Assembly (NCBI GenBank): GCA_900315745.1 | Contig: ONAG01000031.1 | Span: 1 to 57,315 of the forward strand | Reading direction: 5' to 3' | From: an uncultured Prevotellaceae bacterium | Lineage (GTDB): Bacteria; Bacteroidota; Bacteroidia; Bacteroidales; Bacteroidaceae | Length of the DNA stretch: 57,315 nucleotides | Shown here: piece after piece, positions 1-57,315 of the stretch | Numbering within the stretch: position 1 is the first letter of the stretch | Layout of the letters: each line of letters opens with the position of its first letter | The notes under the pieces: generated by a model | Seen by the model: only the letters and a program-made list of their open reading frames with translations | Told to the model about the DNA's origin: nothing | The model's database searches: none | Program-made: the position numbers and the translations under genes

Positions 1-1
1 A

Positions 2-88
2 TTGGAGAGTGTCAGTAAGTCAAAGAACGCCACCGGCGCTTCTTTGCGGTCACGCCTGCATCCAAGAATCTCGCTCCTTCAGGGGTGA
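2..88 (+). pseudogene. C-terminal tail of a TnpB-like protein, cut by the window edge
   Basis: An open frame enters from the left edge and stops at 86-88. It contains KNATGASLRS and then reads straight into the hairpin of the neighbouring element end (PRISLLQG, stop). TnpB proteins of the IS200/IS605 family often end in a weakly conserved tail of this kind that runs into the right-end hairpin. Only 28 codons are visible, so the assignment depends mainly on the adjacent right-end signature. The body of the gene, if it exists, lies outside the window. Confidence 0.4.
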
Positions 89-104
89 GAGTATGTCAAT
101 CAAC
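61..104 (+). mobile_element. IS200/IS605-type right-end hairpin
   Basis: The stretch reads CCAAGAATC, then a hairpin with 8-nt arms at 70-77 and 82-89 around a TTCA loop (Watson-Crick plus G-U pairs), then GAGTATGTCAA. The order 'CCAAGAATC, GC-rich hairpin, GAGTATGTCAA' is the usual subterminal right end of TnpB-encoding IS200/IS605 elements, where it also forms the 3' part of the omega RNA. The orientation places the element to the left, outside the window. A second, weaker copy is at 1889-1931. Confidence 0.6.
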
Positions 105-209
105 GTCGCCTTATTCTCTATCTTTGTTCGTGGTTGTTGAGCCTTCTATTATATAACGGAATAATTTCGAAAAAAACAACCAAGAAGAACAAATTTTTTG
201 CTGAATTGT

Positions 210-261
210 GGGCGGCTTGCCGCCCGAAATGACAAACCCTCCGTGTCTCGCGACAGGGAGG
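210..261. terminator. Two tandem hairpins downstream of the first minus-strand operon
   Basis: Hairpin one (210-225) has 7-nt arms GGGCGGC and GCCGCCC. Hairpin two (237-261) pairs CCCTCC and TGTC with GACA and GGGAGG around a TCGC loop. On the plus strand the second hairpin is followed closely by a T-run (GATTTTTG). On the minus strand the first is followed by a loose AT-rich stretch. They could end transcription in either direction, most likely that of the minus-strand operon ending at 349. The rest of 105-348 holds no gene I can support. Confidence 0.5.
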
Positions 262-348
262 GCGATTTTTGTCAACAATTTGAAGTGTGACAGCCGCTGC
301 AGTCTGAAATAGTCAAGATACACAAAATTGTTTATTCGGGCCAACAGC

Positions 349-684
349 CTATTTCTTCTTGACCGTTGGAAGTCTCTCATCGGAGCAGGCGGTTTCTCCG
401 GATTCGAGTTCGCTCCAGATTTTGAAGTAGCGCTCATGTTCCGAGCCCTCCGAGTTCATCATCGCGTCACGGAAGAACTTGATGGCCTCTTGGCGGTCAT
501 TCCATTCCTCGCGTTGGTTGTAGCAGATGGTGACCACTTTTTCCGAGGGTTTCACCAGGTTTGGTGCTGCCTGGTTTTGGCTGATGAGCTTGTCCATGTT
601 CTCATTGAGTTTGGCCAGCTGTTTGGCGATTTCCTTCAGCTGTGAAGGCACCAATTCCAAGAATTTGATCTCTGCGTTTGTCAT
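349..684 (-). CDS. Small hypothetical protein of a mobile-element-type operon
   Basis: 111 aa, last gene of the minus-strand operon that starts at 1580. The N-terminal half is a likely amphipathic helix (about residues 5-40). The C-terminal half has a well-formed acidic segment with EEWNDRQEAIKFF and SEGSEHERY. That pattern recalls short conserved proteins of integrative elements and phages in gut bacteria, where a residue block of the type 'eEAkxFFxxAMxxSEGSExERY' is common. No catalytic motif is visible. Function unknown. Confidence 0.7.
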   Translation of the reverse strand: MTNAEIKFLELVPSQLKEIAKQLAKLNENMDKLISQNQAAPNLVKPSEKVVTICYNQREEWNDRQEAIKFFRDAMMNSEGSEHERYFKIWSELESGETACSDERLPTVKKK

Positions 685-699
685 TGTCGTTGCTTTTAG

Positions 700-1032
700 T
701 TATGGTTTGTCGAGGTGAAGTCTCTTTCGCACATTCGTTTCGAACTTTTCCAGTTCCTCGAGATAGTCGAGGTTGTCGCCATTGGCAATCCAGTTGATTT
801 TCCTCTCGAATTTCTCAGCGAGTTCGATGATGGTCTCGCATGCGTCGGTGAACCCGTCGCAGCCATCGGTGTCGTAGATGTCTTGGTAGAGGTCAGCAGC
901 GAGCATGACTATCGACTCTTTAAGGAGGTAGTCGCGTCGTTCGGCGAGTTCTCTTTCGCGGATGCGTCCGGCCGTGGACTTTTTGCTTTTTGCCGGACGC
1001 TTTCGGTCGGGTGAAGTCTTTTTTGTTGTCAT
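700..1032 (-). CDS. Small hypothetical protein, basic N-terminus
   Basis: 110 aa. Residues 1-30 are rich in Lys, Arg, Ser and Thr, and the remainder is acidic and predicted helical. There is no signal peptide or membrane segment. It lies 15 nt upstream of the 349-684 gene and 11 nt downstream of the phosphoribosyltransferase-like gene, so it is probably cotranscribed with both. The basic tail could bind nucleic acid, but no named domain is recognisable. Confidence 0.65.
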   Translation of the reverse strand: MTTKKTSPDRKRPAKSKKSTAGRIRERELAERRDYLLKESIVMLAADLYQDIYDTDGCDGFTDACETIIELAEKFERKINWIANGDNLDYLEELEKFETNVRKRLHLDKP

Positions 1033-1043
1033 TTTAATGAGTT

Positions 1044-1580
1044 TTAGTTATACCTTGTTTTGTATGTTCTCGTCCTTGCGAGGAAGATGGCCAACCTGAC
1101 GTGTGCTCCGGCTTGTTGGATGCGCTTGATGAAGGCGTCTGCCGTCTTGCATGAGGTTGTGATGTCATCGAAGAGCACCACATTTCTTCCGGCAAGTTTC
1201 TCATCGTCTATTTGGACGTATTGGTCGGTGTTCTCTGCGAGTTCATGGGTCTTGCTGATATGCGCCTTTGGCCGTTTGCCAATCACGTGGATATAGTCAT
1301 ATCCGTTCACTGCGTGTAATTTTTGGCACACCATCGCGGAGAATTTCTTGAAACGTCTTGCGTGCGTGTGTTGGCAGCTTGCCGGTATGCAGAGGAAGAT
1401 GGTGTCGGTCATGTCGATGAGGGAGAGCGTGTCGCACACCACGTTGGCAGCCCAACGTTTGGCAAAATTTCGGCCATCCTTGAAGGAATGGAGCTTGTAT
1501 GCAAGGTCGATTTCCTCGAACGATGCACGTTTATGGTATCGTTGCGGAAGATAACTGAAGCAGGCGTGTTTGATAAGCAT
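1044..1580 (-). CDS. Phosphoribosyltransferase-like protein
   Basis: 178 aa. Residues near 130-155 read NVVLFDDITTSCKTADAF, which matches the PRPP-binding loop of type I phosphoribosyltransferases (hydrophobic strand, D-D, then T-T/S and a small residue) and is followed by a helix ending in GAHVRLAIFLART. The N-terminal part is unusual for the family, as in ComF-like and phage-borne versions. The base substrate cannot be told from the sequence. It is the first gene of the operon and its start codon sits at the inner end of repeat copy E1. A purine-rich stretch (GGGAGAAAAAAGAAAGGAAAG) just before the ATG may aid initiation. Confidence 0.7.
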   Translation of the reverse strand: MLIKHACFSYLPQRYHKRASFEEIDLAYKLHSFKDGRNFAKRWAANVVCDTLSLIDMTDTIFLCIPASCQHTHARRFKKFSAMVCQKLHAVNGYDYIHVIGKRPKAHISKTHELAENTDQYVQIDDEKLAGRNVVLFDDITTSCKTADAFIKRIQQAGAHVRLAIFLARTRTYKTRYN

Positions 1581-1830
1581 TCTCTTTCCTTTCTTTTTTC
1601 TCCCTTACGTCTTGGCTGCTGGCAGCCTTCTGCGTCCGGGACGTTTGTTATTACGCCGCCCCGAAAAGATGACAGCGAGTGAAAGACAATCGGAAGGTTT
1701 GCGGAAAGTTTTGTCTGCCTTTGGTAGCCATTAGGGAAAGAAAAGTTGCCGTGAAAACCGAGGTCGGCAGCGAGATGCCGTTTATCTTCGCGAAGTAATG
1801 ACATTCGACAAGGACGCTGTAGGTTGAATG
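1581..1830 (-). repeat. Dispersed leader repeat, copy E1
   Basis: One of three copies (others 26301-26541 and 34477-34709). Shared landmarks in plus-strand order are: a GC-rich inverted block, TATTACGCCGC, CGGAAGGTTTGCGG, TTTTGTCTGCC, TAGGGAAAGAAAA, CCGTGAAAACCGA, CTTCGCGAAGTAAT, and a terminal hairpin. In E1 the terminal hairpin pairs CATTC (1802-1806) with GAATG (1826-1830), with an inner stem ACA/TGT around AGGACGC. The element ends at the ATG of the gene at 1580, so on the minus strand it is a ~250 nt leader. No TAnnTTTG promoter was found inside it. A translated frame is open through most of it but is not kept across copies, so I favour an RNA or DNA role over coding. Confidence 0.75.
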
Positions 1831-1888
1831 GTTCCACCAAGATCAAGGTTGAGATTTTTGTGTATAAGGATGTGCAGTTTTGTCTGTA

Positions 1889-1931
1889 CCCAAGAATCTC
1901 GTTTTTTAGGTTTGAAGGTATGTCAATCAAC
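1889..1931 (+). mobile_element. Degenerate IS200/IS605-type right end
   Basis: The flanks CCAAGAATCTCG and GGTATGTCAATCAAC match the right-end signature at 61-104, including the six bases after GTATGTCA. The intervening hairpin has decayed to an AT-rich stretch with little pairing. It lies between repeat E1 and the AbiE-like pair, which suggests that an element once ended here. No transposase sequence is present between the two ends. Confidence 0.45.
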
Positions 1932-1993
1932 TATATGGGAAGTCTATCGAAAAGGGGATTAAAGTTGAATTCCAACCTTTTTTGGGAAAAAGA

Positions 1994-2025
1994 TTTGGAG
2001 AATAGATTTATTATATTTATTTTTG
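1994..2025 (+). promoter_or_regulatory. Bacteroidetes promoter for the AbiE-like pair
   Basis: TTTG (1994-1997), 20 nt, then TATTTTTG (2018-2025) fits the Bacteroidetes sigma-70 consensus TTTG-N19/20-TAnnTTTG. Transcription would start near 2032, about 26 nt before the ATG at 2058. This decides the start of the downstream gene against the longer in-frame alternatives that begin at 1824 or 1920. Confidence 0.65.
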
Positions 2026-2057
2026 CACAAAATATTCCACGTAATATAATTTGCAAA

Positions 2058-3020
2058 ATGAAATATAATATTAATCCGATAACAGATTATTTGGAAGAAC
2101 TGACAGGCTGCAAAACAAGGACACTTGTTCACACGGAAAGAGACGATGAAATGCTTCCACTAGCTATCTCATGTTGCTATAGTTTTTGCGATGTTGAGTT
2201 CATGGAAACGATAATTACCATTGCCATACCTACAGAACAAGAGAACATTTCTCCAATGCAGCTGGCCAAGCATCAGGCAAAGATGATGAATGTATTCCAT
2301 CGTCCAGTTGTATTTGCGTTGGAGTTTGTGGCATCATACAATATTTCGCGACTTACTCAAGCAAAAGTTAATTTTATCGTACCTGGAAAGCTTATTTTCA
2401 TTCCCAGCATGCTGATTGTATTACGCGAACTGAAGAACAGAGCAAAAGTGATGCCAGAGAGGATGCCGCCAGTTGCCCAAATGTTAGTGCTCTATCATCT
2501 TGAAAAGGGAACAATTGATGGATTTAGCACATCGGAGTTAGCTGAACTTACAGGTCTGGCATATCCGACCGTCAATGTTGCACTTCGATGGCTTGCATCC
2601 AATAGCATTATCTCTCTAGTAGGCGGCAAGCAGAAACATGTTCAAATAGCATTGGGCAAGGTTGATTTTTGGAACAAATCCCTTCCTTTAATGTCGTCTC
2701 CCATAGAACGAATTCTCTTCACCGACACAAAACCGGCAGGTTGTTTGATTGCTGGAGAGACCGCAATGGGATATTATACCATGCTCGCAGAACCTACAAC
2801 ACCAATCATAGCTATCGACAAAGCCACGGCCAAGGAGAATGCAGCCTTTATGAACAAACAATACGGGGAAATAAAGGTGGAGGTTTGGAAATATTCTCCG
2901 GCATTGCTTTCTGAAAATGGTTACGCAGACAGGCTTTCGCTCTATCTGTGTATGAAGGATAACGAAGACGAAAGAATACAACTAGAATGTGACACCTTAA
3001 TAGAAGAAATGAAATGGTGA
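2058..3020 (+). CDS. Winged-helix antitoxin of an AbiE-like type IV toxin-antitoxin pair
   Basis: 320 aa. Residues about 140-190 hold a winged-helix segment (TSELAELTGLAYPTVNVALR, then WLASNSIISLVGGKQKHV). The C-terminal half carries the LFTDTKPAGCLIAGETAM block typical of AbiEi-like antitoxins that are paired with nucleotidyltransferases. In this family the antitoxin represses its own promoter and blocks the toxin, probably through a covalent modification of it. The stop codon overlaps the toxin start by 7 nt, so the two are translationally coupled. The start was chosen by the promoter at 1994-2025. Assignment to AbiE-like is by architecture and neighbour; the N-terminal ~130 residues are not recognised. 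Confidence 0.75.
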   Translation: MKYNINPITDYLEELTGCKTRTLVHTERDDEMLPLAISCCYSFCDVEFMETIITIAIPTEQENISPMQLAKHQAKMMNVFHRPVVFALEFVASYNISRLTQAKVNFIVPGKLIFIPSMLIVLRELKNRAKVMPERMPPVAQMLVLYHLEKGTIDGFSTSELAELTGLAYPTVNVALRWLASNSIISLVGGKQKHVQIALGKVDFWNKSLPLMSSPIERILFTDTKPAGCLIAGETAMGYYTMLAEPTTPIIAIDKATAKENAAFMNKQYGEIKVEVWKYSPALLSENGYADRLSLYLCMKDNEDERIQLECDTLIEEMKW

Positions 3021-3781
3021 CAGGAATTGAACGCTGGAAGGAATATTTCAGTGAATATAAAGACAAGTATGTGCTCATAGGCGGTGCTGCGTGCAATCTA
3101 CTTGAAGAAGAACTTGACATGAACCCTCGTGCCACGAAGGATCTTGACCTTATACTTGTGGTTGAAGCCTTAACCCCTGATTTCGGATTACGCTTGTGGG
3201 ATTTCATCAAGTCAGCCAATTATGCTGACCGATACAAAGGCGAAAACAAATTCAAGCATGAATATTATCGATTCAAAAACCCCGAGGACAAGACATATCC
3301 GAAGCAGATAGAGTTTTTCGCTCGGAATACCGGAATGTTAAGCCTACCATCCGATGCTCATATCGAGCCAATAAGTGTTGGAGAAGACCTCTCCAGTTTG
3401 TCTGCCATCCTGATGGATGATGACTACTATGCATTCACAATAGAGCATAGTAGAATCATCGAAGACATCCATATTGCAAACCCCGAAGCTCTTATTTGCC
3501 TGAAAGCGAAGGCGTACACAGAGATGCTGGATAGGAAAGCGGAAGGAGAGCAAGTCGACAGCCGCGATATAGAAAAGCATAAGAAAGATGTCTTCAGGCT
3601 GATAGCCATGCTGCCCCGAGACTCACGCTTTACACTCTCCATGAAATTGAAAAAAGACATGAGTGACTTTTATCAAAGGATAGGAGAACTGCCCAATCCT
3701 GATTTCTTTAAAAATGCAGGATTGAAAGGTTTGGATGCACAACTCCTTTTGGCCCTCTTCAAAAAGGCTTTTATGAAATGA
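3014..3781 (+). CDS. AbiEii/MenT-like nucleotidyltransferase toxin
   Basis: 255 aa. The nucleotidyltransferase core is visible as VLIGGAACN (residues ~20-28) followed by ATKDLDLIL (~39-47). These give the GG/S motif and the D-x-D metal-binding pair of the DNA polymerase beta superfamily. Lys residues in EALICLKAKAY (about 158-168) match the conserved region of AbiEii/MenT-type toxins, which transfer nucleotides to tRNA or other targets. It is the second gene of the pair and overlaps the antitoxin by 7 nt. It may act in abortive phage infection or element maintenance. All core residues appear intact. Confidence 0.8.
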   Translation: MVTGIERWKEYFSEYKDKYVLIGGAACNLLEEELDMNPRATKDLDLILVVEALTPDFGLRLWDFIKSANYADRYKGENKFKHEYYRFKNPEDKTYPKQIEFFARNTGMLSLPSDAHIEPISVGEDLSSLSAILMDDDYYAFTIEHSRIIEDIHIANPEALICLKAKAYTEMLDRKAEGEQVDSRDIEKHKKDVFRLIAMLPRDSRFTLSMKLKKDMSDFYQRIGELPNPDFFKNAGLKGLDAQLLLALFKKAFMK

Positions 3782-3869
3782 GATTTGACGCATATCGCAA
3801 TGTATATGCTTTTCCTGCACGTTGCATCCCGTTTATGATTTTGGGACGATTCCGTGGAGTATAATAAAA

Positions 3870-3893
3870 GAGGGTGGCAGTGTGCGCACCCTC
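3870..3893. terminator. Bidirectional terminator hairpin
   Basis: Arms GAGGGTG (3870-3876) and CACCCTC (3887-3893) pair perfectly. On the plus strand ATTGTTTT follows and on the minus strand TTTTATTATA follows. It lies between the convergent toxin gene (ending 3781) and nuclease gene (ending 3929), so it can serve both. Confidence 0.75.
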
Positions 3894-3928
3894 ATTGTTT
3901 TGGCTTGGTAAAGCCGGCATTGTCCGTC

Positions 3929-5374
3929 TTATCCTATTTGATTTGTCATCCGTTCGATCAGGTTTTTCAGGTTGTCGTATGCGTCCTCCAAGGACGTTGA
4001 CTTGTAGAAGAGCCAGTCGACGCCTTTGGTGAATTCCTTGCTCTTGTAGAAGGGCCGGATGCCGTCAGACTCCTGCATCTCCACCCGGATCTTCTTGGTG
4101 TCATCGGTGTAGAGGGCGCCATATATCAGGTCCTGTCCGATGAATTCAAGCAGGACGATGATGCCTTTCTTGTATTCCTTGTAGGGCAGGATGACCCCTG
4201 CCATGATGTACTTGCTCAGGCGGATGTCGCTGTGTTTCTCCAGGTCGGGGAAATCCCGCTCAAGGTTCGCCATCCACTCGTTGGCGGCGTCGCAGCACAG
4301 CATTCTGCGGTTCCGCTCCAGTTCCTTGACACATCCGTTAATTCTTTTGATGGTCTCGTTCAGCGTTTCCATGTCATGGTATCTGTCGCCGTTCAGGTCA
4401 AGGCGCGAATTGATGTGCTTGTCTATTTCTCTTTGTTCCATATTGTCGGTAGGCGTTAAGTTGAAGACTCTCTTCAGGTAGTCGGAGAAGAGGAAGCGGG
4501 ACTGGCAGAAGTTGGGGTCGCCGATGGATTTCATCTCCTCCGAGTCCAGCCAGCTGATGATGCCCTCCTTGAAGCTGACTTTGCGGTACCTGTTCTTGAA
4601 TAGTTTTTGGATGTTCTTGTCCCATGACCGGTCGGTGGGGCCGTGCCCCTCATCGCTGGGCAGGTAGATGATGTAGACCTGGTCATCCGTCAGTCCGTAT
4701 TTCTGGTCCTTGAGACCTCTGATGTAATTGGACAGCTGGTTTTCCTGCTCCGTGGCATCCCATATCTTGTTCTCGAAGACGATGGCATATTTCCCTTTCT
4801 CATACACGAGGATGTCGATGCGTTTCTGGTCGGTCACGTATTCCTCCTCCTGAAGCACTGGCTTTCTGATCTTCGAAGCCAGTTCCTCGCTGAGAAATTT
4901 CCTCACGAAACTTCTTAGGGCGACATATTCGCCGTCCTGCCTGTAGCTGAAAAAGCCCTTGAGTATCCGGCTCACCCCCTCCTCATTGGGCTGTGCCTCC
5001 AGCAGGACATTGAGCAGGAACGGTTGGTTTTCCCTGACATCCTCACGTATCCTCTTGAGTTCGCCGCAGAAGCTCAGCGTGTCGCCGAGGACGTCTGTCT
5101 TGGCGCGGTTGATGATTGTTGTCTTGTCATACGATGCTCCCATGGTCCAGTATTTGTAGTCGTCAATGTACAGGTAGGGAAGGCTGTAGCTGCCCCATCG
5201 CTCCTGGACGCCGAACCGTCGCTGCATGTCGATGAAGTAAAGGAACTCCTCTTCCGTGAGCGGGCATTCGCCCCTGACGATATACTCATGCGGCGCCCAC
5301 GGCATCGTCTTGGCGTATGTCCACCGACAGCGTGCAATCATCTCCCTGATTTTATCGTAGTTGACTTGTTCCAT
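3929..5374 (-). CDS. PD-(D/E)XK nuclease family protein with DYKYW domain
   Basis: 481 aa. The nuclease core is seen as KRIDILV (D187) followed by IVFENKI (E201, K203) and a helix ENQLSNYI with Q213, the pattern of the PD-(D/E)XK superfamily group often called PDDEXK_4. Members occur in defence islands and are presumed DNA endonucleases. Residues 36-93 form a separate N-terminal module (ECPLTEEEFLYF ... YLYIDDYKYWTMG ... IINRAK) that recurs at the C-terminus of the protein at 22629-23171. The ~250 C-terminal residues are helical and unassigned. It is a single gene that converges on the AbiE-like pair. No methyltransferase lies next to it, so it is not an ordinary restriction system. Confidence 0.75.
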   Translation of the reverse strand: MEQVNYDKIREMIARCRWTYAKTMPWAPHEYIVRGECPLTEEEFLYFIDMQRRFGVQERWGSYSLPYLYIDDYKYWTMGASYDKTTIINRAKTDVLGDTLSFCGELKRIREDVRENQPFLLNVLLEAQPNEEGVSRILKGFFSYRQDGEYVALRSFVRKFLSEELASKIRKPVLQEEEYVTDQKRIDILVYEKGKYAIVFENKIWDATEQENQLSNYIRGLKDQKYGLTDDQVYIIYLPSDEGHGPTDRSWDKNIQKLFKNRYRKVSFKEGIISWLDSEEMKSIGDPNFCQSRFLFSDYLKRVFNLTPTDNMEQREIDKHINSRLDLNGDRYHDMETLNETIKRINGCVKELERNRRMLCCDAANEWMANLERDFPDLEKHSDIRLSKYIMAGVILPYKEYKKGIIVLLEFIGQDLIYGALYTDDTKKIRVEMQESDGIRPFYKSKEFTKGVDWLFYKSTSLEDAYDNLKNLIERMTNQIG

Positions 5375-5462
5375 AGTTTTCGATTTCCTTCTTATTATAA
5401 AACTATTGTTTGGTGTTTTTATTGTCTCTTTGAGAGATACTGATTTTTGGGACAGGACATTC

Positions 5463-6200
5463 CTATTTGGATGGCGGCCTTTTTCTCGAAATGTTGTCTT
5501 TCCTCTGACCCAGGTTTGGGTGAGGGATAGTCTTTAGGGGATGACTTTTTGGAGATTTCCGCGATGTTTTTTTCAATCCTTCTGTTATCGAAGGATTCTG
5601 TTCGTTCAACTCGAAATAAAACCGACAGTAATAGGTATAAATGTAGTAGTTGGGGTTCAACATTTTTTCCGGCAGGTAATATTTGGCAAGTTTGTTGACA
5701 CGGCTGATATTGAACGGCTCTATAATGCGGTACAGCAACACCATAGATGACATGATAAATCTGGACATACGGGGATAGTCGTCATAATCGTTTCCAATAG
5801 TGTCAAGAATCCAGTAAAATGGTTTGTAAAATCTTTTATCCGGAGAGGCTATGGTCAGTTCCCTTACTCTTGATCCAGATTTCATGGTAATGAAGAAGAA
5901 GGTCACATCATTATAGCACCAGTTGATATTTGGATTGCATCGGAACATTTTGTCAGGGTTGATGAAGCAGCGGAATAAGGGCAGCCTGACCTTTCTTCCG
6001 TCTTCGGCATCACGGCAAACTGCACTATGCCATTTGCTGTCATAAAGGAAATGGTATTTTCTGCTTTCCTTGAATCCCCATGCATATAGGACGGATACGT
6101 GCACATAGAGGTAGCGCGGGTCATCGGCCATCTCCTTGAAGGGGCAATGGTATTCATCCTCCTCTATGTAGTCATTGTCTATGTTTTTCTGTTCTGTCAT
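5463..6200 (-). CDS. Hypothetical protein, aromatic-rich
   Basis: 245 aa from the chosen start. AAAGGA lies 9 nt before this ATG, whereas the longer frame up to 6353 runs through the promoter at 6226-6233. The protein is rich in Tyr, Phe and Trp (for example YYIYTYYCRFYFELNEQ), has no signal peptide, and ends in a basic tail. I recognise no family. Its promoter carries the palindromic operator shared with the gene at 49166-50278, which suggests common control. Confidence 0.6.
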   Translation of the reverse strand: MTEQKNIDNDYIEEDEYHCPFKEMADDPRYLYVHVSVLYAWGFKESRKYHFLYDSKWHSAVCRDAEDGRKVRLPLFRCFINPDKMFRCNPNINWCYNDVTFFFITMKSGSRVRELTIASPDKRFYKPFYWILDTIGNDYDDYPRMSRFIMSSMVLLYRIIEPFNISRVNKLAKYYLPEKMLNPNYYIYTYYCRFYFELNEQNPSITEGLKKTSRKSPKSHPLKTIPHPNLGQRKDNISRKRPPSK

Positions 6201-6225
6201 TTGCAGCATTCCTTTTTTGACATGG

Positions 6226-6262
6226 CAAAGGTAGGCAAGGGTTGTGCCAAATCGCGGTACAA
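6226..6262 (-). promoter_or_regulatory. Promoter with TTGTnCC palindromic operator, copy 1
   Basis: On the minus strand a TACCTTTG -7 box (6226-6233) is preceded, after 8 nt, by a 21-bp inverted repeat at 6242-6262 with arms TTGTnCC and GGnACAA. The sequence on the far side (GCGAGAGAAAA) is also shared with copy 2 at 50364-50410, at the same spacing. Two copies at identical distance from a promoter box point to a transcription factor site. The regulator is unknown. Confidence 0.6.
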
Positions 6263-6485
6263 GCGAGAGAAAAGATGAAATTTTTTTCAGTCTTTCCCGA
6301 GCACCAGAGCGATTCAACGAAGTTAAAGTGGTACAATCAGAACTTTTTTTCAAAGAATCGGCATATATACGGATTTTTGATTGAAAAGGCGTAATTTTGC
6401 ATGCGGATGTGCTAATCTACTTTTTTCTGTATGGAACGACAGTGAGAGTAAGGTGGAAGCATAACACAGGAAAAAGGGAATGCTT

Positions 6486-7313
6486 ATGAAATGGATTGTT
6501 TTGTCAGACAATCGTGCAAAGGATCCGTCACTACAGACGGAGCACGGGTTGTCCATCCTGTTGGAGACGGGGCATCATCGCATCCTGCTCGACACAGGAG
6601 CCAGTGATGTGTTCATCCGCAATGCGAAGCGGATGGGTATCGATCTCGGGACGGTGGATTATGTCTTCATCTCCCATGGGCACAGCGACCATGCGGGAGG
6701 TCTGTGTCATTTTATGGAAGTCAACAAAAGGGCGAAAGTCATCGTATCTCCAGAGGCCGTCAAAGGAAAGTTCTATTCCATGAGGAATGAACTGCACAGC
6801 ATCACCACGATATGGCCGGAGGAAATGGGGGAGAGGTCCATCATAGTGGATCATACCTATGAGGTCGCCGATGGCATCCGTGTCATGGCTCATATTTCAC
6901 AGACTCATCCCATGCCCAAGGGCAACCGGCATCTATTCGTTAGGGATGATGAGGGGAACTACCTTCCTGATGATTTCCGTCATGAGTTGGCTCTCTATAT
7001 CGACGGATTGCTTTTCACCGGCTGTGCCCATAGCGGTTTGGAGAATATCCTGGCTGCATGCCCTTGGCCTGTCACGACTGTCGTGGGAGGATTCCACCTG
7101 CTGGACCATCATGAGACGAAAAATGAACTGGCCGGACTCGCCCGGAGGCTGACAAACAACTATCCCCAGACTGTGTTCCACACCAGCCATTGCACGGGTG
7201 ACATTGCTTACGCCATTATGAAAAAAGCCATGGGTGACCGGCTGTATGCCTTCTGCTGCGGCACCAGACGTGAGATTGGAGAATCCAGCGGGAGGGATTC
7301 TGAAAAAGAATAA
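6486..7313 (+). CDS. Metallo-beta-lactamase-fold hydrolase
   Basis: 275 aa. Metal ligands are clear: SHGHSDHAGG (H64, H66, D68, H69), then a later FTGCAHSG and GGFHLLD. Overall architecture matches the COG1237-like branch annotated as dihydropterin-ribofuranosylaminobenzene-phosphate synthase relatives, cytoplasmic hydrolases with a two-metal site. The true substrate is uncertain. The ATG at 6486 has AAGGGA 6-7 nt upstream and is preferred to the ATG at 6480. A TAATTTTG box at 6392-6399 is a plausible -7 element without a clear -33 partner. No cotranscribed neighbour. Confidence 0.85.
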   Translation: MKWIVLSDNRAKDPSLQTEHGLSILLETGHHRILLDTGASDVFIRNAKRMGIDLGTVDYVFISHGHSDHAGGLCHFMEVNKRAKVIVSPEAVKGKFYSMRNELHSITTIWPEEMGERSIIVDHTYEVADGIRVMAHISQTHPMPKGNRHLFVRDDEGNYLPDDFRHELALYIDGLLFTGCAHSGLENILAACPWPVTTVVGGFHLLDHHETKNELAGLARRLTNNYPQTVFHTSHCTGDIAYAIMKKAMGDRLYAFCCGTRREIGESSGRDSEKE

Positions 7314-7344
7314 GGAAAGGAATACAGCGGCAAAAAGGAAGTGT

Positions 7345-7485
7345 TTATTTCTTCTCAGCGAGGAAATAAACTATTGACCGGTCGAGATGGAACTCTTTGA
7401 GTTCATAGCCACTTTCAAGACGGACACGCAACTTGTCCGGTGTCTCAAAAGGAGGGGTGTCATTATTGCAAAGGCGGTATATCCT
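7345..7485 (-). pseudogene. 3' remnant of a lost gene (possibly a SAM-dependent methyltransferase)
   Basis: A minus-strand frame with strong coding character ends at 7345-7347. It contains RIYRLCNNDTPPFETPDKL, YELKEFHLDRS and VYFLAEKK, with no start codon and a stop just upstream. The string CNNDTPPFETP followed by a GYEL-type strand looks to me like the C-terminus of certain class I methyltransferases of Bacteroidales; this is from memory and weak. The upstream part has been replaced by the lipoprotein gene at 7463-8587, which overlaps its first ~20 nt in another frame. Confidence 0.45.
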
Positions 7486-8587
7486 CCATAGAATAGAGGC
7501 CTATCCTTTCGCGCAACCAACGGTTGAAATTGTCTTTACCAATTCCTATCTCATTCTTAAGCAATCCGTAAAAGTCAGAATCGTCTTTTCCAGTAGCCAA
7601 TGCACGTTTCAAGGCTTGATAGCCCCCCTTTTTGAACAATTCATGGCAGACAATCTTCCCAACCAGGTAGGCAGGAGACGTCTGATTGTCCATTGTGTAG
7701 AATTTATCATCCATGTCTGTCAGGTCAGCATCAGGGTGAGCATCCAACCATGCTTTCATTCGCCCGTAATGTGCGCGATGAGACAAGCCGAACTGTTTCT
7801 GGCTTGTGTTCACATATTCAGAAAGCCCCTGGATGATTAGAAAATGCGCATTGGGATATGTCGGATTGATGAGCCGTGCTATTTCATGCTGGTAGTTTTC
7901 CCCGTGAACGGAATCACCATATATGATGAAATTCCTCTTGTCGAAAGAGCCACCTGAGTTTCCCTGTTCATTGCCCATTCCGATGAGATAGTCAAAGCCT
8001 TTCATCTTTTGTTGCTCATAAACATTAGGGGCGATAAACTGTGTGATGTGTTCGGGAATATTCACATCCAACTTCTCATGCAGCAACTTGATCAATTGGT
8101 TGGCAGCATAAGCATTCTTCTCGTTGAATTGAAACTCCGGGTAATAGCAGTAGTCTATCAGCCCGATTGTTTTGCGCTGCCATTTGCGCGTATGATAATC
8201 AATCCAGTTATGAATTTTGAATGCACCGTTCTTGTCCTTCTTCACAACGTGATTGGTAATGGCGAGCACAAATATCGCTTTGTCGTCATTGTATGGTGTA
8301 TAAAACATGGAACGGATGACGTACACGCCGTTTTCCGGCCGTATCTCCAAAACCTTGTTGAGATAGGCGTAGAGATTGGATGTCAGAAATCCCTCACTAC
8401 TGATCAAGTCGGGCTGTTTCCATCTGAGCCTGTCCTCTTCATTCCATTGAGGGAAGCATGTCGTAGTGTCATCATGTGCCTCAATAAATGATTTCCACAA
8501 GTCATAGACCACCGCCTTATTGGGGTCGGCATTGTTCCAGCATCCCAAAGGTATGGTGATTAAAATTAAGATGATGATTTGTTTCAT
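7463..8587 (-). CDS. Lipoprotein, possible inactive gluzincin-like protein
   Basis: 374 aa. Residues 1-16 are a lipoprotein signal (hydrophobic run, then IPLGC with the lipidated Cys16). The protein should sit on the outer face of a membrane. Around residue 233 the segment GENYQHEIARLINPTY resembles the zinc helix of peptidase-MA-type gluzincins, but HExxH is changed to HEIAR, so catalysis is doubtful. The later PAYLVGKIVCHELFKKGGYQ matches the downstream part of such folds. It overlaps the preceding gene by 4 nt (ATGA) and belongs to a minus-strand cluster of envelope proteins. Function unknown. Confidence 0.65.
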   Translation of the reverse strand: MKQIIILILITIPLGCWNNADPNKAVVYDLWKSFIEAHDDTTTCFPQWNEEDRLRWKQPDLISSEGFLTSNLYAYLNKVLEIRPENGVYVIRSMFYTPYNDDKAIFVLAITNHVVKKDKNGAFKIHNWIDYHTRKWQRKTIGLIDYCYYPEFQFNEKNAYAANQLIKLLHEKLDVNIPEHITQFIAPNVYEQQKMKGFDYLIGMGNEQGNSGGSFDKRNFIIYGDSVHGENYQHEIARLINPTYPNAHFLIIQGLSEYVNTSQKQFGLSHRAHYGRMKAWLDAHPDADLTDMDDKFYTMDNQTSPAYLVGKIVCHELFKKGGYQALKRALATGKDDSDFYGLLKNEIGIGKDNFNRWLRERIGLYSMEDIPPLQ

Positions 8588-9051
8588 TTGTTACAGAGAT
8601 ATTGATAAATTAATGGGAAAACCGACTCGAGTGTTTGTCCATGATGTGGATTGCTGCCATATTCCAATCCAGCAGAGATATATGCTTCTATTGATCCTTT
8701 TTCCTTCTTGGTCAATTGGTTTCCCAAGGAAGATATGATTGTATCTTCTCCAAGACGGTCTATCAGTTTCACGATGACATCTCCATGGTCATAACTGGCC
8801 GCTCCAGAACCGCTGAAATCCAACAGCATCAATTTCTTGATGTCTTCTTGATTATCCTCAATTGCCTTTTTGAGCAATTTGCAATAACTGATTCCATGAT
8901 AATCATCAGTTGCAATCCTCAGCTCTTCTTCCACGTAAATGCCTTTTACGTCTTTACCGCTAAAATAGATGATATCGTTCATATAAAGATAACATCCAAT
9001 ACTCCCGATGATTGCTACAACAATCAATAAAAACAGCAACAATTTCTTCAT
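8584..9051 (-). CDS. Small membrane-anchored or lipid-anchored protein
   Basis: 155 aa. The N-terminus (about 1-22) is a strong hydrophobic stretch ending in IIGSIGC, compatible with a lipobox or a single anchor. The rest is soluble, with a central DFSGSGAASYDHGD segment and a helical C-terminus. Its stop overlaps the start of the lipoprotein gene downstream by 4 nt, so the pair is coupled. No family recognised. Confidence 0.6.
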   Translation of the reverse strand: MKKLLLFLLIVVAIIGSIGCYLYMNDIIYFSGKDVKGIYVEEELRIATDDYHGISYCKLLKKAIEDNQEDIKKLMLLDFSGSGAASYDHGDVIVKLIDRLGEDTIISSLGNQLTKKEKGSIEAYISAGLEYGSNPHHGQTLESVFPLIYQYLCNK

Positions 9052-9063
9052 TTGGATTGCGAA

Positions 9064-9780
9064 TTATGATTTACGATTATGCTTTACACTCTTTTTCTTG
9101 ATGAACCGAATGAGTAAAGCCCACAATGCCAATATTGTCACGATTGTGATCGTATGTCGAAGCGGACTCTCTATTTTGTGAGCCTCCCTTTGTGCTTGGG
9201 TAAAATAGTCATCCGGAGTCAAAGCGGTTTCTGCATCCAGATTTCGGCTTCGTAGAGTTTCTGCCAACTGCAGTGTGTCCGCTCTATTCAAAAGCGTATC
9301 CGTCCCATTGCCTTGACGATGAAAAAGATACAACGAATAGGTAGAAGAGGAGGAATCATTCATTTCCGAGGAGATTGCTTTATCTTGTATAGTCACGAAC
9401 ACGCTATCATCCTGTACCCATAAATGCTCTACACGGCCACTGCCTTCTTGGAAAGGACCTTTTTCTAGGATACATGCCGTTTCCGGCATGTCGACAGCAG
9501 AAAGGTAGTGGCTTGCAGAAAGTGGTGCCTCCCAATAATCACCGAAGCCCAGGTCGACACCTTTCGTCTCGGAGATATACACACTCCCGATAAGTCCCAA
9601 GACGGCCTCCATGCCAATGAACAAGGCAGGAGTGATGGCAGCCAGCAACACTATCAAACGTTTGTGACTCCAGTTTCTTCTTCGTACAATCCTCCAAGCC
9701 ACTATGGAACTAAGGAGTCCGAGTACAGCGGCGACAATCAAAGCGATTATGGCAAATATGATAAGGGAAATGATTAGCAT
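9064..9780 (-). CDS. Membrane protein with three predicted transmembrane segments
   Basis: 238 aa. Two hydrophobic segments lie at about 3-27 and 43-68 and a third near residues 208-226, followed by a very basic tail. The intervening ~130 residues would face the outside. It lies 12 nt upstream of the 8584-9051 gene and is presumably in the same transcript. Family not recognised. Confidence 0.6.
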   Translation of the reverse strand: MLIISLIIFAIIALIVAAVLGLLSSIVAWRIVRRRNWSHKRLIVLLAAITPALFIGMEAVLGLIGSVYISETKGVDLGFGDYWEAPLSASHYLSAVDMPETACILEKGPFQEGSGRVEHLWVQDDSVFVTIQDKAISSEMNDSSSSTYSLYLFHRQGNGTDTLLNRADTLQLAETLRSRNLDAETALTPDDYFTQAQREAHKIESPLRHTITIVTILALWALLIRFIKKKSVKHNRKS

Positions 9781-9826
9781 CTTTTCATTATTTACTTGTA
9801 ATTATTTGAAAAAAATGGGATTTGTC

Positions 9827-10162
9827 TTATCTTTTTATGTGAGGGCCTATAACGTTGATAAGTTGCATATCAGTAAACTTCTTTTTGTTTGGATCGTATT
9901 TGGGCATTTTCAAAGCGTTGGGGTCTATATCTTTTGTTGTTGTTTGTCCTAGGTTAATGGAAGATATCCCCTGTAACTGCAGATATCTTTTATGACATGC
10001 CGTATCACTCTCGCATATATCACTCTTGCAACATGTTGAGTCGGACATAACCACTACGGTATCTTGTTTTACCACTGTACTGTTCGGACAATTTTGTCCA
10101 AATGCATAACCGTGCTGATAAAACAAGACTATTAATCCTAAAATCTTATTTAAAGCTATCAT
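9827..10162 (-). CDS. Small exported Cys-rich protein
   Basis: 111 aa. Residues 1-22 resemble a signal peptide (ILGLIVLFYQHGYAFGQ). The mature part has five Cys within 32 residues (NCPNS ... STCCKSDICESDTACH), which suggests disulfides in the periplasm. It is on the same strand as, and upstream of, the envelope cluster. Family not recognised. Confidence 0.5.
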   Translation of the reverse strand: MIALNKILGLIVLFYQHGYAFGQNCPNSTVVKQDTVVVMSDSTCCKSDICESDTACHKRYLQLQGISSINLGQTTTKDIDPNALKMPKYDPNKKKFTDMQLINVIGPHIKR

Positions 10163-10196
10163 AAATTCCTCTGTTTGTTTATGTTCTGTTTTGTAG

Positions 10197-10397
10197 TTAT
10201 TCTTTTGTGAATATATATACCGCCAGTGTGGGTAGAATGACCAAGAGCAATAACGTGATCTCCACTAACGCATATGAACCGAAATAGTCAACCAATGTTT
10301 GGAATTTCAGGACTCCATCCACCAGAAAGACCAGAAAGGCAAACCAGCAGAGAAGGAATATTGCAGCATACTTGATTTTTCGTTTCTTCAGTTTCAT
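10197..10397 (-). CDS. Small two-helix membrane protein
   Basis: 66 aa. A basic N-terminus (KLKKRKIKY) precedes hydrophobic segments at about 10-28 and 42-62, giving a cytoplasmic N-terminus. It stands 34 nt upstream of the exported Cys-rich gene in the same orientation. No family recognised; small hydrophobic proteins of this kind can be toxins or immunity proteins, but nothing here shows that. Confidence 0.45.
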   Translation of the reverse strand: MKLKKRKIKYAAIFLLCWFAFLVFLVDGVLKFQTLVDYFGSYALVEITLLLLVILPTLAVYIFTKE

Positions 10398-10416
10398 TAT
10401 GCGATATTGAATTTGG

Positions 10417-10617
10417 TCACTTGTTTATCTTTGGAAGAATCTCACACAGTCTGTCTTCTCTGATGACCTTCGGAGCAGCCTTCCCAGCCAGTATCAGCAC
10501 CTTCTTATGAGTCAAATGCCAGAAATGTTGGCTTGGAGTACCACGTATGACAAGTGGTTTGTGTGTTTGCTTTTGACTCCATTTTCTTAATTGATGGATT
10601 AGTTGTCGTTCGTACAT
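10417..10617 (-). pseudogene. N-terminal remnant of an AAA ATPase related to its neighbour
   Basis: 66 aa. The beginning (MYERQLIHQLRKW ... HKPLVIRG) matches the start of the AAA ATPase at 10699-12036 (MYKRKIESIFQSW ... HKPLVVKG). The sequence then breaks exactly where the Walker A motif should follow and continues with unrelated residues to a stop. I read this as a paralogue with a large internal deletion. Confidence 0.55.
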
Positions 10618-10698
10618 AATACAAATAATTGAAATTTATTGGTAAATATACGACATTTTCTAAAACATAACCATAAAACAAGGAATATGTGTTAATGT

Positions 10699-12036
10699 CT
10701 ATACTTCAATCAGTAAAAATGCCATATACATAGGCAAAGTGAGTAAATGCCCGTTTCTTCCAACGTTGTAGTCACCCAGTTTCATCGCATTTTCTACATG
10801 ATATTTCTCAGGATGCTTCAGAACGGTCCGCATAGACTTAGCGTTGCCTGTGGTGGCTTTACATTCAACTGGCACACATTTTCCCTTATAGCGCATCAGG
10901 AAGTCGAGTTCCACACCTCCATCCTTATGATAGTAATATAGTTTGCGTCCCATCTTGCCAAAGATGTCAGCCAGGAGATTCTCTTTGATGGCACCATTAT
11001 AACTAAGCAGATCACCTTGTAGGATACTCGACTGAGTACCTTCTTCCAGCATCGCCACCAGCAAGCCTACGTCTGCCATATATACTTTGAACTCACTTTG
11101 AATTCGGTGCCCGTCAAGTGGCAGTTCCGTAATCTCCGTATTATAGCACCGGTGTATGATGCCCGCGTCCTCTATCCACTGTAGACTTCCTGCATAGTCA
11201 CGCCCCCTGCCGTTAGGACGGACTACGGTATAACTGAACTTTTTGTATTCACGTGCCAACTGTGCCGGGATCGACTCAAAACATTCCCTAATACGGGATT
11301 TGTCAGTTTTGGCTGCATATTTCATCATGTCCGATTTGTAGTCATCCACGATGCGGCGCTGCACAGAGAGCACTTTCCCTATTTGTTTCGTTTCAAGGAA
11401 TGTGGTCACGACCTCCGGCATGCCACCTACCACAACATACTGATTGAGCAGTTCACGGAAGCGGTAGTGCAGTGCTTCTTCAACGGGACTTTCGCAGTCA
11501 AGGCATTTCTTCAAGTAGTCAAAGTGTAATTTTTTGATGCCATTGGCCCAGAGCCATTCCTCGAAGTCCATCGGATACATATTCACTATTTCTTCAAAGC
11601 CTACCGGGATGGAAGCCTCTTCATCTTCTTCCTTTTCTTCAGGCGTTTTGTAACCGTTGACACCCAGCAGGGAGCCTGTACACATCACTTCATAACGGCC
11701 ATCCAAGTGAAAATACTTCAATGAGCCTCTCGCCCGTGGGCAATCTTGTATCTCATCGAAGACGAAACAGGTTTCTCCTTCTTCAACCTCAATGTTTGGC
11801 ATCGCTGCGGTGATTCGCATGATGATTGCATCCACTTCCAGATTGGGTGTAAAGAATTTCTTGTAGTCAGGATGTTCACGGAAATCCAGATAGACCACGT
11901 TCTTAAAATGCCGAAGGGCAAAATCCATCACACTACTGGTCTTGCCACATTGTCGGACACCTTTCACAACGAGCGGTTTGTGAGAGGCATCATCCAACCA
12001 CGATTGGAATATGCTTTCTATTTTACGTTTATACAT
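10699..12036 (-). CDS. AAA-14/DUF4143-type ATPase
   Basis: 445 aa. Walker A is GVRQCGKTS (residues 26-34) and Walker B is CFVFDEIQDCPRA. The C-terminal region holds the DUF4143 nuclease-like segment (DGGVELDFLMRYKGKCVPVECK), giving an E/D...E-x-K pattern. Proteins of this architecture are abundant in Bacteroidales and their role is poorly known; they are sometimes treated as putative DNA-processing ATPases. The full length is present. The upstream leader has two direct repeats (12044-12097) after a TATCTTTG promoter box. Confidence 0.85.
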   Translation of the reverse strand: MYKRKIESIFQSWLDDASHKPLVVKGVRQCGKTSSVMDFALRHFKNVVYLDFREHPDYKKFFTPNLEVDAIIMRITAAMPNIEVEEGETCFVFDEIQDCPRARGSLKYFHLDGRYEVMCTGSLLGVNGYKTPEEKEEDEEASIPVGFEEIVNMYPMDFEEWLWANGIKKLHFDYLKKCLDCESPVEEALHYRFRELLNQYVVVGGMPEVVTTFLETKQIGKVLSVQRRIVDDYKSDMMKYAAKTDKSRIRECFESIPAQLAREYKKFSYTVVRPNGRGRDYAGSLQWIEDAGIIHRCYNTEITELPLDGHRIQSEFKVYMADVGLLVAMLEEGTQSSILQGDLLSYNGAIKENLLADIFGKMGRKLYYYHKDGGVELDFLMRYKGKCVPVECKATTGNAKSMRTVLKHPEKYHVENAMKLGDYNVGRNGHLLTLPMYMAFLLIEV

Positions 12037-12043
12037 ATCTTAC

Positions 12044-12108
12044 ACGTTTTCCTACCGACTTTTTAGTGCTTTACGCACGTTTTCCTGCCGACTTTTGGCA
12101 CAAAGATA
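12044..12108 (-). promoter_or_regulatory. Promoter box plus two 21-bp direct repeats before the AAA ATPase
   Basis: In plus-strand sense ACGTTTTCCT(A/G)CCGACTTTT occurs at 12044-12064 and 12077-12097, a 33-bp period with one difference in the first 20 positions. On the minus strand a -7 box TATCTTTG lies at 12101-12108, so transcription would start at the edge of the outer repeat and the leader would contain both. This suits an operator for autoregulation or a repeated RNA signal. Confidence 0.6.
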
Positions 12109-12164
12109 CACATTTTCTTTTATTTGATGCTCAAATTTTGGAGAAAAATTGACCGGCAGAAGCA

Positions 12165-12467
12165 TTAGCACCCGCTGCCGTCGAGACGGCATGAAGCACC
12201 TTCGGGCTCATCAGGCATCGGCTCCAGTCCTACGTCTTTTGAGGAAAGGGTAACGGTGCCATCCTCCAGCACATAGCACGGGATGCCCACGTCGCCGGTT
12301 TTTCTCGCTTCATCGAAAGCGGGATTGCTCTCCCTCAAATCGAGGAACTGTTTGAGGTTACGGACATGCTTGCCGATGTCGATCACCTCAAAATTGGGAT
12401 TACCCTCGACCTGCTTCTCCACGTATTCGCAGTAAGGGCAGGTCTGCATAACAAACATCTTGATCAT
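12165..12467 (-). CDS. Glutaredoxin-related protein
   Basis: 100 aa. The N-terminus MIKMFVMQTCPYCEYV carries the CPYC redox pair (C10, C13), and GIPCYVLEDG supplies the cis-Pro region (with Cys rather than the usual Thr/Val before the proline turn). The C-terminus has a further Cys pair (ASCRLDGSGC). A thiol-disulfide role in the cytoplasm is likely; the actual partner is unknown. It lies just downstream of the helicase gene, in the same direction, 57 nt apart. Confidence 0.8.
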   Translation of the reverse strand: MIKMFVMQTCPYCEYVEKQVEGNPNFEVIDIGKHVRNLKQFLDLRESNPAFDEARKTGDVGIPCYVLEDGTVTLSSKDVGLEPMPDEPEGASCRLDGSGC

Positions 12468-12524
12468 TGTATGATTTCTTTTAAAGTTTCAAATCAACTG
12501 GATTATCTAATATGCTTTACGTTT

Positions 12525-14678
12525 TCATTTGGTGAGGAAGCTGGCGCGGATGAAGCGGATGGAGCCGTTGAAGTCAATCTTGAAGGAGTCGCGTTCCTCG
12601 TCATAGTCGAGGATGGTGCCTTCGCCGAGGACCTTGTGCGTGACCTTGTCACCCGGCTTGAGGGCATCCTCTTCCTCCTCATCTTCTTCCATGGAGCCGT
12701 CCATGTAGATTTCCGCATCGAGCTTGCGGACGAGGTTGAAAGTGCCCTGCCAGATCTCAGGAGGGATGTCACCATCCACCTTGATGATGTCGCGGTCTAT
12801 CTCCATGAGGAAGCGTGAAGGACACCGGGAAGTCTTGTGCGTGTAGTCGAACCCTTCCGACTCCGTGAGGAACACCGCCTTCTCAGCACGTGTGATGGCC
12901 ACGTACATCAGCCGCCGCTCCTCCTCCAGCGCCGGTTTCTTCCGCTCACGGATGGAGCGGTGGTTAGGGAAGATGCCCTCTGTCACCCCGCAGATGAAGA
13001 CGATGGGGAACTCCAGTCCCTTGGACTGGTGGATGGTCATCAGCTTGACAGTATCCCCGTCGTCCTTGTAGTCAGCGTTGGTATAGAGGGCGATGTCCTG
13101 CAGGTATGTGTCGAGAGAGATTTCCTCGTTGATGTTGACCTTCTCATAGTGCAGGATGGAGCTTGCCAGCTCCTGTATGTTTTCGAGCCGGTCCTCATCC
13201 TCGTCCTCCCTGAGCAGGTCTTTCAGGCCGCTCTCCTGCAGGAGGTATTCGAGCATGTCCGAGGTCTTGGTGTTGTCCTTGGCCTTGATGCAGTCCTCTA
13301 TCAGCTCGATGAACTTGGCAAATGCCTCCTTGTCGAATTCCTTGTTTCGGAGGTGGTTTTTGAGCGTGGCATAGAGGGAGGTGCCCTCCTGTTTCGCCAA
13401 TGTCTGCAGCCTGGCCAGCTTCGCCTTCCCGAATTTCCGTGACGGCGTGTTGATGACCCTGACGAATGAGAGGTCATCCTGGTAAGCCACCAGGCGCAGG
13501 TATGCCAGCGCGTCCTTGATTTCCTTCCGTTCGAAGAAGCGGATGCCGCCCCACACCACATACTTGATGTGCTTGCGCAGCAGGGCCTGTTCGATTTCCC
13601 GTGACTGGAAGGCGGCGCGGAAGAGGATGGCGATATCGCTGTTCTTGCATCCTTTCTTGGTGAGGGTTGCTATCTGTTTGGCAATCCAGTCGCTCTCGTC
13701 CTTTTCGGACTTGGCATGGTGGTGGACCGCTATCCTGTCTTTCGGCTTCTGTGTGAACAGGTCTTTGGGGATGCGGTCTTGGTTATGGGCGATGACCGAG
13801 TTCGCCACATTGAGGATGTCGGGAGTCGACCGGTAGTTCTCGTTCAGGATGATGTCAGTCTCAGCGGGGAACTCGATGAACGATTTCGGCTTCGCCCCCC
13901 TCCATTCGTAGATGGCCTGGTCAGGGTCACCGACGATGAACAGGTTCTGGTACTCCTGCGATATCAGGTTGATGATTTCCCAGTCCGTGGTGCTGCAGTC
14001 CTGCACCTCGTCCACCATGATGTAGTTGAGCTGCTTCTGCCAGTACTCCCGTGCGTCGGCATGGTTGTTCAGGATATGCAGGGCGAAGAGGATGATGTCA
14101 TTGAAGTCCAGTGAGAACGCTTTCAGCTGCAGCAGGACGAATCTCTCCGCGTCGTTGAGTTCCTCCTCTGGCGGTTTCTTGTTGAGGATGATGCTCTCGA
14201 TATAGGACATGGGAGCCTTGTAGAAAGAGTCGTATTTGTATTTCTGGACCCCCTTGATGAACTGTCTCACCGTTGCCGCCGTGCGGTCGAGCCCCACCTC
14301 CTCCATCACCTGCTTGGCGAGCGACTTCACGTCCTCCTCGTCGATGATGTTGAAGTTCTTCGGGTATCCGATGCGGTGGATCTCCCTCCGCAGCACCTTG
14401 ACGCAGAAACCGTGGATGGTGCATACGAGGTCGTTGACGTGGGCGGCGTGCACCATGTTGGCGATGCGCGTCTTCATCTCCCGGGCCGCCTTGTTGGTAA
14501 AAGTCATGCACAGGATGTTGGCCGGGTCGATGCCCATCTCATTGACCAGGTAGGCATAACGGTGGGCGAGGACACGGGTCTTTCCCGATCCTGCGCCGGC
14601 TACGATGCGCACCCTGCCTTCCGTGGCGCGTACCGCTTCGGCCTGTTTGTCGTTTAGGGAAGAGAAAATGTTATCCAT
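12525..14678 (-). CDS. UvrD/PcrA-type superfamily 1 helicase
   Basis: 717 aa. Motifs in order: AGAGSGKTR (Walker A, 27-35), CMTFTNKAAREMK, IMVDEVQDCS (motif II), VGDPDQAIYEWRGA (III), ENYRST (IV region), MTIHQSKGLEFPIVF (V) and MYVAITRAEKAVF (VI). A C-terminal Tudor-like segment (KPGDKVTHKVLGEGTI) resembles the PcrA RNA-polymerase-binding tail. It is a 3'-5' DNA helicase of repair and replication. Start was set at the Met before DNIFSSLNDKQ, because the 35-residue extension to 14783 is not family-like. Probably a core gene. Confidence 0.9.
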   Translation of the reverse strand: MDNIFSSLNDKQAEAVRATEGRVRIVAGAGSGKTRVLAHRYAYLVNEMGIDPANILCMTFTNKAAREMKTRIANMVHAAHVNDLVCTIHGFCVKVLRREIHRIGYPKNFNIIDEEDVKSLAKQVMEEVGLDRTAATVRQFIKGVQKYKYDSFYKAPMSYIESIILNKKPPEEELNDAERFVLLQLKAFSLDFNDIILFALHILNNHADAREYWQKQLNYIMVDEVQDCSTTDWEIINLISQEYQNLFIVGDPDQAIYEWRGAKPKSFIEFPAETDIILNENYRSTPDILNVANSVIAHNQDRIPKDLFTQKPKDRIAVHHHAKSEKDESDWIAKQIATLTKKGCKNSDIAILFRAAFQSREIEQALLRKHIKYVVWGGIRFFERKEIKDALAYLRLVAYQDDLSFVRVINTPSRKFGKAKLARLQTLAKQEGTSLYATLKNHLRNKEFDKEAFAKFIELIEDCIKAKDNTKTSDMLEYLLQESGLKDLLREDEDEDRLENIQELASSILHYEKVNINEEISLDTYLQDIALYTNADYKDDGDTVKLMTIHQSKGLEFPIVFICGVTEGIFPNHRSIRERKKPALEEERRLMYVAITRAEKAVFLTESEGFDYTHKTSRCPSRFLMEIDRDIIKVDGDIPPEIWQGTFNLVRKLDAEIYMDGSMEEDEEEEDALKPGDKVTHKVLGEGTILDYDEERDSFKIDFNGSIRFIRASFLTK

Positions 14679-14784
14679 ATTGGTTGACTTTGAGTGTAAG
14701 TTGAAATACGGCTCGGAATTGATATCTTGCCGGTTTTTGACAGGACTTGGTGCTATGCATGACGCCTGATAGGCGTTGGGCATT

Positions 14785-15129
14785 TTAGTCTTTCAAGTGC
14801 AGGATGCTCAAGGTGAAAGGGTTCTTGTTGTATTCATCATGGATGACAACCATTCCAAGCACGTCTTTTTCTGTTATGTGGCAGCCTTCACTGGCGAAAC
14901 GCATCATCTTGTCGAACGTTTCCTTTTCCTCTTTGGAGAAGTCCTGAATGGGGACGTATGTCATGTCACCATTCTTTTCTGCGAGCGAGATATAATCATC
15001 CACAGCATCCACGTTCAGTGGGGAGAGCTTGTCCACTCCTGCGGCACTTGAGAAGACGGGGATGCCATAAGGCTTGTTCTCAAGATTTCTTTTGATGTCC
15101 TGAAGAGCATTGATGATGGTTGTTTCCAT
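14785..15129 (-). CDS. Hypothetical protein
   Basis: 114 aa, soluble, with no signal peptide. The central part is acidic and the middle holds KEEKETFDKMMRFASEGCH. It lies between the helicase and the XRE regulator in the same orientation, 54 nt downstream of the regulator. No family recognised. Confidence 0.6.
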   Translation of the reverse strand: METTIINALQDIKRNLENKPYGIPVFSSAAGVDKLSPLNVDAVDDYISLAEKNGDMTYVPIQDFSKEEKETFDKMMRFASEGCHITEKDVLGMVVIHDEYNKNPFTLSILHLKD

Positions 15130-15183
15130 ATTAGTTGTTTCTGTTAATTAGAAAGGATTTTTGAGAATTTGTAGGTTGTCCTC

Positions 15184-15729
15184 TCACTCTGCCTGTTGTC
15201 CCGGCTTCGTATTCTGGGATGGGGTAGTGGGTGACTGGTATTTCACCAGTTCGACCCTTGCGCCGAGGGCGTTGGCGATTTTGTTGAGCATGTCGAAACC
15301 GACGGAGAAATGTCCCTGTTCTATCCTGCTCAGGTTGGAGGGAGACGTGCCGACCCTTGCTGCCAATGTCTTTCCGTCCATTTTTTGCGTCTTCCTTAGA
15401 TCGATAATTTGCTGTCCGATGCGTTTCCGTTCCTCGTGCTTGTCCTGGTCGGGGCAGATGTTCCCTATCATCTCATAGTCAGCAAGGTACAGTTCGGCGT
15501 TGATGCGTTTGATGTTGTCAATTGTCACTTTGTCAGCAGTAGGAGCGAATCTGTCGAACATTGCGCTCATCAGTTTGACAAAGTGTCCGCCTGAATGGAA
15601 GTTATGTGATGAAGGGAAGGAAACGATGAAAGCGTCACCTTGGAGCAATATCACCCTTGCCTGAACTTCATTGGGCAGGAATTCAACCATTGTTTTCGTG
15701 ATGCCATGTACTTCGTATCTCATTTTCAT
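15184..15729 (-). CDS. XRE-family transcriptional regulator
   Basis: 181 aa. Residues about 102-160 form a helix-turn-helix domain (IGQQIIDLRKTQKM, GKTLAARVGTSPSNLSRIEQ, GFDMLNKIANALGARVELV). The N-terminal ~95 residues are a separate unknown domain. A minus-strand promoter lies upstream: TAACTTTG at 15790-15797 with CTTG 20 nt further. It likely controls itself and perhaps the 14785 gene. The remaining 15730-15940 region is AT-rich and otherwise empty. Confidence 0.75.
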   Translation of the reverse strand: MKMRYEVHGITKTMVEFLPNEVQARVILLQGDAFIVSFPSSHNFHSGGHFVKLMSAMFDRFAPTADKVTIDNIKRINAELYLADYEMIGNICPDQDKHEERKRIGQQIIDLRKTQKMDGKTLAARVGTSPSNLSRIEQGHFSVGFDMLNKIANALGARVELVKYQSPTTPSQNTKPGQQAE

Positions 15730-15940
15730 TTGTGTTTATTGAACTTCCTTTGTGGAAGGAGAGGTTAGTGTTGTGTTCCCAATAATATGCAAAGTTAAGC
15801 ATTATCTTGGGTTTCTCCAAGAGCAAATTGAGGTATTTTGTTATTTTGGATTATCAGATACATAAATTTGTAATCTTTAAATGGCAGCATCACCAACAAT
15901 AGAGAATAGAGTACGAGCGATAGAACGGTGAATAGGCAGG

Positions 15941-16801
15941 TCATTCGATGAATCCTTCCTGGTCATATCCTTTGTGGTATTTGTGAATCAGGTCAAGGAG
16001 AGGTTGTACCCTCGGGTCTTTTGTCTTTCCTTCGTTAGGTCTGTATTGGACGTTGTACCGGTTGCTGTCACCACTTCTTATTCGTTCTTCAGCGTCGTTA
16101 GGAATAAGGAATGAAGATTTTTCACCAAGATATGTAAAAAAGGTGTTCAGGTAGATGTCCACACCTTTGAGGTCGAGGTCACCGAAATGAATGTATTTGT
16201 TAGGGATGGCCATGAGCCATTTTCTTAAATCATCGGTTTGGTCGGTCGGATAACGGTTGACGAAGATGGCCCTTTCATCTGGTTTGAGGAACTTGTCGAA
16301 AAGATATTTCTGTCGCTCGATGAATCTGAAGTTCTCACTGTTTTCGATACCGATGACCACGATTTCAGGTGGTATTTGGAAACTCTCGTACTCGTAGATG
16401 AAGGTGAAGGTTCCTGTCTCCGGGTTGATGGTGATTTCTCTGTTTCCAAGTTTCGCCTTAATTGGATCATAGCAGTTGACAAGGAACCCCTTGAACGTTC
16501 TCTGCCTTTTGGTTTTGGAGTTTCCTGTTAGTCTTGTTTGTTCTGCGCGGCTTACCTCGTTTTTACCCATCATTTCAGCGAGAGCCTCGAGGTCATCAGT
16601 ATTGAAGATGCCGTTTAGGTAGTTTCTGAAGGACTTAATGTCTTTGGCAGCGTAGTAGCCCTTGCTGCCATGAGGTATCATAATGATGGCACCGTCGTTG
16701 ACCATTTTCAGCAACAGTTCGCCCTTAAGGCTTGATTTTGGTATTTGCTCTCCATAGGAGAGTCTTATCATTTTCTGAAGGAAAGTTTTTGTCGTTTTCA
16801 T
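15941..16801 (-). CDS. jetD: Wadjet JetD-like Toprim nuclease subunit
   Basis: 286 aa, last gene of the operon; its start overlaps the jetC stop by 4 nt. The C-terminal half carries a Toprim/DUF2220-like core: IVVIGIENSENF (catalytic E153) and YIHFGDLDLKG (D208, D210). In Wadjet this subunit cleaves plasmid DNA that the SMC complex has extruded and found to be small and circular. Typical JetD proteins are near 380-400 aa, so this one is about 100 residues short, with the deficit in the N-terminal part. Residues 1-110 still contain a small winged-helix-like region. The active-site residues appear intact. Confidence 0.85.
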   Translation of the reverse strand: MKTTKTFLQKMIRLSYGEQIPKSSLKGELLLKMVNDGAIIMIPHGSKGYYAAKDIKSFRNYLNGIFNTDDLEALAEMMGKNEVSRAEQTRLTGNSKTKRQRTFKGFLVNCYDPIKAKLGNREITINPETGTFTFIYEYESFQIPPEIVVIGIENSENFRFIERQKYLFDKFLKPDERAIFVNRYPTDQTDDLRKWLMAIPNKYIHFGDLDLKGVDIYLNTFFTYLGEKSSFLIPNDAEERIRSGDSNRYNVQYRPNEGKTKDPRVQPLLDLIHKYHKGYDQEGFIE

Positions 16802-19800
16802 TCCACGTTCAGTAAATCAACTATTCTTGTGATATCATTCTTCTCTGTATGCTCCTTGTAAAGGAGGTAGTGGTGCTTGTAGGAGTTCACGTCATCGATG
16901 GAGTTCGGCGTTACCAGTATGATATGGATTTTTCGTTTGCTGGCGAACTGTACCAGACCCTCGATGTTTTTCTCATATAGACGGCCGCCCTCGTCAAGGA
17001 GACAATGGATGTAAAGGTCTGCATACTTTGCCGATTTGCGACAGAGCTTCTCCTTGTACACGTTGAGCAGGGTGATGTTGATGATGGTCAGCACAAGCAT
17101 GCTTGTGCCGTTGGAGCCTGGGCTTTTCACGATCTCCCTCCATCCGGAGTCGTGTCTGTTCTCCACGACCCTAACCTCGAGCCTGAACGTGTCCTCGATG
17201 GTCAGAACAGTTTTCTTGAAATGTTGTTTGATCAGTGTTTGCAGCTGCATCAGCAGTTCAATACCATCTTGACGTGCTTTCAAGTGTTTTTCTGGGTCGG
17301 TGAACAGATCCATCTCATGCAGATGTTCCTGATTCATCTCATAGAAATCCTTGATGTCTTTGAGCAGTAACATGATGGGATCAGTGCTATCGCTCATCCG
17401 CAGCTGTATACTGTTGATGCTGCTGACGAAGTTTTCATTCTCGATGTCTTTGTTGATCTTGCTGATGATGCTGGCGATTTCAGTGTTGAACTGGAAGAGG
17501 TTGTAAACATCAATCCTGATGTCTGCTAAGAAGTTCTCGCAATAGGTATTTATCTGCTTTTTATACACCTCAATCCTGTTTTCCTCAACGAATGTGGCCA
17601 GTTCCTTTGCTGTTTCGATGTAGTCCTCATTGCATGTGAAATTGGTCTTAAACTTGAATTGGTTGTTGGCAGAGAAGTTGCTTGAGAAGGCACTGACTTT
17701 TGTACTCAAGTTGTTGGATAGCAGTAGTTGTTCTTGCCTTGTCACATCCAAGGCTTTTACGATGTCGCTGACGCTCTCCTCGCTCTCAGCCATGTTGCTG
17801 TCATCGTATTCAAGTTCTATTCCCCATAATTCAGTTTTTATTTTGGCCTCTTCAATGTTCTTCTTGATGGTTTCAAGCTGTTTTCCTTTATTTTCAAGAT
17901 TTGTCTCAGCTGTTTTGATTGCTTCGAGGATTTCGTGCAGTTTCTTGTTAAATCTGGCATCCAGACTTTTTATCAGGTTGTTGATTTTTTCCTTCTCTTC
18001 CTTTTTCTCGTCAATATGGTCGATATATTCTCTCTTTTTATCATTGTAGACATTGACTTGTGGCATGAGGATGTCAATCTCACGAAGGAGTTTCTTTGTT
18101 TCGTCAAGACTTCTTTGGAGCGCTTCGAGGGACTCGGTGTCCACCCCCTCGTCGGCGAGCGCTTTTTGTTTCTGCTGTTGCTGGATCTCTATGGATTGCC
18201 GGATCTCGTCAGTCCGTTCTTTGAGACGGGCATCCACTTTTGTCTTTTCTTTTTCAGCTTCCTGGCGAAGGTCTTTCTTCTGTTGTTCCAGGTTTTTTCG
18301 GATGTCCTCCACTTTCCTCTTTGCCTCATCCTTGATTTTTTGAAGAACATCTTGAGCCTTATTGATATCAACCTGAAGAGCGTCATCTTCTCTCCGGATG
18401 GTTTCAGTCTGTTCTTTTCTCCATTCCTTCAGTTGGGTGTTGAAATCCTCTATTGAGGAGTTGAGTTTTTTTATGCTCAGAGGTAAGGTCATGGTTTTAG
18501 CTTTGACCTCTCTCAGTTCCTTGTTGAGCGGAACCAGTTTGTTTTTGGCTCTTTGGTTCAGTTTCCCGGCTTCTGCATCCCTTTCTTCTTGGATGGAGCG
18601 TATGTTCTTGTCAGTCTCGTAATTCTCCGAGGCCATTTTATGGATGTCATCCTTGATTTTCTGCGGGGTCAGGATATCTTTCTCTATGTTTTCGAGTTGG
18701 ATGTCCACACCAAAGAACGTGTTGCCGCCACTGACGGACTTTTCCGGATAAAGATCATGCCTATATAGTATGTTTTCCTCATCCACGACTTTTCCGATGT
18801 TCTCTTCCCATCCCTCGATATTTTCGTCAAGCCATTCGATGAATGAGCCGTTTTGCTGTTCAAGTAGTTCATTCAGGTGCTTGATTTCCTTTTTTCTGCC
18901 TTCTATTTCTCCTTGCAGTTTATCGATTGAAGTCTGGGCTTTTCTTTTGACTTCTTCGATTTCATTATTGGCATCGTTCTGGATCTTCTCGATTTCCCGG
19001 TTCAATTCCTGTTCCCTCAGCTGTGCTTGATGCAGTTCATTGTTTTCCTCATCCAACCTATCTTGCAGTTGAACCATTTCCTCTTGATAAGGATTCTTTA
19101 GACTGATATCTTTGATGGCAAGCAGGTTTTTGTTATGTTGCCCATTGAGTTGGTCAAGGTGCTTTTGGGCATCCTCGGTCTGGGCTTCCTTTTCCGTATC
19201 CACCTCCTTGATCTTTTCATTCATGGTGTCAATGGATTTTTGGATGTCTTCCAGAAGCTGTTCCTCTATCTTGTTTTTGTCAGCGGTGGCTGTGTTTGTA
19301 ACTTCTGTAATCTCTCCATTCAGAATTTTGATGGCAGCATCGTATTTCTCCGCCAGTGTCTTGCTCTTGTCGAGCATGATATTGATTTGTTTGTCAAGGC
19401 TCTCGCGTTGAATGTCAAGGTCGTTTTTGCGGGCAACCTTCATCAGCACATCCTGGAAATCTTTATCAGCATATTTCCGTTGGAGTTCTTCTGCCTTTTT
19501 AATGAAACCATTGAGTTCGCCTAATTGCTGTTGAAGTTCTGCTTCCTCATTCTTGTGGTCTTCATTGAGTTTGTCCCGTATTTTATTTTTGTCTTCAACG
19601 TCAGTTTCGAGTTTTTTTATTTCCTCTTGGAGCAGCGGTATTCGTCTTTCGTCGCTGCGTATGGCCAAGGCCAATTTGATGCAAAGCTTTTTCGTCTCAT
19701 CAATGCAGGCCATCAGTTTATGGTAGGTGTCTGTCACCTCATCCGCTTGCTTTCTTACGAGTATCTGACCGTTCTCCACTTTGAACCATTTCAGGATGTC

Positions 19801-20511
19801 CTCATACAACTCGGTGATGCTGGTGATGGTGCTGTCGTATCGTGAAAGTTTGATTTCAGGCTTATTGCTGGTGCCACTGAGGATAGTGTTTATCAAGGTC
19901 TGTTTGATTTCCCCCGCTTCCAGCTTGTTGCTGTCGAGAAATATATTTTGCAGGATGCGCACAATACTTTGGTAATTGTCGCTCTCGGCCAGTGAGAACC
20001 TTCTCCATATCTGTTTGTCCTTGTTGCTGAAAGCTTTGTGGTTTCCGTAGATGATATTCAGGTAATCCTTGGCCGTCTTGACCTCGGGGCTGAAGTAGGT
20101 GCTTGCGCCGATATTCACGGCAATCTGGTCCCACTCTTCTGATGGCTTGAGCAGGATATTGTCCTCTTTTATCAGGAACTTGTCTTCAAACGGGCAGTCT
20201 ATGATTCTCCACACCAGCCTGTTGTCCTTTAGGTAGGTCAGGATGGAGAAAGTGCCATTTTCCCTTGTCACCTCATAGATGATGCAGGAGGTCTTTCTTG
20301 GCAGGTAGAATTCTACGAATCCCTTTTTGTCGGAATCCGTTTCGATGCCCAGGTTTTTCTTGTCAGCGGTGTAGAAGAAAAGGATTGCCCTTTCGGTGGT
20401 TGTCTTTCCCGCGCCCTGGTCGCCTTGGATATGTATGTTACTGTCGAGGTTCATCTCCTCATGTTCGATATCCGCGCTGTCGATGAATATGATTTTACTG
20501 AGCTGTCTCAT
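16798..20511 (-). CDS. jetC: Wadjet JetC SMC-type ATPase (MukB/MksB-like)
   Basis: 1237 aa. Walker A is GDQGAGKTT at residues 30-38. Long heptad-rich coiled coils run through about 280-530 and 600-870, separated by a hinge-like segment near 560-600. The C-terminal head has a signature-type GSNGTSMLVLTIINIT and Walker B CLLDEGGRL, then an ILVTPNS switch region. This is the loop-extruding motor of the Wadjet complex. It overlaps jetB by 17 nt and jetD by 4 nt. Confidence 0.9.
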   Translation of the reverse strand: MRQLSKIIFIDSADIEHEEMNLDSNIHIQGDQGAGKTTTERAILFFYTADKKNLGIETDSDKKGFVEFYLPRKTSCIIYEVTRENGTFSILTYLKDNRLVWRIIDCPFEDKFLIKEDNILLKPSEEWDQIAVNIGASTYFSPEVKTAKDYLNIIYGNHKAFSNKDKQIWRRFSLAESDNYQSIVRILQNIFLDSNKLEAGEIKQTLINTILSGTSNKPEIKLSRYDSTITSITELYEDILKWFKVENGQILVRKQADEVTDTYHKLMACIDETKKLCIKLALAIRSDERRIPLLQEEIKKLETDVEDKNKIRDKLNEDHKNEEAELQQQLGELNGFIKKAEELQRKYADKDFQDVLMKVARKNDLDIQRESLDKQINIMLDKSKTLAEKYDAAIKILNGEITEVTNTATADKNKIEEQLLEDIQKSIDTMNEKIKEVDTEKEAQTEDAQKHLDQLNGQHNKNLLAIKDISLKNPYQEEMVQLQDRLDEENNELHQAQLREQELNREIEKIQNDANNEIEEVKRKAQTSIDKLQGEIEGRKKEIKHLNELLEQQNGSFIEWLDENIEGWEENIGKVVDEENILYRHDLYPEKSVSGGNTFFGVDIQLENIEKDILTPQKIKDDIHKMASENYETDKNIRSIQEERDAEAGKLNQRAKNKLVPLNKELREVKAKTMTLPLSIKKLNSSIEDFNTQLKEWRKEQTETIRREDDALQVDINKAQDVLQKIKDEAKRKVEDIRKNLEQQKKDLRQEAEKEKTKVDARLKERTDEIRQSIEIQQQQKQKALADEGVDTESLEALQRSLDETKKLLREIDILMPQVNVYNDKKREYIDHIDEKKEEKEKINNLIKSLDARFNKKLHEILEAIKTAETNLENKGKQLETIKKNIEEAKIKTELWGIELEYDDSNMAESEESVSDIVKALDVTRQEQLLLSNNLSTKVSAFSSNFSANNQFKFKTNFTCNEDYIETAKELATFVEENRIEVYKKQINTYCENFLADIRIDVYNLFQFNTEIASIISKINKDIENENFVSSINSIQLRMSDSTDPIMLLLKDIKDFYEMNQEHLHEMDLFTDPEKHLKARQDGIELLMQLQTLIKQHFKKTVLTIEDTFRLEVRVVENRHDSGWREIVKSPGSNGTSMLVLTIINITLLNVYKEKLCRKSAKYADLYIHCLLDEGGRLYEKNIEGLVQFASKRKIHIILVTPNSIDDVNSYKHHYLLYKEHTEKNDITRIVDLLNVE

Positions 20512-21058
20512 TGTATGTGTCTGATTTAGGTGTTAGCATGTCAACGACATCCCTGATGTACGCGAATGCGTCCGTCACAATGTAGGTGTCCGTGTTTTTG
20601 TTGACCAGTTCAAAGAAGCCTTTGTTGGTCATGTCTTTGAAGATGTCGAGGATGGCATCCCTATATGTGGTGTCTGGCTTGCCCTTCTCGCTAATCATCA
20701 TGTCGAGCTTGTCCTGTAGGGTTTTCCGCTCTCCGACCTTGTTCTCTATCATGCTGACGGAGAGAGTTCTTCCGATATCAAATCTCGGGTCGCAGTCATA
20801 GAGGATGTCGAGGTAGTCAATGTAGGAGTACAGGCCTCTGAGCTTATCTTCGGCCTTGACCTCATCCATTTCCCTTGTAAAGTGGAAATAGTTGTAACCC
20901 TTTACCAAAACCAGTCCTATCATCTTGAAATACTCGAGATATGCCTGGTAGTTCTCGTCGAGGTCTTGGTACATGGCTTTCGCCTCGCTGTCAGTGGTGT
21001 TATGCGACAGGAATTGTCCTCTTGTCAGTCTTTGGAAGATTTCTTTAGTATAGATCAT
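20495..21058 (-). CDS. jetB: Wadjet JetB (MukE/MksE-like) subunit
   Basis: 187 aa. The N-terminus (YTKEIFQRLTRGQFLSHN) and the YFKMIGLVLVKGYNYFHFTR strand pattern followed by further winged-helix-like helices fit the MukE/JetB kite subunit. Its position between the kleisin and the SMC gene supports the call more than any single motif. Overlaps are 4 nt with jetA and 17 nt with jetC. Confidence 0.8.
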   Translation of the reverse strand: MIYTKEIFQRLTRGQFLSHNTTDSEAKAMYQDLDENYQAYLEYFKMIGLVLVKGYNYFHFTREMDEVKAEDKLRGLYSYIDYLDILYDCDPRFDIGRTLSVSMIENKVGERKTLQDKLDMMISEKGKPDTTYRDAILDIFKDMTNKGFFELVNKNTDTYIVTDAFAYIRDVVDMLTPKSDTYNETAQ

Positions 21059-22293
21059 GTTGGCCTAATAATGATGTATTTGAAGTTTTTGAAAGTATTA
21101 TGTTCTGTGAGATTTAGGCTGTCAATTCTTTTCTCTTTGATAGCCTTTTGGATGAACCTGTCAGCCAGCTTGACATATAACAGTATCCTACAGTTGGTGT
21201 CTGCTTCCTCTTTAAAGGGGTAGTCCATGGCAAAGGAAAACAAGTCGTTCTTTTGGTGTAGGAATTCGGCCATTAGCGAAGGTAAGTCGAACGGCTTTCT
21301 CATATGGGGTACTTTCTTTGCCTTTCTTACATCCAGCCTGACCGGTTTCTCTTCTTTTGTCTTCCGGCTGTTCTGGGAATATCGGCCAGCCACCTCAGTT
21401 CTGATGTTTTCCAGTATGCTGGCCGCATCATCATCGTCTCTCAGGTATTCCACCGAGACCATAGTGGAAATTTTCGTGATGTCGCTCGCTTTTTTGAATA
21501 GCATGCCATCTACCTGGTTGATGACGGCGTGGATATTGGTTTCCGTTTCGAGAAGCATGTTGTTCTTGAGGTGTTTGAGCAGTCTGATCTTCTTTACGAG
21601 TGCTTGTTGTTTTTCGATTTTGTTGAGATGCTCCAGTATCCTGCTGTGGTATGAGGTGAGTTCCTTTCTGTATTCTGTCAGGTCCAGCTTCACCTTCAGA
21701 ACGGTTCCGAACAGCATTTCGTTGTTGGAGAAGAAAATCATATCGGAGTTGACCATCTCGTTGACGGTATCTATAAGTTGGACAACATCCTTTCTCTTGT
21801 CGTCATACCTCTTGAGGTGTCTTATCCGTTCCTGAAAGTCCGGTTCCACGTCATATTTTTCTGTCAGGAGTGCATTTAGGTTGTTCAGGTTCAGCCTCAC
21901 GTTGTTGACGATATCCATCAGCGTCTTGCGCACGTTGAAGACCTCCTTGCTTTTGTCTCTCTCCGAGGTACTTCTGGCCCATTTCCCAAAGGACTCAGTC
22001 AGCCTTTCAATATATTCCTTTATAAGGTAATTGTTCAGTTCACGAGGCAGTTCCAAGACGCTTTCATAGAAATTCCTGTGATTGTCGTAGAGGAACAGCT
22101 GGCCTTGGTCTTCGTAGATAACGTTCTTGTGGATGAGTTTTTCTATAGCAGTTTCATCCCCACCCAACATTTCCAGGGCATGTTCCTTTTTGACTGGGAT
22201 GTTGGATCTGTTTTTTTTGAACAGTTCATCAAGGAATTCACCATGTTTGGCCATTTCCCGATGGTAGTTCTTTATGGATGTGAAGTTATGCAT
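21055..22293 (-). CDS. jetA: Wadjet JetA (MukF/MksF-like kleisin) subunit
   Basis: 412 aa, first structural gene of the operon. It is predicted to be mostly helical, with an N-terminal winged-helix-like region (about 10-75), a long central helical bundle (100-290) and a C-terminal domain that ends in KNFKYIIIRPT. This is the layout of a kleisin bridging the SMC heads. Little primary-sequence signature can be seen and the call rests on gene order jetA-B-C-D. Its ATG is 8 nt after the stop of a 39-codon leader ORF. Confidence 0.8.
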   Translation of the reverse strand: MHNFTSIKNYHREMAKHGEFLDELFKKNRSNIPVKKEHALEMLGGDETAIEKLIHKNVIYEDQGQLFLYDNHRNFYESVLELPRELNNYLIKEYIERLTESFGKWARSTSERDKSKEVFNVRKTLMDIVNNVRLNLNNLNALLTEKYDVEPDFQERIRHLKRYDDKRKDVVQLIDTVNEMVNSDMIFFSNNEMLFGTVLKVKLDLTEYRKELTSYHSRILEHLNKIEKQQALVKKIRLLKHLKNNMLLETETNIHAVINQVDGMLFKKASDITKISTMVSVEYLRDDDDAASILENIRTEVAGRYSQNSRKTKEEKPVRLDVRKAKKVPHMRKPFDLPSLMAEFLHQKNDLFSFAMDYPFKEEADTNCRILLYVKLADRFIQKAIKEKRIDSLNLTEHNTFKNFKYIIIRPT

Positions 22294-22301
22294 AGGCTTT
22301 T

Positions 22302-22421
22302 TTATTTTGCATTAGTATCAGGTATAATATCAATCAGCTGAGAGACGTGGCATGTGATGTTGGCCAGTTCTGTAAGAGTCATTCTGACTGGGCGGCGAAG
22401 GGCAGGTATGTTCATGGCCAT
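22302..22421 (-). CDS. 39-residue leader ORF upstream of jetA
   Basis: The ORF begins ATGGCCATG and ends TAA 8 nt before the jetA start. It encodes MAMNIPALRRPVRMTLTEL and then a helical tail ending DIIPDTNAK. It occupies most of the leader between the promoter at 22470-22500 and jetA. The tight spacing would allow translational coupling or reinitiation. It could be a real small protein or a regulatory leader peptide. It is too short for a family call. Confidence 0.45.
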   Translation of the reverse strand: MAMNIPALRRPVRMTLTELANITCHVSQLIDIIPDTNAK

Positions 22422-22469
22422 ATCCGTTCGAAATTGCTGAGTCGATTGATGCAGAAATGTGTCACGATG

Positions 22470-22500
22470 CAAAAGTAGTTATTTTTTAGTAAAACCCAAA
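22470..22500 (-). promoter_or_regulatory. Wadjet operon promoter
   Basis: On the minus strand TTTG (22497-22500), exactly 19 nt, then TACTTTTG (22470-22477) is a full match to the Bacteroidetes consensus. Transcription would start near 22463 and give a leader of ~170 nt. Sequence 22501-22628 is strongly AT-rich and otherwise empty. Confidence 0.75.
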
Positions 22501-22628
22501 CAAATATTTAATTATTTTATAAGCAATAATAATAAAAAAGCATTATTAACAATTATAGTATAATATAATTATCTGATTTAAATATATTACCATTTTCCAA
22601 ATGAAAAAAGTAAAATCACTGGTTTTTC

Positions 22629-23171
22629 TTATTTTTGTGGAGAAACCTTTTGCCTGTGGATGACGGCGATTTCCTCTGCCGATCCCCTTTTCATCCAATA
22701 CTTGTAGTCATCAAAATAGAGATATTGGTGGAGTGAAGAATCTATCCACTCCATTTTTCCATAATTATAATAGGTATCCCAGAAGAACTGGAACTCGTCA
22801 GTTGTCAAAGTGCAGGAGTTCTTCTCGATATGCTCTATGGATGTCTGACCTTTTGTTTTTTCAGACATCCATAGGCATTTTTCGATGATGCATCGCAACT
22901 TGGATTGGTCATATGACATCATTCCCAGTTGTCCGAACCTTCTTTTTAGGCTCAGCTCAGGAAGCCTCCCTATCCAGAGAACCCCATCGAGGACAGCACC
23001 TCCGGCTTTTTCCCATATCATTTCCTCACGAAGCTCAGCAAGTTCTTCTGTGGTGAGATCCTCTCTGAATAGACGATGCTTTAACAGTTCGTCGTCTATC
23101 TCCTTGTCTGTAACAATAACATTGAAATCCATAATGCATTTTTCTGCAAATTTAACGGAAGGTTGTTTCAA
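22629..23171 (-). CDS. Hypothetical protein with C-terminal DYKYW domain
   Basis: 180 aa, last gene of the E2 operon. Residues 119-176 (SCTLTTDEFQFFWDTYYNYG ... YLYFDDYKYWMKRG ... VIHRQK) match residues 36-93 of the PD-(D/E)XK protein at 3929-5374. The N-terminal ~100 residues are helical and contain no nuclease motif. The shared module may recognise a common partner or ligand. Sitting between the small-gene operon and Wadjet, it might belong to either, but the gap of >200 nt and a separate promoter make cotranscription with Wadjet unlikely. Confidence 0.65.
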   Translation of the reverse strand: MKQPSVKFAEKCIMDFNVIVTDKEIDDELLKHRLFREDLTTEELAELREEMIWEKAGGAVLDGVLWIGRLPELSLKRRFGQLGMMSYDQSKLRCIIEKCLWMSEKTKGQTSIEHIEKNSCTLTTDEFQFFWDTYYNYGKMEWIDSSLHQYLYFDDYKYWMKRGSAEEIAVIHRQKVSPQK

Positions 23172-23233
23172 ATCATGGGACAGGTTGTGGGAAAATCCAA
23201 ATAATTCGAGGTATTGGGATATATTGTTTATGT

Positions 23234-23383
23234 CTATATTCGGTGAAGCATTTCAAATATGGTGGTGATACGGTAACACTCAGAGGCTATCTGCTGTTCG
23301 TCAATTTGGATTTCATGGTCGATATGGTTTTCAACCAATGATTTGGCAATATTGATTTCAAGCTGGATGTCTCGTTTTGGCAC
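23234..23383 (-). CDS. 49-residue protein, GTG start
   Basis: A GTG at 23381-23383, five bases after the stop of the preceding gene, opens a frame for PKRDIQLEINIAKSLVENH and then HEIQIDEQQIASECYRITT, ending at 23234. Composition, the absence of a better start and the tight spacing in an operon of small genes support coding. No family recognised. Confidence 0.55.
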   Translation of the reverse strand: MPKRDIQLEINIAKSLVENHIDHEIQIDEQQIASECYRITTIFEMLHRI

Positions 23384-23387
23384 ACCG

Positions 23388-23684
23388 TCATGGCATCAGT
23401 CTTTGCAGTGGTTTGTAGCAAAGGTGCCGGTGTTGTTCAAGGCTTCTCAAGGCTGAAGGTTGAATCATTTGTCCATAGAGTTGTTCTATGTTTTTTGCCT
23501 TTGAAGGTGATATCTGTTTTTGGAGGTCTCTTTCGGCCACGAGCCAGTGGTAGTAGGTTTTGGAGTACTGCATGAAGTCCACTGGATGGTACATGTAATC
23601 AACCAACATGCTGCGGTATTTTCTTTCTCTGTTGGAAGCGTTGTCAAAGGTTATTCCGCTTCCTCTTGCAGGTTTCCAGCTCAT
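23388..23684 (-). CDS. Hypothetical protein of the E2 operon
   Basis: 98 aa, soluble, basic and rich in Tyr, His and Gln (DYMYHPVDFMQYSKTYYHW). Spacing to the upstream gene is 12 nt. No named domain. Confidence 0.6.
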   Translation of the reverse strand: MSWKPARGSGITFDNASNRERKYRSMLVDYMYHPVDFMQYSKTYYHWLVAERDLQKQISPSKAKNIEQLYGQMIQPSALRSLEQHRHLCYKPLQRLMP

Positions 23685-23696
23685 ATTGTTTTGGTT

Positions 23697-23897
23697 TTAG
23701 TGAAATTGATTGTCAACGTTATGGCAGATGGCATCCAGCTCATCCTCGCCCACATCCTTGGTGGTGTCGGGGTGTTTGAAGAGGATGGCCTTCGCGTAGT
23801 TGATTTCCCGGATTGCCAGTTTGGAATGTCCGAGGGCGATGAGTTCCTGTGCGTCGCTGAGATGGCTGGCAACGGCTGTTTTGACTTGAATGTTCAT
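23697..23897 (-). CDS. Hypothetical small helical protein
   Basis: 66 aa. It reads as two or three helices (DAQELIALGHSKLAIREINY) with no motif I recognise. It is 11 nt downstream of the 23909-24142 gene and clearly in the same operon. Confidence 0.6.
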   Translation of the reverse strand: MNIQVKTAVASHLSDAQELIALGHSKLAIREINYAKAILFKHPDTTKDVGEDELDAICHNVDNQFH

Positions 23898-23908
23898 CGT
23901 TTCGGTAT

Positions 23909-24142
23909 TTAGCGTTCGAGAATTTCCTCCAAGTTGCTGATGATGTCCTCAAGGTCGGATGACGCGGATTCGAGAGTGTCGATGTTCTCGTACATTGTCT
24001 GTCCTTTTTCCGATTCCTGAAGACTCTCCGGCATATTGTCGTATGCCTCCTGTTCTTCCTCACAGATGCTTTCGAGTTCAAGTTTCTGATCCTCGAGTGT
24101 GGCGATTGTCTTCTCAAGCCACTTCCTTCTTGTCTTGTTCAT
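23909..24142 (-). CDS. Small acidic coiled-coil protein
   Basis: 77 aa. Nearly the whole chain is an acidic heptad pattern (LEDQKLELESICEEEQEAYD then LESASSDLEDIISNLEEIL). Proteins of this type, with a central YDNMPESLQESE-like turn, are common in small-gene operons of phages and integrative elements of gut bacteria. Role unknown. Confidence 0.65.
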   Translation of the reverse strand: MNKTRRKWLEKTIATLEDQKLELESICEEEQEAYDNMPESLQESEKGQTMYENIDTLESASSDLEDIISNLEEILER

Positions 24143-24163
24143 TATGCTTGATGTTTTATGGAG

Positions 24164-24352
24164 TTATTGGTTATTGTTTTCATTGATGTCAATGACTTCG
24201 CATGATACGTAGCAATCCGCACTTTTGGCATAGTAGTAGGGATCGTTTGCAATCCAGTTGTTGGCGATGGTCTTTGCAGACTCTTCATTCTCTGCATCGA
24301 TATAGATGGTCTTCGACATGGTGATGTCTACTGAAACGGCGTAATTCTTCAT
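24164..24352 (-). CDS. Small DpnD/PcfM-like protein
   Basis: 62 aa from MKNYAVSVDI. The fold pattern 'strand with aromatic-V-x-V, ETxSKTI/YIDAENEESAKTIA helix, then strand YVSCEVI' resembles the short DpnD/PcfM family found on plasmids and ICEs. The 13-residue longer start at 24391 is possible but less family-like. Function unknown. Confidence 0.55.
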   Translation of the reverse strand: MKNYAVSVDITMSKTIYIDAENEESAKTIANNWIANDPYYYAKSADCYVSCEVIDINENNNQ

Positions 24353-24398
24353 TATTCTCAATTGGTTGATGGTTGTCGTGTAGGTTGGCATGGGACGT

Positions 24399-24716
24399 TC
24401 AGGTGTATGACAAGACTTTTGTCCTGTATTGTTCCTTGCCTTTCGTCATTCCGTCACATGTGTTCCAAGCAGATATTTTGTAGGTGGAGGTATTGAAGTC
24501 TCGTCCTTTTTTCGTGGTGGCCTTTCCTATGACCAGGATGGGGTAGTCGCCATATCGGACGTATGCTTTCCAGCAAAGGGAGTCTTTGTCATGGCCGTCA
24601 AACCAAATATCTTCCGAGAGGATTCGTATCTTGGCGTCCAGGTGTCCAAGTGTGCATCCCTGGGTGATGTAGGGAAGTGTCACTTCAAGTGTGATGTCTT
24701 TGTTCCAGTTTGCCAT
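24399..24716 (-). CDS. Hypothetical protein of the E2 operon
   Basis: 105 aa, beta-rich by appearance (DITLEVTLPYIT, KAYVRYGDYPILVIGKATT, YKISAWNTCDG). No signal peptide or membrane segment. It is spaced 19 nt from the upstream gene. No family recognised. Confidence 0.6.
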   Translation of the reverse strand: MANWNKDITLEVTLPYITQGCTLGHLDAKIRILSEDIWFDGHDKDSLCWKAYVRYGDYPILVIGKATTKKGRDFNTSTYKISAWNTCDGMTKGKEQYRTKVLSYT

Positions 24717-24735
24717 AGTCTTTATTTTTTGGGAT

Positions 24736-24930
24736 TCACGCTTTGTCGAAGGCAGTCATGAGGTCTTCGTATGTCTCACCGTCCTCGACGAGAATGACCT
24801 CACCAAATTCTAACGAGTGGTTGAGTGCCTCATTGGAGAATAGAGGCAATGACAGCCATTTGCTTTTGATTTCTTTCATGTTGCCGCCCTCAAGTACGAT
24901 GTCGGCATCGAATTTGATTCTAACTTTCAT
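24736..24930 (-). CDS. Hypothetical small protein
   Basis: 64 aa. It starts with a beta strand (KVRIKFDADIVLEGG) followed by two helices. It resembles short ICE proteins that begin KxxIxFxAxIYIEGxxMxEI, but I cannot name a family with certainty. Confidence 0.55.
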   Translation of the reverse strand: MKVRIKFDADIVLEGGNMKEIKSKWLSLPLFSNEALNHSLEFGEVILVEDGETYEDLMTAFDKA

Positions 24931-24976
24931 TATTGTGGTTTTTAGAGGGGAGTGGTTGGCTCCCCGTTACCTTTCT

Positions 24977-25141
24977 TTACTTGAATATTTCATCATAGAG
25001 GTCTTTGGGACACATGTAGGCAGAGGAGCCTGGGTCTTCGTGCCCTTCAAGATAGTCAACGAAAAGGCATTCATTGAAGCGCGGGTTGTCCATGAGCATC
25101 TGGCTTTCCGGCCATTGGACGAGTACATAGAGGTTTTCCAT
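24977..25141 (-). CDS. 54-residue protein of the E2 operon
   Basis: The ATG at 25139-25141 opens a frame beginning MENLYVLVQWPESQMLMDN and continuing FNECLFVDYLEGHEDPG, ending at 24977. The pattern VLVQWPESQ...LM...FxxCLFVD recurs in small proteins of Bacteroidales mobile elements as I remember them. The codon pattern and operon position support coding. Confidence 0.6.
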   Translation of the reverse strand: MENLYVLVQWPESQMLMDNPRFNECLFVDYLEGHEDPGSSAYMCPKDLYDEIFK

Positions 25142-25216
25142 TGTTGCAGTTGTTTTAATGTGAATTGTTGAGTTGAAAGCGTTACAGTTTGAAACGGTTT
25201 GGTCATGTAGCTACCT

Positions 25217-25516
25217 TTAGCGGAGGAGTTCCGGGTACCATCTTTCAAGGGATGGTCTGATAAATTCTATCAGCCTTTTCGGCATGATGGACTGGTTCTC
25301 GTAGGCGAAGGCAGCCCAGTCGCAGTCCTCTTCAAAATGATACCATCCGTAGGAGAGGGTAGGGTTGACGATTTTCCTGACTTTCTCGCTGATGTATTTG
25401 TCGGCCACATCCTGTCTGACGATGATGCCGCCATGGCTTGCCGTATCGACGATATAGACACCAGTGGCAAGCTTTTGCTGGTGTTGGGTAGTGCCCCAGA
25501 TTGTTCTCATTGTCAT
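25217..25516 (-). CDS. DUF7007-like protein
   Basis: 99 aa. The order VYIVDTASHGGIIVRQD, then a helix, then WYHFEEDCDWAAFAYE matches the short DUF7007-type domain (strand plus 'SHGG/GHGG' turn and an acidic 'YEEDCDWA' strand) carried by conjugative elements and phages. The biochemical role is unknown. The first six residues (MTMRTI) could be trimmed by an alternative start. Confidence 0.7.
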   Translation of the reverse strand: MTMRTIWGTTQHQQKLATGVYIVDTASHGGIIVRQDVADKYISEKVRKIVNPTLSYGWYHFEEDCDWAAFAYENQSIMPKRLIEFIRPSLERWYPELLR

Positions 25517-25572
25517 TTGTTTTTAATGGTTGTTGACGTATTTCTTAAATGTAAGGTTTCTCGTTATGGGGT

Positions 25573-25740
25573 TTAAAGGCTCTTGTCAATCCATTCACAG
25601 CTGCAGCTGTCTTCGCAGTCTTCGCACCAGCATTCGCTTTCCTCGCCGGAGCAAGGCTCATCGAGTTCACCGGTGTTTGGGTTGTACCAGTATTTGATGA
25701 GGATATGGGTTCCTCCACACTGTTTGCATCTTGCTATCAT
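25573..25740 (-). CDS. 55-residue Cys-rich zinc-binding-type protein
   Basis: The ATG at 25738-25740 opens MIARCKQCGGTHILIKYWYN. The C-terminal part has CSGEESECWCEDCEDSCSCEW. The CxxC pair near the start and the dense C-terminal Cys cluster suggest one or two zinc sites. It is 56 nt upstream of the DUF7007-like gene in the same operon. Confidence 0.6.
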   Translation of the reverse strand: MIARCKQCGGTHILIKYWYNPNTGELDEPCSGEESECWCEDCEDSCSCEWIDKSL

Positions 25741-25787
25741 GGTTGTTTTTCTTTTAATGGGAGGATGGTTGGTCCTCCCATTACCTT

Positions 25788-26300
25788 TTATTCTCCTCCG
25801 AAAATTTTCCTGCTGCTGTCAGCCATGGCTTTTTCGGAGTATTCCTCCTCAGTCATCGTTGTCGGCCTTTCAATGAGTCCGTCGATAATGCTGCCCAGCT
25901 GGTCGCAATAGACCTCATCGATGGTCTTGATGCATTCACGCTTGTTGTTCATCAGGCGTACTTCGTAAACATCCTTTCCCTCGTTAAGGGAGATGTACAC
26001 CCAGCCCTTGTGAATGAGGGCACTCACCTTGAGCATCAGGGTTGGCATTTCCTGAAAGAGGGTGTAACATTTCTTGCTCACTCCCCAGCTCATCACTACC
26101 GGGAGGGTCACGCTCCAGAAGAGCTGTTGCCATGCCGTTTCGGCACACTGCTTCAGATATTCCTTATCCATTGTCGTAAATTTTGATGGTTGGTTGTAAC
26201 TATTGCTTTTCATATCTCTTTTTATGTCTCTTGCAACACCATAGAACATAGCCACCCATAAGGCAGCGATGAAGATGTCGATAATTGTCATTGTGTCCAT
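25788..26300 (-). CDS. Membrane-anchored hypothetical protein, first gene of the E2 operon
   Basis: 170 aa. One transmembrane helix (about 4-22, TIIDIFIAALWVAMFYGVA) is followed by a basic stretch and a soluble domain. The start at 26300 is chosen because E1 and E3 end at the same relative point before their first gene; the longer start at 26321 would lie inside repeat E2. An internal Met near residue 37 (MDKEYLKQC) could give a soluble form. No family recognised. Confidence 0.55.
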   Translation of the reverse strand: MDTMTIIDIFIAALWVAMFYGVARDIKRDMKSNSYNQPSKFTTMDKEYLKQCAETAWQQLFWSVTLPVVMSWGVSKKCYTLFQEMPTLMLKVSALIHKGWVYISLNEGKDVYEVRLMNNKRECIKTIDEVYCDQLGSIIDGLIERPTTMTEEEYSEKAMADSSRKIFGGE

Positions 26301-26541
26301 TCGATCGGTTTTTGTTCCCATTCGCTACTTGCTGCGCTTTGCAGCTTTTGCGTCCAGAAGTTGATATTACGCCGCCCCCAAAAGATGGCAGCAAGCGCAA
26401 GACATTCGGAAGGTTTGCGGGATTTTTTGTCTGCCAAGGGCAGCCGATAGGGAAAGAAAAAATGCCGTGAAAACCGATGGCGGGAGCGAGGTGCCCTTAT
26501 CTTCGCGAAGTAATAACAAACAACTGGACGTAAGAGTTGTT
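26301..26541 (-). repeat. Dispersed leader repeat, copy E2
   Basis: Second copy of the element described at 1581-1830, with the same ordered landmarks. The terminal hairpin pairs AACAACT (26519-26525) with AGTTGTT (26535-26541) around GGACGTAAG. The bases of the stem differ from those of E1 and E3 but pairing is kept. It lies directly upstream of the twelve-gene minus-strand operon. Confidence 0.75.
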
Positions 26542-26596
26542 TAAGTTATTCGATATTTGTTCTTCGTTTATATTTTCACTTGAGAGGAATATAAAA

Positions 26597-26629
26597 ATCC
26601 CCACATCTTCATTGTGAGGATGTGGGGAT
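26597..26629 (-). terminator. Rho-independent terminator
   Basis: Arms ATCCCCACATC and GATGTGGGGAT form a perfect 11-bp stem with an 11-nt loop. On the minus strand TTTTTATATT follows. It ends the transcript of the ClbS-like gene at 26766-27293 and insulates repeat E2. Between 26630 and 26765 I see only a weaker GGCTAC/GTAGCC hairpin and no gene. Confidence 0.8.
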
Positions 26630-26765
26630 CTCAGTGCAGTTAGGGCGACCATGCTGCTTTTATTTTGCTAACATGCAGTCATCTCCGAAGGTTCTTCTTG
26701 GAGCATTGCTGGCTACGCTGCCGAAAGGATGGTAGCCGAAGGAGGTCTAAGGTTTTTTTGTGGAT

Positions 26766-27293
26766 TCAATTCTTCTGATGCGTCTTCAACAGTTTTACAG
26801 CCTGTGAATAGGGACTTGTCGTCACGCTCTCGAAGTAGGCTGCCATGGTGGTCGTATAGGTGCATTTGTAAACACCTCTGGAAAAAAGTTCCTCATCTGA
26901 GAAAGTGTCGGCAAGGTTGAGCATCTCCTGATGTGTCTTTTCAAGCAGTGATTTGGCTCCTTCAAGACTTGTGCCTTGGTGCTTCTCCACAATCATTTTG
27001 TCCATCTCATGGTAGTTCTTGCGGTATTCGTCGGGTAGGAAATCTCTCGGATTTCCCTCACGGATGTTCTGGACGAACACGCGCATCAGCACCTGCCATT
27101 CATGAAGATGGGCCAGGAGGTCGCGCAGACAGCGGTCGTACATCCATCGTACGCCGCACTTCTTGGAATCGGAAGGGAAGTTGAATGGAGCAGCGGCTGT
27201 TTCTGCACTCAACTTGTTGATTTGCTCATTCAGTTTCGCATAGCCATCCTGCATGGAGGCGATCAACTCTCTTTTGTTTGTTGGCTTGGGCAT
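26766..27293 (-). CDS. ClbS/DfsB-family (DUF1706) four-helix protein
   Basis: 175 aa. The start PKPTNKRELIASMQDGYAKL, the CLRDLLAHLHEWQVLM helix and the late YTTTMAAYFESVTTSPYSQA segment follow the DUF1706 pattern of the DinB-like fold. In ClbS this fold hydrolyses the colibactin warhead and protects DNA; most relatives have no known substrate. A TACCTTTG -7 box on the minus strand at 27354-27361 gives a ~60-nt leader. A strong terminator follows the gene. It is a single-gene unit. Confidence 0.8.
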   Translation of the reverse strand: MPKPTNKRELIASMQDGYAKLNEQINKLSAETAAAPFNFPSDSKKCGVRWMYDRCLRDLLAHLHEWQVLMRVFVQNIREGNPRDFLPDEYRKNYHEMDKMIVEKHQGTSLEGAKSLLEKTHQEMLNLADTFSDEELFSRGVYKCTYTTTMAAYFESVTTSPYSQAVKLLKTHQKN

Positions 27294-27543
27294 AGCTCAA
27301 ATATATTTTGAAATGTAATCACATAGGAACAATTCGCCGATAGGAATTCGTTGCAAAGGTAACATTTTTACGATGAAACTTCACTGTGTTGCCCTCTTTT
27401 GTTTCAGAAACGCCTATGAGAATAATCTTTCCTGATTTAGTGAAGAGAAGATAAGATAACAAGTCGAGTCACCATAAATCCTGAAATGTTTGGTTCTACT
27501 TTTGATGCATATTTAAAATAAATGAATAATTTCCTTCCAATTA

Positions 27544-27575
27544 TTTGGAAAAAAGTAATGAATATATTACATTTG
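27544..27575 (+). promoter_or_regulatory. Promoter of the HigBA-type pair
   Basis: TTTG (27544-27547), 20 nt, then TACATTTG (27568-27575) matches the Bacteroidetes consensus. Transcription would begin within a few bases of the toxin ATG at 27580, giving a nearly leaderless message. Confidence 0.65.
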
Positions 27576-27579
27576 CAGC

Positions 27580-27924
27580 ATGAATGAAGATATAAGGGAA
27601 ACCTTACACACTTTGGAGTACGAAGAATATTATGCAAGTCTTGACGAAAAGACGAAGGCAAAGTTTGACTATGTGGAGTCGATAATAAAGACTCAATACG
27701 TGGTCAATAAAAAATTCGTGAAGAACCTTGAAGGAACAGAATTCTATGAGGCAAGGGTTTCCGTAGGTACAAATGAACACCGCACGATAATATTTGCTAT
27801 AGATTCCATTTCATTCATTGAGAGCAAGCGTGTCCTTTTCTTAAACTCATTTTTGAAAAAGAGCACAAAGCAGTATAAAAGGGAAGTTGAAAACGCGCGA
27901 CAGATTTTGAACAAATATATATGA
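27580..27924 (+). CDS. HigB/RelE-superfamily toxin (Gp49-like)
   Basis: 114 aa. The strand pair KFVKNLEGTEFYEARVSVGT, then EHRTIIFAID, and the ending VLFLNSFLKKSTKQYKRE are characteristic of the phage-derived Gp49-like branch of RelE/ParE toxins, ribosome-dependent mRNA endonucleases. The toxin precedes the antitoxin, as in HigBA systems. It overlaps the first possible antitoxin start by 4 nt. Confidence 0.85.
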   Translation: MNEDIRETLHTLEYEEYYASLDEKTKAKFDYVESIIKTQYVVNKKFVKNLEGTEFYEARVSVGTNEHRTIIFAIDSISFIESKRVLFLNSFLKKSTKQYKREVENARQILNKYI

Positions 27925-27938
27925 AGGAGGACAATGAT

Positions 27939-28250
27939 ATGATTAAGCTTGACGAAAAGAAACTGGCCCAATTGAAAACCGGGTCACAACATTTGGCTGA
28001 AAAATATGGGGAGAGAGGTACACCCAGTCGTGAAGAATTCGAAGCAAAGGCCAAGGCATGGTACTATGCAGAATTGTTGCGTGATGAACGCAAACGGCAG
28101 AAATTGACACAGCAGCAGTTGGGCGAGCGTATAGGCAAGAAACGAGAGTATATTTCCTCTCTAGAGCAAGGCAAGACTGACATGCAACTCAGCACGTTCA
28201 TACTCATTGCCAATGCGCTGGGATTGAGGTTTTCTCTCGTTATAGGTTAG
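27939..28250 (+). CDS. HigA-type XRE antitoxin
   Basis: 103 aa. The helix-turn-helix domain at about 46-98 reads LRDERKRQKLTQQQLGERIG, KKREYISSLEQGKTDMQLST and ends ALGLRFSLVIG. The start at 27939 is favoured by an AAGGAGG site 8 nt upstream, one of the few good Shine-Dalgarno sequences in the window. An overlapping ATG at 27921 is possible. It should neutralise the toxin and repress the pair's promoter. Confidence 0.85.
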   Translation: MIKLDEKKLAQLKTGSQHLAEKYGERGTPSREEFEAKAKAWYYAELLRDERKRQKLTQQQLGERIGKKREYISSLEQGKTDMQLSTFILIANALGLRFSLVIG

Positions 28251-28325
28251 ATTTCTTTTTAAGCCTTTGGTGAAGTGTGTTTGGGAAGGTTGCATGTCGT
28301 TACCGGACTGAACGCCGATACTCAG

Positions 28326-29018
28326 TCATTGTCTGTCCTTTATTTGTTTCTTGGGTCTGATGACGTGACCCTCCCGTTCCAGTTCCGTCGCCGTGGCAAG
28401 GTGCCTGTTGATATTCTCTCTGTCGGCGCGGAACAGTTTTGCCGTGTTTGTCCTTTTGAACCGGTTGAAGAACGGGTCGGTGGTGAAATACCAGTTGAGT
28501 TTCACGATATCATATCTGCGTGGCAGTTCATCGAATATCTCGAAAGCGCGTGATCGGGCGCATACGGCGACACCTGTCTCTCCTGATTTCAGAGATGCCA
28601 CGCACACCAGGTAGAGTTTGGTCTGCTGGTTGATTTCATTGACAGTAAGGGCGCTTCTGTCAGAGATGGTGATGTGACGTTTGAAGCGGGTGTTGATGTC
28701 ATTCATCATCTTGCGGAAAACTGCCCCATGAGCCGATGTATCCTGGATGTTGTTGTAATGGATGTAGTAGTGGATCATCTCATGTACGACCACATCCTCC
28801 AGCTTTTGCTGACTCAGATCATACTTTTGGGTGAAGTTAAGGGAAAAATCAGAATAGGTTAGTCTACCGTTCTTCTCCTTTTTGACCTTGTATCTCAGTT
28901 GTCCGAGATAGCCCTTGGCATTGCCGATTCTGATTCTCGGCATGGGGAGTTTCCCATCGAAGCAGAGGTCGTTGTATTTGGTAAAAATGTGTTGTATTTC
29001 TGTGACGGTGATGAGCAT
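28326..29018 (-). CDS. SprT-like zinc metalloprotease-type protein
   Basis: 230 aa. A zinc-binding helix VVVHEMIHYYIH (HExxH at 79-83) and a third ligand in SAHGAVFRKMM (H97) define the SprT-like domain. The N-terminal SprT signature is also present (FTKYNDLCFDGKLPMPRIRI). The C-terminal third lacks the usual CxxC zinc ribbon and is basic. SprT/SPRTN relatives degrade DNA-protein cross-links; in bacteria the role is less clear. Single gene. Confidence 0.8.
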   Translation of the reverse strand: MLITVTEIQHIFTKYNDLCFDGKLPMPRIRIGNAKGYLGQLRYKVKKEKNGRLTYSDFSLNFTQKYDLSQQKLEDVVVHEMIHYYIHYNNIQDTSAHGAVFRKMMNDINTRFKRHITISDRSALTVNEINQQTKLYLVCVASLKSGETGVAVCARSRAFEIFDELPRRYDIVKLNWYFTTDPFFNRFKRTNTAKLFRADRENINRHLATATELEREGHVIRPKKQIKDRQ

Positions 29019-29096
29019 TAGGGTTGGATTATTATGTGAAATAACCGATTTCTTTGGTATTCTGTCTGGCAGAAATGAATAGCGACTTGGTATTGT

Positions 29097-29591
29097 TCAA
29101 ACTAGGCATGCAAAGATTCCCGCTCCTATGAGGCAGGGAATGAGACCGATGAGCATCCCCCAGAGGGACTGGATGAAGTGATATCGTTTCTGGTGATAAG
29201 CCTTGTCCATGTGCTCAGTGCCTGGCAGTCTGACAGACCTCATGTTGGCAAACAGCACCCAGTCGAGGAAGAAGCAGTCATACCAGTCGATGAAGAGCCA
29301 GATGCCGTAGCTCAGAGCCAGGGCAGACCAGAAGTCGTAGGCTCCTGCCAGCTTCATCAGGACAAGCATCAAGACGAGGGCGACGAGCAACGCACATCCT
29401 TTCTTGAGCAGCACGCTCTTCGAGAAGAATTCAGAAGGCACCCGCTCGTGGGTCTTGAAATACTCCTTCTGGATGTCCTTCGGGTAGTCATGGATCCACC
29501 ACACGGGATTTTTCACCAACGGAATGAGAATCATCGCCGTGAAAGCGATGGTCATCACGATGGTCTCTATGATAATGATCGTCCAGTTCAT
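29097..29591 (-). CDS. Membrane protein with four predicted helices
   Basis: 164 aa. Hydrophobic segments lie at about 4-24, 65-84, 88-112 and 140-162. Aromatic and acidic residues lie between them (WIHDYPKDIQKEYFKTHERV; FIDWYDCFFLDWVLF). It is 33 nt downstream of the hydrolase gene and probably in the same transcript. The layout recalls uncharacterised Firmicutes/Bacteroidetes integral membrane proteins, with no named function. Confidence 0.6.
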   Translation of the reverse strand: MNWTIIIIETIVMTIAFTAMILIPLVKNPVWWIHDYPKDIQKEYFKTHERVPSEFFSKSVLLKKGCALLVALVLMLVLMKLAGAYDFWSALALSYGIWLFIDWYDCFFLDWVLFANMRSVRLPGTEHMDKAYHQKRYHFIQSLWGMLIGLIPCLIGAGIFACLV

Positions 29592-29624
29592 CTGAAGCCC
29601 TGTGTTATTTCCTTTTCTTCATTG

Positions 29625-30239
29625 TCATTCGTATCCATTGAGTACACTTGTTTCCCATGTCCTCAGAAATGCGAGTTGCGCTGGCGTGTGAAACCAATGC
29701 TCACCGCCAGGCATGGTGGTTATCTGGCATTTATGCTGACTGATGAAGTCACGTCCGACAGCCTCACTGACTACCAGGTCTTTTTTTGGACGGAGGATGT
29801 ATGTAGGCGCATCCCAATGGTCAACAGGGTTCATGACAACCCAGTTGTAGTAGTCTTCCTCACGCGATGGCTGCTCCTCGATGTATTTTTGCATGTCGAG
29901 AAGAGGGGAGACAAGCAAGGCAAGCTCTATTTCCTTTCCTTGGAATGCCAGCAAAGAGAACCACGAGCCGATGCTGTTGGCGCGTATGGATACGGATTTC
30001 CAGTTATGGTAGAGATAGTCACGGACCTCGTTCAGCAGGGGCATCACCTCCCAGGGCTTGCGCTCTACAGGCAAGTCTATGCCCATCACCTGATAACCTT
30101 TCGGTGTTGCAACTTCCGCAAAGTCCAGTGCCTCTTCCTTCCGGCCATGCAAGCCATGGACAAACAAGAAAACCTTGTCGCACTTTTCTCCGATGAGAAG
30201 GGCGGGTGTGGAACCGATGTTGAATGCTTCTGTTTTCAT
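29625..30239 (-). CDS. Alpha/beta hydrolase
   Basis: 204 aa from MKTEAFNIGS. The oxyanion-loop HGLHGRKEEA, the nucleophile elbow ANSIGSWFS (Ser in N-S-I-G-S) and the C-terminal GGEHWFH with the catalytic His are visible. The acid is probably Asp in RPKKDLVV. The start was chosen over 30314 because the longer frame runs into the acetyltransferase gene. The two genes are 7 nt apart. Substrate unknown. Confidence 0.75.
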   Translation of the reverse strand: MKTEAFNIGSTPALLIGEKCDKVFLFVHGLHGRKEEALDFAEVATPKGYQVMGIDLPVERKPWEVMPLLNEVRDYLYHNWKSVSIRANSIGSWFSLLAFQGKEIELALLVSPLLDMQKYIEEQPSREEDYYNWVVMNPVDHWDAPTYILRPKKDLVVSEAVGRDFISQHKCQITTMPGGEHWFHTPAQLAFLRTWETSVLNGYE

Positions 30240-30246
30240 CACTTCA

Positions 30247-30783
30247 TTAATTTGTATGATGATTCTGTCTGAACTCAAAGAAATAGAAGTCGGTCCATCC
30301 GGTGTTTTCAGCATAGAGGTGCTGCTTGCCCCTGTATTCGAAGCCCAGGCGTTTGTACATGCTGTGGGCTGGCGTGTTCGATGCTAGGGCATCAAGGCGG
30401 ACGGCCTTCATGCCGTTCTCCCGGGCAAGGCGGATGGCCTCTCGCACCATCTCCGAGCCGACACCCGAGCCTTGGCGGTCGGGATGGACGGCGAGGATAT
30501 GGATGACGGCCACCTCGTCGTCGGGCACTTGCTCTGACCACTCAATCGCATGGTAGTCCTCGCCGTGGTACATCGTGACAGCCATCGCACCGACGATGAT
30601 GTCTTCCTCCTTATACAGATACATGCTGCCTTCCTTGATATATGCTCTGATTCCGGCTGCCGTGGGGTGCTTACCCTTGCTCCACCGGGCATGGAGTGAT
30701 ATGTCGGGAGTACGGGCTATCACATCATCATAGAAAGACAGAATGGCATCATCATCCTCAATTTTTGCTTTGTATAACGTCAT
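30247..30783 (-). CDS. GNAT-family N-acetyltransferase
   Basis: 178 aa. The acetyl-CoA-binding segment reads VIHILAVHPDRQGSGVGSEM (Q/R-x-x-G-x-G/S) and is followed by GMKAVRLDALASNTPAHSMY and KRLGFEY. Substrate unknown. It opens a three-gene unit with the hydrolase and membrane protein. A TATCTTTG -7 box at 30827-30834 on the minus strand gives a ~35-nt leader. Confidence 0.85.
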   Translation of the reverse strand: MTLYKAKIEDDDAILSFYDDVIARTPDISLHARWSKGKHPTAAGIRAYIKEGSMYLYKEEDIIVGAMAVTMYHGEDYHAIEWSEQVPDDEVAVIHILAVHPDRQGSGVGSEMVREAIRLARENGMKAVRLDALASNTPAHSMYKRLGFEYRGKQHLYAENTGWTDFYFFEFRQNHHTN

Positions 30784-31010
30784 CAGCTATTTGTCTTGAG
30801 TTGTTGCTCGTTTTGCAATTTCAAGGCAAAGATACGATATAAAGATGGATTTCGCCGTCTTCGTGGGATTTTATGTGCGTTTTTGTTACGAATGGAAATC
30901 AAGAATGCGGAAGAACAAGGTGAAATGCCAAGAGGAAAGATAATAATTGAAGAAGTATTGTCTTTCCAAGCCAGGATTATGTCAATATGGGCAAGGTGTA
31001 TGCCATCATG

Positions 31011-31295
31011 TTATCCCTGGTCCTTCTTATTATCTAGAAGGTGATGTCTTCTGCTATTCATCCAGCAGGAGATGACGTGATAGCACTTGCCAATGGCATA
31101 GATGGCTGCCAAGCACGTAAACACGACAAGTGCAGCATCGATCGCCTCTCCGCTCGTTCCCATGGCATCCATGATGATATGTATGCATACGGCGATGAAT
31201 GCATACAGCATGACGGCAGAGAAAAGACAGAATATGGCCTTCCATATTCTCGCCAGTGCATGAGTGAATGTTTTGCAGGCCTTTTTGATGTTCAT
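31011..31295 (-). CDS. Small membrane protein
   Basis: 94 aa from MNIKKACK. Two hydrophobic helices (about 15-42 and 54-72) flank a short loop, and the C-terminus is basic (SRRHHLLDNKKDQG). A start 7 codons upstream is also possible. It lies 76 nt downstream of another small membrane protein in the same orientation. Confidence 0.5.
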   Translation of the reverse strand: MNIKKACKTFTHALARIWKAIFCLFSAVMLYAFIAVCIHIIMDAMGTSGEAIDAALVVFTCLAAIYAIGKCYHVISCWMNSRRHHLLDNKKDQG

Positions 31296-31371
31296 GGTTT
31301 GTCCGTTTGTTGGCATAAATATAAAAGAATAAATAACGGCATCGTTTCAAGAGAGAAGCTCATCGCATTTA

Positions 31372-31629
31372 TTATGTTGTCGCAAGGTCGATGTACAGTG
31401 CGGTCAGGACTGTCAGGAGCCAGAGCAAGAGCATCCACGACGAGATGTAGGTCATCTTCCTTTCCGCCTGCTTCTGGTTGGGCACCTTGTAGTGTCTGTT
31501 TCGGATCAGGTAGAGGAACACCGAGTAATACATGAACCCCCACAGGAAGATGCTGTTGGCATTCCTGATGAGCGTAATGAGATAATATGTGTCATTGCGA
31601 ATGTCTGCCATATCGGTGCATGTCATCAT
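31372..31629 (-). CDS. Small membrane protein
   Basis: 85 aa with two hydrophobic segments (about 25-42 and 62-82) and a short basic loop. The start overlaps the stop of the 31626 gene by 4 nt, so the two are translationally coupled. It is part of the E3 operon tail. No family recognised. Confidence 0.6.
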   Translation of the reverse strand: MMTCTDMADIRNDTYYLITLIRNANSIFLWGFMYYSVFLYLIRNRHYKVPNQKQAERKMTYISSWMLLLWLLTVLTALYIDLATT

Positions 31630-32714
31630 TTGTAGTCGGAAGGATGCGAATGAGTCTTGCGGTCAAGATACACTTGTGCATAAGCGTATCTGACGGAAAG
31701 GAAGAAATCGACATAATTCTGCACCTCATGAATGAACTTCGGGTAATAGACATGCAGGATTCTCCCCACAAGGGTCAACATTTCGAGTTTGACGAAACAA
31801 TCCTCCGGATTGGCGATGCTGGAGATAACGAAGGCTGTTGCCCGAACGCCCACATCCGGGAAGATCTCATATTTCTGGACGTTCACAAGACCAGGGCCAT
31901 TCAGGTCAAACTGTATCAAGTCCCCCTTGTCATCCAGGACTTTCTCATGGTAGACATTGTCATAGTAGTTCTTTCCGTCATAGGCGTACTCATCCACCCG
32001 CTTGAAGTGAAGGATAGCGGTCAGGTTCTCTCCTGTGGCGAGCAGCGGTTTCACGTCATGCAATCTCGCATATTTTTCGCCGGAACCCGATGCGGTGGCA
32101 TATCCGATTTTTCTTCTGGTGATGCCGTTGATGCGCACCGTCTTGTATCCAGAGCCATGGGGGACGGAAACGTAATTGCCGATTCTGAGCTTTTCCACGG
32201 TGAGCGACGGATAAACCTTCTTGCCATCATACAGGATGAAGGGCGGGGAGTCCTTCTTCAATGGCCTGATGATGGCCGTTTGTTTTTCCGGAAGGGACAT
32301 GCCCTTGGAACGTGTCAGGACGCCTTCGTTGGCAACTGTCGGGCTTGGCCATGTTCTTTGGAGGAACTCAATCATTTCATGCGTGGACGAATAGGCTTTG
32401 AGCAGGCTCTCGTATTTTTGGAAGCCCTGCTTCAGTTGTTCCTGTGAGGCATACAGGCTCTTCGCGCAGCCGTCAGGGGTGCCGTCGGCATGGTTTGGTC
32501 TGGTTCCCTCATCAGCGATGCCAGGAAAGACGGGATTGCCGTTGCCGTCTTTGGCGGTCCGAAGGTAGTGAGCCATTTTGGTCGCAAGCACCAGCATTCC
32601 TTTGGCGGCACACCAGCGCAGCTGTTTCTCTGTATCCTCTGGGAAGCGGAACTTTGCCTCCAGTTGGGTGTCCTCGGCGATACGTGCGAGGAGCGGTAGG
32701 GAAAGGTGTCTCAT
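31626..32714 (-). CDS. Hypothetical protein of the E3 operon
   Basis: 362 aa, soluble. The N-terminus (SLPLLARIAEDTQLEAKFRF) is helical. The middle (about 160-240) is beta-rich with GYKTVRINGITRRKIGYATA. No catalytic motif is visible. It is the largest gene of the operon and is coupled to a small membrane protein gene. It lies 112 nt downstream of the 32827 gene. Confidence 0.65.
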   Translation of the reverse strand: MRHLSLPLLARIAEDTQLEAKFRFPEDTEKQLRWCAAKGMLVLATKMAHYLRTAKDGNGNPVFPGIADEGTRPNHADGTPDGCAKSLYASQEQLKQGFQKYESLLKAYSSTHEMIEFLQRTWPSPTVANEGVLTRSKGMSLPEKQTAIIRPLKKDSPPFILYDGKKVYPSLTVEKLRIGNYVSVPHGSGYKTVRINGITRRKIGYATASGSGEKYARLHDVKPLLATGENLTAILHFKRVDEYAYDGKNYYDNVYHEKVLDDKGDLIQFDLNGPGLVNVQKYEIFPDVGVRATAFVISSIANPEDCFVKLEMLTLVGRILHVYYPKFIHEVQNYVDFFLSVRYAYAQVYLDRKTHSHPSDYK

Positions 32715-32826
32715 ATCTCTGTTTTTGTTTTCAAGCTGCTGTAATAGGATGTCTTCAAAGCTGACAACCGAAATGGCAGTTTCTTTTATTTGGGGAAATC
32801 ACCAATAAAGATGAATTTTTTTACGC

Positions 32827-33267
32827 TTATGGTTGTTTGTTTTCATGAGGGGCATCATCCACTACGGTTATGGAATCGTCATCATTCGTCCTTTGGCGGA
32901 TCACCCCCGCGGAGTCAGCCAGGAGAGTGATTTTGCCGCAGATGATGTCAATCTGATCAGCCAGTTCGTGCTCGGCCCAGTTCCATCTGGCTTTCTCAAT
33001 CCATCTGTCAGCCATCTGGATGAATTCATCTCTCCATTCGTCTTTTATCGCGCCCTCCTTATGGCAATAGTCGGCGAGTTCCTTGAAGGAGGCGGCGAGT
33101 TCGCTGATGACATTCCGGAGGTATTCTTTTGTCCTGTTCATCATCCATTGGCGACGGACAGAGGGTCTGCAGTCTTCGATGCAGGTAGGCTTCCGTCTGT
33201 CATCGGAAGGGAAGGTGTCGAAGATGTAGATGCATGAGATGTTTCTGCGTTTCAATGTTTGTGGCAT
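32827..33267 (-). CDS. Hypothetical protein with a Cys/Trp N-terminal motif
   Basis: 146 aa. The N-terminal segment CIYIFDTFPSDDRRKPTCIE followed by DCRPSVRRQWM is well ordered and looks conserved. The rest is helical and contains a Trp-rich stretch (DRWIEKARWNWAEHEL). No family I can name. It lies 18 nt downstream of the SLOG protein gene. Confidence 0.6.
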   Translation of the reverse strand: MPQTLKRRNISCIYIFDTFPSDDRRKPTCIEDCRPSVRRQWMMNRTKEYLRNVISELAASFKELADYCHKEGAIKDEWRDEFIQMADRWIEKARWNWAEHELADQIDIICGKITLLADSAGVIRQRTNDDDSITVVDDAPHENKQP

Positions 33268-33285
33268 CTTGTCATGATTTTTAAG

Positions 33286-33660
33286 TCAATGTATCACCCT
33301 CACCAGGAGGTTGTGTTCCCTGGCGCGCCGAATCATATCGAGCGTGCCACGGTTGGCCACGCCATAGAGAGGGAATGCGATGAGCGCATCCGCATTCTGT
33401 GCCATCTGCTCGTTGCGTACCGGGCCGGCGGACTTGCCGAGCCCCTCCCAGTCCGCAGGGTATCGCTCCACCTTGAGACGGTGTCTCCATGCGTATCGCT
33501 CACCGAGGGCGTCAGCCCCCTGCGCACATCCGCTGACGATGACCACCCTGCAGTCAGGGTCGCTGAGTTTGTTGGCGAGGATAGCGTCACATTTTGCCAC
33601 CATCTTTCTGTAGTTGCAGTAATAGCGCGAGCCGGCTATTATCACGCGGAAGGTTTTCAT
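33286..33660 (-). CDS. DUF2493/YspA-like SLOG protein
   Basis: 124 aa. The beginning FRVIIAGSRYYCNYRKM has the GSR nucleotide-binding turn, and VVIVSGCAQGADALGERYA supplies the second conserved loop (SGxAxGAD). A later GPVRNEQMAQNADALIAF completes the Rossmann-like SLOG fold. SLOG proteins bind nucleotides or nucleotide-derived ligands. The long N-terminal extension to 33771 overlaps the neighbouring gene and is rejected. Confidence 0.8.
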   Translation of the reverse strand: MKTFRVIIAGSRYYCNYRKMVAKCDAILANKLSDPDCRVVIVSGCAQGADALGERYAWRHRLKVERYPADWEGLGKSAGPVRNEQMAQNADALIAFPLYGVANRGTLDMIRRAREHNLLVRVIH

Positions 33661-33697
33661 TATGCCATTATGTTTGGTAATCAAAAGCGTGTTGGGG

Positions 33698-33961
33698 TCA
33701 TGGGGAAGGGATGGCGTCTTTGACGTATTCATCGTACTCTTTCGGTGAGAGGAACCACCATCTTTGGCCATAATCCTCAGCGAGGATTTGTCCGCTCCCC
33801 ACGGAGTTGACCCATACTCCCTGGATTGTCGTCACTCCCTGTCTCAGCAGATAGACAGGCAGGTCGTGCTTGTTTTTGCTGACACCCCTGACACACGGCA
33901 GCCTGAAGATGTCGTGTGACAGTTTCTGTGGCAGGACTATTATTTGTCTGAAGCGAAGCAT
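33698..33961 (-). CDS. Hypothetical protein of the E3 operon
   Basis: 87 aa, soluble, with GVWVNSVGSGQILAEDYGQR and WWFLSPKEYDEYV near the end. It is 37 nt upstream of the SLOG gene and in the same orientation. No family recognised. Confidence 0.55.
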   Translation of the reverse strand: MLRFRQIIVLPQKLSHDIFRLPCVRGVSKNKHDLPVYLLRQGVTTIQGVWVNSVGSGQILAEDYGQRWWFLSPKEYDEYVKDAIPSP

Positions 33962-34008
33962 ATCAGAGGGAATTAGGGTGGGGGAGTGGTTGGCTCCCCA
34001 TGGCCTTT

Positions 34009-34476
34009 TCAGATGTGGTAGTCGAGCATGGCGCCGATATAGAGCGTGGTGCAGTCCCCGCAGGCGACGTCCTTGATGAATTGGTTAAGGCTCATCAGTT
34101 CGTTCTCGTAGTAGAAGAGAGCGTTGTTGCCCAGATAGTTCTCGATGGAATGCTCCAGATTGTAGGTTTCCATCCAGTTCGTGATGTTGTCCTCATTCAG
34201 TGCGTTTGCGTAGTCCCGGATGGTGTTTATCATCCGTCTGAGGATGAGCCTGACGTTGTCACGGTTGACGGTCACCGAGCGGTTGTCCCGGTTCACCGTG
34301 AACAGCTCGGAGGGAGTGGCGTTCACGAAGCCGTTGAAGCCGTCCTCGTCCTCCCGTTCGTCACCCACCCAGTCGATGCCAAACTTTCCATAGTCATAGT
34401 CTGCGATGTCGTAGTTGGAGAGGTGGTCATCCTTCTCCATCTTTTGTTTACTGACCTGAAAGATTGTTGAATGCAT
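34009..34476 (-). CDS. Hypothetical acidic protein, first gene of the E3 operon
   Basis: 155 aa. It has an acidic N-terminal half (YDIADYDYGKFGIDWVGDER) and a helical remainder (LRRMINTIRDYANALNEDN). It has no signal peptide. Its ATG sits at the inner end of repeat copy E3, as for the first genes of the E1 and E2 operons. Function unknown. Confidence 0.65.
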   Translation of the reverse strand: MHSTIFQVSKQKMEKDDHLSNYDIADYDYGKFGIDWVGDEREDEDGFNGFVNATPSELFTVNRDNRSVTVNRDNVRLILRRMINTIRDYANALNEDNITNWMETYNLEHSIENYLGNNALFYYENELMSLNQFIKDVACGDCTTLYIGAMLDYHI

Positions 34477-34709
34477 ATCGTTTTCTTTTTCTCCCTTTCG
34501 CAGCTTGCTGCTTTGCAGCTTCCGCGTCCCGGGTTGTTATTACGCCGCGTGTCGGAGATGGCATGGAGTGCAGGACAGTCGGAAGGTTCGCGGGTTTGTT
34601 GTCTGCCTCCGGCAGCCGATAGGGAAAGAAGAAACCCGTGAAAGCCGATGTCGGAAGCGAGATGCCTTCTAATTTTGCGAAGTAATAACACCCACGGACG
34701 TGAAGGTGT
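34477..34709 (-). repeat. Dispersed leader repeat, copy E3
   Basis: Third copy of the element at 1581-1830. The terminal hairpin pairs ACACC (34688-34692) with GGTGT (34705-34709), with an inner stem CAC/GTG around GGAC. Small indels relative to E1 and E2 shift the reading frame inside the element, which argues against coding. It separates the operon starting at 34476 from an upstream minus-strand operon. Confidence 0.75.
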
Positions 34710-34762
34710 CAAGGCGCTTTCCCACGGTGGCTGTTTCGCCGTTATCAGGACATGGTCCTTTT

Positions 34763-35170
34763 TCAGAGGTTGATCTTGAAGATACCCGAATACTCATCAT
34801 ACCACACCAGGTTATGCTCCATGCAGACTTTCCAGATCAGGTCACAGTCATGTTTGTCGGTTCTCAGCTCCTTCGCAAGCAGGTTCAGCAGTCGCTCCTT
34901 ACTGTCATATTGGCCAACCTTGGGGTGGTAGGACCTGGAGATGTTGGAGAGGGCCTGCCGGATTTCTTTTACTCCAAATCTTGTCAGTGGCATGACCATG
35001 CATTCCGGGCAGATGGCGTTTCCTTTCTGGAAGTTCACGTTCCAGCCATGTTGTTCCGCCATTATCATGGCCTGGTCTGGAGTCTTGAATACATGTCTCT
35101 TGTCGAGATTAAACTCACGGTTGCAGTTGTCGCATATCAGCGTGCAAGCTGTCAGTACAGGATTTATCAT
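34763..35170 (-). CDS. Zinc-ribbon protein with C-terminal helical domain
   Basis: 135 aa from MINPVLTACT. Cys pairs CDNC (about 14-17) and CPEC (about 53-56) form a likely zinc site. Residues 58-135 add a helical domain (FGVKEIRQALSNISRSY). The first ~58 residues are paralogous to the protein at 35263-35448. The start was set by that similarity; the longer frame to 35296 overlaps the neighbour. Confidence 0.65.
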   Translation of the reverse strand: MINPVLTACTLICDNCNREFNLDKRHVFKTPDQAMIMAEQHGWNVNFQKGNAICPECMVMPLTRFGVKEIRQALSNISRSYHPKVGQYDSKERLLNLLAKELRTDKHDCDLIWKVCMEHNLVWYDEYSGIFKINL

Positions 35171-35262
35171 AGTTGAGTGTTTTGTTGTTGCTTTTTGAAA
35201 GTCTTTTGAAAGGGATATGCTGCCTGTGGTGAAGACAGAGACGGATGCATCGTCAGCTGGTC

Positions 35263-35448
35263 TTAGCGGGTTTTCTTGTCTTTGCAGCGCGGACAATAGT
35301 CATGTTCTTCGGCATGGAGCCAGCCAAGGACCGAGGCCCTGGCCCTGGCTTCCTCGACGGAACCGAAGACATTGTGGCCATTGAAGTAGAACGAGGCGTG
35401 GCATCTGTCGCAGGAGAGCGTGCAGGCGGAGGGGACAGGGTGCATCAT
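35263..35448 (-). CDS. Small zinc-ribbon protein
   Basis: 61 aa from MMHPVPSACTLSCDRCHASF. CDRC and CPRC pairs give a four-Cys site. Shared pattern with the next gene downstream: (M/I)xPVxxACTLxCDxCxxxF, VF, A, A, GW, CPxC. This one lacks the C-terminal helical domain. Tandem duplication with later divergence is the simplest reading. Confidence 0.65.
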   Translation of the reverse strand: MMHPVPSACTLSCDRCHASFYFNGHNVFGSVEEARARASVLGWLHAEEHDYCPRCKDKKTR

Positions 35449-35452
35449 GGCT

Positions 35453-35911
35453 TCATTGTTTTTTGATGCCTCGGTCTTCGTTGGCCACCTTGCAGTATCC
35501 CTTCCTCGCCAGTACTGTTCTGTATGTCTCTCCCACCAATAATGGAAGGAAAGCGTTGCTGATGACCAGTTCCATCTTTTCAGAAGGACCATTGTGCTTC
35601 ATCTCCTTGATGATGGCATCCTTGGCGCAACCGTTCATTTCTACCGGCAGTTTCTTGTCCATGAGAGGTTGTATGACATCCTTGGCATCCCGTTTCTCAA
35701 ACTGCTTGACTTTTCGTTTCAGTGACTTCATGTCAAGAGTGACGATCATGTCCTTGCTCTCATTGAAGAGGGAATCCACGTCCATGCCGTTGCGGATGCG
35801 AGCTTCCAGCAGGTTTTGCATCTCCTCACTCAAGAATATGATGGTGATCATCTCAGCAATTGTGATCTGATTTTTCTTCAGCATGTATGTGAAGATCCAG
35901 TGTAGTTCCAT
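35453..35911 (-). CDS. Hypothetical helical protein
   Basis: 152 aa, entirely helical in appearance (LKRKVKQFEKRDAKDVIQPL). It has no signal peptide. It sits 4 nt upstream of the small zinc-ribbon gene, so they are surely cotranscribed. No family recognised. Confidence 0.6.
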   Translation of the reverse strand: MELHWIFTYMLKKNQITIAEMITIIFLSEEMQNLLEARIRNGMDVDSLFNESKDMIVTLDMKSLKRKVKQFEKRDAKDVIQPLMDKKLPVEMNGCAKDAIIKEMKHNGPSEKMELVISNAFLPLLVGETYRTVLARKGYCKVANEDRGIKKQ

Positions 35912-35916
35912 TTCTT

Positions 35917-36075
35917 TCAGTTTTTGTTGGTTGGATTGAAAAGATGGCTGATCTCGCTGTTCAGGTCAGCCGATAGTTGTACCAGTTCCTCCATGTCTTT
36001 AAGGATCATCTGCCGGTAGTAGCCGATTTCCAGCCGCACCCGTCCGTCCTCGAGCTTGAATGTCCTGACTCTCAT
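35917..36075 (-). CDS. 52-residue hypothetical protein
   Basis: Begins MRVRTFKLEDGRVRLEIGYY and ends with an acidic helix (MEELVQLSADLNSEISHLF). Its ATG overlaps the stop of the 36072 gene by 4 nt, which sets the start. No family recognised. Confidence 0.6.
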   Translation of the reverse strand: MRVRTFKLEDGRVRLEIGYYRQMILKDMEELVQLSADLNSEISHLFNPTNKN

Positions 36076-36428
36076 AGATTGGCCCCTTTCCATCCCAGCC
36101 TGAGGTAGTTGCCGGTAAAGTCGAAATAGCGGTGCTGCAGCAAGTGGATGGAGCTGGCGCAGAATTCCATAGCGTCGCCGTTGCTGTCGTAGACGCAAAA
36201 CCTGTATTCACCTCCCTCCTTGCCTTTGATGGCCATCCCCTCGCAAGGCAGGGAGAATTCAGTGATTGTCTTGTTGGAGATGAAGACAGGCTCGATCTCA
36301 TCATAGTAGAACAAATCCCCGTCTTTGGTTGATATCTGGAAATCATCCATGGCAGCGATCTGCACGGGCCAGAAGCATTTGTGCTTGATATATACCCAGT
36401 CTCCGACATGGAGATTGTAGGGTGTCAT
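36072..36428 (-). CDS. Hypothetical small beta-rich protein
   Basis: 118 aa from MTPYNLHVGDWVYIKHKCF. The start GDWVYI...PVQIAAMDD resembles an SH3-like or KOW-like beta barrel seen in short proteins of Bacteroidales mobile elements. An alternative start lies eight codons upstream. Coupled to the 35917 gene by a 4-nt overlap. Confidence 0.6.
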   Translation of the reverse strand: MTPYNLHVGDWVYIKHKCFWPVQIAAMDDFQISTKDGDLFYYDEIEPVFISNKTITEFSLPCEGMAIKGKEGGEYRFCVYDSNGDAMEFCASSIHLLQHRYFDFTGNYLRLGWKGANL

Positions 36429-36479
36429 TTTAGAAGTATGGTTTGGAGTCATTTGTTTACGGTATTTTTGTTTGTTGTG

Positions 36480-37337
36480 TCAGATAAGTTGGATGTCATC
36501 CGTCTTTTCCAGTTTCAGGATAAACACAGGGGTGTTAGGCGGAGCACCCCACTGCGGATTTCCAATTCCCACGCTGATGCCAACCAGCCTGACAAAGAGG
36601 GGAGTGTTGGTGTAACCCCGTCGGAAGCATACATGGGTGAATCTTTTGGCTATGATGGCACCCTCGCTGATGAGTGTTTCTATCGCGAGTCCATTCTTGT
36701 TCCAGTATATCAAGGTATCGTCGGAGATGTTGGTGGATTTGCAGCCCAGGTTGTCAGGATGCTTTGGATTAAGCATGAAGAACCTTTTTGTCCAATACGG
36801 CTTGATTTCACGGTACTCCTCCGTCTTGTTCCCGTCGTGGACCATGTCATAGTATCGTCCGATGAGATTGAGGTTGAGGACGAGGAAGTCATCATGGGAT
36901 TTGGCATCCAGCGCATTCAGGTACCGGAGAAGTTCCGAGGTGTTCGACACCACCTTGTCGAAGAGCTTGTACATCAGTTCAGCCTCCTGCGGCTGGGTCA
37001 TCAGCACGACGACCTTCTTGCCGTGTCCCTTCATCCAGCCCGCCTCGGTGTGGGCCGACCGGCCGCAAGGAAGCAGCAGGACACAGATGTCCGCGTCCTT
37101 CATGGCGTTGAAGTCCCGTGTGAATCCTTCCTCGGCACAAGGGCTGACAAGGGCCGTCTTGTACTCATCGACGTCCCAGTCTTTCCAGTTCGGGTCTATC
37201 TCAGCCCAGCTGAATCCCACCTGTACGTCGTCAGGATGCTTGAAGTCGTAGACCTGGTGCCCCTTTTCCCGTATCAGGTTGACCACCTGCTGCTGGAGAT
37301 CATTCCTCCAGCTGCTTGCCACATAGATTTTTGCCAT
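36480..37337 (-). CDS. Nucleoside 2-deoxyribosyltransferase-like and ASCH-like fusion
   Basis: 285 aa. Residues 1-125 follow the nucleoside 2-deoxyribosyltransferase/SLOG pattern: KIYVASSWRN, GHQVYDF, DFNAMKDADICVLLLPCG and RSAHTEAGW with the catalytic-type Glu98. Residues 150-285 look like an ASCH-like domain (KTEEYREIKPYWTKRF), a fold that binds RNA or modified nucleosides. The combination suggests processing of a nucleotide or nucleoside ligand. It is the first gene of its operon; the leader (37338-37727) holds three tiny ORFs. Confidence 0.75.
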   Translation of the reverse strand: MAKIYVASSWRNDLQQQVVNLIREKGHQVYDFKHPDDVQVGFSWAEIDPNWKDWDVDEYKTALVSPCAEEGFTRDFNAMKDADICVLLLPCGRSAHTEAGWMKGHGKKVVVLMTQPQEAELMYKLFDKVVSNTSELLRYLNALDAKSHDDFLVLNLNLIGRYYDMVHDGNKTEEYREIKPYWTKRFFMLNPKHPDNLGCKSTNISDDTLIYWNKNGLAIETLISEGAIIAKRFTHVCFRRGYTNTPLFVRLVGISVGIGNPQWGAPPNTPVFILKLEKTDDIQLI

Positions 37338-37763
37338 AGTCCAGTCGTTTTAGGTTGTCAGCCGACGGGACATGGATAAAGAAGTCTTGGATGCTCATGA
37401 TGTCGGTAACATTAAGATAAACCGACTCTCGGGTGAAGAATATGATGGGGTGTCGCCATGCCTGCAAAATGGCACGGCAATAGCTTTCCCACCATCATCG
37501 TGGCGTGATGCTCCAGTTAATAGCGAATAATAAGGATGGACCCGTCTGAACAGGCGGTATCTTCCAGAGTTTGGAGTCATTTTTTTACCAGGAAAAGAGA
37601 GTCTGAATGAAGATAATTACTAATCCGGCTGTTTCCAGCAACCGAACTGTCAAGAGGTTTGAGGGAGCATACACTCCCCAGGGAGTCATGGTTGCCAACT
37701 GGCATTGACGCAGTTGTTCAGTACTTGCGCATGCAAAAGTAATACATTTTATTGGAAAAGCAA
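37338..37763 (-). promoter_or_regulatory. Promoter and long leader of the deoxyribosyltransferase-ASCH operon
   Basis: On the minus strand TACTTTTG (37734-37741) lies 19 nt downstream of CTTG (37760-37763), a good promoter. The leader to 37337 is ~390 nt and contains short frames of 34 codons (MTPWGVYAPSNLL...), 61 codons (MTPNSGRYRLF...; 37395-37580) and 32 codons that overlaps the ATG of the main gene. The second and third overlap as ATGA. They may be leader peptides or chance. The 37742-37951 region beyond has no supported gene. Confidence 0.45.
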
Positions 37764-37951
37764 GGCTTTGGACAACAATTTTGACAATCCGGAGACTATA
37801 TCCATGTAGAAGAGGATGAATCTTCAGCCAGCTTTTGCTTCTTCGATGTGTCGTATCGATGGAGGTGATGTCTATCAAGTCCTGGCCTGCCTTTACCCTG
37901 CTCCCGCAGAGCAAGGTGGCAGGTTTGGACTTTCAATCAATATGCCTGTCT

Positions 37952-38776
37952 TTAGACTTGATAGGTCAACGCGTCCGAAGGCCATCCTGTCACGTTGTGA
38001 CCGGTGTCAAGCCGCTGGATGGCTTTCATGTCATCATCACTCAGCGTGAAGTCAAAGAGATCGATGTTCTCCTGCATGCGCTCAATGTGGGTGGTCTTCG
38101 GGATGATGATGACCCCGTTCTGAACAAGGAACCGAAGTGCTACTTGTGCGGCAGTCTTGCCGTATTTCTCTCCGATGGTGACGAGTGTCTTGTTCTTGAC
38201 AATGCCGTGCCTGCCCTCGGCCAGCGGGCTCCATGCCTCCAAGGCCACGTCATAGGGCTTGAGGTATTCCATCATCTTCCGCTGCTGGTACAGCACATGT
38301 GTCTCGCACTGGTTGACTACAGGCATCACTTCTGCACCCTCAGCTATCCATGAGAAAGTGTTGGGATAGAAGTTTGACACGCCGATGGCACGGAAGACAC
38401 CTCTTTTGTACAACCTCTCCAGCGTCTGCCACATCACTTTGGAATTGCCCATCGGCCAGTGCAGGAGCATCAGGTCGACATAGTCAAGACCGAGCTCCTT
38501 CATGGAATGGTCTATTGAACGAAATGTCTGGTCGTGCGTGTAGCAGCTATCGCAAATCTTTGTCGTGATGAAAAGGCTCTCACGTGGAACGCCACAAGCA
38601 CGGACGGCATCACCCACCCCCTGCTCATTATCGTAATAAGCGGCCGTGTCTATGCTCCTATAGCCTGTGGCAATGGCTTCCTCCACCACTTTCTGCGTCT
38701 TCCGTTCAGAGATGTTATAGACTCCTAGACCCACCATCGGCATTGAGATGCCATTGTTCAATGTCTTGTATTCCAT
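37952..38776 (-). CDS. Aldo/keto reductase
   Basis: 274 aa. The AKR core is intact: GLGVYNI, GYRSIDTAAYYDNEQGVG (Asp and Tyr of the tetrad), ITTKICD (Lys) and LLHWPMG (His), then GVSNFY and IPKTTHIERM for NADPH binding. It reduces carbonyls in the cytoplasm; substrate unknown. The nearest neighbour in the same direction is an ICMT-like methyltransferase gene 32 nt upstream. Confidence 0.9.
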   Translation of the reverse strand: MEYKTLNNGISMPMVGLGVYNISERKTQKVVEEAIATGYRSIDTAAYYDNEQGVGDAVRACGVPRESLFITTKICDSCYTHDQTFRSIDHSMKELGLDYVDLMLLHWPMGNSKVMWQTLERLYKRGVFRAIGVSNFYPNTFSWIAEGAEVMPVVNQCETHVLYQQRKMMEYLKPYDVALEAWSPLAEGRHGIVKNKTLVTIGEKYGKTAAQVALRFLVQNGVIIIPKTTHIERMQENIDLFDFTLSDDDMKAIQRLDTGHNVTGWPSDALTYQV

Positions 38777-38808
38777 ATTTGTCTTTTTGTGATTCTAACA
38801 ATTTGAAC

Positions 38809-39480
38809 TTACCACAAGAAAGGAATCATTTTGTATCTCACTTTCTTCTTATAGTCTTGATAACCTTCCAGTCCTTTTTCCAACACTTCCTCTTCATTGG
38901 CGATGCGCTTGGCAATCACGGGTATGTATCCCAGCATGATTAGGAAAGATATGGGAGATCCCAGCACCAATGGCATCGTCAGAAACATCACTGTCGTGGC
39001 CATATACATAGGATGCCTGACAATACCATACAGTCCCGTGTCAATGACTTCTTGGTTGTCCTGAACTTCTACGGTGCGTGAGAGGTATGTGTTCTCGCGC
39101 ATGACCTCCACATACAGAAGATATGATGCGATAAAGAGGCCGGCAGCCATCCATACCATCCAGTTTGGCAGCACCCACCAGCAAAAGCGCCAATTCAGTC
39201 CGGCAAGCACAAAGGCAGTGACAAACAGCAAACCACTCATTGCCACGACACTCTTTTGCTCGGCTTCCTTTTCTTTGGCGTTAAGACGCTTTCTAAGCAA
39301 TTCCGGGTTCTTGGCCATCATCACAATACCGACAACGGCCATCGGGACGAACAAGATTCCCATCAACAGCCATCCCTGCCAGTAATGCAAAGAACCGGCA
39401 GGGAAGAACAGCAGGAGCCCAAGAACAATGACTCCGAGCAAGAACTTGGTGAGTGCTTTTATCAGCAAGTCTTTATCCAT
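38809..39480 (-). CDS. ICMT/PEMT-like membrane methyltransferase
   Basis: 223 aa. Hydrophobic segments at about 8-28, 38-54, 80-96, 104-122 and 160-185. The cofactor-binding signature GLYGIVRHPMYMA (about 150-162) and the late ANEEEVLEKGLEGY match isoprenylcysteine carboxyl methyltransferase-like proteins. In bacteria these methylate small molecules or lipids. It is followed by an aldo/keto reductase gene and preceded by a broken HxlR regulator. Confidence 0.8.
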   Translation of the reverse strand: MDKDLLIKALTKFLLGVIVLGLLLFFPAGSLHYWQGWLLMGILFVPMAVVGIVMMAKNPELLRKRLNAKEKEAEQKSVVAMSGLLFVTAFVLAGLNWRFCWWVLPNWMVWMAAGLFIASYLLYVEVMRENTYLSRTVEVQDNQEVIDTGLYGIVRHPMYMATTVMFLTMPLVLGSPISFLIMLGYIPVIAKRIANEEEVLEKGLEGYQDYKKKVRYKMIPFLW

Positions 39481-39542
39481 TGTCTATATATGCTGGTAGA
39501 ATCGTTTTCCTTTGCACATCCAATTGCCTCTTAGTAAGGTCA

Positions 39543-39710
39543 TCATGATGATATTGATTTTATCCTAGGCATCCGGCGGCGCAACTCGCTCGGGCGCTTG
39601 GGGCCGCTGAGCAACTCATAGACAATATATGGTTTCCACTTCCCTCCAATCACCTCGATGGCTATGCGGAAGCCGCAGTTGAGGTCTGTAGGTATTTTCT
39701 TGTTGTACAT
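39543..39710 (-). pseudogene. Truncated HxlR-family regulator
   Basis: 55 aa frame from ATG at 39708-39710. LNCGFRIAIEVIGGKWKPYI and LLSGPKRPSELRRRMPRI match the N-terminal winged-helix region of HxlR regulators (CPxxxALxxIGGKWKxxIL...FSELRRxIPxI). It then runs into unrelated residues and a stop, so roughly the last half is gone. HxlR genes often lie beside oxidoreductases, as here. Confidence 0.7.
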
Positions 39711-39753
39711 TCCGATTAGGTGATGATTCGTAAAAATGATGAAAAAAGGGGAA

Positions 39754-40323
39754 TTACATTTCAGGTAATTCAGACAGGTGTTTCATTGCTTGTCTCTTCG
39801 TGAAATCACTGTACTGAAATGGCTTCTTGTTCTCAAGATACCGCATGAAATAGTCCTTTGCCTCATTGTATCTATGCAGCCTTTGACAAACGACTCCAGC
39901 CATATAAACAGAATCGTTTATCAGTTGTTTGGCATACCGAAGCCCCTCTCCGTGCTCGCCGTATGCAATTTCATGAATGTCCTTATCGATGATTTTCGAG
40001 AAGTATTCAAATGACTTCTCAAGCTGGCCAACATAGTAGAGTGCACACGCATAAGTGTAAATGTTGAGGTCATCATCTGGCTCCAGGGTCATTGCACGCT
40101 CAGCGTATTGATATGCCAATCGGAATTTGGCAATGCCCTCAACATAAAGAGTTGCAGCCAACTGTTGAGATATAAAGTACTCATTGGGGTATCTGATGGC
40201 GTATCTTTTGAGCATTTTTATCATCCCGGTCCAGTTGGATTCACGCTTCAAGGAATCCAATTTTGACTGGAATCTCTTAGCGGCCATTGCCGACATGTAA
40301 CTGCTATCAGTGTCTGTCTTCAT
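39754..40323 (-). CDS. TPR-like protein
   Basis: 189 aa. Repeated helix pairs of the TPR type: NWTGMIKMLKRYAIRYPNEY, FRLAYQYAERAMTLEPDDD, TYACALYYVGQLEKSFEYFS and CQRLHRYNEAKDYFMRYLEN. No signal peptide. Such proteins mediate protein contacts. It is 33 nt downstream of the SUFU-like gene in the same orientation. Confidence 0.7.
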   Translation of the reverse strand: MKTDTDSSYMSAMAAKRFQSKLDSLKRESNWTGMIKMLKRYAIRYPNEYFISQQLAATLYVEGIAKFRLAYQYAERAMTLEPDDDLNIYTYACALYYVGQLEKSFEYFSKIIDKDIHEIAYGEHGEGLRYAKQLINDSVYMAGVVCQRLHRYNEAKDYFMRYLENKKPFQYSDFTKRQAMKHLSELPEM

Positions 40324-40356
40324 AGATAAAACGTTTTTTTCATGATGTCCCTTTCA

Positions 40357-41163
40357 TCACTTGCAGTAATTCTTCCGATGAACATTGATAATCATGTTGT
40401 CCTCTGCGTCCAATCTGTCCATCAGTTCATCAAAAGAATGTTCCAATTTGAACTCCAATTCCTCAGGGTACAAAGGGTATAGTTGGTAAAAGGCCACTTT
40501 CTTGCCGAACAGCCCTAATTTAAGCGGCTTCACCTCCTGCCCGTTTTTTCCTATAGAAGACATAAGTACACAGGAATTGAATCCCGTGTTTCCTGCCACT
40601 GGACTTCCGTCATCAGTCAACTGGACATCATGGCTTTCGCAAAGCCAGTCTTCTGCCCTTATAGGCAGGCGGGCGATGGTCTTCAGCATTCTGATCGGCC
40701 AGTAGTCTTCTTCCTTGTCTGATTCCAAATTCCAATCATTGGGAAGGAAGATGACGTATTCCGCCCTGTCGCATACATACGACCTCCACTCGTTGGGGAC
40801 ATTCATCTTATATGCTCCAGCGCCCATTGTGACGAGGGTGTAATAGGGCCGATCCTCTGTAGGCGGGACAATGACGATGTCGCAATGGATGTCGGGTGAG
40901 ACCATCTCATGACCCACTAAATCAGATTCTCCGTATTGCTGCTCAATGTAGTCGGAAACCTTATTCAATTCTTTTTCCGAGTAATAATATTGTGGAATAA
41001 CCTCTTTCTTGTCTTCTACCATGGATTCTGTGGTTTGAGCGCTTGCCAGTGTGACTAACGCGGTAATAAACAATATGTTGATGAAAATCTTCTGCTTAAC
41101 ATTAATATCCAATTTGTCTTTATGGTTCAATTCAAAAATCTGGGAAGTTATCATGGCAAGCAT
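40357..41163 (-). CDS. Suppressor-of-fused (SUFU)-domain protein with a probable export signal
   Basis: 268 aa. From about residue 80 the chain follows the bacterial SUFU pattern: GHEMVSPDIHCDIVIVPPTE, YYTLVTMGAGAYKMNVP, AEYVIFLPNDW, YWPIRMLKTIARLP and DWLCESHDVQ. Bacterial SUFU proteins are frequently immunity proteins or partners of polymorphic toxins. The N-terminus has KQKIFINILFITALVTLASA, a signal peptide preceded by ~22 residues; the real start is unclear. Export is unusual for this domain. Confidence 0.7.
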   Translation of the reverse strand: MLAMITSQIFELNHKDKLDINVKQKIFINILFITALVTLASAQTTESMVEDKKEVIPQYYYSEKELNKVSDYIEQQYGESDLVGHEMVSPDIHCDIVIVPPTEDRPYYTLVTMGAGAYKMNVPNEWRSYVCDRAEYVIFLPNDWNLESDKEEDYWPIRMLKTIARLPIRAEDWLCESHDVQLTDDGSPVAGNTGFNSCVLMSSIGKNGQEVKPLKLGLFGKKVAFYQLYPLYPEELEFKLEHSFDELMDRLDAEDNMIINVHRKNYCK

Positions 41164-41178
41164 ATTCGACGTATGGCT

Positions 41179-41517
41179 TCACCTGACGATCTTTGTTTTC
41201 TGCAAGTCCGTCATATCGTTCCAGAACACTTCTGCGTCAGCATCAGTGAAGCCCTCATTGGACATTTCATCCAGAATGGCCTTCAACAGTTCTCTATCTC
41301 CCAGGTGCAGTCCTTCATCCACATCTATGTGGCTGGCCACGATGTCACCGAGTGAGCCGACATGCACGTTGGTCACGCTGATGGTGCCGCCATTCTTGCG
41401 TACCTTGATGTGGATGTTTGCCCCATATTCCGGCTTGGTGTCTTTCAACTGCCGAAAAAGAGCATTGTCCTGAAAGTCATTTGGGCTGACGGATTGTATG
41501 AGTTGCCTTAGTGTCAT
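41179..41517 (-). CDS. DUF6557-like hypothetical protein
   Basis: 112 aa from MTLRQLIQSVSPNDF. The start 'MTLRQLxxSV' recalls the DUF6557 family; the late part (DRELLKAILDEMSNEGF) is less typical. The ATG overlaps the stop of the YjbR-like gene by 4 nt, which sets the start. Function unknown. Confidence 0.55.
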   Translation of the reverse strand: MTLRQLIQSVSPNDFQDNALFRQLKDTKPEYGANIHIKVRKNGGTISVTNVHVGSLGDIVASHIDVDEGLHLGDRELLKAILDEMSNEGFTDADAEVFWNDMTDLQKTKIVR

Positions 41518-41861
41518 TCGAACTCCTCCCTCAATCGTTTTGGCAGTTTCGAAAGCACCAACCTGTATGAGCCACGTATCCACTGCCTGACAAGGGCGTC
41601 ATCCATCATCTCCAAGTAGATGTCGTTCCAATGTGCCTTGTTCAGGTGATAGGCAGGACATACTCCCTCATACCGTTCCCTCAGTTGTTGTCCCATTTCC
41701 GGCAGCAGCTTGACGGCACAGGTGGGTTCGGGTGATTCGAGCCATATATGCAGGAAAATCTTTCCTCCTATACGGAAGACCAACCAATCGGGGCCATACG
41801 GCATGTCCTCCGTGGCCCCCTTCAGCGTCAATGCATATTCACGTACATCCTCGATGTTCAT
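41514..41861 (-). CDS. MmcQ/YjbR-family protein
   Basis: 115 aa. The classical sequence order is present: REYALTLKGATEDMPYGPDW, FRIGGKIFLH, CAVKLLPEM, CPAYHLNKAHWNDIYLEMM and LVRQWIRGSYRLVLSKLPK. The fold is CyaY-like and some members bind DNA. A TACTTTTG -7 box on the minus strand (41886-41893) gives a ~20-nt leader. Confidence 0.85.
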   Translation of the reverse strand: MNIEDVREYALTLKGATEDMPYGPDWLVFRIGGKIFLHIWLESPEPTCAVKLLPEMGQQLRERYEGVCPAYHLNKAHWNDIYLEMMDDALVRQWIRGSYRLVLSKLPKRLREEFE

Positions 41862-42205
41862 TGCATTTCTTTTCCTTTCCTACCACAAAAGTAAGTATAA
41901 AAATCTATCCCGACAATAAAAACCACGTATTTTCGTTTTTTCAGCCAAGAGGGAAAGACTTTCTGTTGCAATAGGGAAAAATTATCGTTTCAGTTAGGAC
42001 AAAAAAGGAAATAAGTGGAGGTATATGTCCAAAATGTTCTATTTTTGCAGTATCTTCGGAAAGCAGTGAAATACATCCGATAAGAGCGGGGAAACTCACC
42101 ATCATCAGTGACGAGGTGAAAAAGTGCATAACAGTCTGATGGGAGAGTTCATTCCCATTTAGTACAAAATAATAAAGCCAAGCAATAAGAAAGAGAAGCA
42201 GAGCC

Positions 42206-42700
42206 ATGTCTATATTCACCATCATCCTTATTATCATTGCCATTTTAGTGGCATTGTTGGGAATCGCAGGCACCGTGCTGCCCAGTCTGCCTGGCCCGCC
42301 GCTGTGTTTCGTCTCCATGGTGATGGTATATTTCGCCTGTCCAGGACAGATTACGCCCAGTCTGCTCCTGTGGATGCTGTTGGTGACCATCATCGTAGTG
42401 GTTATGGACTACACGATTCCCATAGCATTCACAAAGATGGGAGGAGGTTCGAAGCCGGCCATTTGGGGAACTACCATAGGTACTTTCGCAGGCTTGTTCT
42501 TTATGCCGTGGGGACTGATTTTAGGTCCATTGTTAGGTGCTTTTATCGGAGAATACATTAAAAACAAGAAATTCCTCCATGCCTCGAAAGTCTCCATGAT
42601 GTCATTTGTTGCTTTTCTGCTCAGCTCAGTCGTGAAATTAGTGGCATCACTGCTTATGACCTTTTTCGCCATACAAGCAGTGTGGAACTTTGTGAATTGA
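42206..42700 (+). CDS. DUF456-family membrane protein
   Basis: 164 aa. About four hydrophobic segments with Gly-rich turns: GIAGTVLPSLPGPPL near residues 20-34 and MPWGLILGPLLGAFIGEYIK near 99-118, both typical of DUF456. Function unknown. A TATTTTTG box at 42040-42047 may be its -7 element. The 344-nt gap to the divergent YjbR-like gene otherwise holds nothing I can name. Confidence 0.8.
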   Translation: MSIFTIILIIIAILVALLGIAGTVLPSLPGPPLCFVSMVMVYFACPGQITPSLLLWMLLVTIIVVVMDYTIPIAFTKMGGGSKPAIWGTTIGTFAGLFFMPWGLILGPLLGAFIGEYIKNKKFLHASKVSMMSFVAFLLSSVVKLVASLLMTFFAIQAVWNFVN

Positions 42701-42965
42701 ATTTGAAGGGGGTAAACAATTTCTGAACAAAATTGGCTTTATTCCGCTAGAAGTTGTGGAATGTGACTATTTGCAGCAGAATAAAACTTATTTTTATTCA
42801 AAATTACAGATCCTGTTATTTCCTATGTCCTATATCCATTACATTCCACTAAGCATGAGACCAAAGTATCTGTATAGCGGATTCCTATAAGGTTGAGTTC
42901 AATAAATGCCGCATGTAGGATAAACTGGATTGCCTGAAGTAAGGGAAACTCAATTATTGGGAAAC

Positions 42966-43126
42966 GAAAAGTGGGGGAGCGTGTCTGGAACCACGCCCCA
43001 CCGGTATGACTCTCCAAAGGAACCTGATGCTGCGTCGAGGTCATACCTACTCGCCTGAAGGTATATCCTCATCCCCCAAACCTTTCGTATAAATGGGGAG
43101 AGACCCAGCAATGCATAACTCTGGAA
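42966..43126 (-). ncRNA. Candidate stand-alone small RNA (possibly 6S-like)
   Basis: A strong promoter (43132-43162) and a terminator (arms GTGGGG...CGTG and CACG...CCCCAC, 42971-43002, then TTTTCG on the minus strand) bracket ~160 nt without an ORF. The RNA can form a rod: CUCUCC with GGAGAG, GAAAGG with CCUUU, then GAGG/CCUC and UACC/GGUA at the tip, separated by unequal internal loops. GGUAUGAC can instead pair with the later GUCAUACC, giving two exclusive folds. Neighbours on both sides are plus-strand genes, so it is not a leader. Size and rod shape fit a 6S-type RNA, but this is a guess. Confidence 0.6.
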
Positions 43127-43131
43127 CGGTG

Positions 43132-43162
43132 CAAAGGTAATTTTTTAAATTGAGACCGCAAA
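43132..43162 (-). promoter_or_regulatory. Promoter of the candidate small RNA
   Basis: On the minus strand TTTG (43159-43162), exactly 19 nt, then TACCTTTG (43132-43139). This is a perfect consensus Bacteroidetes promoter pointing away from the HTH gene at 43360 and into an ORF-free interval. Confidence 0.75.
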
Positions 43163-43300
43163 ATTTTTAGAAAAGAAAAATATCTAAATTTGGTACATTT
43201 AACTTAAATTTAATATAAAACATATCATAAATCGATATTTTATGATTTTTCTTTACAGATTGTATTGTCGTTACTTGCTCTGCAAAATGGTTTTATTGCT

Positions 43301-43331
43301 TTTGTTTTTTCAATTAATCGGTTTATCTTTG
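43301..43331 (+). promoter_or_regulatory. Promoter of the XRE/zinc-ribbon gene
   Basis: TTTG (43301-43304), exactly 19 nt, then TATCTTTG (43324-43331). Transcription would start near 43338, ~22 nt before the ATG. It diverges from the small-RNA promoter ~140 nt away. Confidence 0.75.
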
Positions 43332-43359
43332 CAGTCTAAAAACCTTTCGATACATTATT

Positions 43360-43653
43360 ATGCTCGCCAAAAATATCAAAAAAGTAGCGAGGGAGCACGG
43401 CACCAACATAAAAGAAATTTCTTGTCAATTGGGTGTGCGTCCTAACAATTTGTCGCGTACTATCAACAACCCCAACATCACCTATACGGATTTGCAGAAG
43501 ATTGCTACGGCCATTGGTTGTGAAATCGAGGATTTTTTAACTGTTGATAAAGTCAACAAGGTTAACAAGGTCATCAATTGTGACTGTCCCACTTGTGGGG
43601 AGCGCCTTGACATATCAATTTCAGTTAAAATCACTCCTTCAAAAAAACGTTAG
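43360..43653 (+). CDS. XRE-family regulator with C-terminal CPxC segment
   Basis: 97 aa. Residues 1-62 are a helix-turn-helix domain (AREHGTNIKEISCQLGVRPN, NLSRTINNPNITYTDLQKIA). Residues 76-86 carry INCDCPTCGERL, part of a possible zinc site, though only three Cys are present. A short internal repeat VDKVNKVNKV joins the two parts. It is a single-gene unit with its own promoter and terminator. Possible target: the adjacent small-RNA promoter or itself. Confidence 0.8.
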   Translation: MLAKNIKKVAREHGTNIKEISCQLGVRPNNLSRTINNPNITYTDLQKIATAIGCEIEDFLTVDKVNKVNKVINCDCPTCGERLDISISVKITPSKKR

Positions 43654-43661
43654 CTTGATTG

Positions 43662-43707
43662 ACAGGAGGGGCATCCTGTTGTTTTGTGTCTTTGTCAAGT
43701 GACAAAG
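43662..43707. terminator. Two hairpins between convergent genes
   Basis: ACAGGA/TCCTGT (43662-43679) is followed by TGTTTTG on the plus strand and fits a terminator for the XRE gene. CTTTGTC/GACAAAG (43690-43707) with a 4-nt loop follows and can act for the minus-strand HD-hydrolase gene ending at 43735. Confidence 0.55.
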
Positions 43708-43734
43708 ATTCTCCATGGGGGATGACAGAGGGGA

Positions 43735-44211
43735 TTAGGAATGGATGGAATCCATCAAGGCATCATAGTCCGTCTCCTGTGCTATCATCCTGCCTTTTTT
43801 CGTCGCCATTTTTTCCGGGTCAGGTATGATGTCAGCACGCCAGAGATCCAGGCGGTCCGCGTCAAAACATGCATCGACAGTCGGGTTTCCCGTCTTCTGA
43901 GTGGTGGTATGGAGCCTGCAGGCCTCTTTGAGCAGTCTTATCTGTTCGTCGGACAAAGGTTTCAGATAGGTCTCTCTGAGGGAGTCTATCCACTCAGCCG
44001 CCCTCGGCCCGTGGGAAGTGTCGTAACCGTCGCCCGTCCGGCATGAGTCGTGCAGGTAGGCGAAGAGCGCCACGACAAGAGGGTCGACCCCTGGCGCGAC
44101 AAGCTGCTTCCCATAGTCATAGACCCTGTCCCAGTGGCTGATGCCGTGCAGCTGGCTGTTTGTCCACCGTGAAAGGACGAGTTCACGTATTTGCCTTACG
44201 ATCTCAAGCAT
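43735..44211 (-). CDS. HD-domain phosphohydrolase
   Basis: 158 aa. Metal ligands of the HD fold are visible: HGISHWDRV, FAYLHDSCR (H-D), HGPRAAEWI and CFDADRLDLWR (D). The short length and the motif string 'hGxxHWxRV' are typical of small stand-alone HD hydrolases acting on nucleotides. It is the last gene of a minus-strand group with the zinc-finger/coiled-coil gene, 28 nt apart. Confidence 0.85.
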   Translation of the reverse strand: MLEIVRQIRELVLSRWTNSQLHGISHWDRVYDYGKQLVAPGVDPLVVALFAYLHDSCRTGDGYDTSHGPRAAEWIDSLRETYLKPLSDEQIRLLKEACRLHTTTQKTGNPTVDACFDADRLDLWRADIIPDPEKMATKKGRMIAQETDYDALMDSIHS

Positions 44212-44239
44212 TCGTTTGAAAGTTGTTGTTTGGTTGGTT

Positions 44240-45355
44240 TTATGACATTCCCAGTCTTTGTCTCCAATTGTCGAGCTGATCCGTGATGGTCTTCACGTTT
44301 TCATCTCTTGCGTCGAGGTCATCCAGGATGAAACTGACAATTTCCACAAGGCTCTCACAGTTGTCGTAGTCCTCTTCCTCGTATGCCTTCTGTATCTGTT
44401 CGAGTTTCTTGATCAGTTGGAGGATGGTTGAGACGTATTCCTTTGACTGAGGCTTCACTCTCGGAGAATCTTCAGCGTCTTCAGGTGCAGATGAACCATC
44501 CTCAGAGTATTCATCGACAGCTTTTTCCGCAGAATCCTTGGATTGGCTGCCTTCTGTCTTTTTCTTATCCTTGAGTCTGTGGAGTCTTCTTTCCACTTCG
44601 TGAAGCCTGGCTTCGGCCTCTTGAAGATTTCTGCTCTTGTTCTTTTCAAGGGCGGCGATCTCGCCCACTAGATGTTTGCATTCGCTGATGGCTTGTGCGA
44701 CACAATTTGTCTCCCCTTCATCAAGCAAAGTATCCGTTTGCAGCAACAAGTGCTCAATCCTCCTTATCTTGAAGGCATGGCTGAGGACGTTGACAAGGGA
44801 GTACTGTTTGTTGTCAGGGGGCAGTTGGAAGATGAATGCTTGTTGTTCTTGTTCAGGCAGTCCAAGCACTTCCTTCACCTGCAGGAACAGCTCCTTGGCT
44901 CTTTCGACCTTTTCTCTCAGGGAGGACTGCTTGCTGTAAGCTGTCAGAGGATATTTGTGGATTTCCTCCAGGTCCAGGTAGCAGACATCCAGAAGGTCTT
45001 CAGCGTCAGTCAGCTTTCCGTACTTCAAGAGCTTCTTTATCCTGACGACCCTGTTGGAAACGGTCTGAGCCAATGCTCTTGCTTCCTCCTTTTCTCTTTT
45101 CTGCCTTGTGAAGTTCTCCACACGCTGCCTGTCACGGCTATCCATTTTTTCGCCATCGGTTGCCGAAGGGTTGCTGGTGACATGATATCCGCCACAGATG
45201 CCACAATAGTAGCTGCGGACGGGAGCCTTGCCATTCTCTTCCTGGATGCCCTCGCTGTTGTACCTGATGAAGTTGTCTGCCTTGGCCTTTGTCTCAAATA
45301 GCATCTTGGTCCTTCGGCAGCCATAGCAGTAAATGGTGTTTTTGGTTGGCTTCAT
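44240..45355 (-). CDS. Zinc-finger plus coiled-coil protein
   Basis: 371 aa. The N-terminus has CYGCRRTKMLFETKAKADNF followed by YYCGICGGYHVTS, a four-Cys zinc site. Residues 70-280 are coiled coil with many Lys, Glu and Arg. A low-complexity acidic linker (SEDGSSAPEDAEDSP) and a second helical section follow. The N-terminal module is recurrent in Bacteroidales mobile-element proteins. Together with its neighbour at 45358 it may form a scaffold-type pair. Function unknown. Confidence 0.65.
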   Translation of the reverse strand: MKPTKNTIYCYGCRRTKMLFETKAKADNFIRYNSEGIQEENGKAPVRSYYCGICGGYHVTSNPSATDGEKMDSRDRQRVENFTRQKREKEEARALAQTVSNRVVRIKKLLKYGKLTDAEDLLDVCYLDLEEIHKYPLTAYSKQSSLREKVERAKELFLQVKEVLGLPEQEQQAFIFQLPPDNKQYSLVNVLSHAFKIRRIEHLLLQTDTLLDEGETNCVAQAISECKHLVGEIAALEKNKSRNLQEAEARLHEVERRLHRLKDKKKTEGSQSKDSAEKAVDEYSEDGSSAPEDAEDSPRVKPQSKEYVSTILQLIKKLEQIQKAYEEEDYDNCESLVEIVSFILDDLDARDENVKTITDQLDNWRQRLGMS

Positions 45356-45357
45356 TG

Positions 45358-45858
45358 TTATGTTTGGGAAAAGGTCTTGTGGTGTTTCCTGATGATGTCG
45401 AGCATGGTAAGGTCGCCCTTGCGGAATGCGGCGGCCGTCTCCTTGTCAATGACGGCAGTGTCCGTCTGCTCGTTGATGGCCATGTCAGCCATCCATTCGT
45501 TGCCCATCCTGTAAGTACGGGCAAAACAAGAAGCGATGTCAAGAAGTGTTTTCTCGGCCTTTACAAGCTGCTGCTCATCCAAAGCCCAGATGCAGTGGAT
45601 GACGATCTGACCGACGAGGATTTTCCTGTGCGGGACAATCGTATCGATGGGTTTTCTCTTGCGCCCCCTGTTGAGGACGGACAGGTAGCGGTTGACGGCA
45701 TCCACCAGTCCCTTTGGCGGCTCCTGCAAGTCGCTTTTGGCAAAGTCAGTGACGGCAACAGCCGCCTTTGACAAAGCCTCCTGTTGCTTTGTCTTCAGGG
45801 GGGAAGGCTTTGAAGTCTTCTTCCTTCGAAGTGCCGGCTGTTTCTTCTCGACCTGCAT
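45358..45858 (-). CDS. Hypothetical basic/helical protein
   Basis: 166 aa. The N-terminal 30 residues are strongly basic (EKKQPALRRKKTSKPSPLKT), and the rest is a helical domain (VGQIVIHCIWALDEQQLVKA, EKTLLDIASCFARTYRMGNE). It ends 2 nt before the start of the zinc-finger protein gene, so the two are coupled. No named family. Confidence 0.6.
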   Translation of the reverse strand: MQVEKKQPALRRKKTSKPSPLKTKQQEALSKAAVAVTDFAKSDLQEPPKGLVDAVNRYLSVLNRGRKRKPIDTIVPHRKILVGQIVIHCIWALDEQQLVKAEKTLLDIASCFARTYRMGNEWMADMAINEQTDTAVIDKETAAAFRKGDLTMLDIIRKHHKTFSQT

Positions 45859-45893
45859 GGAATTTGATTTTTAATGTATCAGAAATTGATGTA

Positions 45894-45980
45894 TTAATTC
45901 GGATTCTGGCTCTTTCCGTAGAATTCTCTGACGGATTGGCCGACATATTCGTAGTCCTCCAATGTGAGCACTAGAAGCAT
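45894..45980 (-). CDS. Possible 28-residue protein
   Basis: ATG at 45978-45980 opens MLLVLTLEDYEYVGQSVREF and ends with FYGKSQNPN. The composition is protein-like, and the frame extends upstream without a start, so this may be the end of a decayed gene. It lies in the 148-nt gap between two minus-strand genes. Weak call. Confidence 0.3.
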   Translation of the reverse strand: MLLVLTLEDYEYVGQSVREFYGKSQNPN

Positions 45981-46006
45981 GGTAGAGTGTCCGCCATGTT
46001 TGGGTC

Positions 46007-46801
46007 CTAATGGAGTTTGAGGTGAAGGCTTTTGATGATCAGGTCTGCCCGGTCGCTGATGAGGCGGGTGGAGAAGTCTATGAACCTCTCGGCCTCCTGC
46101 AGGTAGAGTTCCTGTGGCAGTTTCTTTTTTTGCTTGAGAGCGATAGGGAGGGAATGCATCAGTGAGCCGTCATCGTTGTAGCCCTGCAGCAGCAGGCGTT
46201 CAAGCAGTGTGGCGAAGCCCCATTCCGTGCCGGTGTAAGGACCGAAGGCGAAGTCGTTCGCCTCCATGAGCGGGGTGAATGACTCATGGTATGACTGCTC
46301 ATAGAGATAGTCTCTCACGGCGATGAGGAAATGGTCGAAATAGTCGTTCCACAGCCGTGCCCGCATCACGTTCAGTGTCGTGGTTGTCTTCTTGTTGGGC
46401 AGCGGCACCATGTTGCCTATGGTGTGGCAGGTATGGAAGAACCGGTGGATTTTCACAGACAGCGGCTCAGGTACATCCATGATGTCCTCAATCTCCGCCT
46501 TCCCGTCATTCATCTTGCCGAAGAGCGTGCGGAAGGAGTTCATCGTGTCGCCCCTGTACGTCCTGTCGTCGAGTGTCTCCATGGAAAGGGTTGGGAATGC
46601 CTTTTGGTAAACGAGGACATAGACGGCTCGGGCGATGTTGGTGTCGTCGCAGTCGAAGGACCGGTTGGGACAGCCGAACAATCTGTCACCTCTCAGATCA
46701 GACAGGTCAAGGTCTTTCAGCCTGTCCAGGTCACCGTCGAGGCGGGTCATCGTGAAAGACCTCAGGAGGGAATAGGGATTGAGGTTGCCACTGTCGGTCA
46801 T
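46007..46801 (-). CDS. DUF6994-like hypothetical protein
   Basis: 264 aa from MTDSGNLNPYSLLRSF. The segment HRFFHTCHTIGNMVPLPNKK, a Tyr/His-rich centre and a late ALKQKKKLPQELYLQEAERF helix remind me of the DUF6994 group, whose function is unknown. The longer start at 46909 would run through the preceding aldo/keto reductase and is rejected. Confidence 0.6.
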   Translation of the reverse strand: MTDSGNLNPYSLLRSFTMTRLDGDLDRLKDLDLSDLRGDRLFGCPNRSFDCDDTNIARAVYVLVYQKAFPTLSMETLDDRTYRGDTMNSFRTLFGKMNDGKAEIEDIMDVPEPLSVKIHRFFHTCHTIGNMVPLPNKKTTTTLNVMRARLWNDYFDHFLIAVRDYLYEQSYHESFTPLMEANDFAFGPYTGTEWGFATLLERLLLQGYNDDGSLMHSLPIALKQKKKLPQELYLQEAERFIDFSTRLISDRADLIIKSLHLKLH

Positions 46802-46824
46802 GGTTATTTGTATTTGTTTCCTGT

Positions 46825-47973
46825 TCAGTAGCCGAAGGTTTCGGCGGCTTTCTCCATGCCCTCGATGATCTCCACTCCGAAGGGGCAGCGTGTCTCGCAC
46901 TCCCCGCATGCCACGCAGTCTGACGCATGGCAGGACAGAGCGGCATAGTGCTCGCGTACCGTCTCGGCGATTTTGCCTTCAGCCACGGTGAGGTTGTAGA
47001 ACTTGTTGACATCGGCGATGGGGATGCCCATGGTGCACGGCGCGCAGTGCCCGCAGTACATGCACTTGCCCGTCCAGGAGAACCTCTCAAGGCGTGACAT
47101 CACTCCTGTATAGTCTCTCTCATCGTCGCTGGCGTCACACCATGCCAAGGCCGCCTTGATCTCGTCGATGCCGTTGCAGCCCACCATCACCGAGGCCACC
47201 CCCGGTCGCGTGAGCGCATAGTGGATGCACTGCACGGGCGTGAGTGCCTTGCCGAAGGGCGATTGGGCGTCGCTCAGCAGGTTCCCGCCCCCATACACCT
47301 TCATCACGTCGATGGCGATGCCATGGTTGGCGCAGTAGTCATAGAGTGCTTGCCGCTCAGGGTCGATGTTCGTGCGCCGGCCCTCATAGTTCTTGTTGTC
47401 GAAATACTCCTCCACGTCCTCCGTGGTGGGCTGCAGGTCGTAGGCGGGGTTGATGCTGAAGAGGAGCACGTCGACCAGCCCTGTCTGCACCATTTTCAGT
47501 GCTAGGCGTGGGTTGTGCGAGCTGACGCCGACATGACGGATGCGCCCCTCTCTTTTCAGTGCTTGCGCATATTCGACGATCGGTCCGCCAAAGACCATCT
47601 CGTAGTCGGTCTCCGCGTCCACGTAGTGGATCATGCCCACGTCGAGGTATCCGGTGTCAAGCTGCCGCATCATCAGTTCGAAGCCCGACTTCACCTTGTC
47701 GAAATCCCTCGTCCGCAGGTACTGCTCGTTCTCCCACACCGTGCAGAGGTGGCTTTGGAGGACGAACCGCTCCCGTTTGTCTTTCACCCACCGGCCCAGT
47801 TGCTCCCTGAAATCCGGGTTTGAGGTGTACATGTCGATGAAGTTGATGCCATGTGCGAAGGCATAGTCATACATCGCCCAGGCTTCTTCCCGGCTTTTGC
47901 CGATGAACCCCTCGCAGCCCAGGGCAATGGCGCTGACACGGATTCCGGTGTTTCCTAACAGTCTGTATTGCAT
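46825..47973 (-). CDS. Aldo/keto reductase with C-terminal 4Fe-4S ferredoxin domain
   Basis: 382 aa. The N-terminal AKR barrel is seen from GNTGIRVSAIALGCEGFIGK, NFIDMYTSNPD and MIHYVD to HVGVSSHNP. The C-terminal ~90 residues carry a Cys pair set CMYCGHCAPC and CVACGECETRCPFGV, a dicluster ferredoxin module. Such fusions reduce substrates with electrons from ferredoxin-type clusters; they are common in anaerobes. The AKR tetrad Tyr is not obvious at its usual place, so catalysis may differ. Single gene. Confidence 0.85.
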   Translation of the reverse strand: MQYRLLGNTGIRVSAIALGCEGFIGKSREEAWAMYDYAFAHGINFIDMYTSNPDFREQLGRWVKDKRERFVLQSHLCTVWENEQYLRTRDFDKVKSGFELMMRQLDTGYLDVGMIHYVDAETDYEMVFGGPIVEYAQALKREGRIRHVGVSSHNPRLALKMVQTGLVDVLLFSINPAYDLQPTTEDVEEYFDNKNYEGRRTNIDPERQALYDYCANHGIAIDVMKVYGGGNLLSDAQSPFGKALTPVQCIHYALTRPGVASVMVGCNGIDEIKAALAWCDASDDERDYTGVMSRLERFSWTGKCMYCGHCAPCTMGIPIADVNKFYNLTVAEGKIAETVREHYAALSCHASDCVACGECETRCPFGVEIIEGMEKAAETFGY

Positions 47974-48028
47974 TGTCTATGTTTTTGGTGGTCTGTCATG
48001 TTTTTTTGGAGTTTGGCCACAGAGGTGC

Positions 48029-48208
48029 TTATAAGGCCTGGACGACACCGTCGATGATGGCCAGCGCGTGAGTGGCTTTCCTTGCCCGCAGGATGTTGAC
48101 CTTCCAGTATTTTCGGGTCATCTCATAGAGGTTTTCTCTCTTGACTTTGCCCACCTTGAAGCAGATGATGCGGTCGGAGGGGTGGGGGACGAGTTGGTTA
48201 TCTGCCAT
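48029..48208 (-). CDS. Small hypothetical protein
   Basis: 59 aa from MADNQLVPHPSDRIICFKVG. It has a basic middle (KVKRENLYEMTRKYWKVNIL) and ends in HALAIIDGVVQAL. A start ten codons upstream is possible. It has a domain-like pattern of short Bacteroidales proteins, but I cannot name it. Confidence 0.5.
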   Translation of the reverse strand: MADNQLVPHPSDRIICFKVGKVKRENLYEMTRKYWKVNILRARKATHALAIIDGVVQAL

Positions 48209-48259
48209 ATCGTGATATTTATCCGATGAATTTTTCAAGCTTAGGGTTAGTATGGACTA

Positions 48260-48775
48260 TTAGTGTTCCCATTTAAGAGGGTTATCCATTTCGAATTTGA
48301 ACAATTGAGTAGATTCGTTGAAAATCGGAGTTTCGATAAGAATGGTTGTGGCGGATTTTGCTCTTTTTATAAAATCAATGGGTTTGGAAAGAGCTACACT
48401 TTGATCACTACCGTTATCAAGAGGTCGCACAACATATTTGACTGGTTCATCTTTATCGAATCTGATTGTCACGAAATTTTTCTTATTATATCCGAAGTCG
48501 AATAATGAGCCTTTCAAATCGAGAAAGACTTGGTTTCCGTCATCATTTCGAAATCGGATAAGAATATTCATAATACCAACAGAAGTTTCAGCTTGTTTTC
48601 GGGCAAAGTAAACTTTTGTATCGTACATTTCATCCACAGATGTTCTATATTCCCATTCTCCTTTGGTTATCATTTCTAAAGAGTCAACTGTAGATTCTTT
48701 TTGGGATACTTGATTGCATCCATAAGAAATCGTTATGGATAATAGGAATGTCAGAAAATAGAGCCATTTTTTCAT
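48260..48775 (-). CDS. Lipoprotein
   Basis: 171 aa from MKKWLYFLTFLLSITISYGC. Residues 1-19 form a lipoprotein signal with Cys20 as the lipidation site. The mature part is beta-rich with FVTIRFDKDEPVKYVVRPL. Promoter: TACTTTTG at 48828-48835 on the minus strand. Single gene, function unknown. Confidence 0.65.
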   Translation of the reverse strand: MKKWLYFLTFLLSITISYGCNQVSQKESTVDSLEMITKGEWEYRTSVDEMYDTKVYFARKQAETSVGIMNILIRFRNDDGNQVFLDLKGSLFDFGYNKKNFVTIRFDKDEPVKYVVRPLDNGSDQSVALSKPIDFIKRAKSATTILIETPIFNESTQLFKFEMDNPLKWEH

Positions 48776-48911
48776 CGTCATTTGTTTTTGAGAATTTAGG
48801 TTATTATAGGTTGCTCGCTTTACGGCACAAAAGTACAAAAAAATACGAAGAACCCACGTCTTATTATGAATCTACTTGGAGTATTTTTTCATTTTGTTGT
48901 GGAGCGCGGCA

Positions 48912-49169
48912 TCAAAACTCATAGTACTCCTCCAGTGTTATCTCGCGATTGCTGAGGTCATCCACGTATGGGCTGGCATGATACCTTGTTGAGCGTACCT
49001 CGCCATAGCCTTTAGGCTTGATGAAGAACTGGTCTCCTGACTTCTCCCTCACTATACGCACGGCTTTTCCAAAGAAGTCATCTGCTATGCAAACCCAGCC
49101 TCTTGTGCTCAGTCTCTTCTCTACCAAATTTCTTTCCAATATAGTTATTCTACTTTTCGATTCGTTCAA
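48912..49169 (-). CDS. Hypothetical small protein coupled to the 49166 gene
   Basis: 85 aa with ITILERNLVEKRLSTRGWVC and a Lys/Arg-rich middle. It is soluble with no signal peptide. Its start overlaps the stop of the exported protein gene upstream by 4 nt. No family recognised. Confidence 0.5.
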   Translation of the reverse strand: MNESKSRITILERNLVEKRLSTRGWVCIADDFFGKAVRIVREKSGDQFFIKPKGYGEVRSTRYHASPYVDDLSNREITLEEYYEF

Positions 49170-50278
49170 TTATACATGATTTGGTTTTTCGACAGCACTT
49201 CCTGCTTGCCGTTCGTGTAGGTGATGACGACTTTTGTGAACTCCATCGTGGAAGCGTCGCCGGACACGAAATAGGGAGAGCTGTCCCATTCCCATGAGCC
49301 TGTGTCATATTCCTCCACTGGTCCCGTTCCCTGGAAATAGCCGGTCTTTCGCACGTCCCCCACGTCATTGGTGATTTTGAAGTGAACGGCGATATACTTG
49401 ATCGTGCTCTTATTCATGTTGGTGTAGGAGAAAAGGAAAGTCACCATAGAGTACTCGCTGCTCCATCCCCAGTCCTCGAAGAAGCCGTATGGGGCATCTT
49501 TGCGGAGATTGTCGAGATATCTGTAGAAGCTCAACGCACAAAGCCTCCTTGCGGTGTTGCTGGAGACTTCCGTGTTCGTCAGGCTGTCGCGGTACGCTTC
49601 AAAATGATACTTGAAGCTGGGGTTGGTTTTCAGTTCCATCGGCAGGCTTGAGATGTGCCATTCGAGGTACTCATTGTACAGCTTGCCTTCCTTCCATTCA
49701 AAGTACATGATGGAATCGTTGTTGATGCCAAGGCAATACAAGGAGTCCATGTTGGTGGTTGTCTCGTCGCATATCTCACATTTGAGTCTGGCCCCCTTGA
49801 CCGGGACCCTTCTCCAGTCATGGGTAGTCCTGTATGTCTGGAGCTTCTCTGCCTCCCGCACGCGTTCTATGGAGTCTTGACGGGCACGCTCGATGGAGTC
49901 TCTCTTGGCTTTGGCGATGGAGTCCTCGATATGTCTGGTGCGTTGGTCGTTGAGCCTTTTGAATTTCTGTTCGAGAATCCTGTTCTGTTCCTCGATGGCT
50001 GTTTCCAGTTCTTCATCCTTCAGCAGTCTGATGTCGCAGTTGCTGTTCGGTGTCAGCACATACAGGTTCTGTGTCTTCTTGTTGTAGGCATATTGCGTCT
50101 CCACGTCCTTCACCTCGTCGAGAGTGACATTCTTGGTCGCATGGTAGTAGCCATCCGGTCCGCATTTGTAGATGACCAGGGCCTTCCTCATAAAGGAGTT
50201 GTATTGGTTGTATTGTGCCTTGCATGCAGAGCCTGACAGAAGGACAAGCACGGTAAGAATGAAAGTCTTTATTTTCAT
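49166..50278 (-). CDS. Exported protein with a charged heptad stretch
   Basis: 370 aa from MKIKTFILTVLVLLSGSACK. The signal has a possible lipobox (GSAC). Residues about 105-155 form a repeated acidic-basic helix (EDSIAKAKRDSIERARQDSI). The C-terminal ~140 residues look beta-sandwich-like (STIKYIAVHFKITNDVGDV). Its promoter carries the palindromic operator also found before the gene at 5463. Family not named. Confidence 0.6.
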   Translation of the reverse strand: MKIKTFILTVLVLLSGSACKAQYNQYNSFMRKALVIYKCGPDGYYHATKNVTLDEVKDVETQYAYNKKTQNLYVLTPNSNCDIRLLKDEELETAIEEQNRILEQKFKRLNDQRTRHIEDSIAKAKRDSIERARQDSIERVREAEKLQTYRTTHDWRRVPVKGARLKCEICDETTTNMDSLYCLGINNDSIMYFEWKEGKLYNEYLEWHISSLPMELKTNPSFKYHFEAYRDSLTNTEVSSNTARRLCALSFYRYLDNLRKDAPYGFFEDWGWSSEYSMVTFLFSYTNMNKSTIKYIAVHFKITNDVGDVRKTGYFQGTGPVEEYDTGSWEWDSSPYFVSGDASTMEFTKVVITYTNGKQEVLSKNQIMYN

Positions 50279-50363
50279 ATTGGATAGGTTATGGGTGTGA
50301 GCTTTCATGATCTGGTAATTGAGAATTTCGACACAAAAAGTATCGCGATTCGCTAACATGTTG

Positions 50364-50400
50364 CAAAGATATCCCTATCTTGTGCCAAATCGTGGGACAA
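50364..50400 (-). promoter_or_regulatory. Promoter with TTGTnCC palindromic operator, copy 2
   Basis: TATCTTTG (50364-50371, minus strand) is followed, 8 nt further out, by a 21-bp inverted repeat at 50380-50400 with the arms TTGTnCC and GGnACAA. Spacing is the same as in copy 1 (6226-6262), and the next 11 bases (GCGAGAGAAAA) are shared too. Transcription starts ~80 nt before the ATG at 50278. Confidence 0.6.
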
Positions 50401-50597
50401 GCGAGAGAAAAATGTGTTCTTTATTGTATTTCTTTATGAGATGAATGCATCGTTGGTGCAGAATTATCATTTACCCTTTGTTTATGGGCTTTTTAGGGGG
50501 GCGAGGTACAATGGAGGTACAAGAATGCTATTTTGAGGGTGTTTCGGGGTTGAAAATAAGATTTCGTATCAACGGTAATGTGCCATAAAACAATACA

Positions 50598-50622
50598 GCC
50601 TCCATGTGATGTGCATGGAGGC
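50598..50622 (-). terminator. Rho-independent terminator
   Basis: Arms GCCTCCATG and CATGGAGGC form a perfect 9-bp stem around 7 nt, and on the minus strand TGTATTGTTTTATGG follows. It ends the transcript of the gene at 50683-51060. The remaining 50411-50682 sequence contains no other feature I can support. Confidence 0.75.
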
Positions 50623-50682
50623 GTCAGTTCATAATAATAGTTTGGTTTTCTTTTGGACTTCTTATATATGGAATTCTTCTTT

Positions 50683-51060
50683 TTAGAATTGAACTTTGTC
50701 AGAATCCCATTCCAGGTTGTCCAAAACAGTGATCGTATTATCATCATTTTGCTCATACCAGATTTTCATAACACGATGATTGCGCTTCTTAAAAGTAAGC
50801 TCAACAACCTTTCTTGAACTCCCATCCGTAGGACAATACTCGGCAAGTCCTCCTTGATATTCATATAATGGGTAATCATGAGACAACATGATTGTTTTCG
50901 AATAATCAGGGTTTCCATATGTATTGATTATCTCTTCAAGAGTGTTCTTCCCATTCAATTTCTCATCTGTATAAACTGATGGTGAGGCGAAAAAAAACAA
51001 CCAGATGCCCAATACCAATAAAAGAACTCCTGGTATGATAAATTTTACATAACGATTCAT
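50683..51060 (-). CDS. Membrane-anchored hypothetical protein
   Basis: 125 aa. A signal anchor at 7-26 (FIIPGVLLLVLGIWLFFF) is followed by a soluble domain with LEEIINTYGNPDYSKTIM and VVELTFKKRNHRVMKIWYE, a SmpA/BamE-like beta pattern. No family certain. It lies 15 nt downstream of the frameshifted surface-protein gene. Confidence 0.6.
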   Translation of the reverse strand: MNRYVKFIIPGVLLLVLGIWLFFFASPSVYTDEKLNGKNTLEEIINTYGNPDYSKTIMLSHDYPLYEYQGGLAEYCPTDGSSRKVVELTFKKRNHRVMKIWYEQNDDNTITVLDNLEWDSDKVQF

Positions 51061-51075
51061 TTCTTTATGAGGTTA

Positions 51076-52442
51076 TTAGAATATTATCTTTTTCCCATCC
51101 TTGATATAGATTCCATGTTTCATCTTTGTCACCCGCCTACCTTGCAGGTCGTAGATGCCAACATCTGTAGTCTTATTACAATTTGAGGGAGCAATGCCAC
51201 TAGTGTCATCATGAAAGACAAGATCTTTGCCATACCATCCATCCTCGATAATACAAGCCCTGAGAGCTGCTATTCGCCATCCACCCGCAAACCATCCAAA
51301 TAAATCATTGTAGAAATATTCTAAACCACAGTCAGAAGTTTCGTCCATAAATAATAGTTCTTGATTGTCAGTCAAAGGAAAATCATAGTTGATATATGAC
51401 CCAACAAAGGCGATACCAGGAATGTCCGTCCTTCCCGGCTTCATTGTCAGGTCCAAGGACTTCAGGTCAATGGAGAAGTCCATGTCTGGAAAAATGACGT
51501 ATGGGACATTCGCTTGTGGCGAGAGTTCTCGTTCAAAGATGAGTTGCTTGCCTTCCGTTCTGTCCATTCTAAAATATTTTCCCTTTGACGTGTCGGGAGC
51601 GACCGGCAGCATGATGGTGGCACGTCGCCCGGTCTTGTACTCCACAGCGTCATAAAGCGTGAAGTCCATTTTTGGAACATCCTTAACCTTTGTTCCCCAC
51701 CATGTCTCTGTATACGTGGCACAGCCAGGCGCCGACACAGTTGCCAAATAAGATCGGCTCCCCTCTTCGATTCTTATCGAATAGTTTCCGTTATCATCTG
51801 ACACACCTGAATATACGACAGGCGTTGGCCAGGTGTAGCAACCGTTAGAGTTGTGATGGGAAACTGTGCGTAATCAGACTGACTCCATCCTCCTAATTCT
51901 TCGGCCGTAGCGTAGCAACTTTGCCAACGAAATCGGTACTGTTCGAAGAACACTTCCTGCGCGGCAGTTACTCCACTACTTTCTATGACCACACGTATTG
52001 TATAGCCGCCATATTCAAAGGGTTGATCCAAAGTTATGGTCAACAAGGGGATACATTCGTCGGCACTGCCTCCGGCAGCGATGGTGCAATCGCCCTCGAA
52101 AACCTTCGTCATTGATTCTGACGGAGTCATTCCGTATTGGTCTCTGATATCACGCTGTTGTGTATTTGCCATCCATACGACAAAATGCCGTGTGAATGCC
52201 TCACCAAGATTGTAACCTTTATAAGTTAATTGCGTCACCAAGTCACCACGATAAATATTCATATACTCTTGTTTGTAAAGCATTTCAGCATGAGTGCATG
52301 GCTTCGTGGCTATTAGTGGAGTACCAATCCCCACAGAATAGACTTCATTCGGAGCTATCACTTCTTTGTATGCATACTCATCATCTGCCATAGCTATATC
52401 ATATGACAGTATAAGCATAGAAATTAGTAGAAACCATTTCAT
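51076..52442 (-). pseudogene. Frameshifted surface protein with a GRRV-type C-terminal tail
   Basis: Two overlapping frames make one protein. The 222-aa first part (51774-52442) starts with signal MKWFLLISMLILSYDIAMA. The 242-aa second part (51076-51804) starts inside it and continues in another frame with a carboxypeptidase-regulatory-like strand (VYSGVSDDNGNYSI, seen when the frame is followed upstream). It ends with GIYDLQGRRVTKMKHGIYIK, a cell-surface sorting-type tail. The break is near 51790-51850. A TATTTTTG box (52483-52490) is the likely -7 element. A programmed shift is possible but nothing supports it. Confidence 0.65.
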
Positions 52443-52914
52443 ATTTTAAGGTTGATAAATTGTGACGTTATTGTATGATTTGCAAAAATAGCATATATTT
52501 TGCATTTTTCATAAAGATTTTTGAGATTTACCATTATCACCTGGTATTCATACATAAAATGTTGACTCCATTAAGCGGTTAAACCATCTTAACCAAATCT
52601 TAAACTTTGTTGATTCCCGACCGCTTCATCAATGTCATAAAATGCAACAGAGAGATTCTAAATAATCTATCAACGGGTAATACAATTTTGTACCTTGTAA
52701 ATTTGGGCTTTTATTCGGTCTTGATTATCATAGACTTACCTAATATTTCAAGACTTCCATATGATTTTATATGAACATGGTATAGTGAATCAAAAACTCC
52801 GTCCCCAAGATTCACTGCTGTGATTTTTGCCACATTAGTTAACTTATCACCTTTATTCTTGCGGGCTTTCTGTATTTTTTATACTTTTGCGGTTGAAAGA
52901 AAAACTTATAGGCC
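52443..52914. other. Intergenic region between divergent surface-protein genes
   Basis: 472 nt without a supported gene. It holds the minus-strand -7 box at 52483-52490 and, at the right end, the plus-strand promoter TCTTG (52857-52861), 20 nt, TACTTTTG (52882-52889), ~26 nt before the ATG at 52915. The rest is AT-rich with no clear repeat or hairpin. Confidence 0.5.
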
Positions 52915-55086
52915 ATGACAACAGTTCAAAAGATATATATTGCATTCGTCTTCATATTATGGAGCGCAACTGTTGCAGCTTTCGACGTTGAAGGCATCAG
53001 TTACGACGTATTGTCGGAAAGTGCAAGGACAGCCTGTGTAGCCCGACAGATGGTTCCAGGCCAACTGGTAGGCGACATCAAGATACTTAGCAAGGTCAGT
53101 TATGGTGGAAAGGAATATACCGTTACCGAAATCAACGGATGGGCTTTTGGCGCTTGCAGTAAGATGACATCAATTGCCATCCCTGCCACTATGCAGAAAA
53201 TCGGTTATTCTGCCTTCAGTGGTTGTTATGGGCTGAAGGCTGTTCATATCGAGGACCTCACCGCCTGGTGTAATATGAGTTATGTTGGAGGCTCGGAGTG
53301 CAACCCCCTCAGTCTGGCACACCGTCTGTTTTTAAATGGTGAGGAGGTGAAGGAGTTGGTGATACCCGATGATGTGACGGTCATTGCCAATGATGCTTTC
53401 CACGATGCCACAGCCCTCACATCGGTGGTCATCCCATCCTCGGTCACGCAGATAGGCTCAAATGCTTTTGCTGGCTGCAACTCGATGACTACCCTGTCGA
53501 TTGCCAGTAGCGTGCAGGTTATTGGTTCCACGGCGTTCGGCGGCTGTGGTAGCCTCAAGGAGGTGACCGTGCCGGAGGGAATAGAGAAATTGGAGGATAG
53601 GGTATTTTATCTTTGCGGCCAACTGACTACGGTTCATCTGCCACAGTCGCTGCGCTCTATCGGGAACAACACATTCAATCAATGCAGAAGTTTGACGGCC
53701 ATCAATCTGCCGCAGTCACTGTGCTCTATTGGCAACGGCGCTTTTGAGCAATGCGGCAGTCTGACATCCATCGACATTCCCGAACAGGTGACAACATTGG
53801 GTGGCTATGCTTTTTATGAGTGTGGAGAACTAACATCTGTAAAGTTGTCAGACAACATCACCGAGATTGACGACTGGACTTTCACACGGTGCTACAAATT
53901 GAAAGAAGTCAATATCCCAAAGTCGTTGCAGCGAGTAGGCGATTATGCTTTCTTTTATTGTTCCAGCATTGAGGAACTGGCCTTTCCCAAAACGCTGACC
54001 GACATCACGGAAACGGCGTTTATAGGATGCAAAGGACTGCGGAGCATCACCGTGGAAGACGGCAACCCATCATACCTCTGCGAAGATGGTGTGCTCTTCA
54101 ACCACGACATAACGACACTGATGCTCTTCCCTGTACAAAGCGACAAGACCCACTACGATATTCCTGCAACAGTGACGGACATCACTCCTGCTGTTTTCCA
54201 AGGTAGCAAGTTGAAAAGTATCACGCTGCCACCGACACTGACAAAAATTGGTAACAGTTGGCTGAGTGGTTGCGCCCAATTGGAAAGCATTTCGATACCA
54301 GCCACCGTAACTGCCATCGGTAATGGAGCACTCAGTGGTTGCTCGAGCTTGACGGAACTTTATGTGTCTAACAAGATACAGAGCATAGGCACATCGGCTT
54401 TTTCCGGCTGTACGTCACTTGTGAAAGTCCATCTTCCCGATGGTCTTACCCGCATCGAGGGCTGGACATTCGACGGTTGCAGCAGCCTCAGCGAGGTGAA
54501 TATTCCCGACGGTCTGAACTACATCGGCATGTGTGCTTTTCGTGACTGCGGCAGTCTGCCCGTATTCCAGATTCCACAGGGTGTGACCACCATCGACCAA
54601 TATGCTTTTCTGGGTTGTCGAACGCCCAAAGAACTTGTTATTCCCGACAAGGTGGAGTATGTGGGCTGGGATGCCTTCAAGGACTGTAGCGGCCTGGAGG
54701 ACGTGACGATAGGCCGTTCAGTGACAACACTGGCAGGCGGTGCCTTCAGTGGGTGCGACAATATTTGGGAAGTGTGGTCGTATATTAAGGAGCCTTTCGA
54801 TTTAATTGACTATGACGCCCCCCCATTGCTCGGCAAATGCTTCTCTGATGTGGTGACAAGCAGAGCGATTCTTCATGTCCCCAAAGGCACTACCGACAAG
54901 TATCAGTCCAAACGTGGATGGCGCGACTTCCAAATCATTTCTGAAATGAACGATGATGCCGTCAGCTCTCCTTCGGTTGTTGATAATAATGATGCCACAC
55001 TATACGATATGGGAGGTCGTCGTTTGAAAGGCAAGCCCATGCGAGGTTTATATATCCAGAATGGGAAGAAACTACATGTCAAGTGA
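52915..55086 (+). CDS. BspA-type leucine-rich-repeat surface protein
   Basis: 723 aa. Residues 1-22 are a signal peptide (IYIAFVFILWSATVAAF). From about residue 70 to 640 some twenty-two repeats of the LRR_5 type follow the pattern 'LxxVxIPxSVxxIGxxAFxGCxxL'. This forms a right-handed solenoid, used by BspA of Tannerella and Prevotella for adhesion to host and bacterial surfaces. The C-terminus (LYDMGGRRLKGKPMRGLYIQ) is a sorting-type tail shared with two neighbours. It converges on the Omp28-like gene with only 9 nt between them. Confidence 0.9.
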   Translation: MTTVQKIYIAFVFILWSATVAAFDVEGISYDVLSESARTACVARQMVPGQLVGDIKILSKVSYGGKEYTVTEINGWAFGACSKMTSIAIPATMQKIGYSAFSGCYGLKAVHIEDLTAWCNMSYVGGSECNPLSLAHRLFLNGEEVKELVIPDDVTVIANDAFHDATALTSVVIPSSVTQIGSNAFAGCNSMTTLSIASSVQVIGSTAFGGCGSLKEVTVPEGIEKLEDRVFYLCGQLTTVHLPQSLRSIGNNTFNQCRSLTAINLPQSLCSIGNGAFEQCGSLTSIDIPEQVTTLGGYAFYECGELTSVKLSDNITEIDDWTFTRCYKLKEVNIPKSLQRVGDYAFFYCSSIEELAFPKTLTDITETAFIGCKGLRSITVEDGNPSYLCEDGVLFNHDITTLMLFPVQSDKTHYDIPATVTDITPAVFQGSKLKSITLPPTLTKIGNSWLSGCAQLESISIPATVTAIGNGALSGCSSLTELYVSNKIQSIGTSAFSGCTSLVKVHLPDGLTRIEGWTFDGCSSLSEVNIPDGLNYIGMCAFRDCGSLPVFQIPQGVTTIDQYAFLGCRTPKELVIPDKVEYVGWDAFKDCSGLEDVTIGRSVTTLAGGAFSGCDNIWEVWSYIKEPFDLIDYDAPPLLGKCFSDVVTSRAILHVPKGTTDKYQSKRGWRDFQIISEMNDDAVSSPSVVDNNDATLYDMGGRRLKGKPMRGLYIQNGKKLHVK

Positions 55087-55095
55087 GGTGAAGGC

Positions 55096-56622
55096 TTATC
55101 TCACAACCGCTTTCTTCCCATTCACGATGTTGACGCCTCTTTCTTGATGTAGTACTCTGCGTCCTTGCAAGTCGTAGCACGAGCCAGATGAGACACCATC
55201 TGTAGGAATCTCCACGACACCTGTCGATGAAGCCTCGGTCAGATTGAAATACACGTCGTGTACCGCCCCGTCGTAATTGCCTTGTGTGAGGCGTTGGGTC
55301 ATTCCAGCATTATCAATCTGGTAGAGTTGATAGTAGCCGGTTCCGTAGTCGCCCTTGATGCCATCATTGCCAGCGTCGAGGAATTCGAGCAGGTAACAGT
55401 CGTCGTGTGTCAGTTGGAGGTTTTCGGTATATAGTTTCATAGGGTCGGTATATGGTCCTCCCTCACGCACCACATCCCCCACCGAACTGTAGAGTTTCCA
55501 TGTCGTCTCATCGGGTTTCTTGTCGGTATAAAACCTCAACTGCACGCCGTAGTGTGCCTGCAAGGAATTGGAGAAAGTGCTTTTGATGCGGTTGCTCTCG
55601 GCAGCGGTGCCATTGACATCGGAGAACCATAGTTGCACTTGGTTCTCATCATCGGAAAGAGTGAAGTCGCGGAATCCGTCGAATGCCAGCGTGTCGCGCT
55701 CAAGATAGTCGAGTTCCCCGTTCCAAGGGTATTGCTTCAACGACCCATTGACCTTCACGTTGAGTGTGGCGGTGGTCAGCGTGTTGTAACCATCATTGCG
55801 CAATACCACATACCCATAATAATCGGATACGCAGATGAAATCGGGAGTGGCGTTCAAGGCTACCAATGTCAGGTGGTTTTCCTTGTTTGTCCCGGCTCCG
55901 CTGTATGCTGCACAAACCACTTCCTTCGTTTCAATGTCTTGCAGGAAAGCCACCACGCCGAGTTGAGTCTCGTCATCGCAGAAGTCGATTTCCCAAGACG
56001 CACCATAGGAGTAGGCCTGACCAGCATGGAGACCGTCATCGCTTATCTGAATGCCATCACCGCCCGTGAACATCTTGCGCATGGTGTAGTGAAGCGAGGT
56101 TTCGCCATTGGGATATGGTTTGGATGGGTAGATGTGTTCCTCTATGGCGGCCACGAACAACCTCAGCGAAGTGCCACTCTCGATTTCTTGTAATGGTGTG
56201 AGGTTGGTCTGGACCGACATTCTGTGGTTTTCAATTCCTTTCGAAAGCGTGAGCGAGAATCTTTCCGGCTGAGCCATCTGCTGCGTGATGGTTTCATCCA
56301 GGCAGGAAGATGTGCGGAAATATAACTTTTCACCATTGACAAAAGTGGCGGGCACACCATCTACTTCATAGAAATCGTGGCGCTTCTGCTGTGTATCGGG
56401 ATCGTAATTATAGAACTCGTCGTTACGGTTGGGATAATTACTGTGATACTTGATGGCGACGCAATCACCCAAGCGGTTTTCAATCACGGCATCTAGTTCG
56501 GGCGACCACGACGCACAAGGACCGCATCCCGTATTGGTGAATTCCTCGACAAGCACAATACGATTCTGTGCAGAGACTGCGACTGCTAGCAGAAGTGTTG
56601 ACAAAAGGCATATACGTTTCAT
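55096..56622 (-). CDS. Omp28-like secreted protein with thioredoxin-type CGPC motif
   Basis: 508 aa. Signal peptide at 1-18 (LLSTLLLAVAVSAQ). Residues 20-45 read RIVLVEEFTNTGCGPCASWS, the thioredoxin-fold start of the Omp28 family, followed by GVPATFVNG with cis-Pro. A beta-rich C-terminal part contains LEFLDAGNDGIKGDYGTGYY. The end (CYDLQGRRVLHQERGVNIVN) is the sorting-type tail. It probably acts at the cell surface or outside; the reaction is unknown. Confidence 0.85.
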   Translation of the reverse strand: MKRICLLSTLLLAVAVSAQNRIVLVEEFTNTGCGPCASWSPELDAVIENRLGDCVAIKYHSNYPNRNDEFYNYDPDTQQKRHDFYEVDGVPATFVNGEKLYFRTSSCLDETITQQMAQPERFSLTLSKGIENHRMSVQTNLTPLQEIESGTSLRLFVAAIEEHIYPSKPYPNGETSLHYTMRKMFTGGDGIQISDDGLHAGQAYSYGASWEIDFCDDETQLGVVAFLQDIETKEVVCAAYSGAGTNKENHLTLVALNATPDFICVSDYYGYVVLRNDGYNTLTTATLNVKVNGSLKQYPWNGELDYLERDTLAFDGFRDFTLSDDENQVQLWFSDVNGTAAESNRIKSTFSNSLQAHYGVQLRFYTDKKPDETTWKLYSSVGDVVREGGPYTDPMKLYTENLQLTHDDCYLLEFLDAGNDGIKGDYGTGYYQLYQIDNAGMTQRLTQGNYDGAVHDVYFNLTEASSTGVVEIPTDGVSSGSCYDLQGRRVLHQERGVNIVNGKKAVVR

Positions 56623-56626
56623 CTCC

Positions 56627-57016
56627 TTAATTTAATTCAAATTTGTCATCATATTGGCTAATTTCCTTTAAGAAATCATTATGATTCATTGGCCCTGAAA
56701 AAGTATTCGCCTTTTTATCAATTATCCAATAGTAAATTGTATCCCGTCCGAAAGGATAATTATAATCAGCATACATTATATCCTTATGTTTTGTTGGGTG
56801 TTGTTTGGCAATGATAATTTCTGAATCATATTTATATTCTTGTATGGTTGGTGGTATTTGAAACTTTCCACTAATCATCTTTTGTTCGGAATAATAGGTA
56901 TAACCTCCACCTAAATCTTCATTGTCATTAGAAAAGATAAACGTTATTGTAGTCCAAGCTATCAGTAAAAAAATAGCCAACAAGAATATGGTGATAATGC
57001 TTTTTTTCTTGTTCAT
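56627..57016 (-). CDS. DUF3997-like membrane-anchored protein
   Basis: 129 aa. A basic start and hydrophobic anchor (about 6-28) are followed by DLGGGYTYYSEQKMISGKFQ, then IIIAKQHP and YYWIIDKKANTFSGPMN. The 'DLGGGYxY' plus 'IIAKQ' plus 'YWIIDK' arrangement matches DUF3997-type lipoprotein-like domains. Function unknown. It is 4 nt upstream of the Omp28-like gene in the same orientation. Confidence 0.7.
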   Translation of the reverse strand: MNKKKSIITIFLLAIFLLIAWTTITFIFSNDNEDLGGGYTYYSEQKMISGKFQIPPTIQEYKYDSEIIIAKQHPTKHKDIMYADYNYPFGRDTIYYWIIDKKANTFSGPMNHNDFLKEISQYDDKFELN

Positions 57017-57029
57017 GGGAATAAAGGTA

Positions 57030-57125
57030 TTAATATTTGATTACCATATCGGTGAGCGAGATGTAATCGCGCTCATTTATACTTACGATCGTTTTTTTTG
57101 TGTTCCGTACAGTTTTCTTTGTCAT
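57030..57125 (-). pseudogene. N-terminal fragment of a KilA-N domain protein
   Basis: 31 aa: MTKKTVRNTKKTIVSINERD then YISLTDMVIKY and stop. 'xIxxNExDYISLTDxA' is the start of the KilA-N DNA-binding domain found in phages and Bacteroidetes; here it is cut after the first helix. A TATATTTG -7 box (57202-57209, minus strand) may drive it. The remaining bases to 57315 hold nothing I recognise. Confidence 0.55.
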
Positions 57126-57315
57126 AATATCTTCTGTTATTGTATATCTAATTTGTCTATAGGCTATGCACTGATAGAAACATACTCGCATACTTAACAT
57201 GCAAATATACAACTTTTTTACGACCACAAGCGGGAATGCCCACTTCCTTTAGGTGTGGGATGAAAGCGAACCTATGTTCTCTTTCCTTCATACCTTCTTC
57301 TGGTCTTCTATATAT

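Follow-up and report, generated by a model that had tools for sequence, protein, structure and literature searches.

Repeated hairpin elements ahead of small-gene operons in Bacteroidales: likely promoters that act in single-stranded DNA

A 57,315-nt stretch of DNA from an uncultured Prevotellaceae bacterium (contig ONAG01000031.1; referred to here as the window) carries three similar blocks, each lying ahead of a minus-strand operon of short genes, which raises the question of what such a block does for the genes behind it. The initial annotation described three related minus-strand copies, E1, E2, and E3, and these were borne out as blocks of about 220 to 240 nt by a repeat search, cmsearch, and blastn. 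The repeat search revealed a common stretch of 138 nt at 83% in E1 and E2, together with a 43-nt family in three copies. With E2 as the query, the other two window copies were matched at 2.4e-44 and 4.9e-41, far above chance, and three copies on another contig were matched at 2.5e-38 to 3.2e-67. The element coordinates given below were obtained with a cmsearch model that had E1, E2, and E3 among its members.

1593..1818, minus strand: element E1, E-type hairpin element upstream of the 1044..1580 operon (cmsearch)
26309..26532, minus strand: element E2, E-type hairpin element (cmsearch)
34485..34702, minus strand: element E3, E-type hairpin element (cmsearch)
1044..1580, minus strand: first gene behind E1; its 178-aa product is phosphoribosyltransferase-like (Pfam E value of 2.5e-4, 20.8 bits, under the cut-off of 26.3)
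25788..26321, minus strand: first gene behind E2; 177 aa if read from the first ATG (a further in-frame ATG is at 26300); without family match
34009..34476, minus strand: first gene after E3, 155 aa; without family match
1614..1627, minus strand: small gene-proximal hairpin of E1, GGCTGC/GCAGCC, in the predicted 5' UTR
26331..26345, minus strand: small gene-proximal hairpin of E2, GCTGC/GCAGC, in the predicted 5' UTR
34507..34519, minus strand: small gene-proximal hairpin of E3, GCTGC/GCAGC
26597..26621, minus strand: terminator-like hairpin with a T tail, immediately upstream of E2

Each copy had been described as stopping at the start codon of the first gene. For E1 and E3 the ATG was indeed found just past the end of the match (+12 nt and +8 nt, respectively), but the E2 frame overlaps the last 13 nt of its element. 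The gene at 1044..1580 is related to the first gene behind a further copy, K1, of X. ruminicola. A divergent gene is present at E1. The terminator-like hairpin at 26597..26621 would shield the E2 operon from readthrough.

Elsewhere in the same genome there were six further copies, and other Bacteroidales yielded dozens more, several of them next to plasmid or conjugation genes; these genome-search counts are lower bounds because the large searches scored only 5 to 7 candidates per genome. Orientation was uniform within elements, at 3/3 minus in the window, 3/3 plus in C73, 3/3 plus in G463, and 4/4 minus in G132, and the full-length copies in named Bacteroidales followed suit, with 3/3 in one orientation in P. 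distasonis and 3/3 minus in B. finegoldii. The inverted repeat also produces weaker matches on the opposite strand at some of these sites. Rumen strains with the element include X. ruminicola D31d and Prevotella sp. tc2-28. The CTnDOT-like B. fragilis plasmid p214_V8GG_COL1 carries one copy, before an operon with PcfK and PcfJ, and also has tet(Q), RteC, MobABC, and Tra genes. Subfamilies were observed to retain their own first genes across many genomes, namely, the phosphoribosyltransferase-like gene behind K1 and a 77-aa gene behind K2. The K3 copy of X. ruminicola, an SSB copy like one of those in P. distasonis, sits 20 kb past K2 and may lie outside the element of K2, since the intervening genes may be chromosomal.

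A pattern scan gave 38 matches, of which 28 contain matches to a first search model, R1. The 10 without an R1 match comprised six from clearly unrelated groups (L045, L046, L060, L067, L070, and L077), the single match L079, and three from Bacteroidales (L047, L053, and L059) that were matched by neither R1 nor a second model, R2. The R2 matches in G685 and G817 were dropped because the hairpin was absent. One R1 match, in G241, scored 24 bits over 74 nt. An SSB search across the order found one genome, in which the upstream element was missed by R1 and detected by R2. The phylum-wide R2 search of 296 genomes, with 5 to 7 candidates scored per genome, gave a match only in the window's own genome, and there was no match in viral contigs by one pattern scan or in phages by blastn.

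The structure first proposed for the element was a covarying hairpin with the outer stems CATTC/GAATG, AACAACT/AGTTGTT, and ACACC/GGTGT around a constant GGACG core. These letters are present, but covariation of the outer stems was unsupported: stems of that length occurred in shuffled flanks with P values of 0.17 (E1), 0.017 (E2), and 0.20 (E3), and among nine other E-type copies the same stem was found in one relative of E2, while seven had at best 2 to 4 pairs and one had 5 pairs (P = 0.24). A local hairpin around GGACG was rejected, being at chance level in two of the three copies and missing from most others. The core proved constant as stated, but in most single-copy folds it forms the GGACG/CGTCC closing stem of a long imperfect hairpin of about 60 pairs which spans the element. 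Selection on structure was upheld, with this one long hairpin as the carrier in place of the small hairpins named. Copy F3 folds differently from the element-spanning hairpin.

In the 27 K-type copies, the mean z was −5.39 for the template DNA and −5.57 for the mRNA-like DNA. As DNA, the template strand of the E-type copies folded better than the other strand in 12/12 cases, some of them nearly identical, with a mean z of −2.29 versus −0.98; a hairpin on the strand expected to be transferred was therefore clear in the K-type and weaker in the E-type copies. Covariation in 19 distinct K-type copies amounted to 123 double-changed cells compared with 46.2 (SD, 5.3) in shuffles, a value reached in 0 of 500 shuffles, and 21 to 32 such cells remained when slid. 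Eight close copies alone gave a covariation term of +0.86 kcal/mol, which is no support for the large hairpin. RNAalifold energies on MAFFT alignments were poor and strand dependent (template −10.3 versus −7.1 for E-type DNA and −2.8 versus −12.5 for K-type DNA), and therefore per-sequence folds and a consensus structure from single folds were used. A small gene-proximal hairpin, GCTGC/GCAGC or GGAGC/GCTCC, was kept in most copies with changed letters, and the motif ACCGA[GT]G was common in E- and K-type copies (both compared in a set of 41 retained from 45, all distinct and 210 nt or longer).

The long hairpin carries a recurrent promoter-like motif. According to PMC7366714, TAnnTTTG is the −7 box of Bacteroidota. 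The gene-distal arm of the template strand had this box as an exact match in 42 of 52 distinct copies, with one mismatch in 9 and two mismatches in 1; on the mRNA-like strand, none of the 52 copies had an exact box in either arm. The boxes of the window copies are as follows.

1783..1790, plus (template) strand: −7-like box of E1, TATCTTCG, gene-distal arm, one mismatch to TAnnTTTG
26498..26505, plus (template) strand: −7-like box of E2, TATCTTCG, one mismatch, 2/8 bases paired in the predicted fold
34670..34677, plus (template) strand: −7 box of E3, TAATTTTG, exact TAnnTTTG, 2/8 bases paired in the predicted fold

The two free positions of the exact boxes were CC in 34 copies, TC in 5, AC in 2, and AT in 1, and the box was also exact in the C109 copy of the same genome, which is outside the 52. 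The form TATCTTCG occurred in 6/12 E-type copies, including E1 and E2, and C replaced T at box position 7 in 8/52. Pairing of the box to the opposite arm involves 4 or more of its 8 bases in 47/52 copies, and in 34/52 a bulge of 4 to 6 nt in the template arm falls at TAnnTTT^G, although several E-type folds place the bulge elsewhere. Some of the copies on named plasmids fold less clearly; for seven of them the box was exact in 5/7, paired at 4 or more bases in 3/7, and accompanied by the bulge at the fixed place in 2/7. A −33 TTTG was found 19 to 20 nt before the box in G653 and G571 and 20 nt before it in one B. finegoldii copy (three copies in all) and in none of the E- and K-type copies. 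The later box counts are biased, since the pattern scan and model R2 contain the box; the sets less touched by this bias are the eight blastn copies (three exact, five with one mismatch) and the five found with R1 (five exact), R1 itself having been built on TATCTTYG-type copies.

A regulatory role ahead of several operons, as initially suggested, was supported. An ATG frame of at least 50 aa begins near the match end (−45 to +155 nt; median, +15 nt) in 60/63 listed copies. The first genes include those for SSB, ParB, ArdA (1.9e-30), an N6-methyltransferase, and a beta clamp, with RadC as the second gene of the K1 operon and PcfK further down in two operons; many first genes, including those of E2 and E3, were without a family match. 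Nine genome contigs had a PF03432 relaxase as well as an element, and on 9/9 a relaxase was co-oriented with the element; p214_V8GG_COL1 adds one more. The count covers relaxases on the element's own contig, and one match, G841:C2, is weak. G755 has a second relaxase on the same contig in the opposite orientation. Some distances between relaxase and element are large (158 kb in G132 and 118 kb in G858). In G571, about 0.8 kb separates the element from the relaxase gene that follows, and the first frame begins 412 nt away. The positions of the relaxase and NikA-like genes, the NikA-like match being below the cut-off, suggest that the elements lie in the leading region.

The Frpo/ssi sites of F, ColIb-P9, and related plasmids are single-stranded-DNA promoters (Masai and Arai 1997, as cited in PMC9849209 and PMC11541004). 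We consider it likely that each copy of the present element is also a promoter only in single-stranded DNA, Frpo-like in its working and suited to the sigma factor of Bacteroidota. What the recipient receives in conjugation is a single strand, the T-strand. Provided that the transfer origin adjoins the relaxase genes, as is usual, the T-strand would be the template of the genes behind the elements. Within it, the element would fold into one long imperfect hairpin whose gene-distal arm, carrying the TAnnTTTG of the main sigma factor and in a few copies the added TTTG, would serve as the non-template strand, with the gene-proximal arm as the template. Because the box belongs to the gene-distal arm of the template strand, it is directed toward the gene only when this strand is single and folded; in double-stranded DNA it would point in the opposite direction, leaving the promoter off. 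The template-arm bulge present in most copies may prevent closure of the start region. RNA polymerase would bind the folded arm, start near the hairpin base, and run into the single-stranded genes, such that SSB, ParB, anti-restriction, methyltransferase, and similar proteins would be made in the recipient before the second strand; second-strand synthesis may possibly be primed as well.

The initial annotation had offered a regulatory RNA leader; in such a case an upstream double-stranded promoter would yield a 5' UTR whose fold controls the operon by attenuation, antitermination, or protein binding. The end of the element a few nucleotides before the start codon, the K-type RNA folding as well as the DNA, and the altered letters of the retained small hairpin by the gene would all fit such a leader. 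However, a −33/−7 promoter (up to one mismatch, up to 150 nt upstream) was found for only 2/52 copies and was absent in the other 50, and in E2 the space directly upstream is taken by the terminator-like hairpin. The template-strand fold is as stable, and in the E-type DNA better in every copy, and wobble cells (63 G.T on the mRNA-like strand versus 46 on the template) showed no clear strand preference. The comparison with Rfam that had been proposed gave 0 matches for the whole window at the gathering score (Rfam 15). A match to BTnc005 (21 bits versus 174.8; E value of 0.013), on the strand opposite E2 and not at E1 or E3, looks like chance. The leader reading, which also leaves the reverse-facing sigma box, the recurrent bulge, and the relaxase co-orientation unexplained, was therefore unsupported, and we regard it as unlikely.

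The direction of the box in double-stranded DNA could instead indicate an ordinary promoter and operator firing upstream, into a divergent gene or antisense RNA, with the inverted repeat as a protein binding site. Up to 22/60 copies, an upper limit as antisense frames were counted, have a divergent ATG frame of at least 100 aa within 300 nt upstream, and E1 has its divergent gene, but 38/60 have no such frame, and no E- or K-type copy has the −33 TTTG. This arrangement, which leaves unexplained both the short gap to the downstream start codon and a hairpin of about 60 pairs whose box is mostly paired and whose bulge recurs at one place, appears quite improbable. That the hairpin might act as a single-strand initiation site, priming second-strand synthesis after transfer with gene transcription secondary or absent, is suggested by Frpo itself, which by the title of the paper describing it reportedly serves both transcription and primer RNA synthesis, and by the G571 copy near its relaxase gene. 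The close downstream frame in nearly all listed copies and the retained small hairpin, needless for priming alone, make this very improbable as the main function. Integron attC sites are imperfect hairpins on single-stranded DNA, a likeness that, with the different operons behind similar elements, counts for the recombination or cassette site for operon exchange that had also been suggested. This is hardly credible, since the element precedes the genes, a position that also argues against attC, and since the K1 and K2 subfamilies keep their own first genes across genomes.

Returning to the single-stranded-DNA promoter, the elements would resemble Frpo/ssi in a hairpin on the strand presumed to be transferred, with promoter boxes rebuilt in the stem (here predicted from sequence), and they resemble it in occurring in several copies in one orientation, and in lying ahead of ssb, ParB-family, anti-restriction, and methyltransferase genes. 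As in the F leading region, the same gene kit is found and its genes are co-oriented with tra genes. Samuel et al. 2024 (PMC11541004) described anti-restriction, SSB, methyltransferase, and anti-CRISPR genes co-oriented behind single-stranded-DNA promoters, and the present operons resemble those leading-region islands in having anti-restriction, SSB, and methyltransferase genes in one orientation. The differences are the box, which is TAnnTTTG and not TATAAT/TTGACA, the recurrent bulge at TAnnTTT^G, the Bacteroidales host, and that the present elements are known from sequence alone. A blastn search of 72,556 plasmid records, including F (NC_002483), gave no match to E2 (E value up to 1e-5) or K1 (E value up to 0.01), and therefore the elements were not assigned to the Frpo sequence family. 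As a control, F Frpo2 folded well, while the crude box scan missed its published −35/−10 boxes. In PMC11541004 new promoters were sought with −35/−10 consensus boxes, and the word "bacteroid" is absent from its main text; such a search would probably miss TAnnTTTG. The copy in p214_V8GG_COL1 links the elements to CTnDOT-type Bacteroides conjugative transposons, for which our literature search found no such promoter described, nor did it find a paper on single-stranded-DNA promoters in Bacteroidota. We lean toward a Bacteroidales-wide class, unrelated in sequence to Frpo, which uses a TAnnTTTG-reading sigma factor and a recurrent template-arm bulge to drive the genes for establishment and anti-defence on CTnDOT-like elements and on conjugative plasmids from rumen and gut.

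Plasmids and conjugative transposons, tet(Q) elements among them, pass heavily between Bacteroidales, yet our literature searches found no system in this order for early expression from the single strand as it arrives. The mechanism has so far been described in other bacterial groups. If the proposal is true, it would have arisen or been rebuilt independently in a phylum whose promoters follow other rules, and it would allow a test of the extent to which a sigma factor that reads very different boxes needs its promoter in double-stranded form. The combination of hairpin and TAnnTTTG would then mark which genes the recipient expresses first.

Three related blocks in the window had been proposed in the initial annotation, and all three were found to be real. 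E1, E2 and E3 lie on the minus strand and were delimited by sequence comparison and by matches to R1, a covariance model built from eight close copies. The source genome spans 4.59 Mb in 166 contigs; the window is its contig C53, and other contigs carry further copies, the distant ones being found with R2, a model of the K-type relatives.

Copies of the hairpin element in the window and its genome
1593-1818, minus strand: E1 (R1 match and sequence comparison)
26309-26532, minus strand: E2 (R1 match and sequence comparison)
34485-34702, minus strand: E3 (R1 match and sequence comparison)
C73, 8949, 37521 and 47854, all plus strand: close copies (blastn and covariance model)
C45, 3421, plus strand: close copy (blastn and covariance model)
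C125, 28640, plus strand: distant copy (R2 search)
C109, 23970, plus strand: distant copy (R2 search)

Genes for a Rep3 initiator and a relaxase of the MobA/VirD2 type lie on C73, and C109 has genes for a TraG ATPase homologue and a coupling-protein homologue, indicating that the hairpin element is part of at least one conjugative or mobilisable element. Searches of the window for a relaxase and a coupling protein gave no match. The final 99 nt of the window (57217-57315) are the reverse of the first 99 nt of C45; the two contigs thus enter one shared repeat, a pattern typical of an assembly break. By eye, a similar stretch of approximately 45 nt (CAAGAATCTCG...TATGTCAATCAAC) flanks the E1 operon on either side (61-115 and 1885-1932) and may be a separate repeat. 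At 1824-3781, two plus-strand genes amid minus-strand neighbours encode products of 398 aa (weak HTH match) and 255 aa (no match), a pair which may resemble abortive-infection or toxin-antitoxin pairs. A 1,237-aa DUF3584 protein (5e-54) is encoded at 16798-20511, close to a UvrD-type helicase gene (12525-14783); the two may mark a cluster for defence or DNA processing.

With E2 as the blastn query, a match was obtained in one of the 99 other genomes searched, G009. The initial annotation suggested a covariance-model search of Bacteroidales genomes; with R1, Xylanibacter ruminicola D31d (G463) proved to have three K-type copies. G170 had one, and a rescan of it added another, of the M2 type. 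A pattern scan over 84,980 species' genomes returned 38 stretches, 28 of them with R1 matches and with record titles naming Prevotella, Xylanibacter, Prevotellaceae or, once, an uncultured bacterium. Within the order, R2 matched 9 of the 393 genomes searched (the window's own among them, and two likely false); across the phylum it matched 1 of 296, the window's own. These counts are lower bounds. Named plasmids also gave R2 matches. On Parabacteroides distasonis plasmid 23 the copies precede ParB, SSB and a small gene; Bacteroides finegoldii plasmid 6 has three copies; and on the CTnDOT-like B. fragilis plasmid p214_V8GG_COL1 (L131) one copy precedes a PcfK/PcfJ operon. On the latter plasmid the element is distant from mobA, on the same strand, and tet(Q) lies elsewhere. 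Only weak or partial R2 matches were obtained on L132 and L133, which are B. thetaiotaomicron and Phocaeicola dorei plasmids; these matches are in tandem upstream of SSB and are possibly a further subfamily of the element. The two plasmids share a gene kit of SSB, phosphoribosyltransferase, SLOG and PcfK/AcrIIA9.

The element folds, as modelled, into a long imperfect hairpin and a small gene-proximal one. Comparison with other copies showed that the outer stems named initially are not a general feature, and the covariation claimed for them was not supported; strong covariation was seen in the long hairpin of the K-type. Across 19 distinct K-type copies and 81 pairs, 84.2% of cells were paired, and 123 cells were double-changed versus 46.2 (sd 5.3) after shuffling and 21-32 after sliding. 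Because the sequences are related, the shuffling result cannot be read as a probability; the scored structure was itself derived from them. The K-type apical helix showed both-sided change at 15 of 24 pairs. Mean z scores for K-type folds (n=27) were -5.39 for template DNA and -5.57 for mRNA-like DNA. For E-type folds (n=12), the close relatives of E1-E3, they were -2.29 versus -0.98, the template strand giving the better fold in 12 of 12. Wobble cells (mRNA-like versus template, 63 versus 46 in the K-type and 5 versus 9 in the E-type) singled out no strand.

The Bacteroidota -7 box, TAnnTTTG, was exact in the gene-distal arm of the template strand in 42 of 52 distinct copies; nine had one mismatch and one had two. 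Copies from the pattern scan and R2 are no independent evidence for the box, as the scan pattern and R2 both contain it. In the less biased sets, the eight close copies gave three exact and five one-mismatch boxes and the five R1-found copies five exact. Neither arm of the mRNA-like strand contained an exact box in any of the 52 copies. Exact boxes had TACC (34), TATC (5), TAAC (2) or TAAT (1) before TTTG; the 10 inexact ones had C for T at position 7 (8) or a different first base (2). In the predicted folds, at least four bases of the box were paired with the opposite arm in 47/52 copies (only two in E2 and E3), and a template-arm bulge fell exactly between TTT and G in 34/52. For the seven named-plasmid copies, the box was exact in five, paired at four or more bases in three and accompanied by the bulge at its fixed place in two. 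TTTG at a spacing of 19-20 nt was observed in G653 and G571; one B. finegoldii copy has it at 20 nt. In E- and K-type copies ACCGA[GT]G mostly occupies this position.

In duplex DNA the box points away from the operon; for it to face the operon, the template strand has to be single-stranded and folded. We consider that the element is probably a single-stranded-DNA promoter with a Bacteroidota box, acting like Frpo of the F plasmid, itself described as such a promoter (PMC9849209, PMC11541004). A -33/-7 promoter (at most one mismatch) lies upstream of the element in 2 of 52 copies, and an RNA leader is unlikely. A divergent promoter appears less likely still. That the hairpin is purely a priming site seems improbable, and a recombination site, one of the roles suggested initially, very improbable.

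The likeness of this predicted single-stranded promoter to Frpo lies in the proposed mode of action: its box is of the Bacteroidota type, unlike Frpo, and it is outside the Frpo sequence family, blastn with E2 and K1 against plasmid records finding no similarity to Frpo. No report on single-stranded-DNA promoters or leading regions in Bacteroidota was found in searches of open-licence literature, and the term "bacteroid" is absent from the available part of a 2026 Frpo survey (PMC12826799).

Genes behind the elements
SSB: first gene in X. ruminicola (K3), G132 and P. distasonis, and in L080 (below cut-offs)
ParB: first gene in G132, G736 and P. distasonis
N6-methyltransferase: first gene in G132 and L048; L074 starts the same
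ArdA: first gene in G823
L010:9190-10392: plasmid-borne DNA polymerase III beta clamp, behind F3, a copy on C73
Phosphoribosyltransferase, then RadC: behind K1

Many first genes, those of E2 and E3 included, had no family match. Further down the operon were PcfK and PcfJ in G653 and PcfK in G755; the annotation of CP126057.1 gives a PcfK homologue as a Cas9 inhibitor of the AcrIIA9 family. In the F plasmid, the leading region carries ssb, ParB, antirestriction and methylase genes oriented as traM, traJ and traY.

Relaxase searches of 4 and then 29 genomes gave nine contigs with both element and relaxase (G463, G847, G840, G736, G858, G571, G755, G132 and C73; the first three share one conserved element but are counted separately), and a co-oriented relaxase was present on all nine. 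An additional relaxase in G755 has the opposite sense, and the relaxase-element distance is 158 kb in G132 and 118 kb in G858. On p214 the element shares the minus strand with MobABC. The gene order in X. ruminicola and tc2-28 is Rep3, NikA-like, relaxase, Tra genes, coupling protein, ArdC, K1 and K2; K3 sits 20 kb beyond and may or may not belong to the K1/K2 element. Related systems have their transfer origin ahead of the NikA-like gene. If it is so placed here, the K end of the circle would be the leading side, and the strand moved in conjugation would be the template of the K operons.
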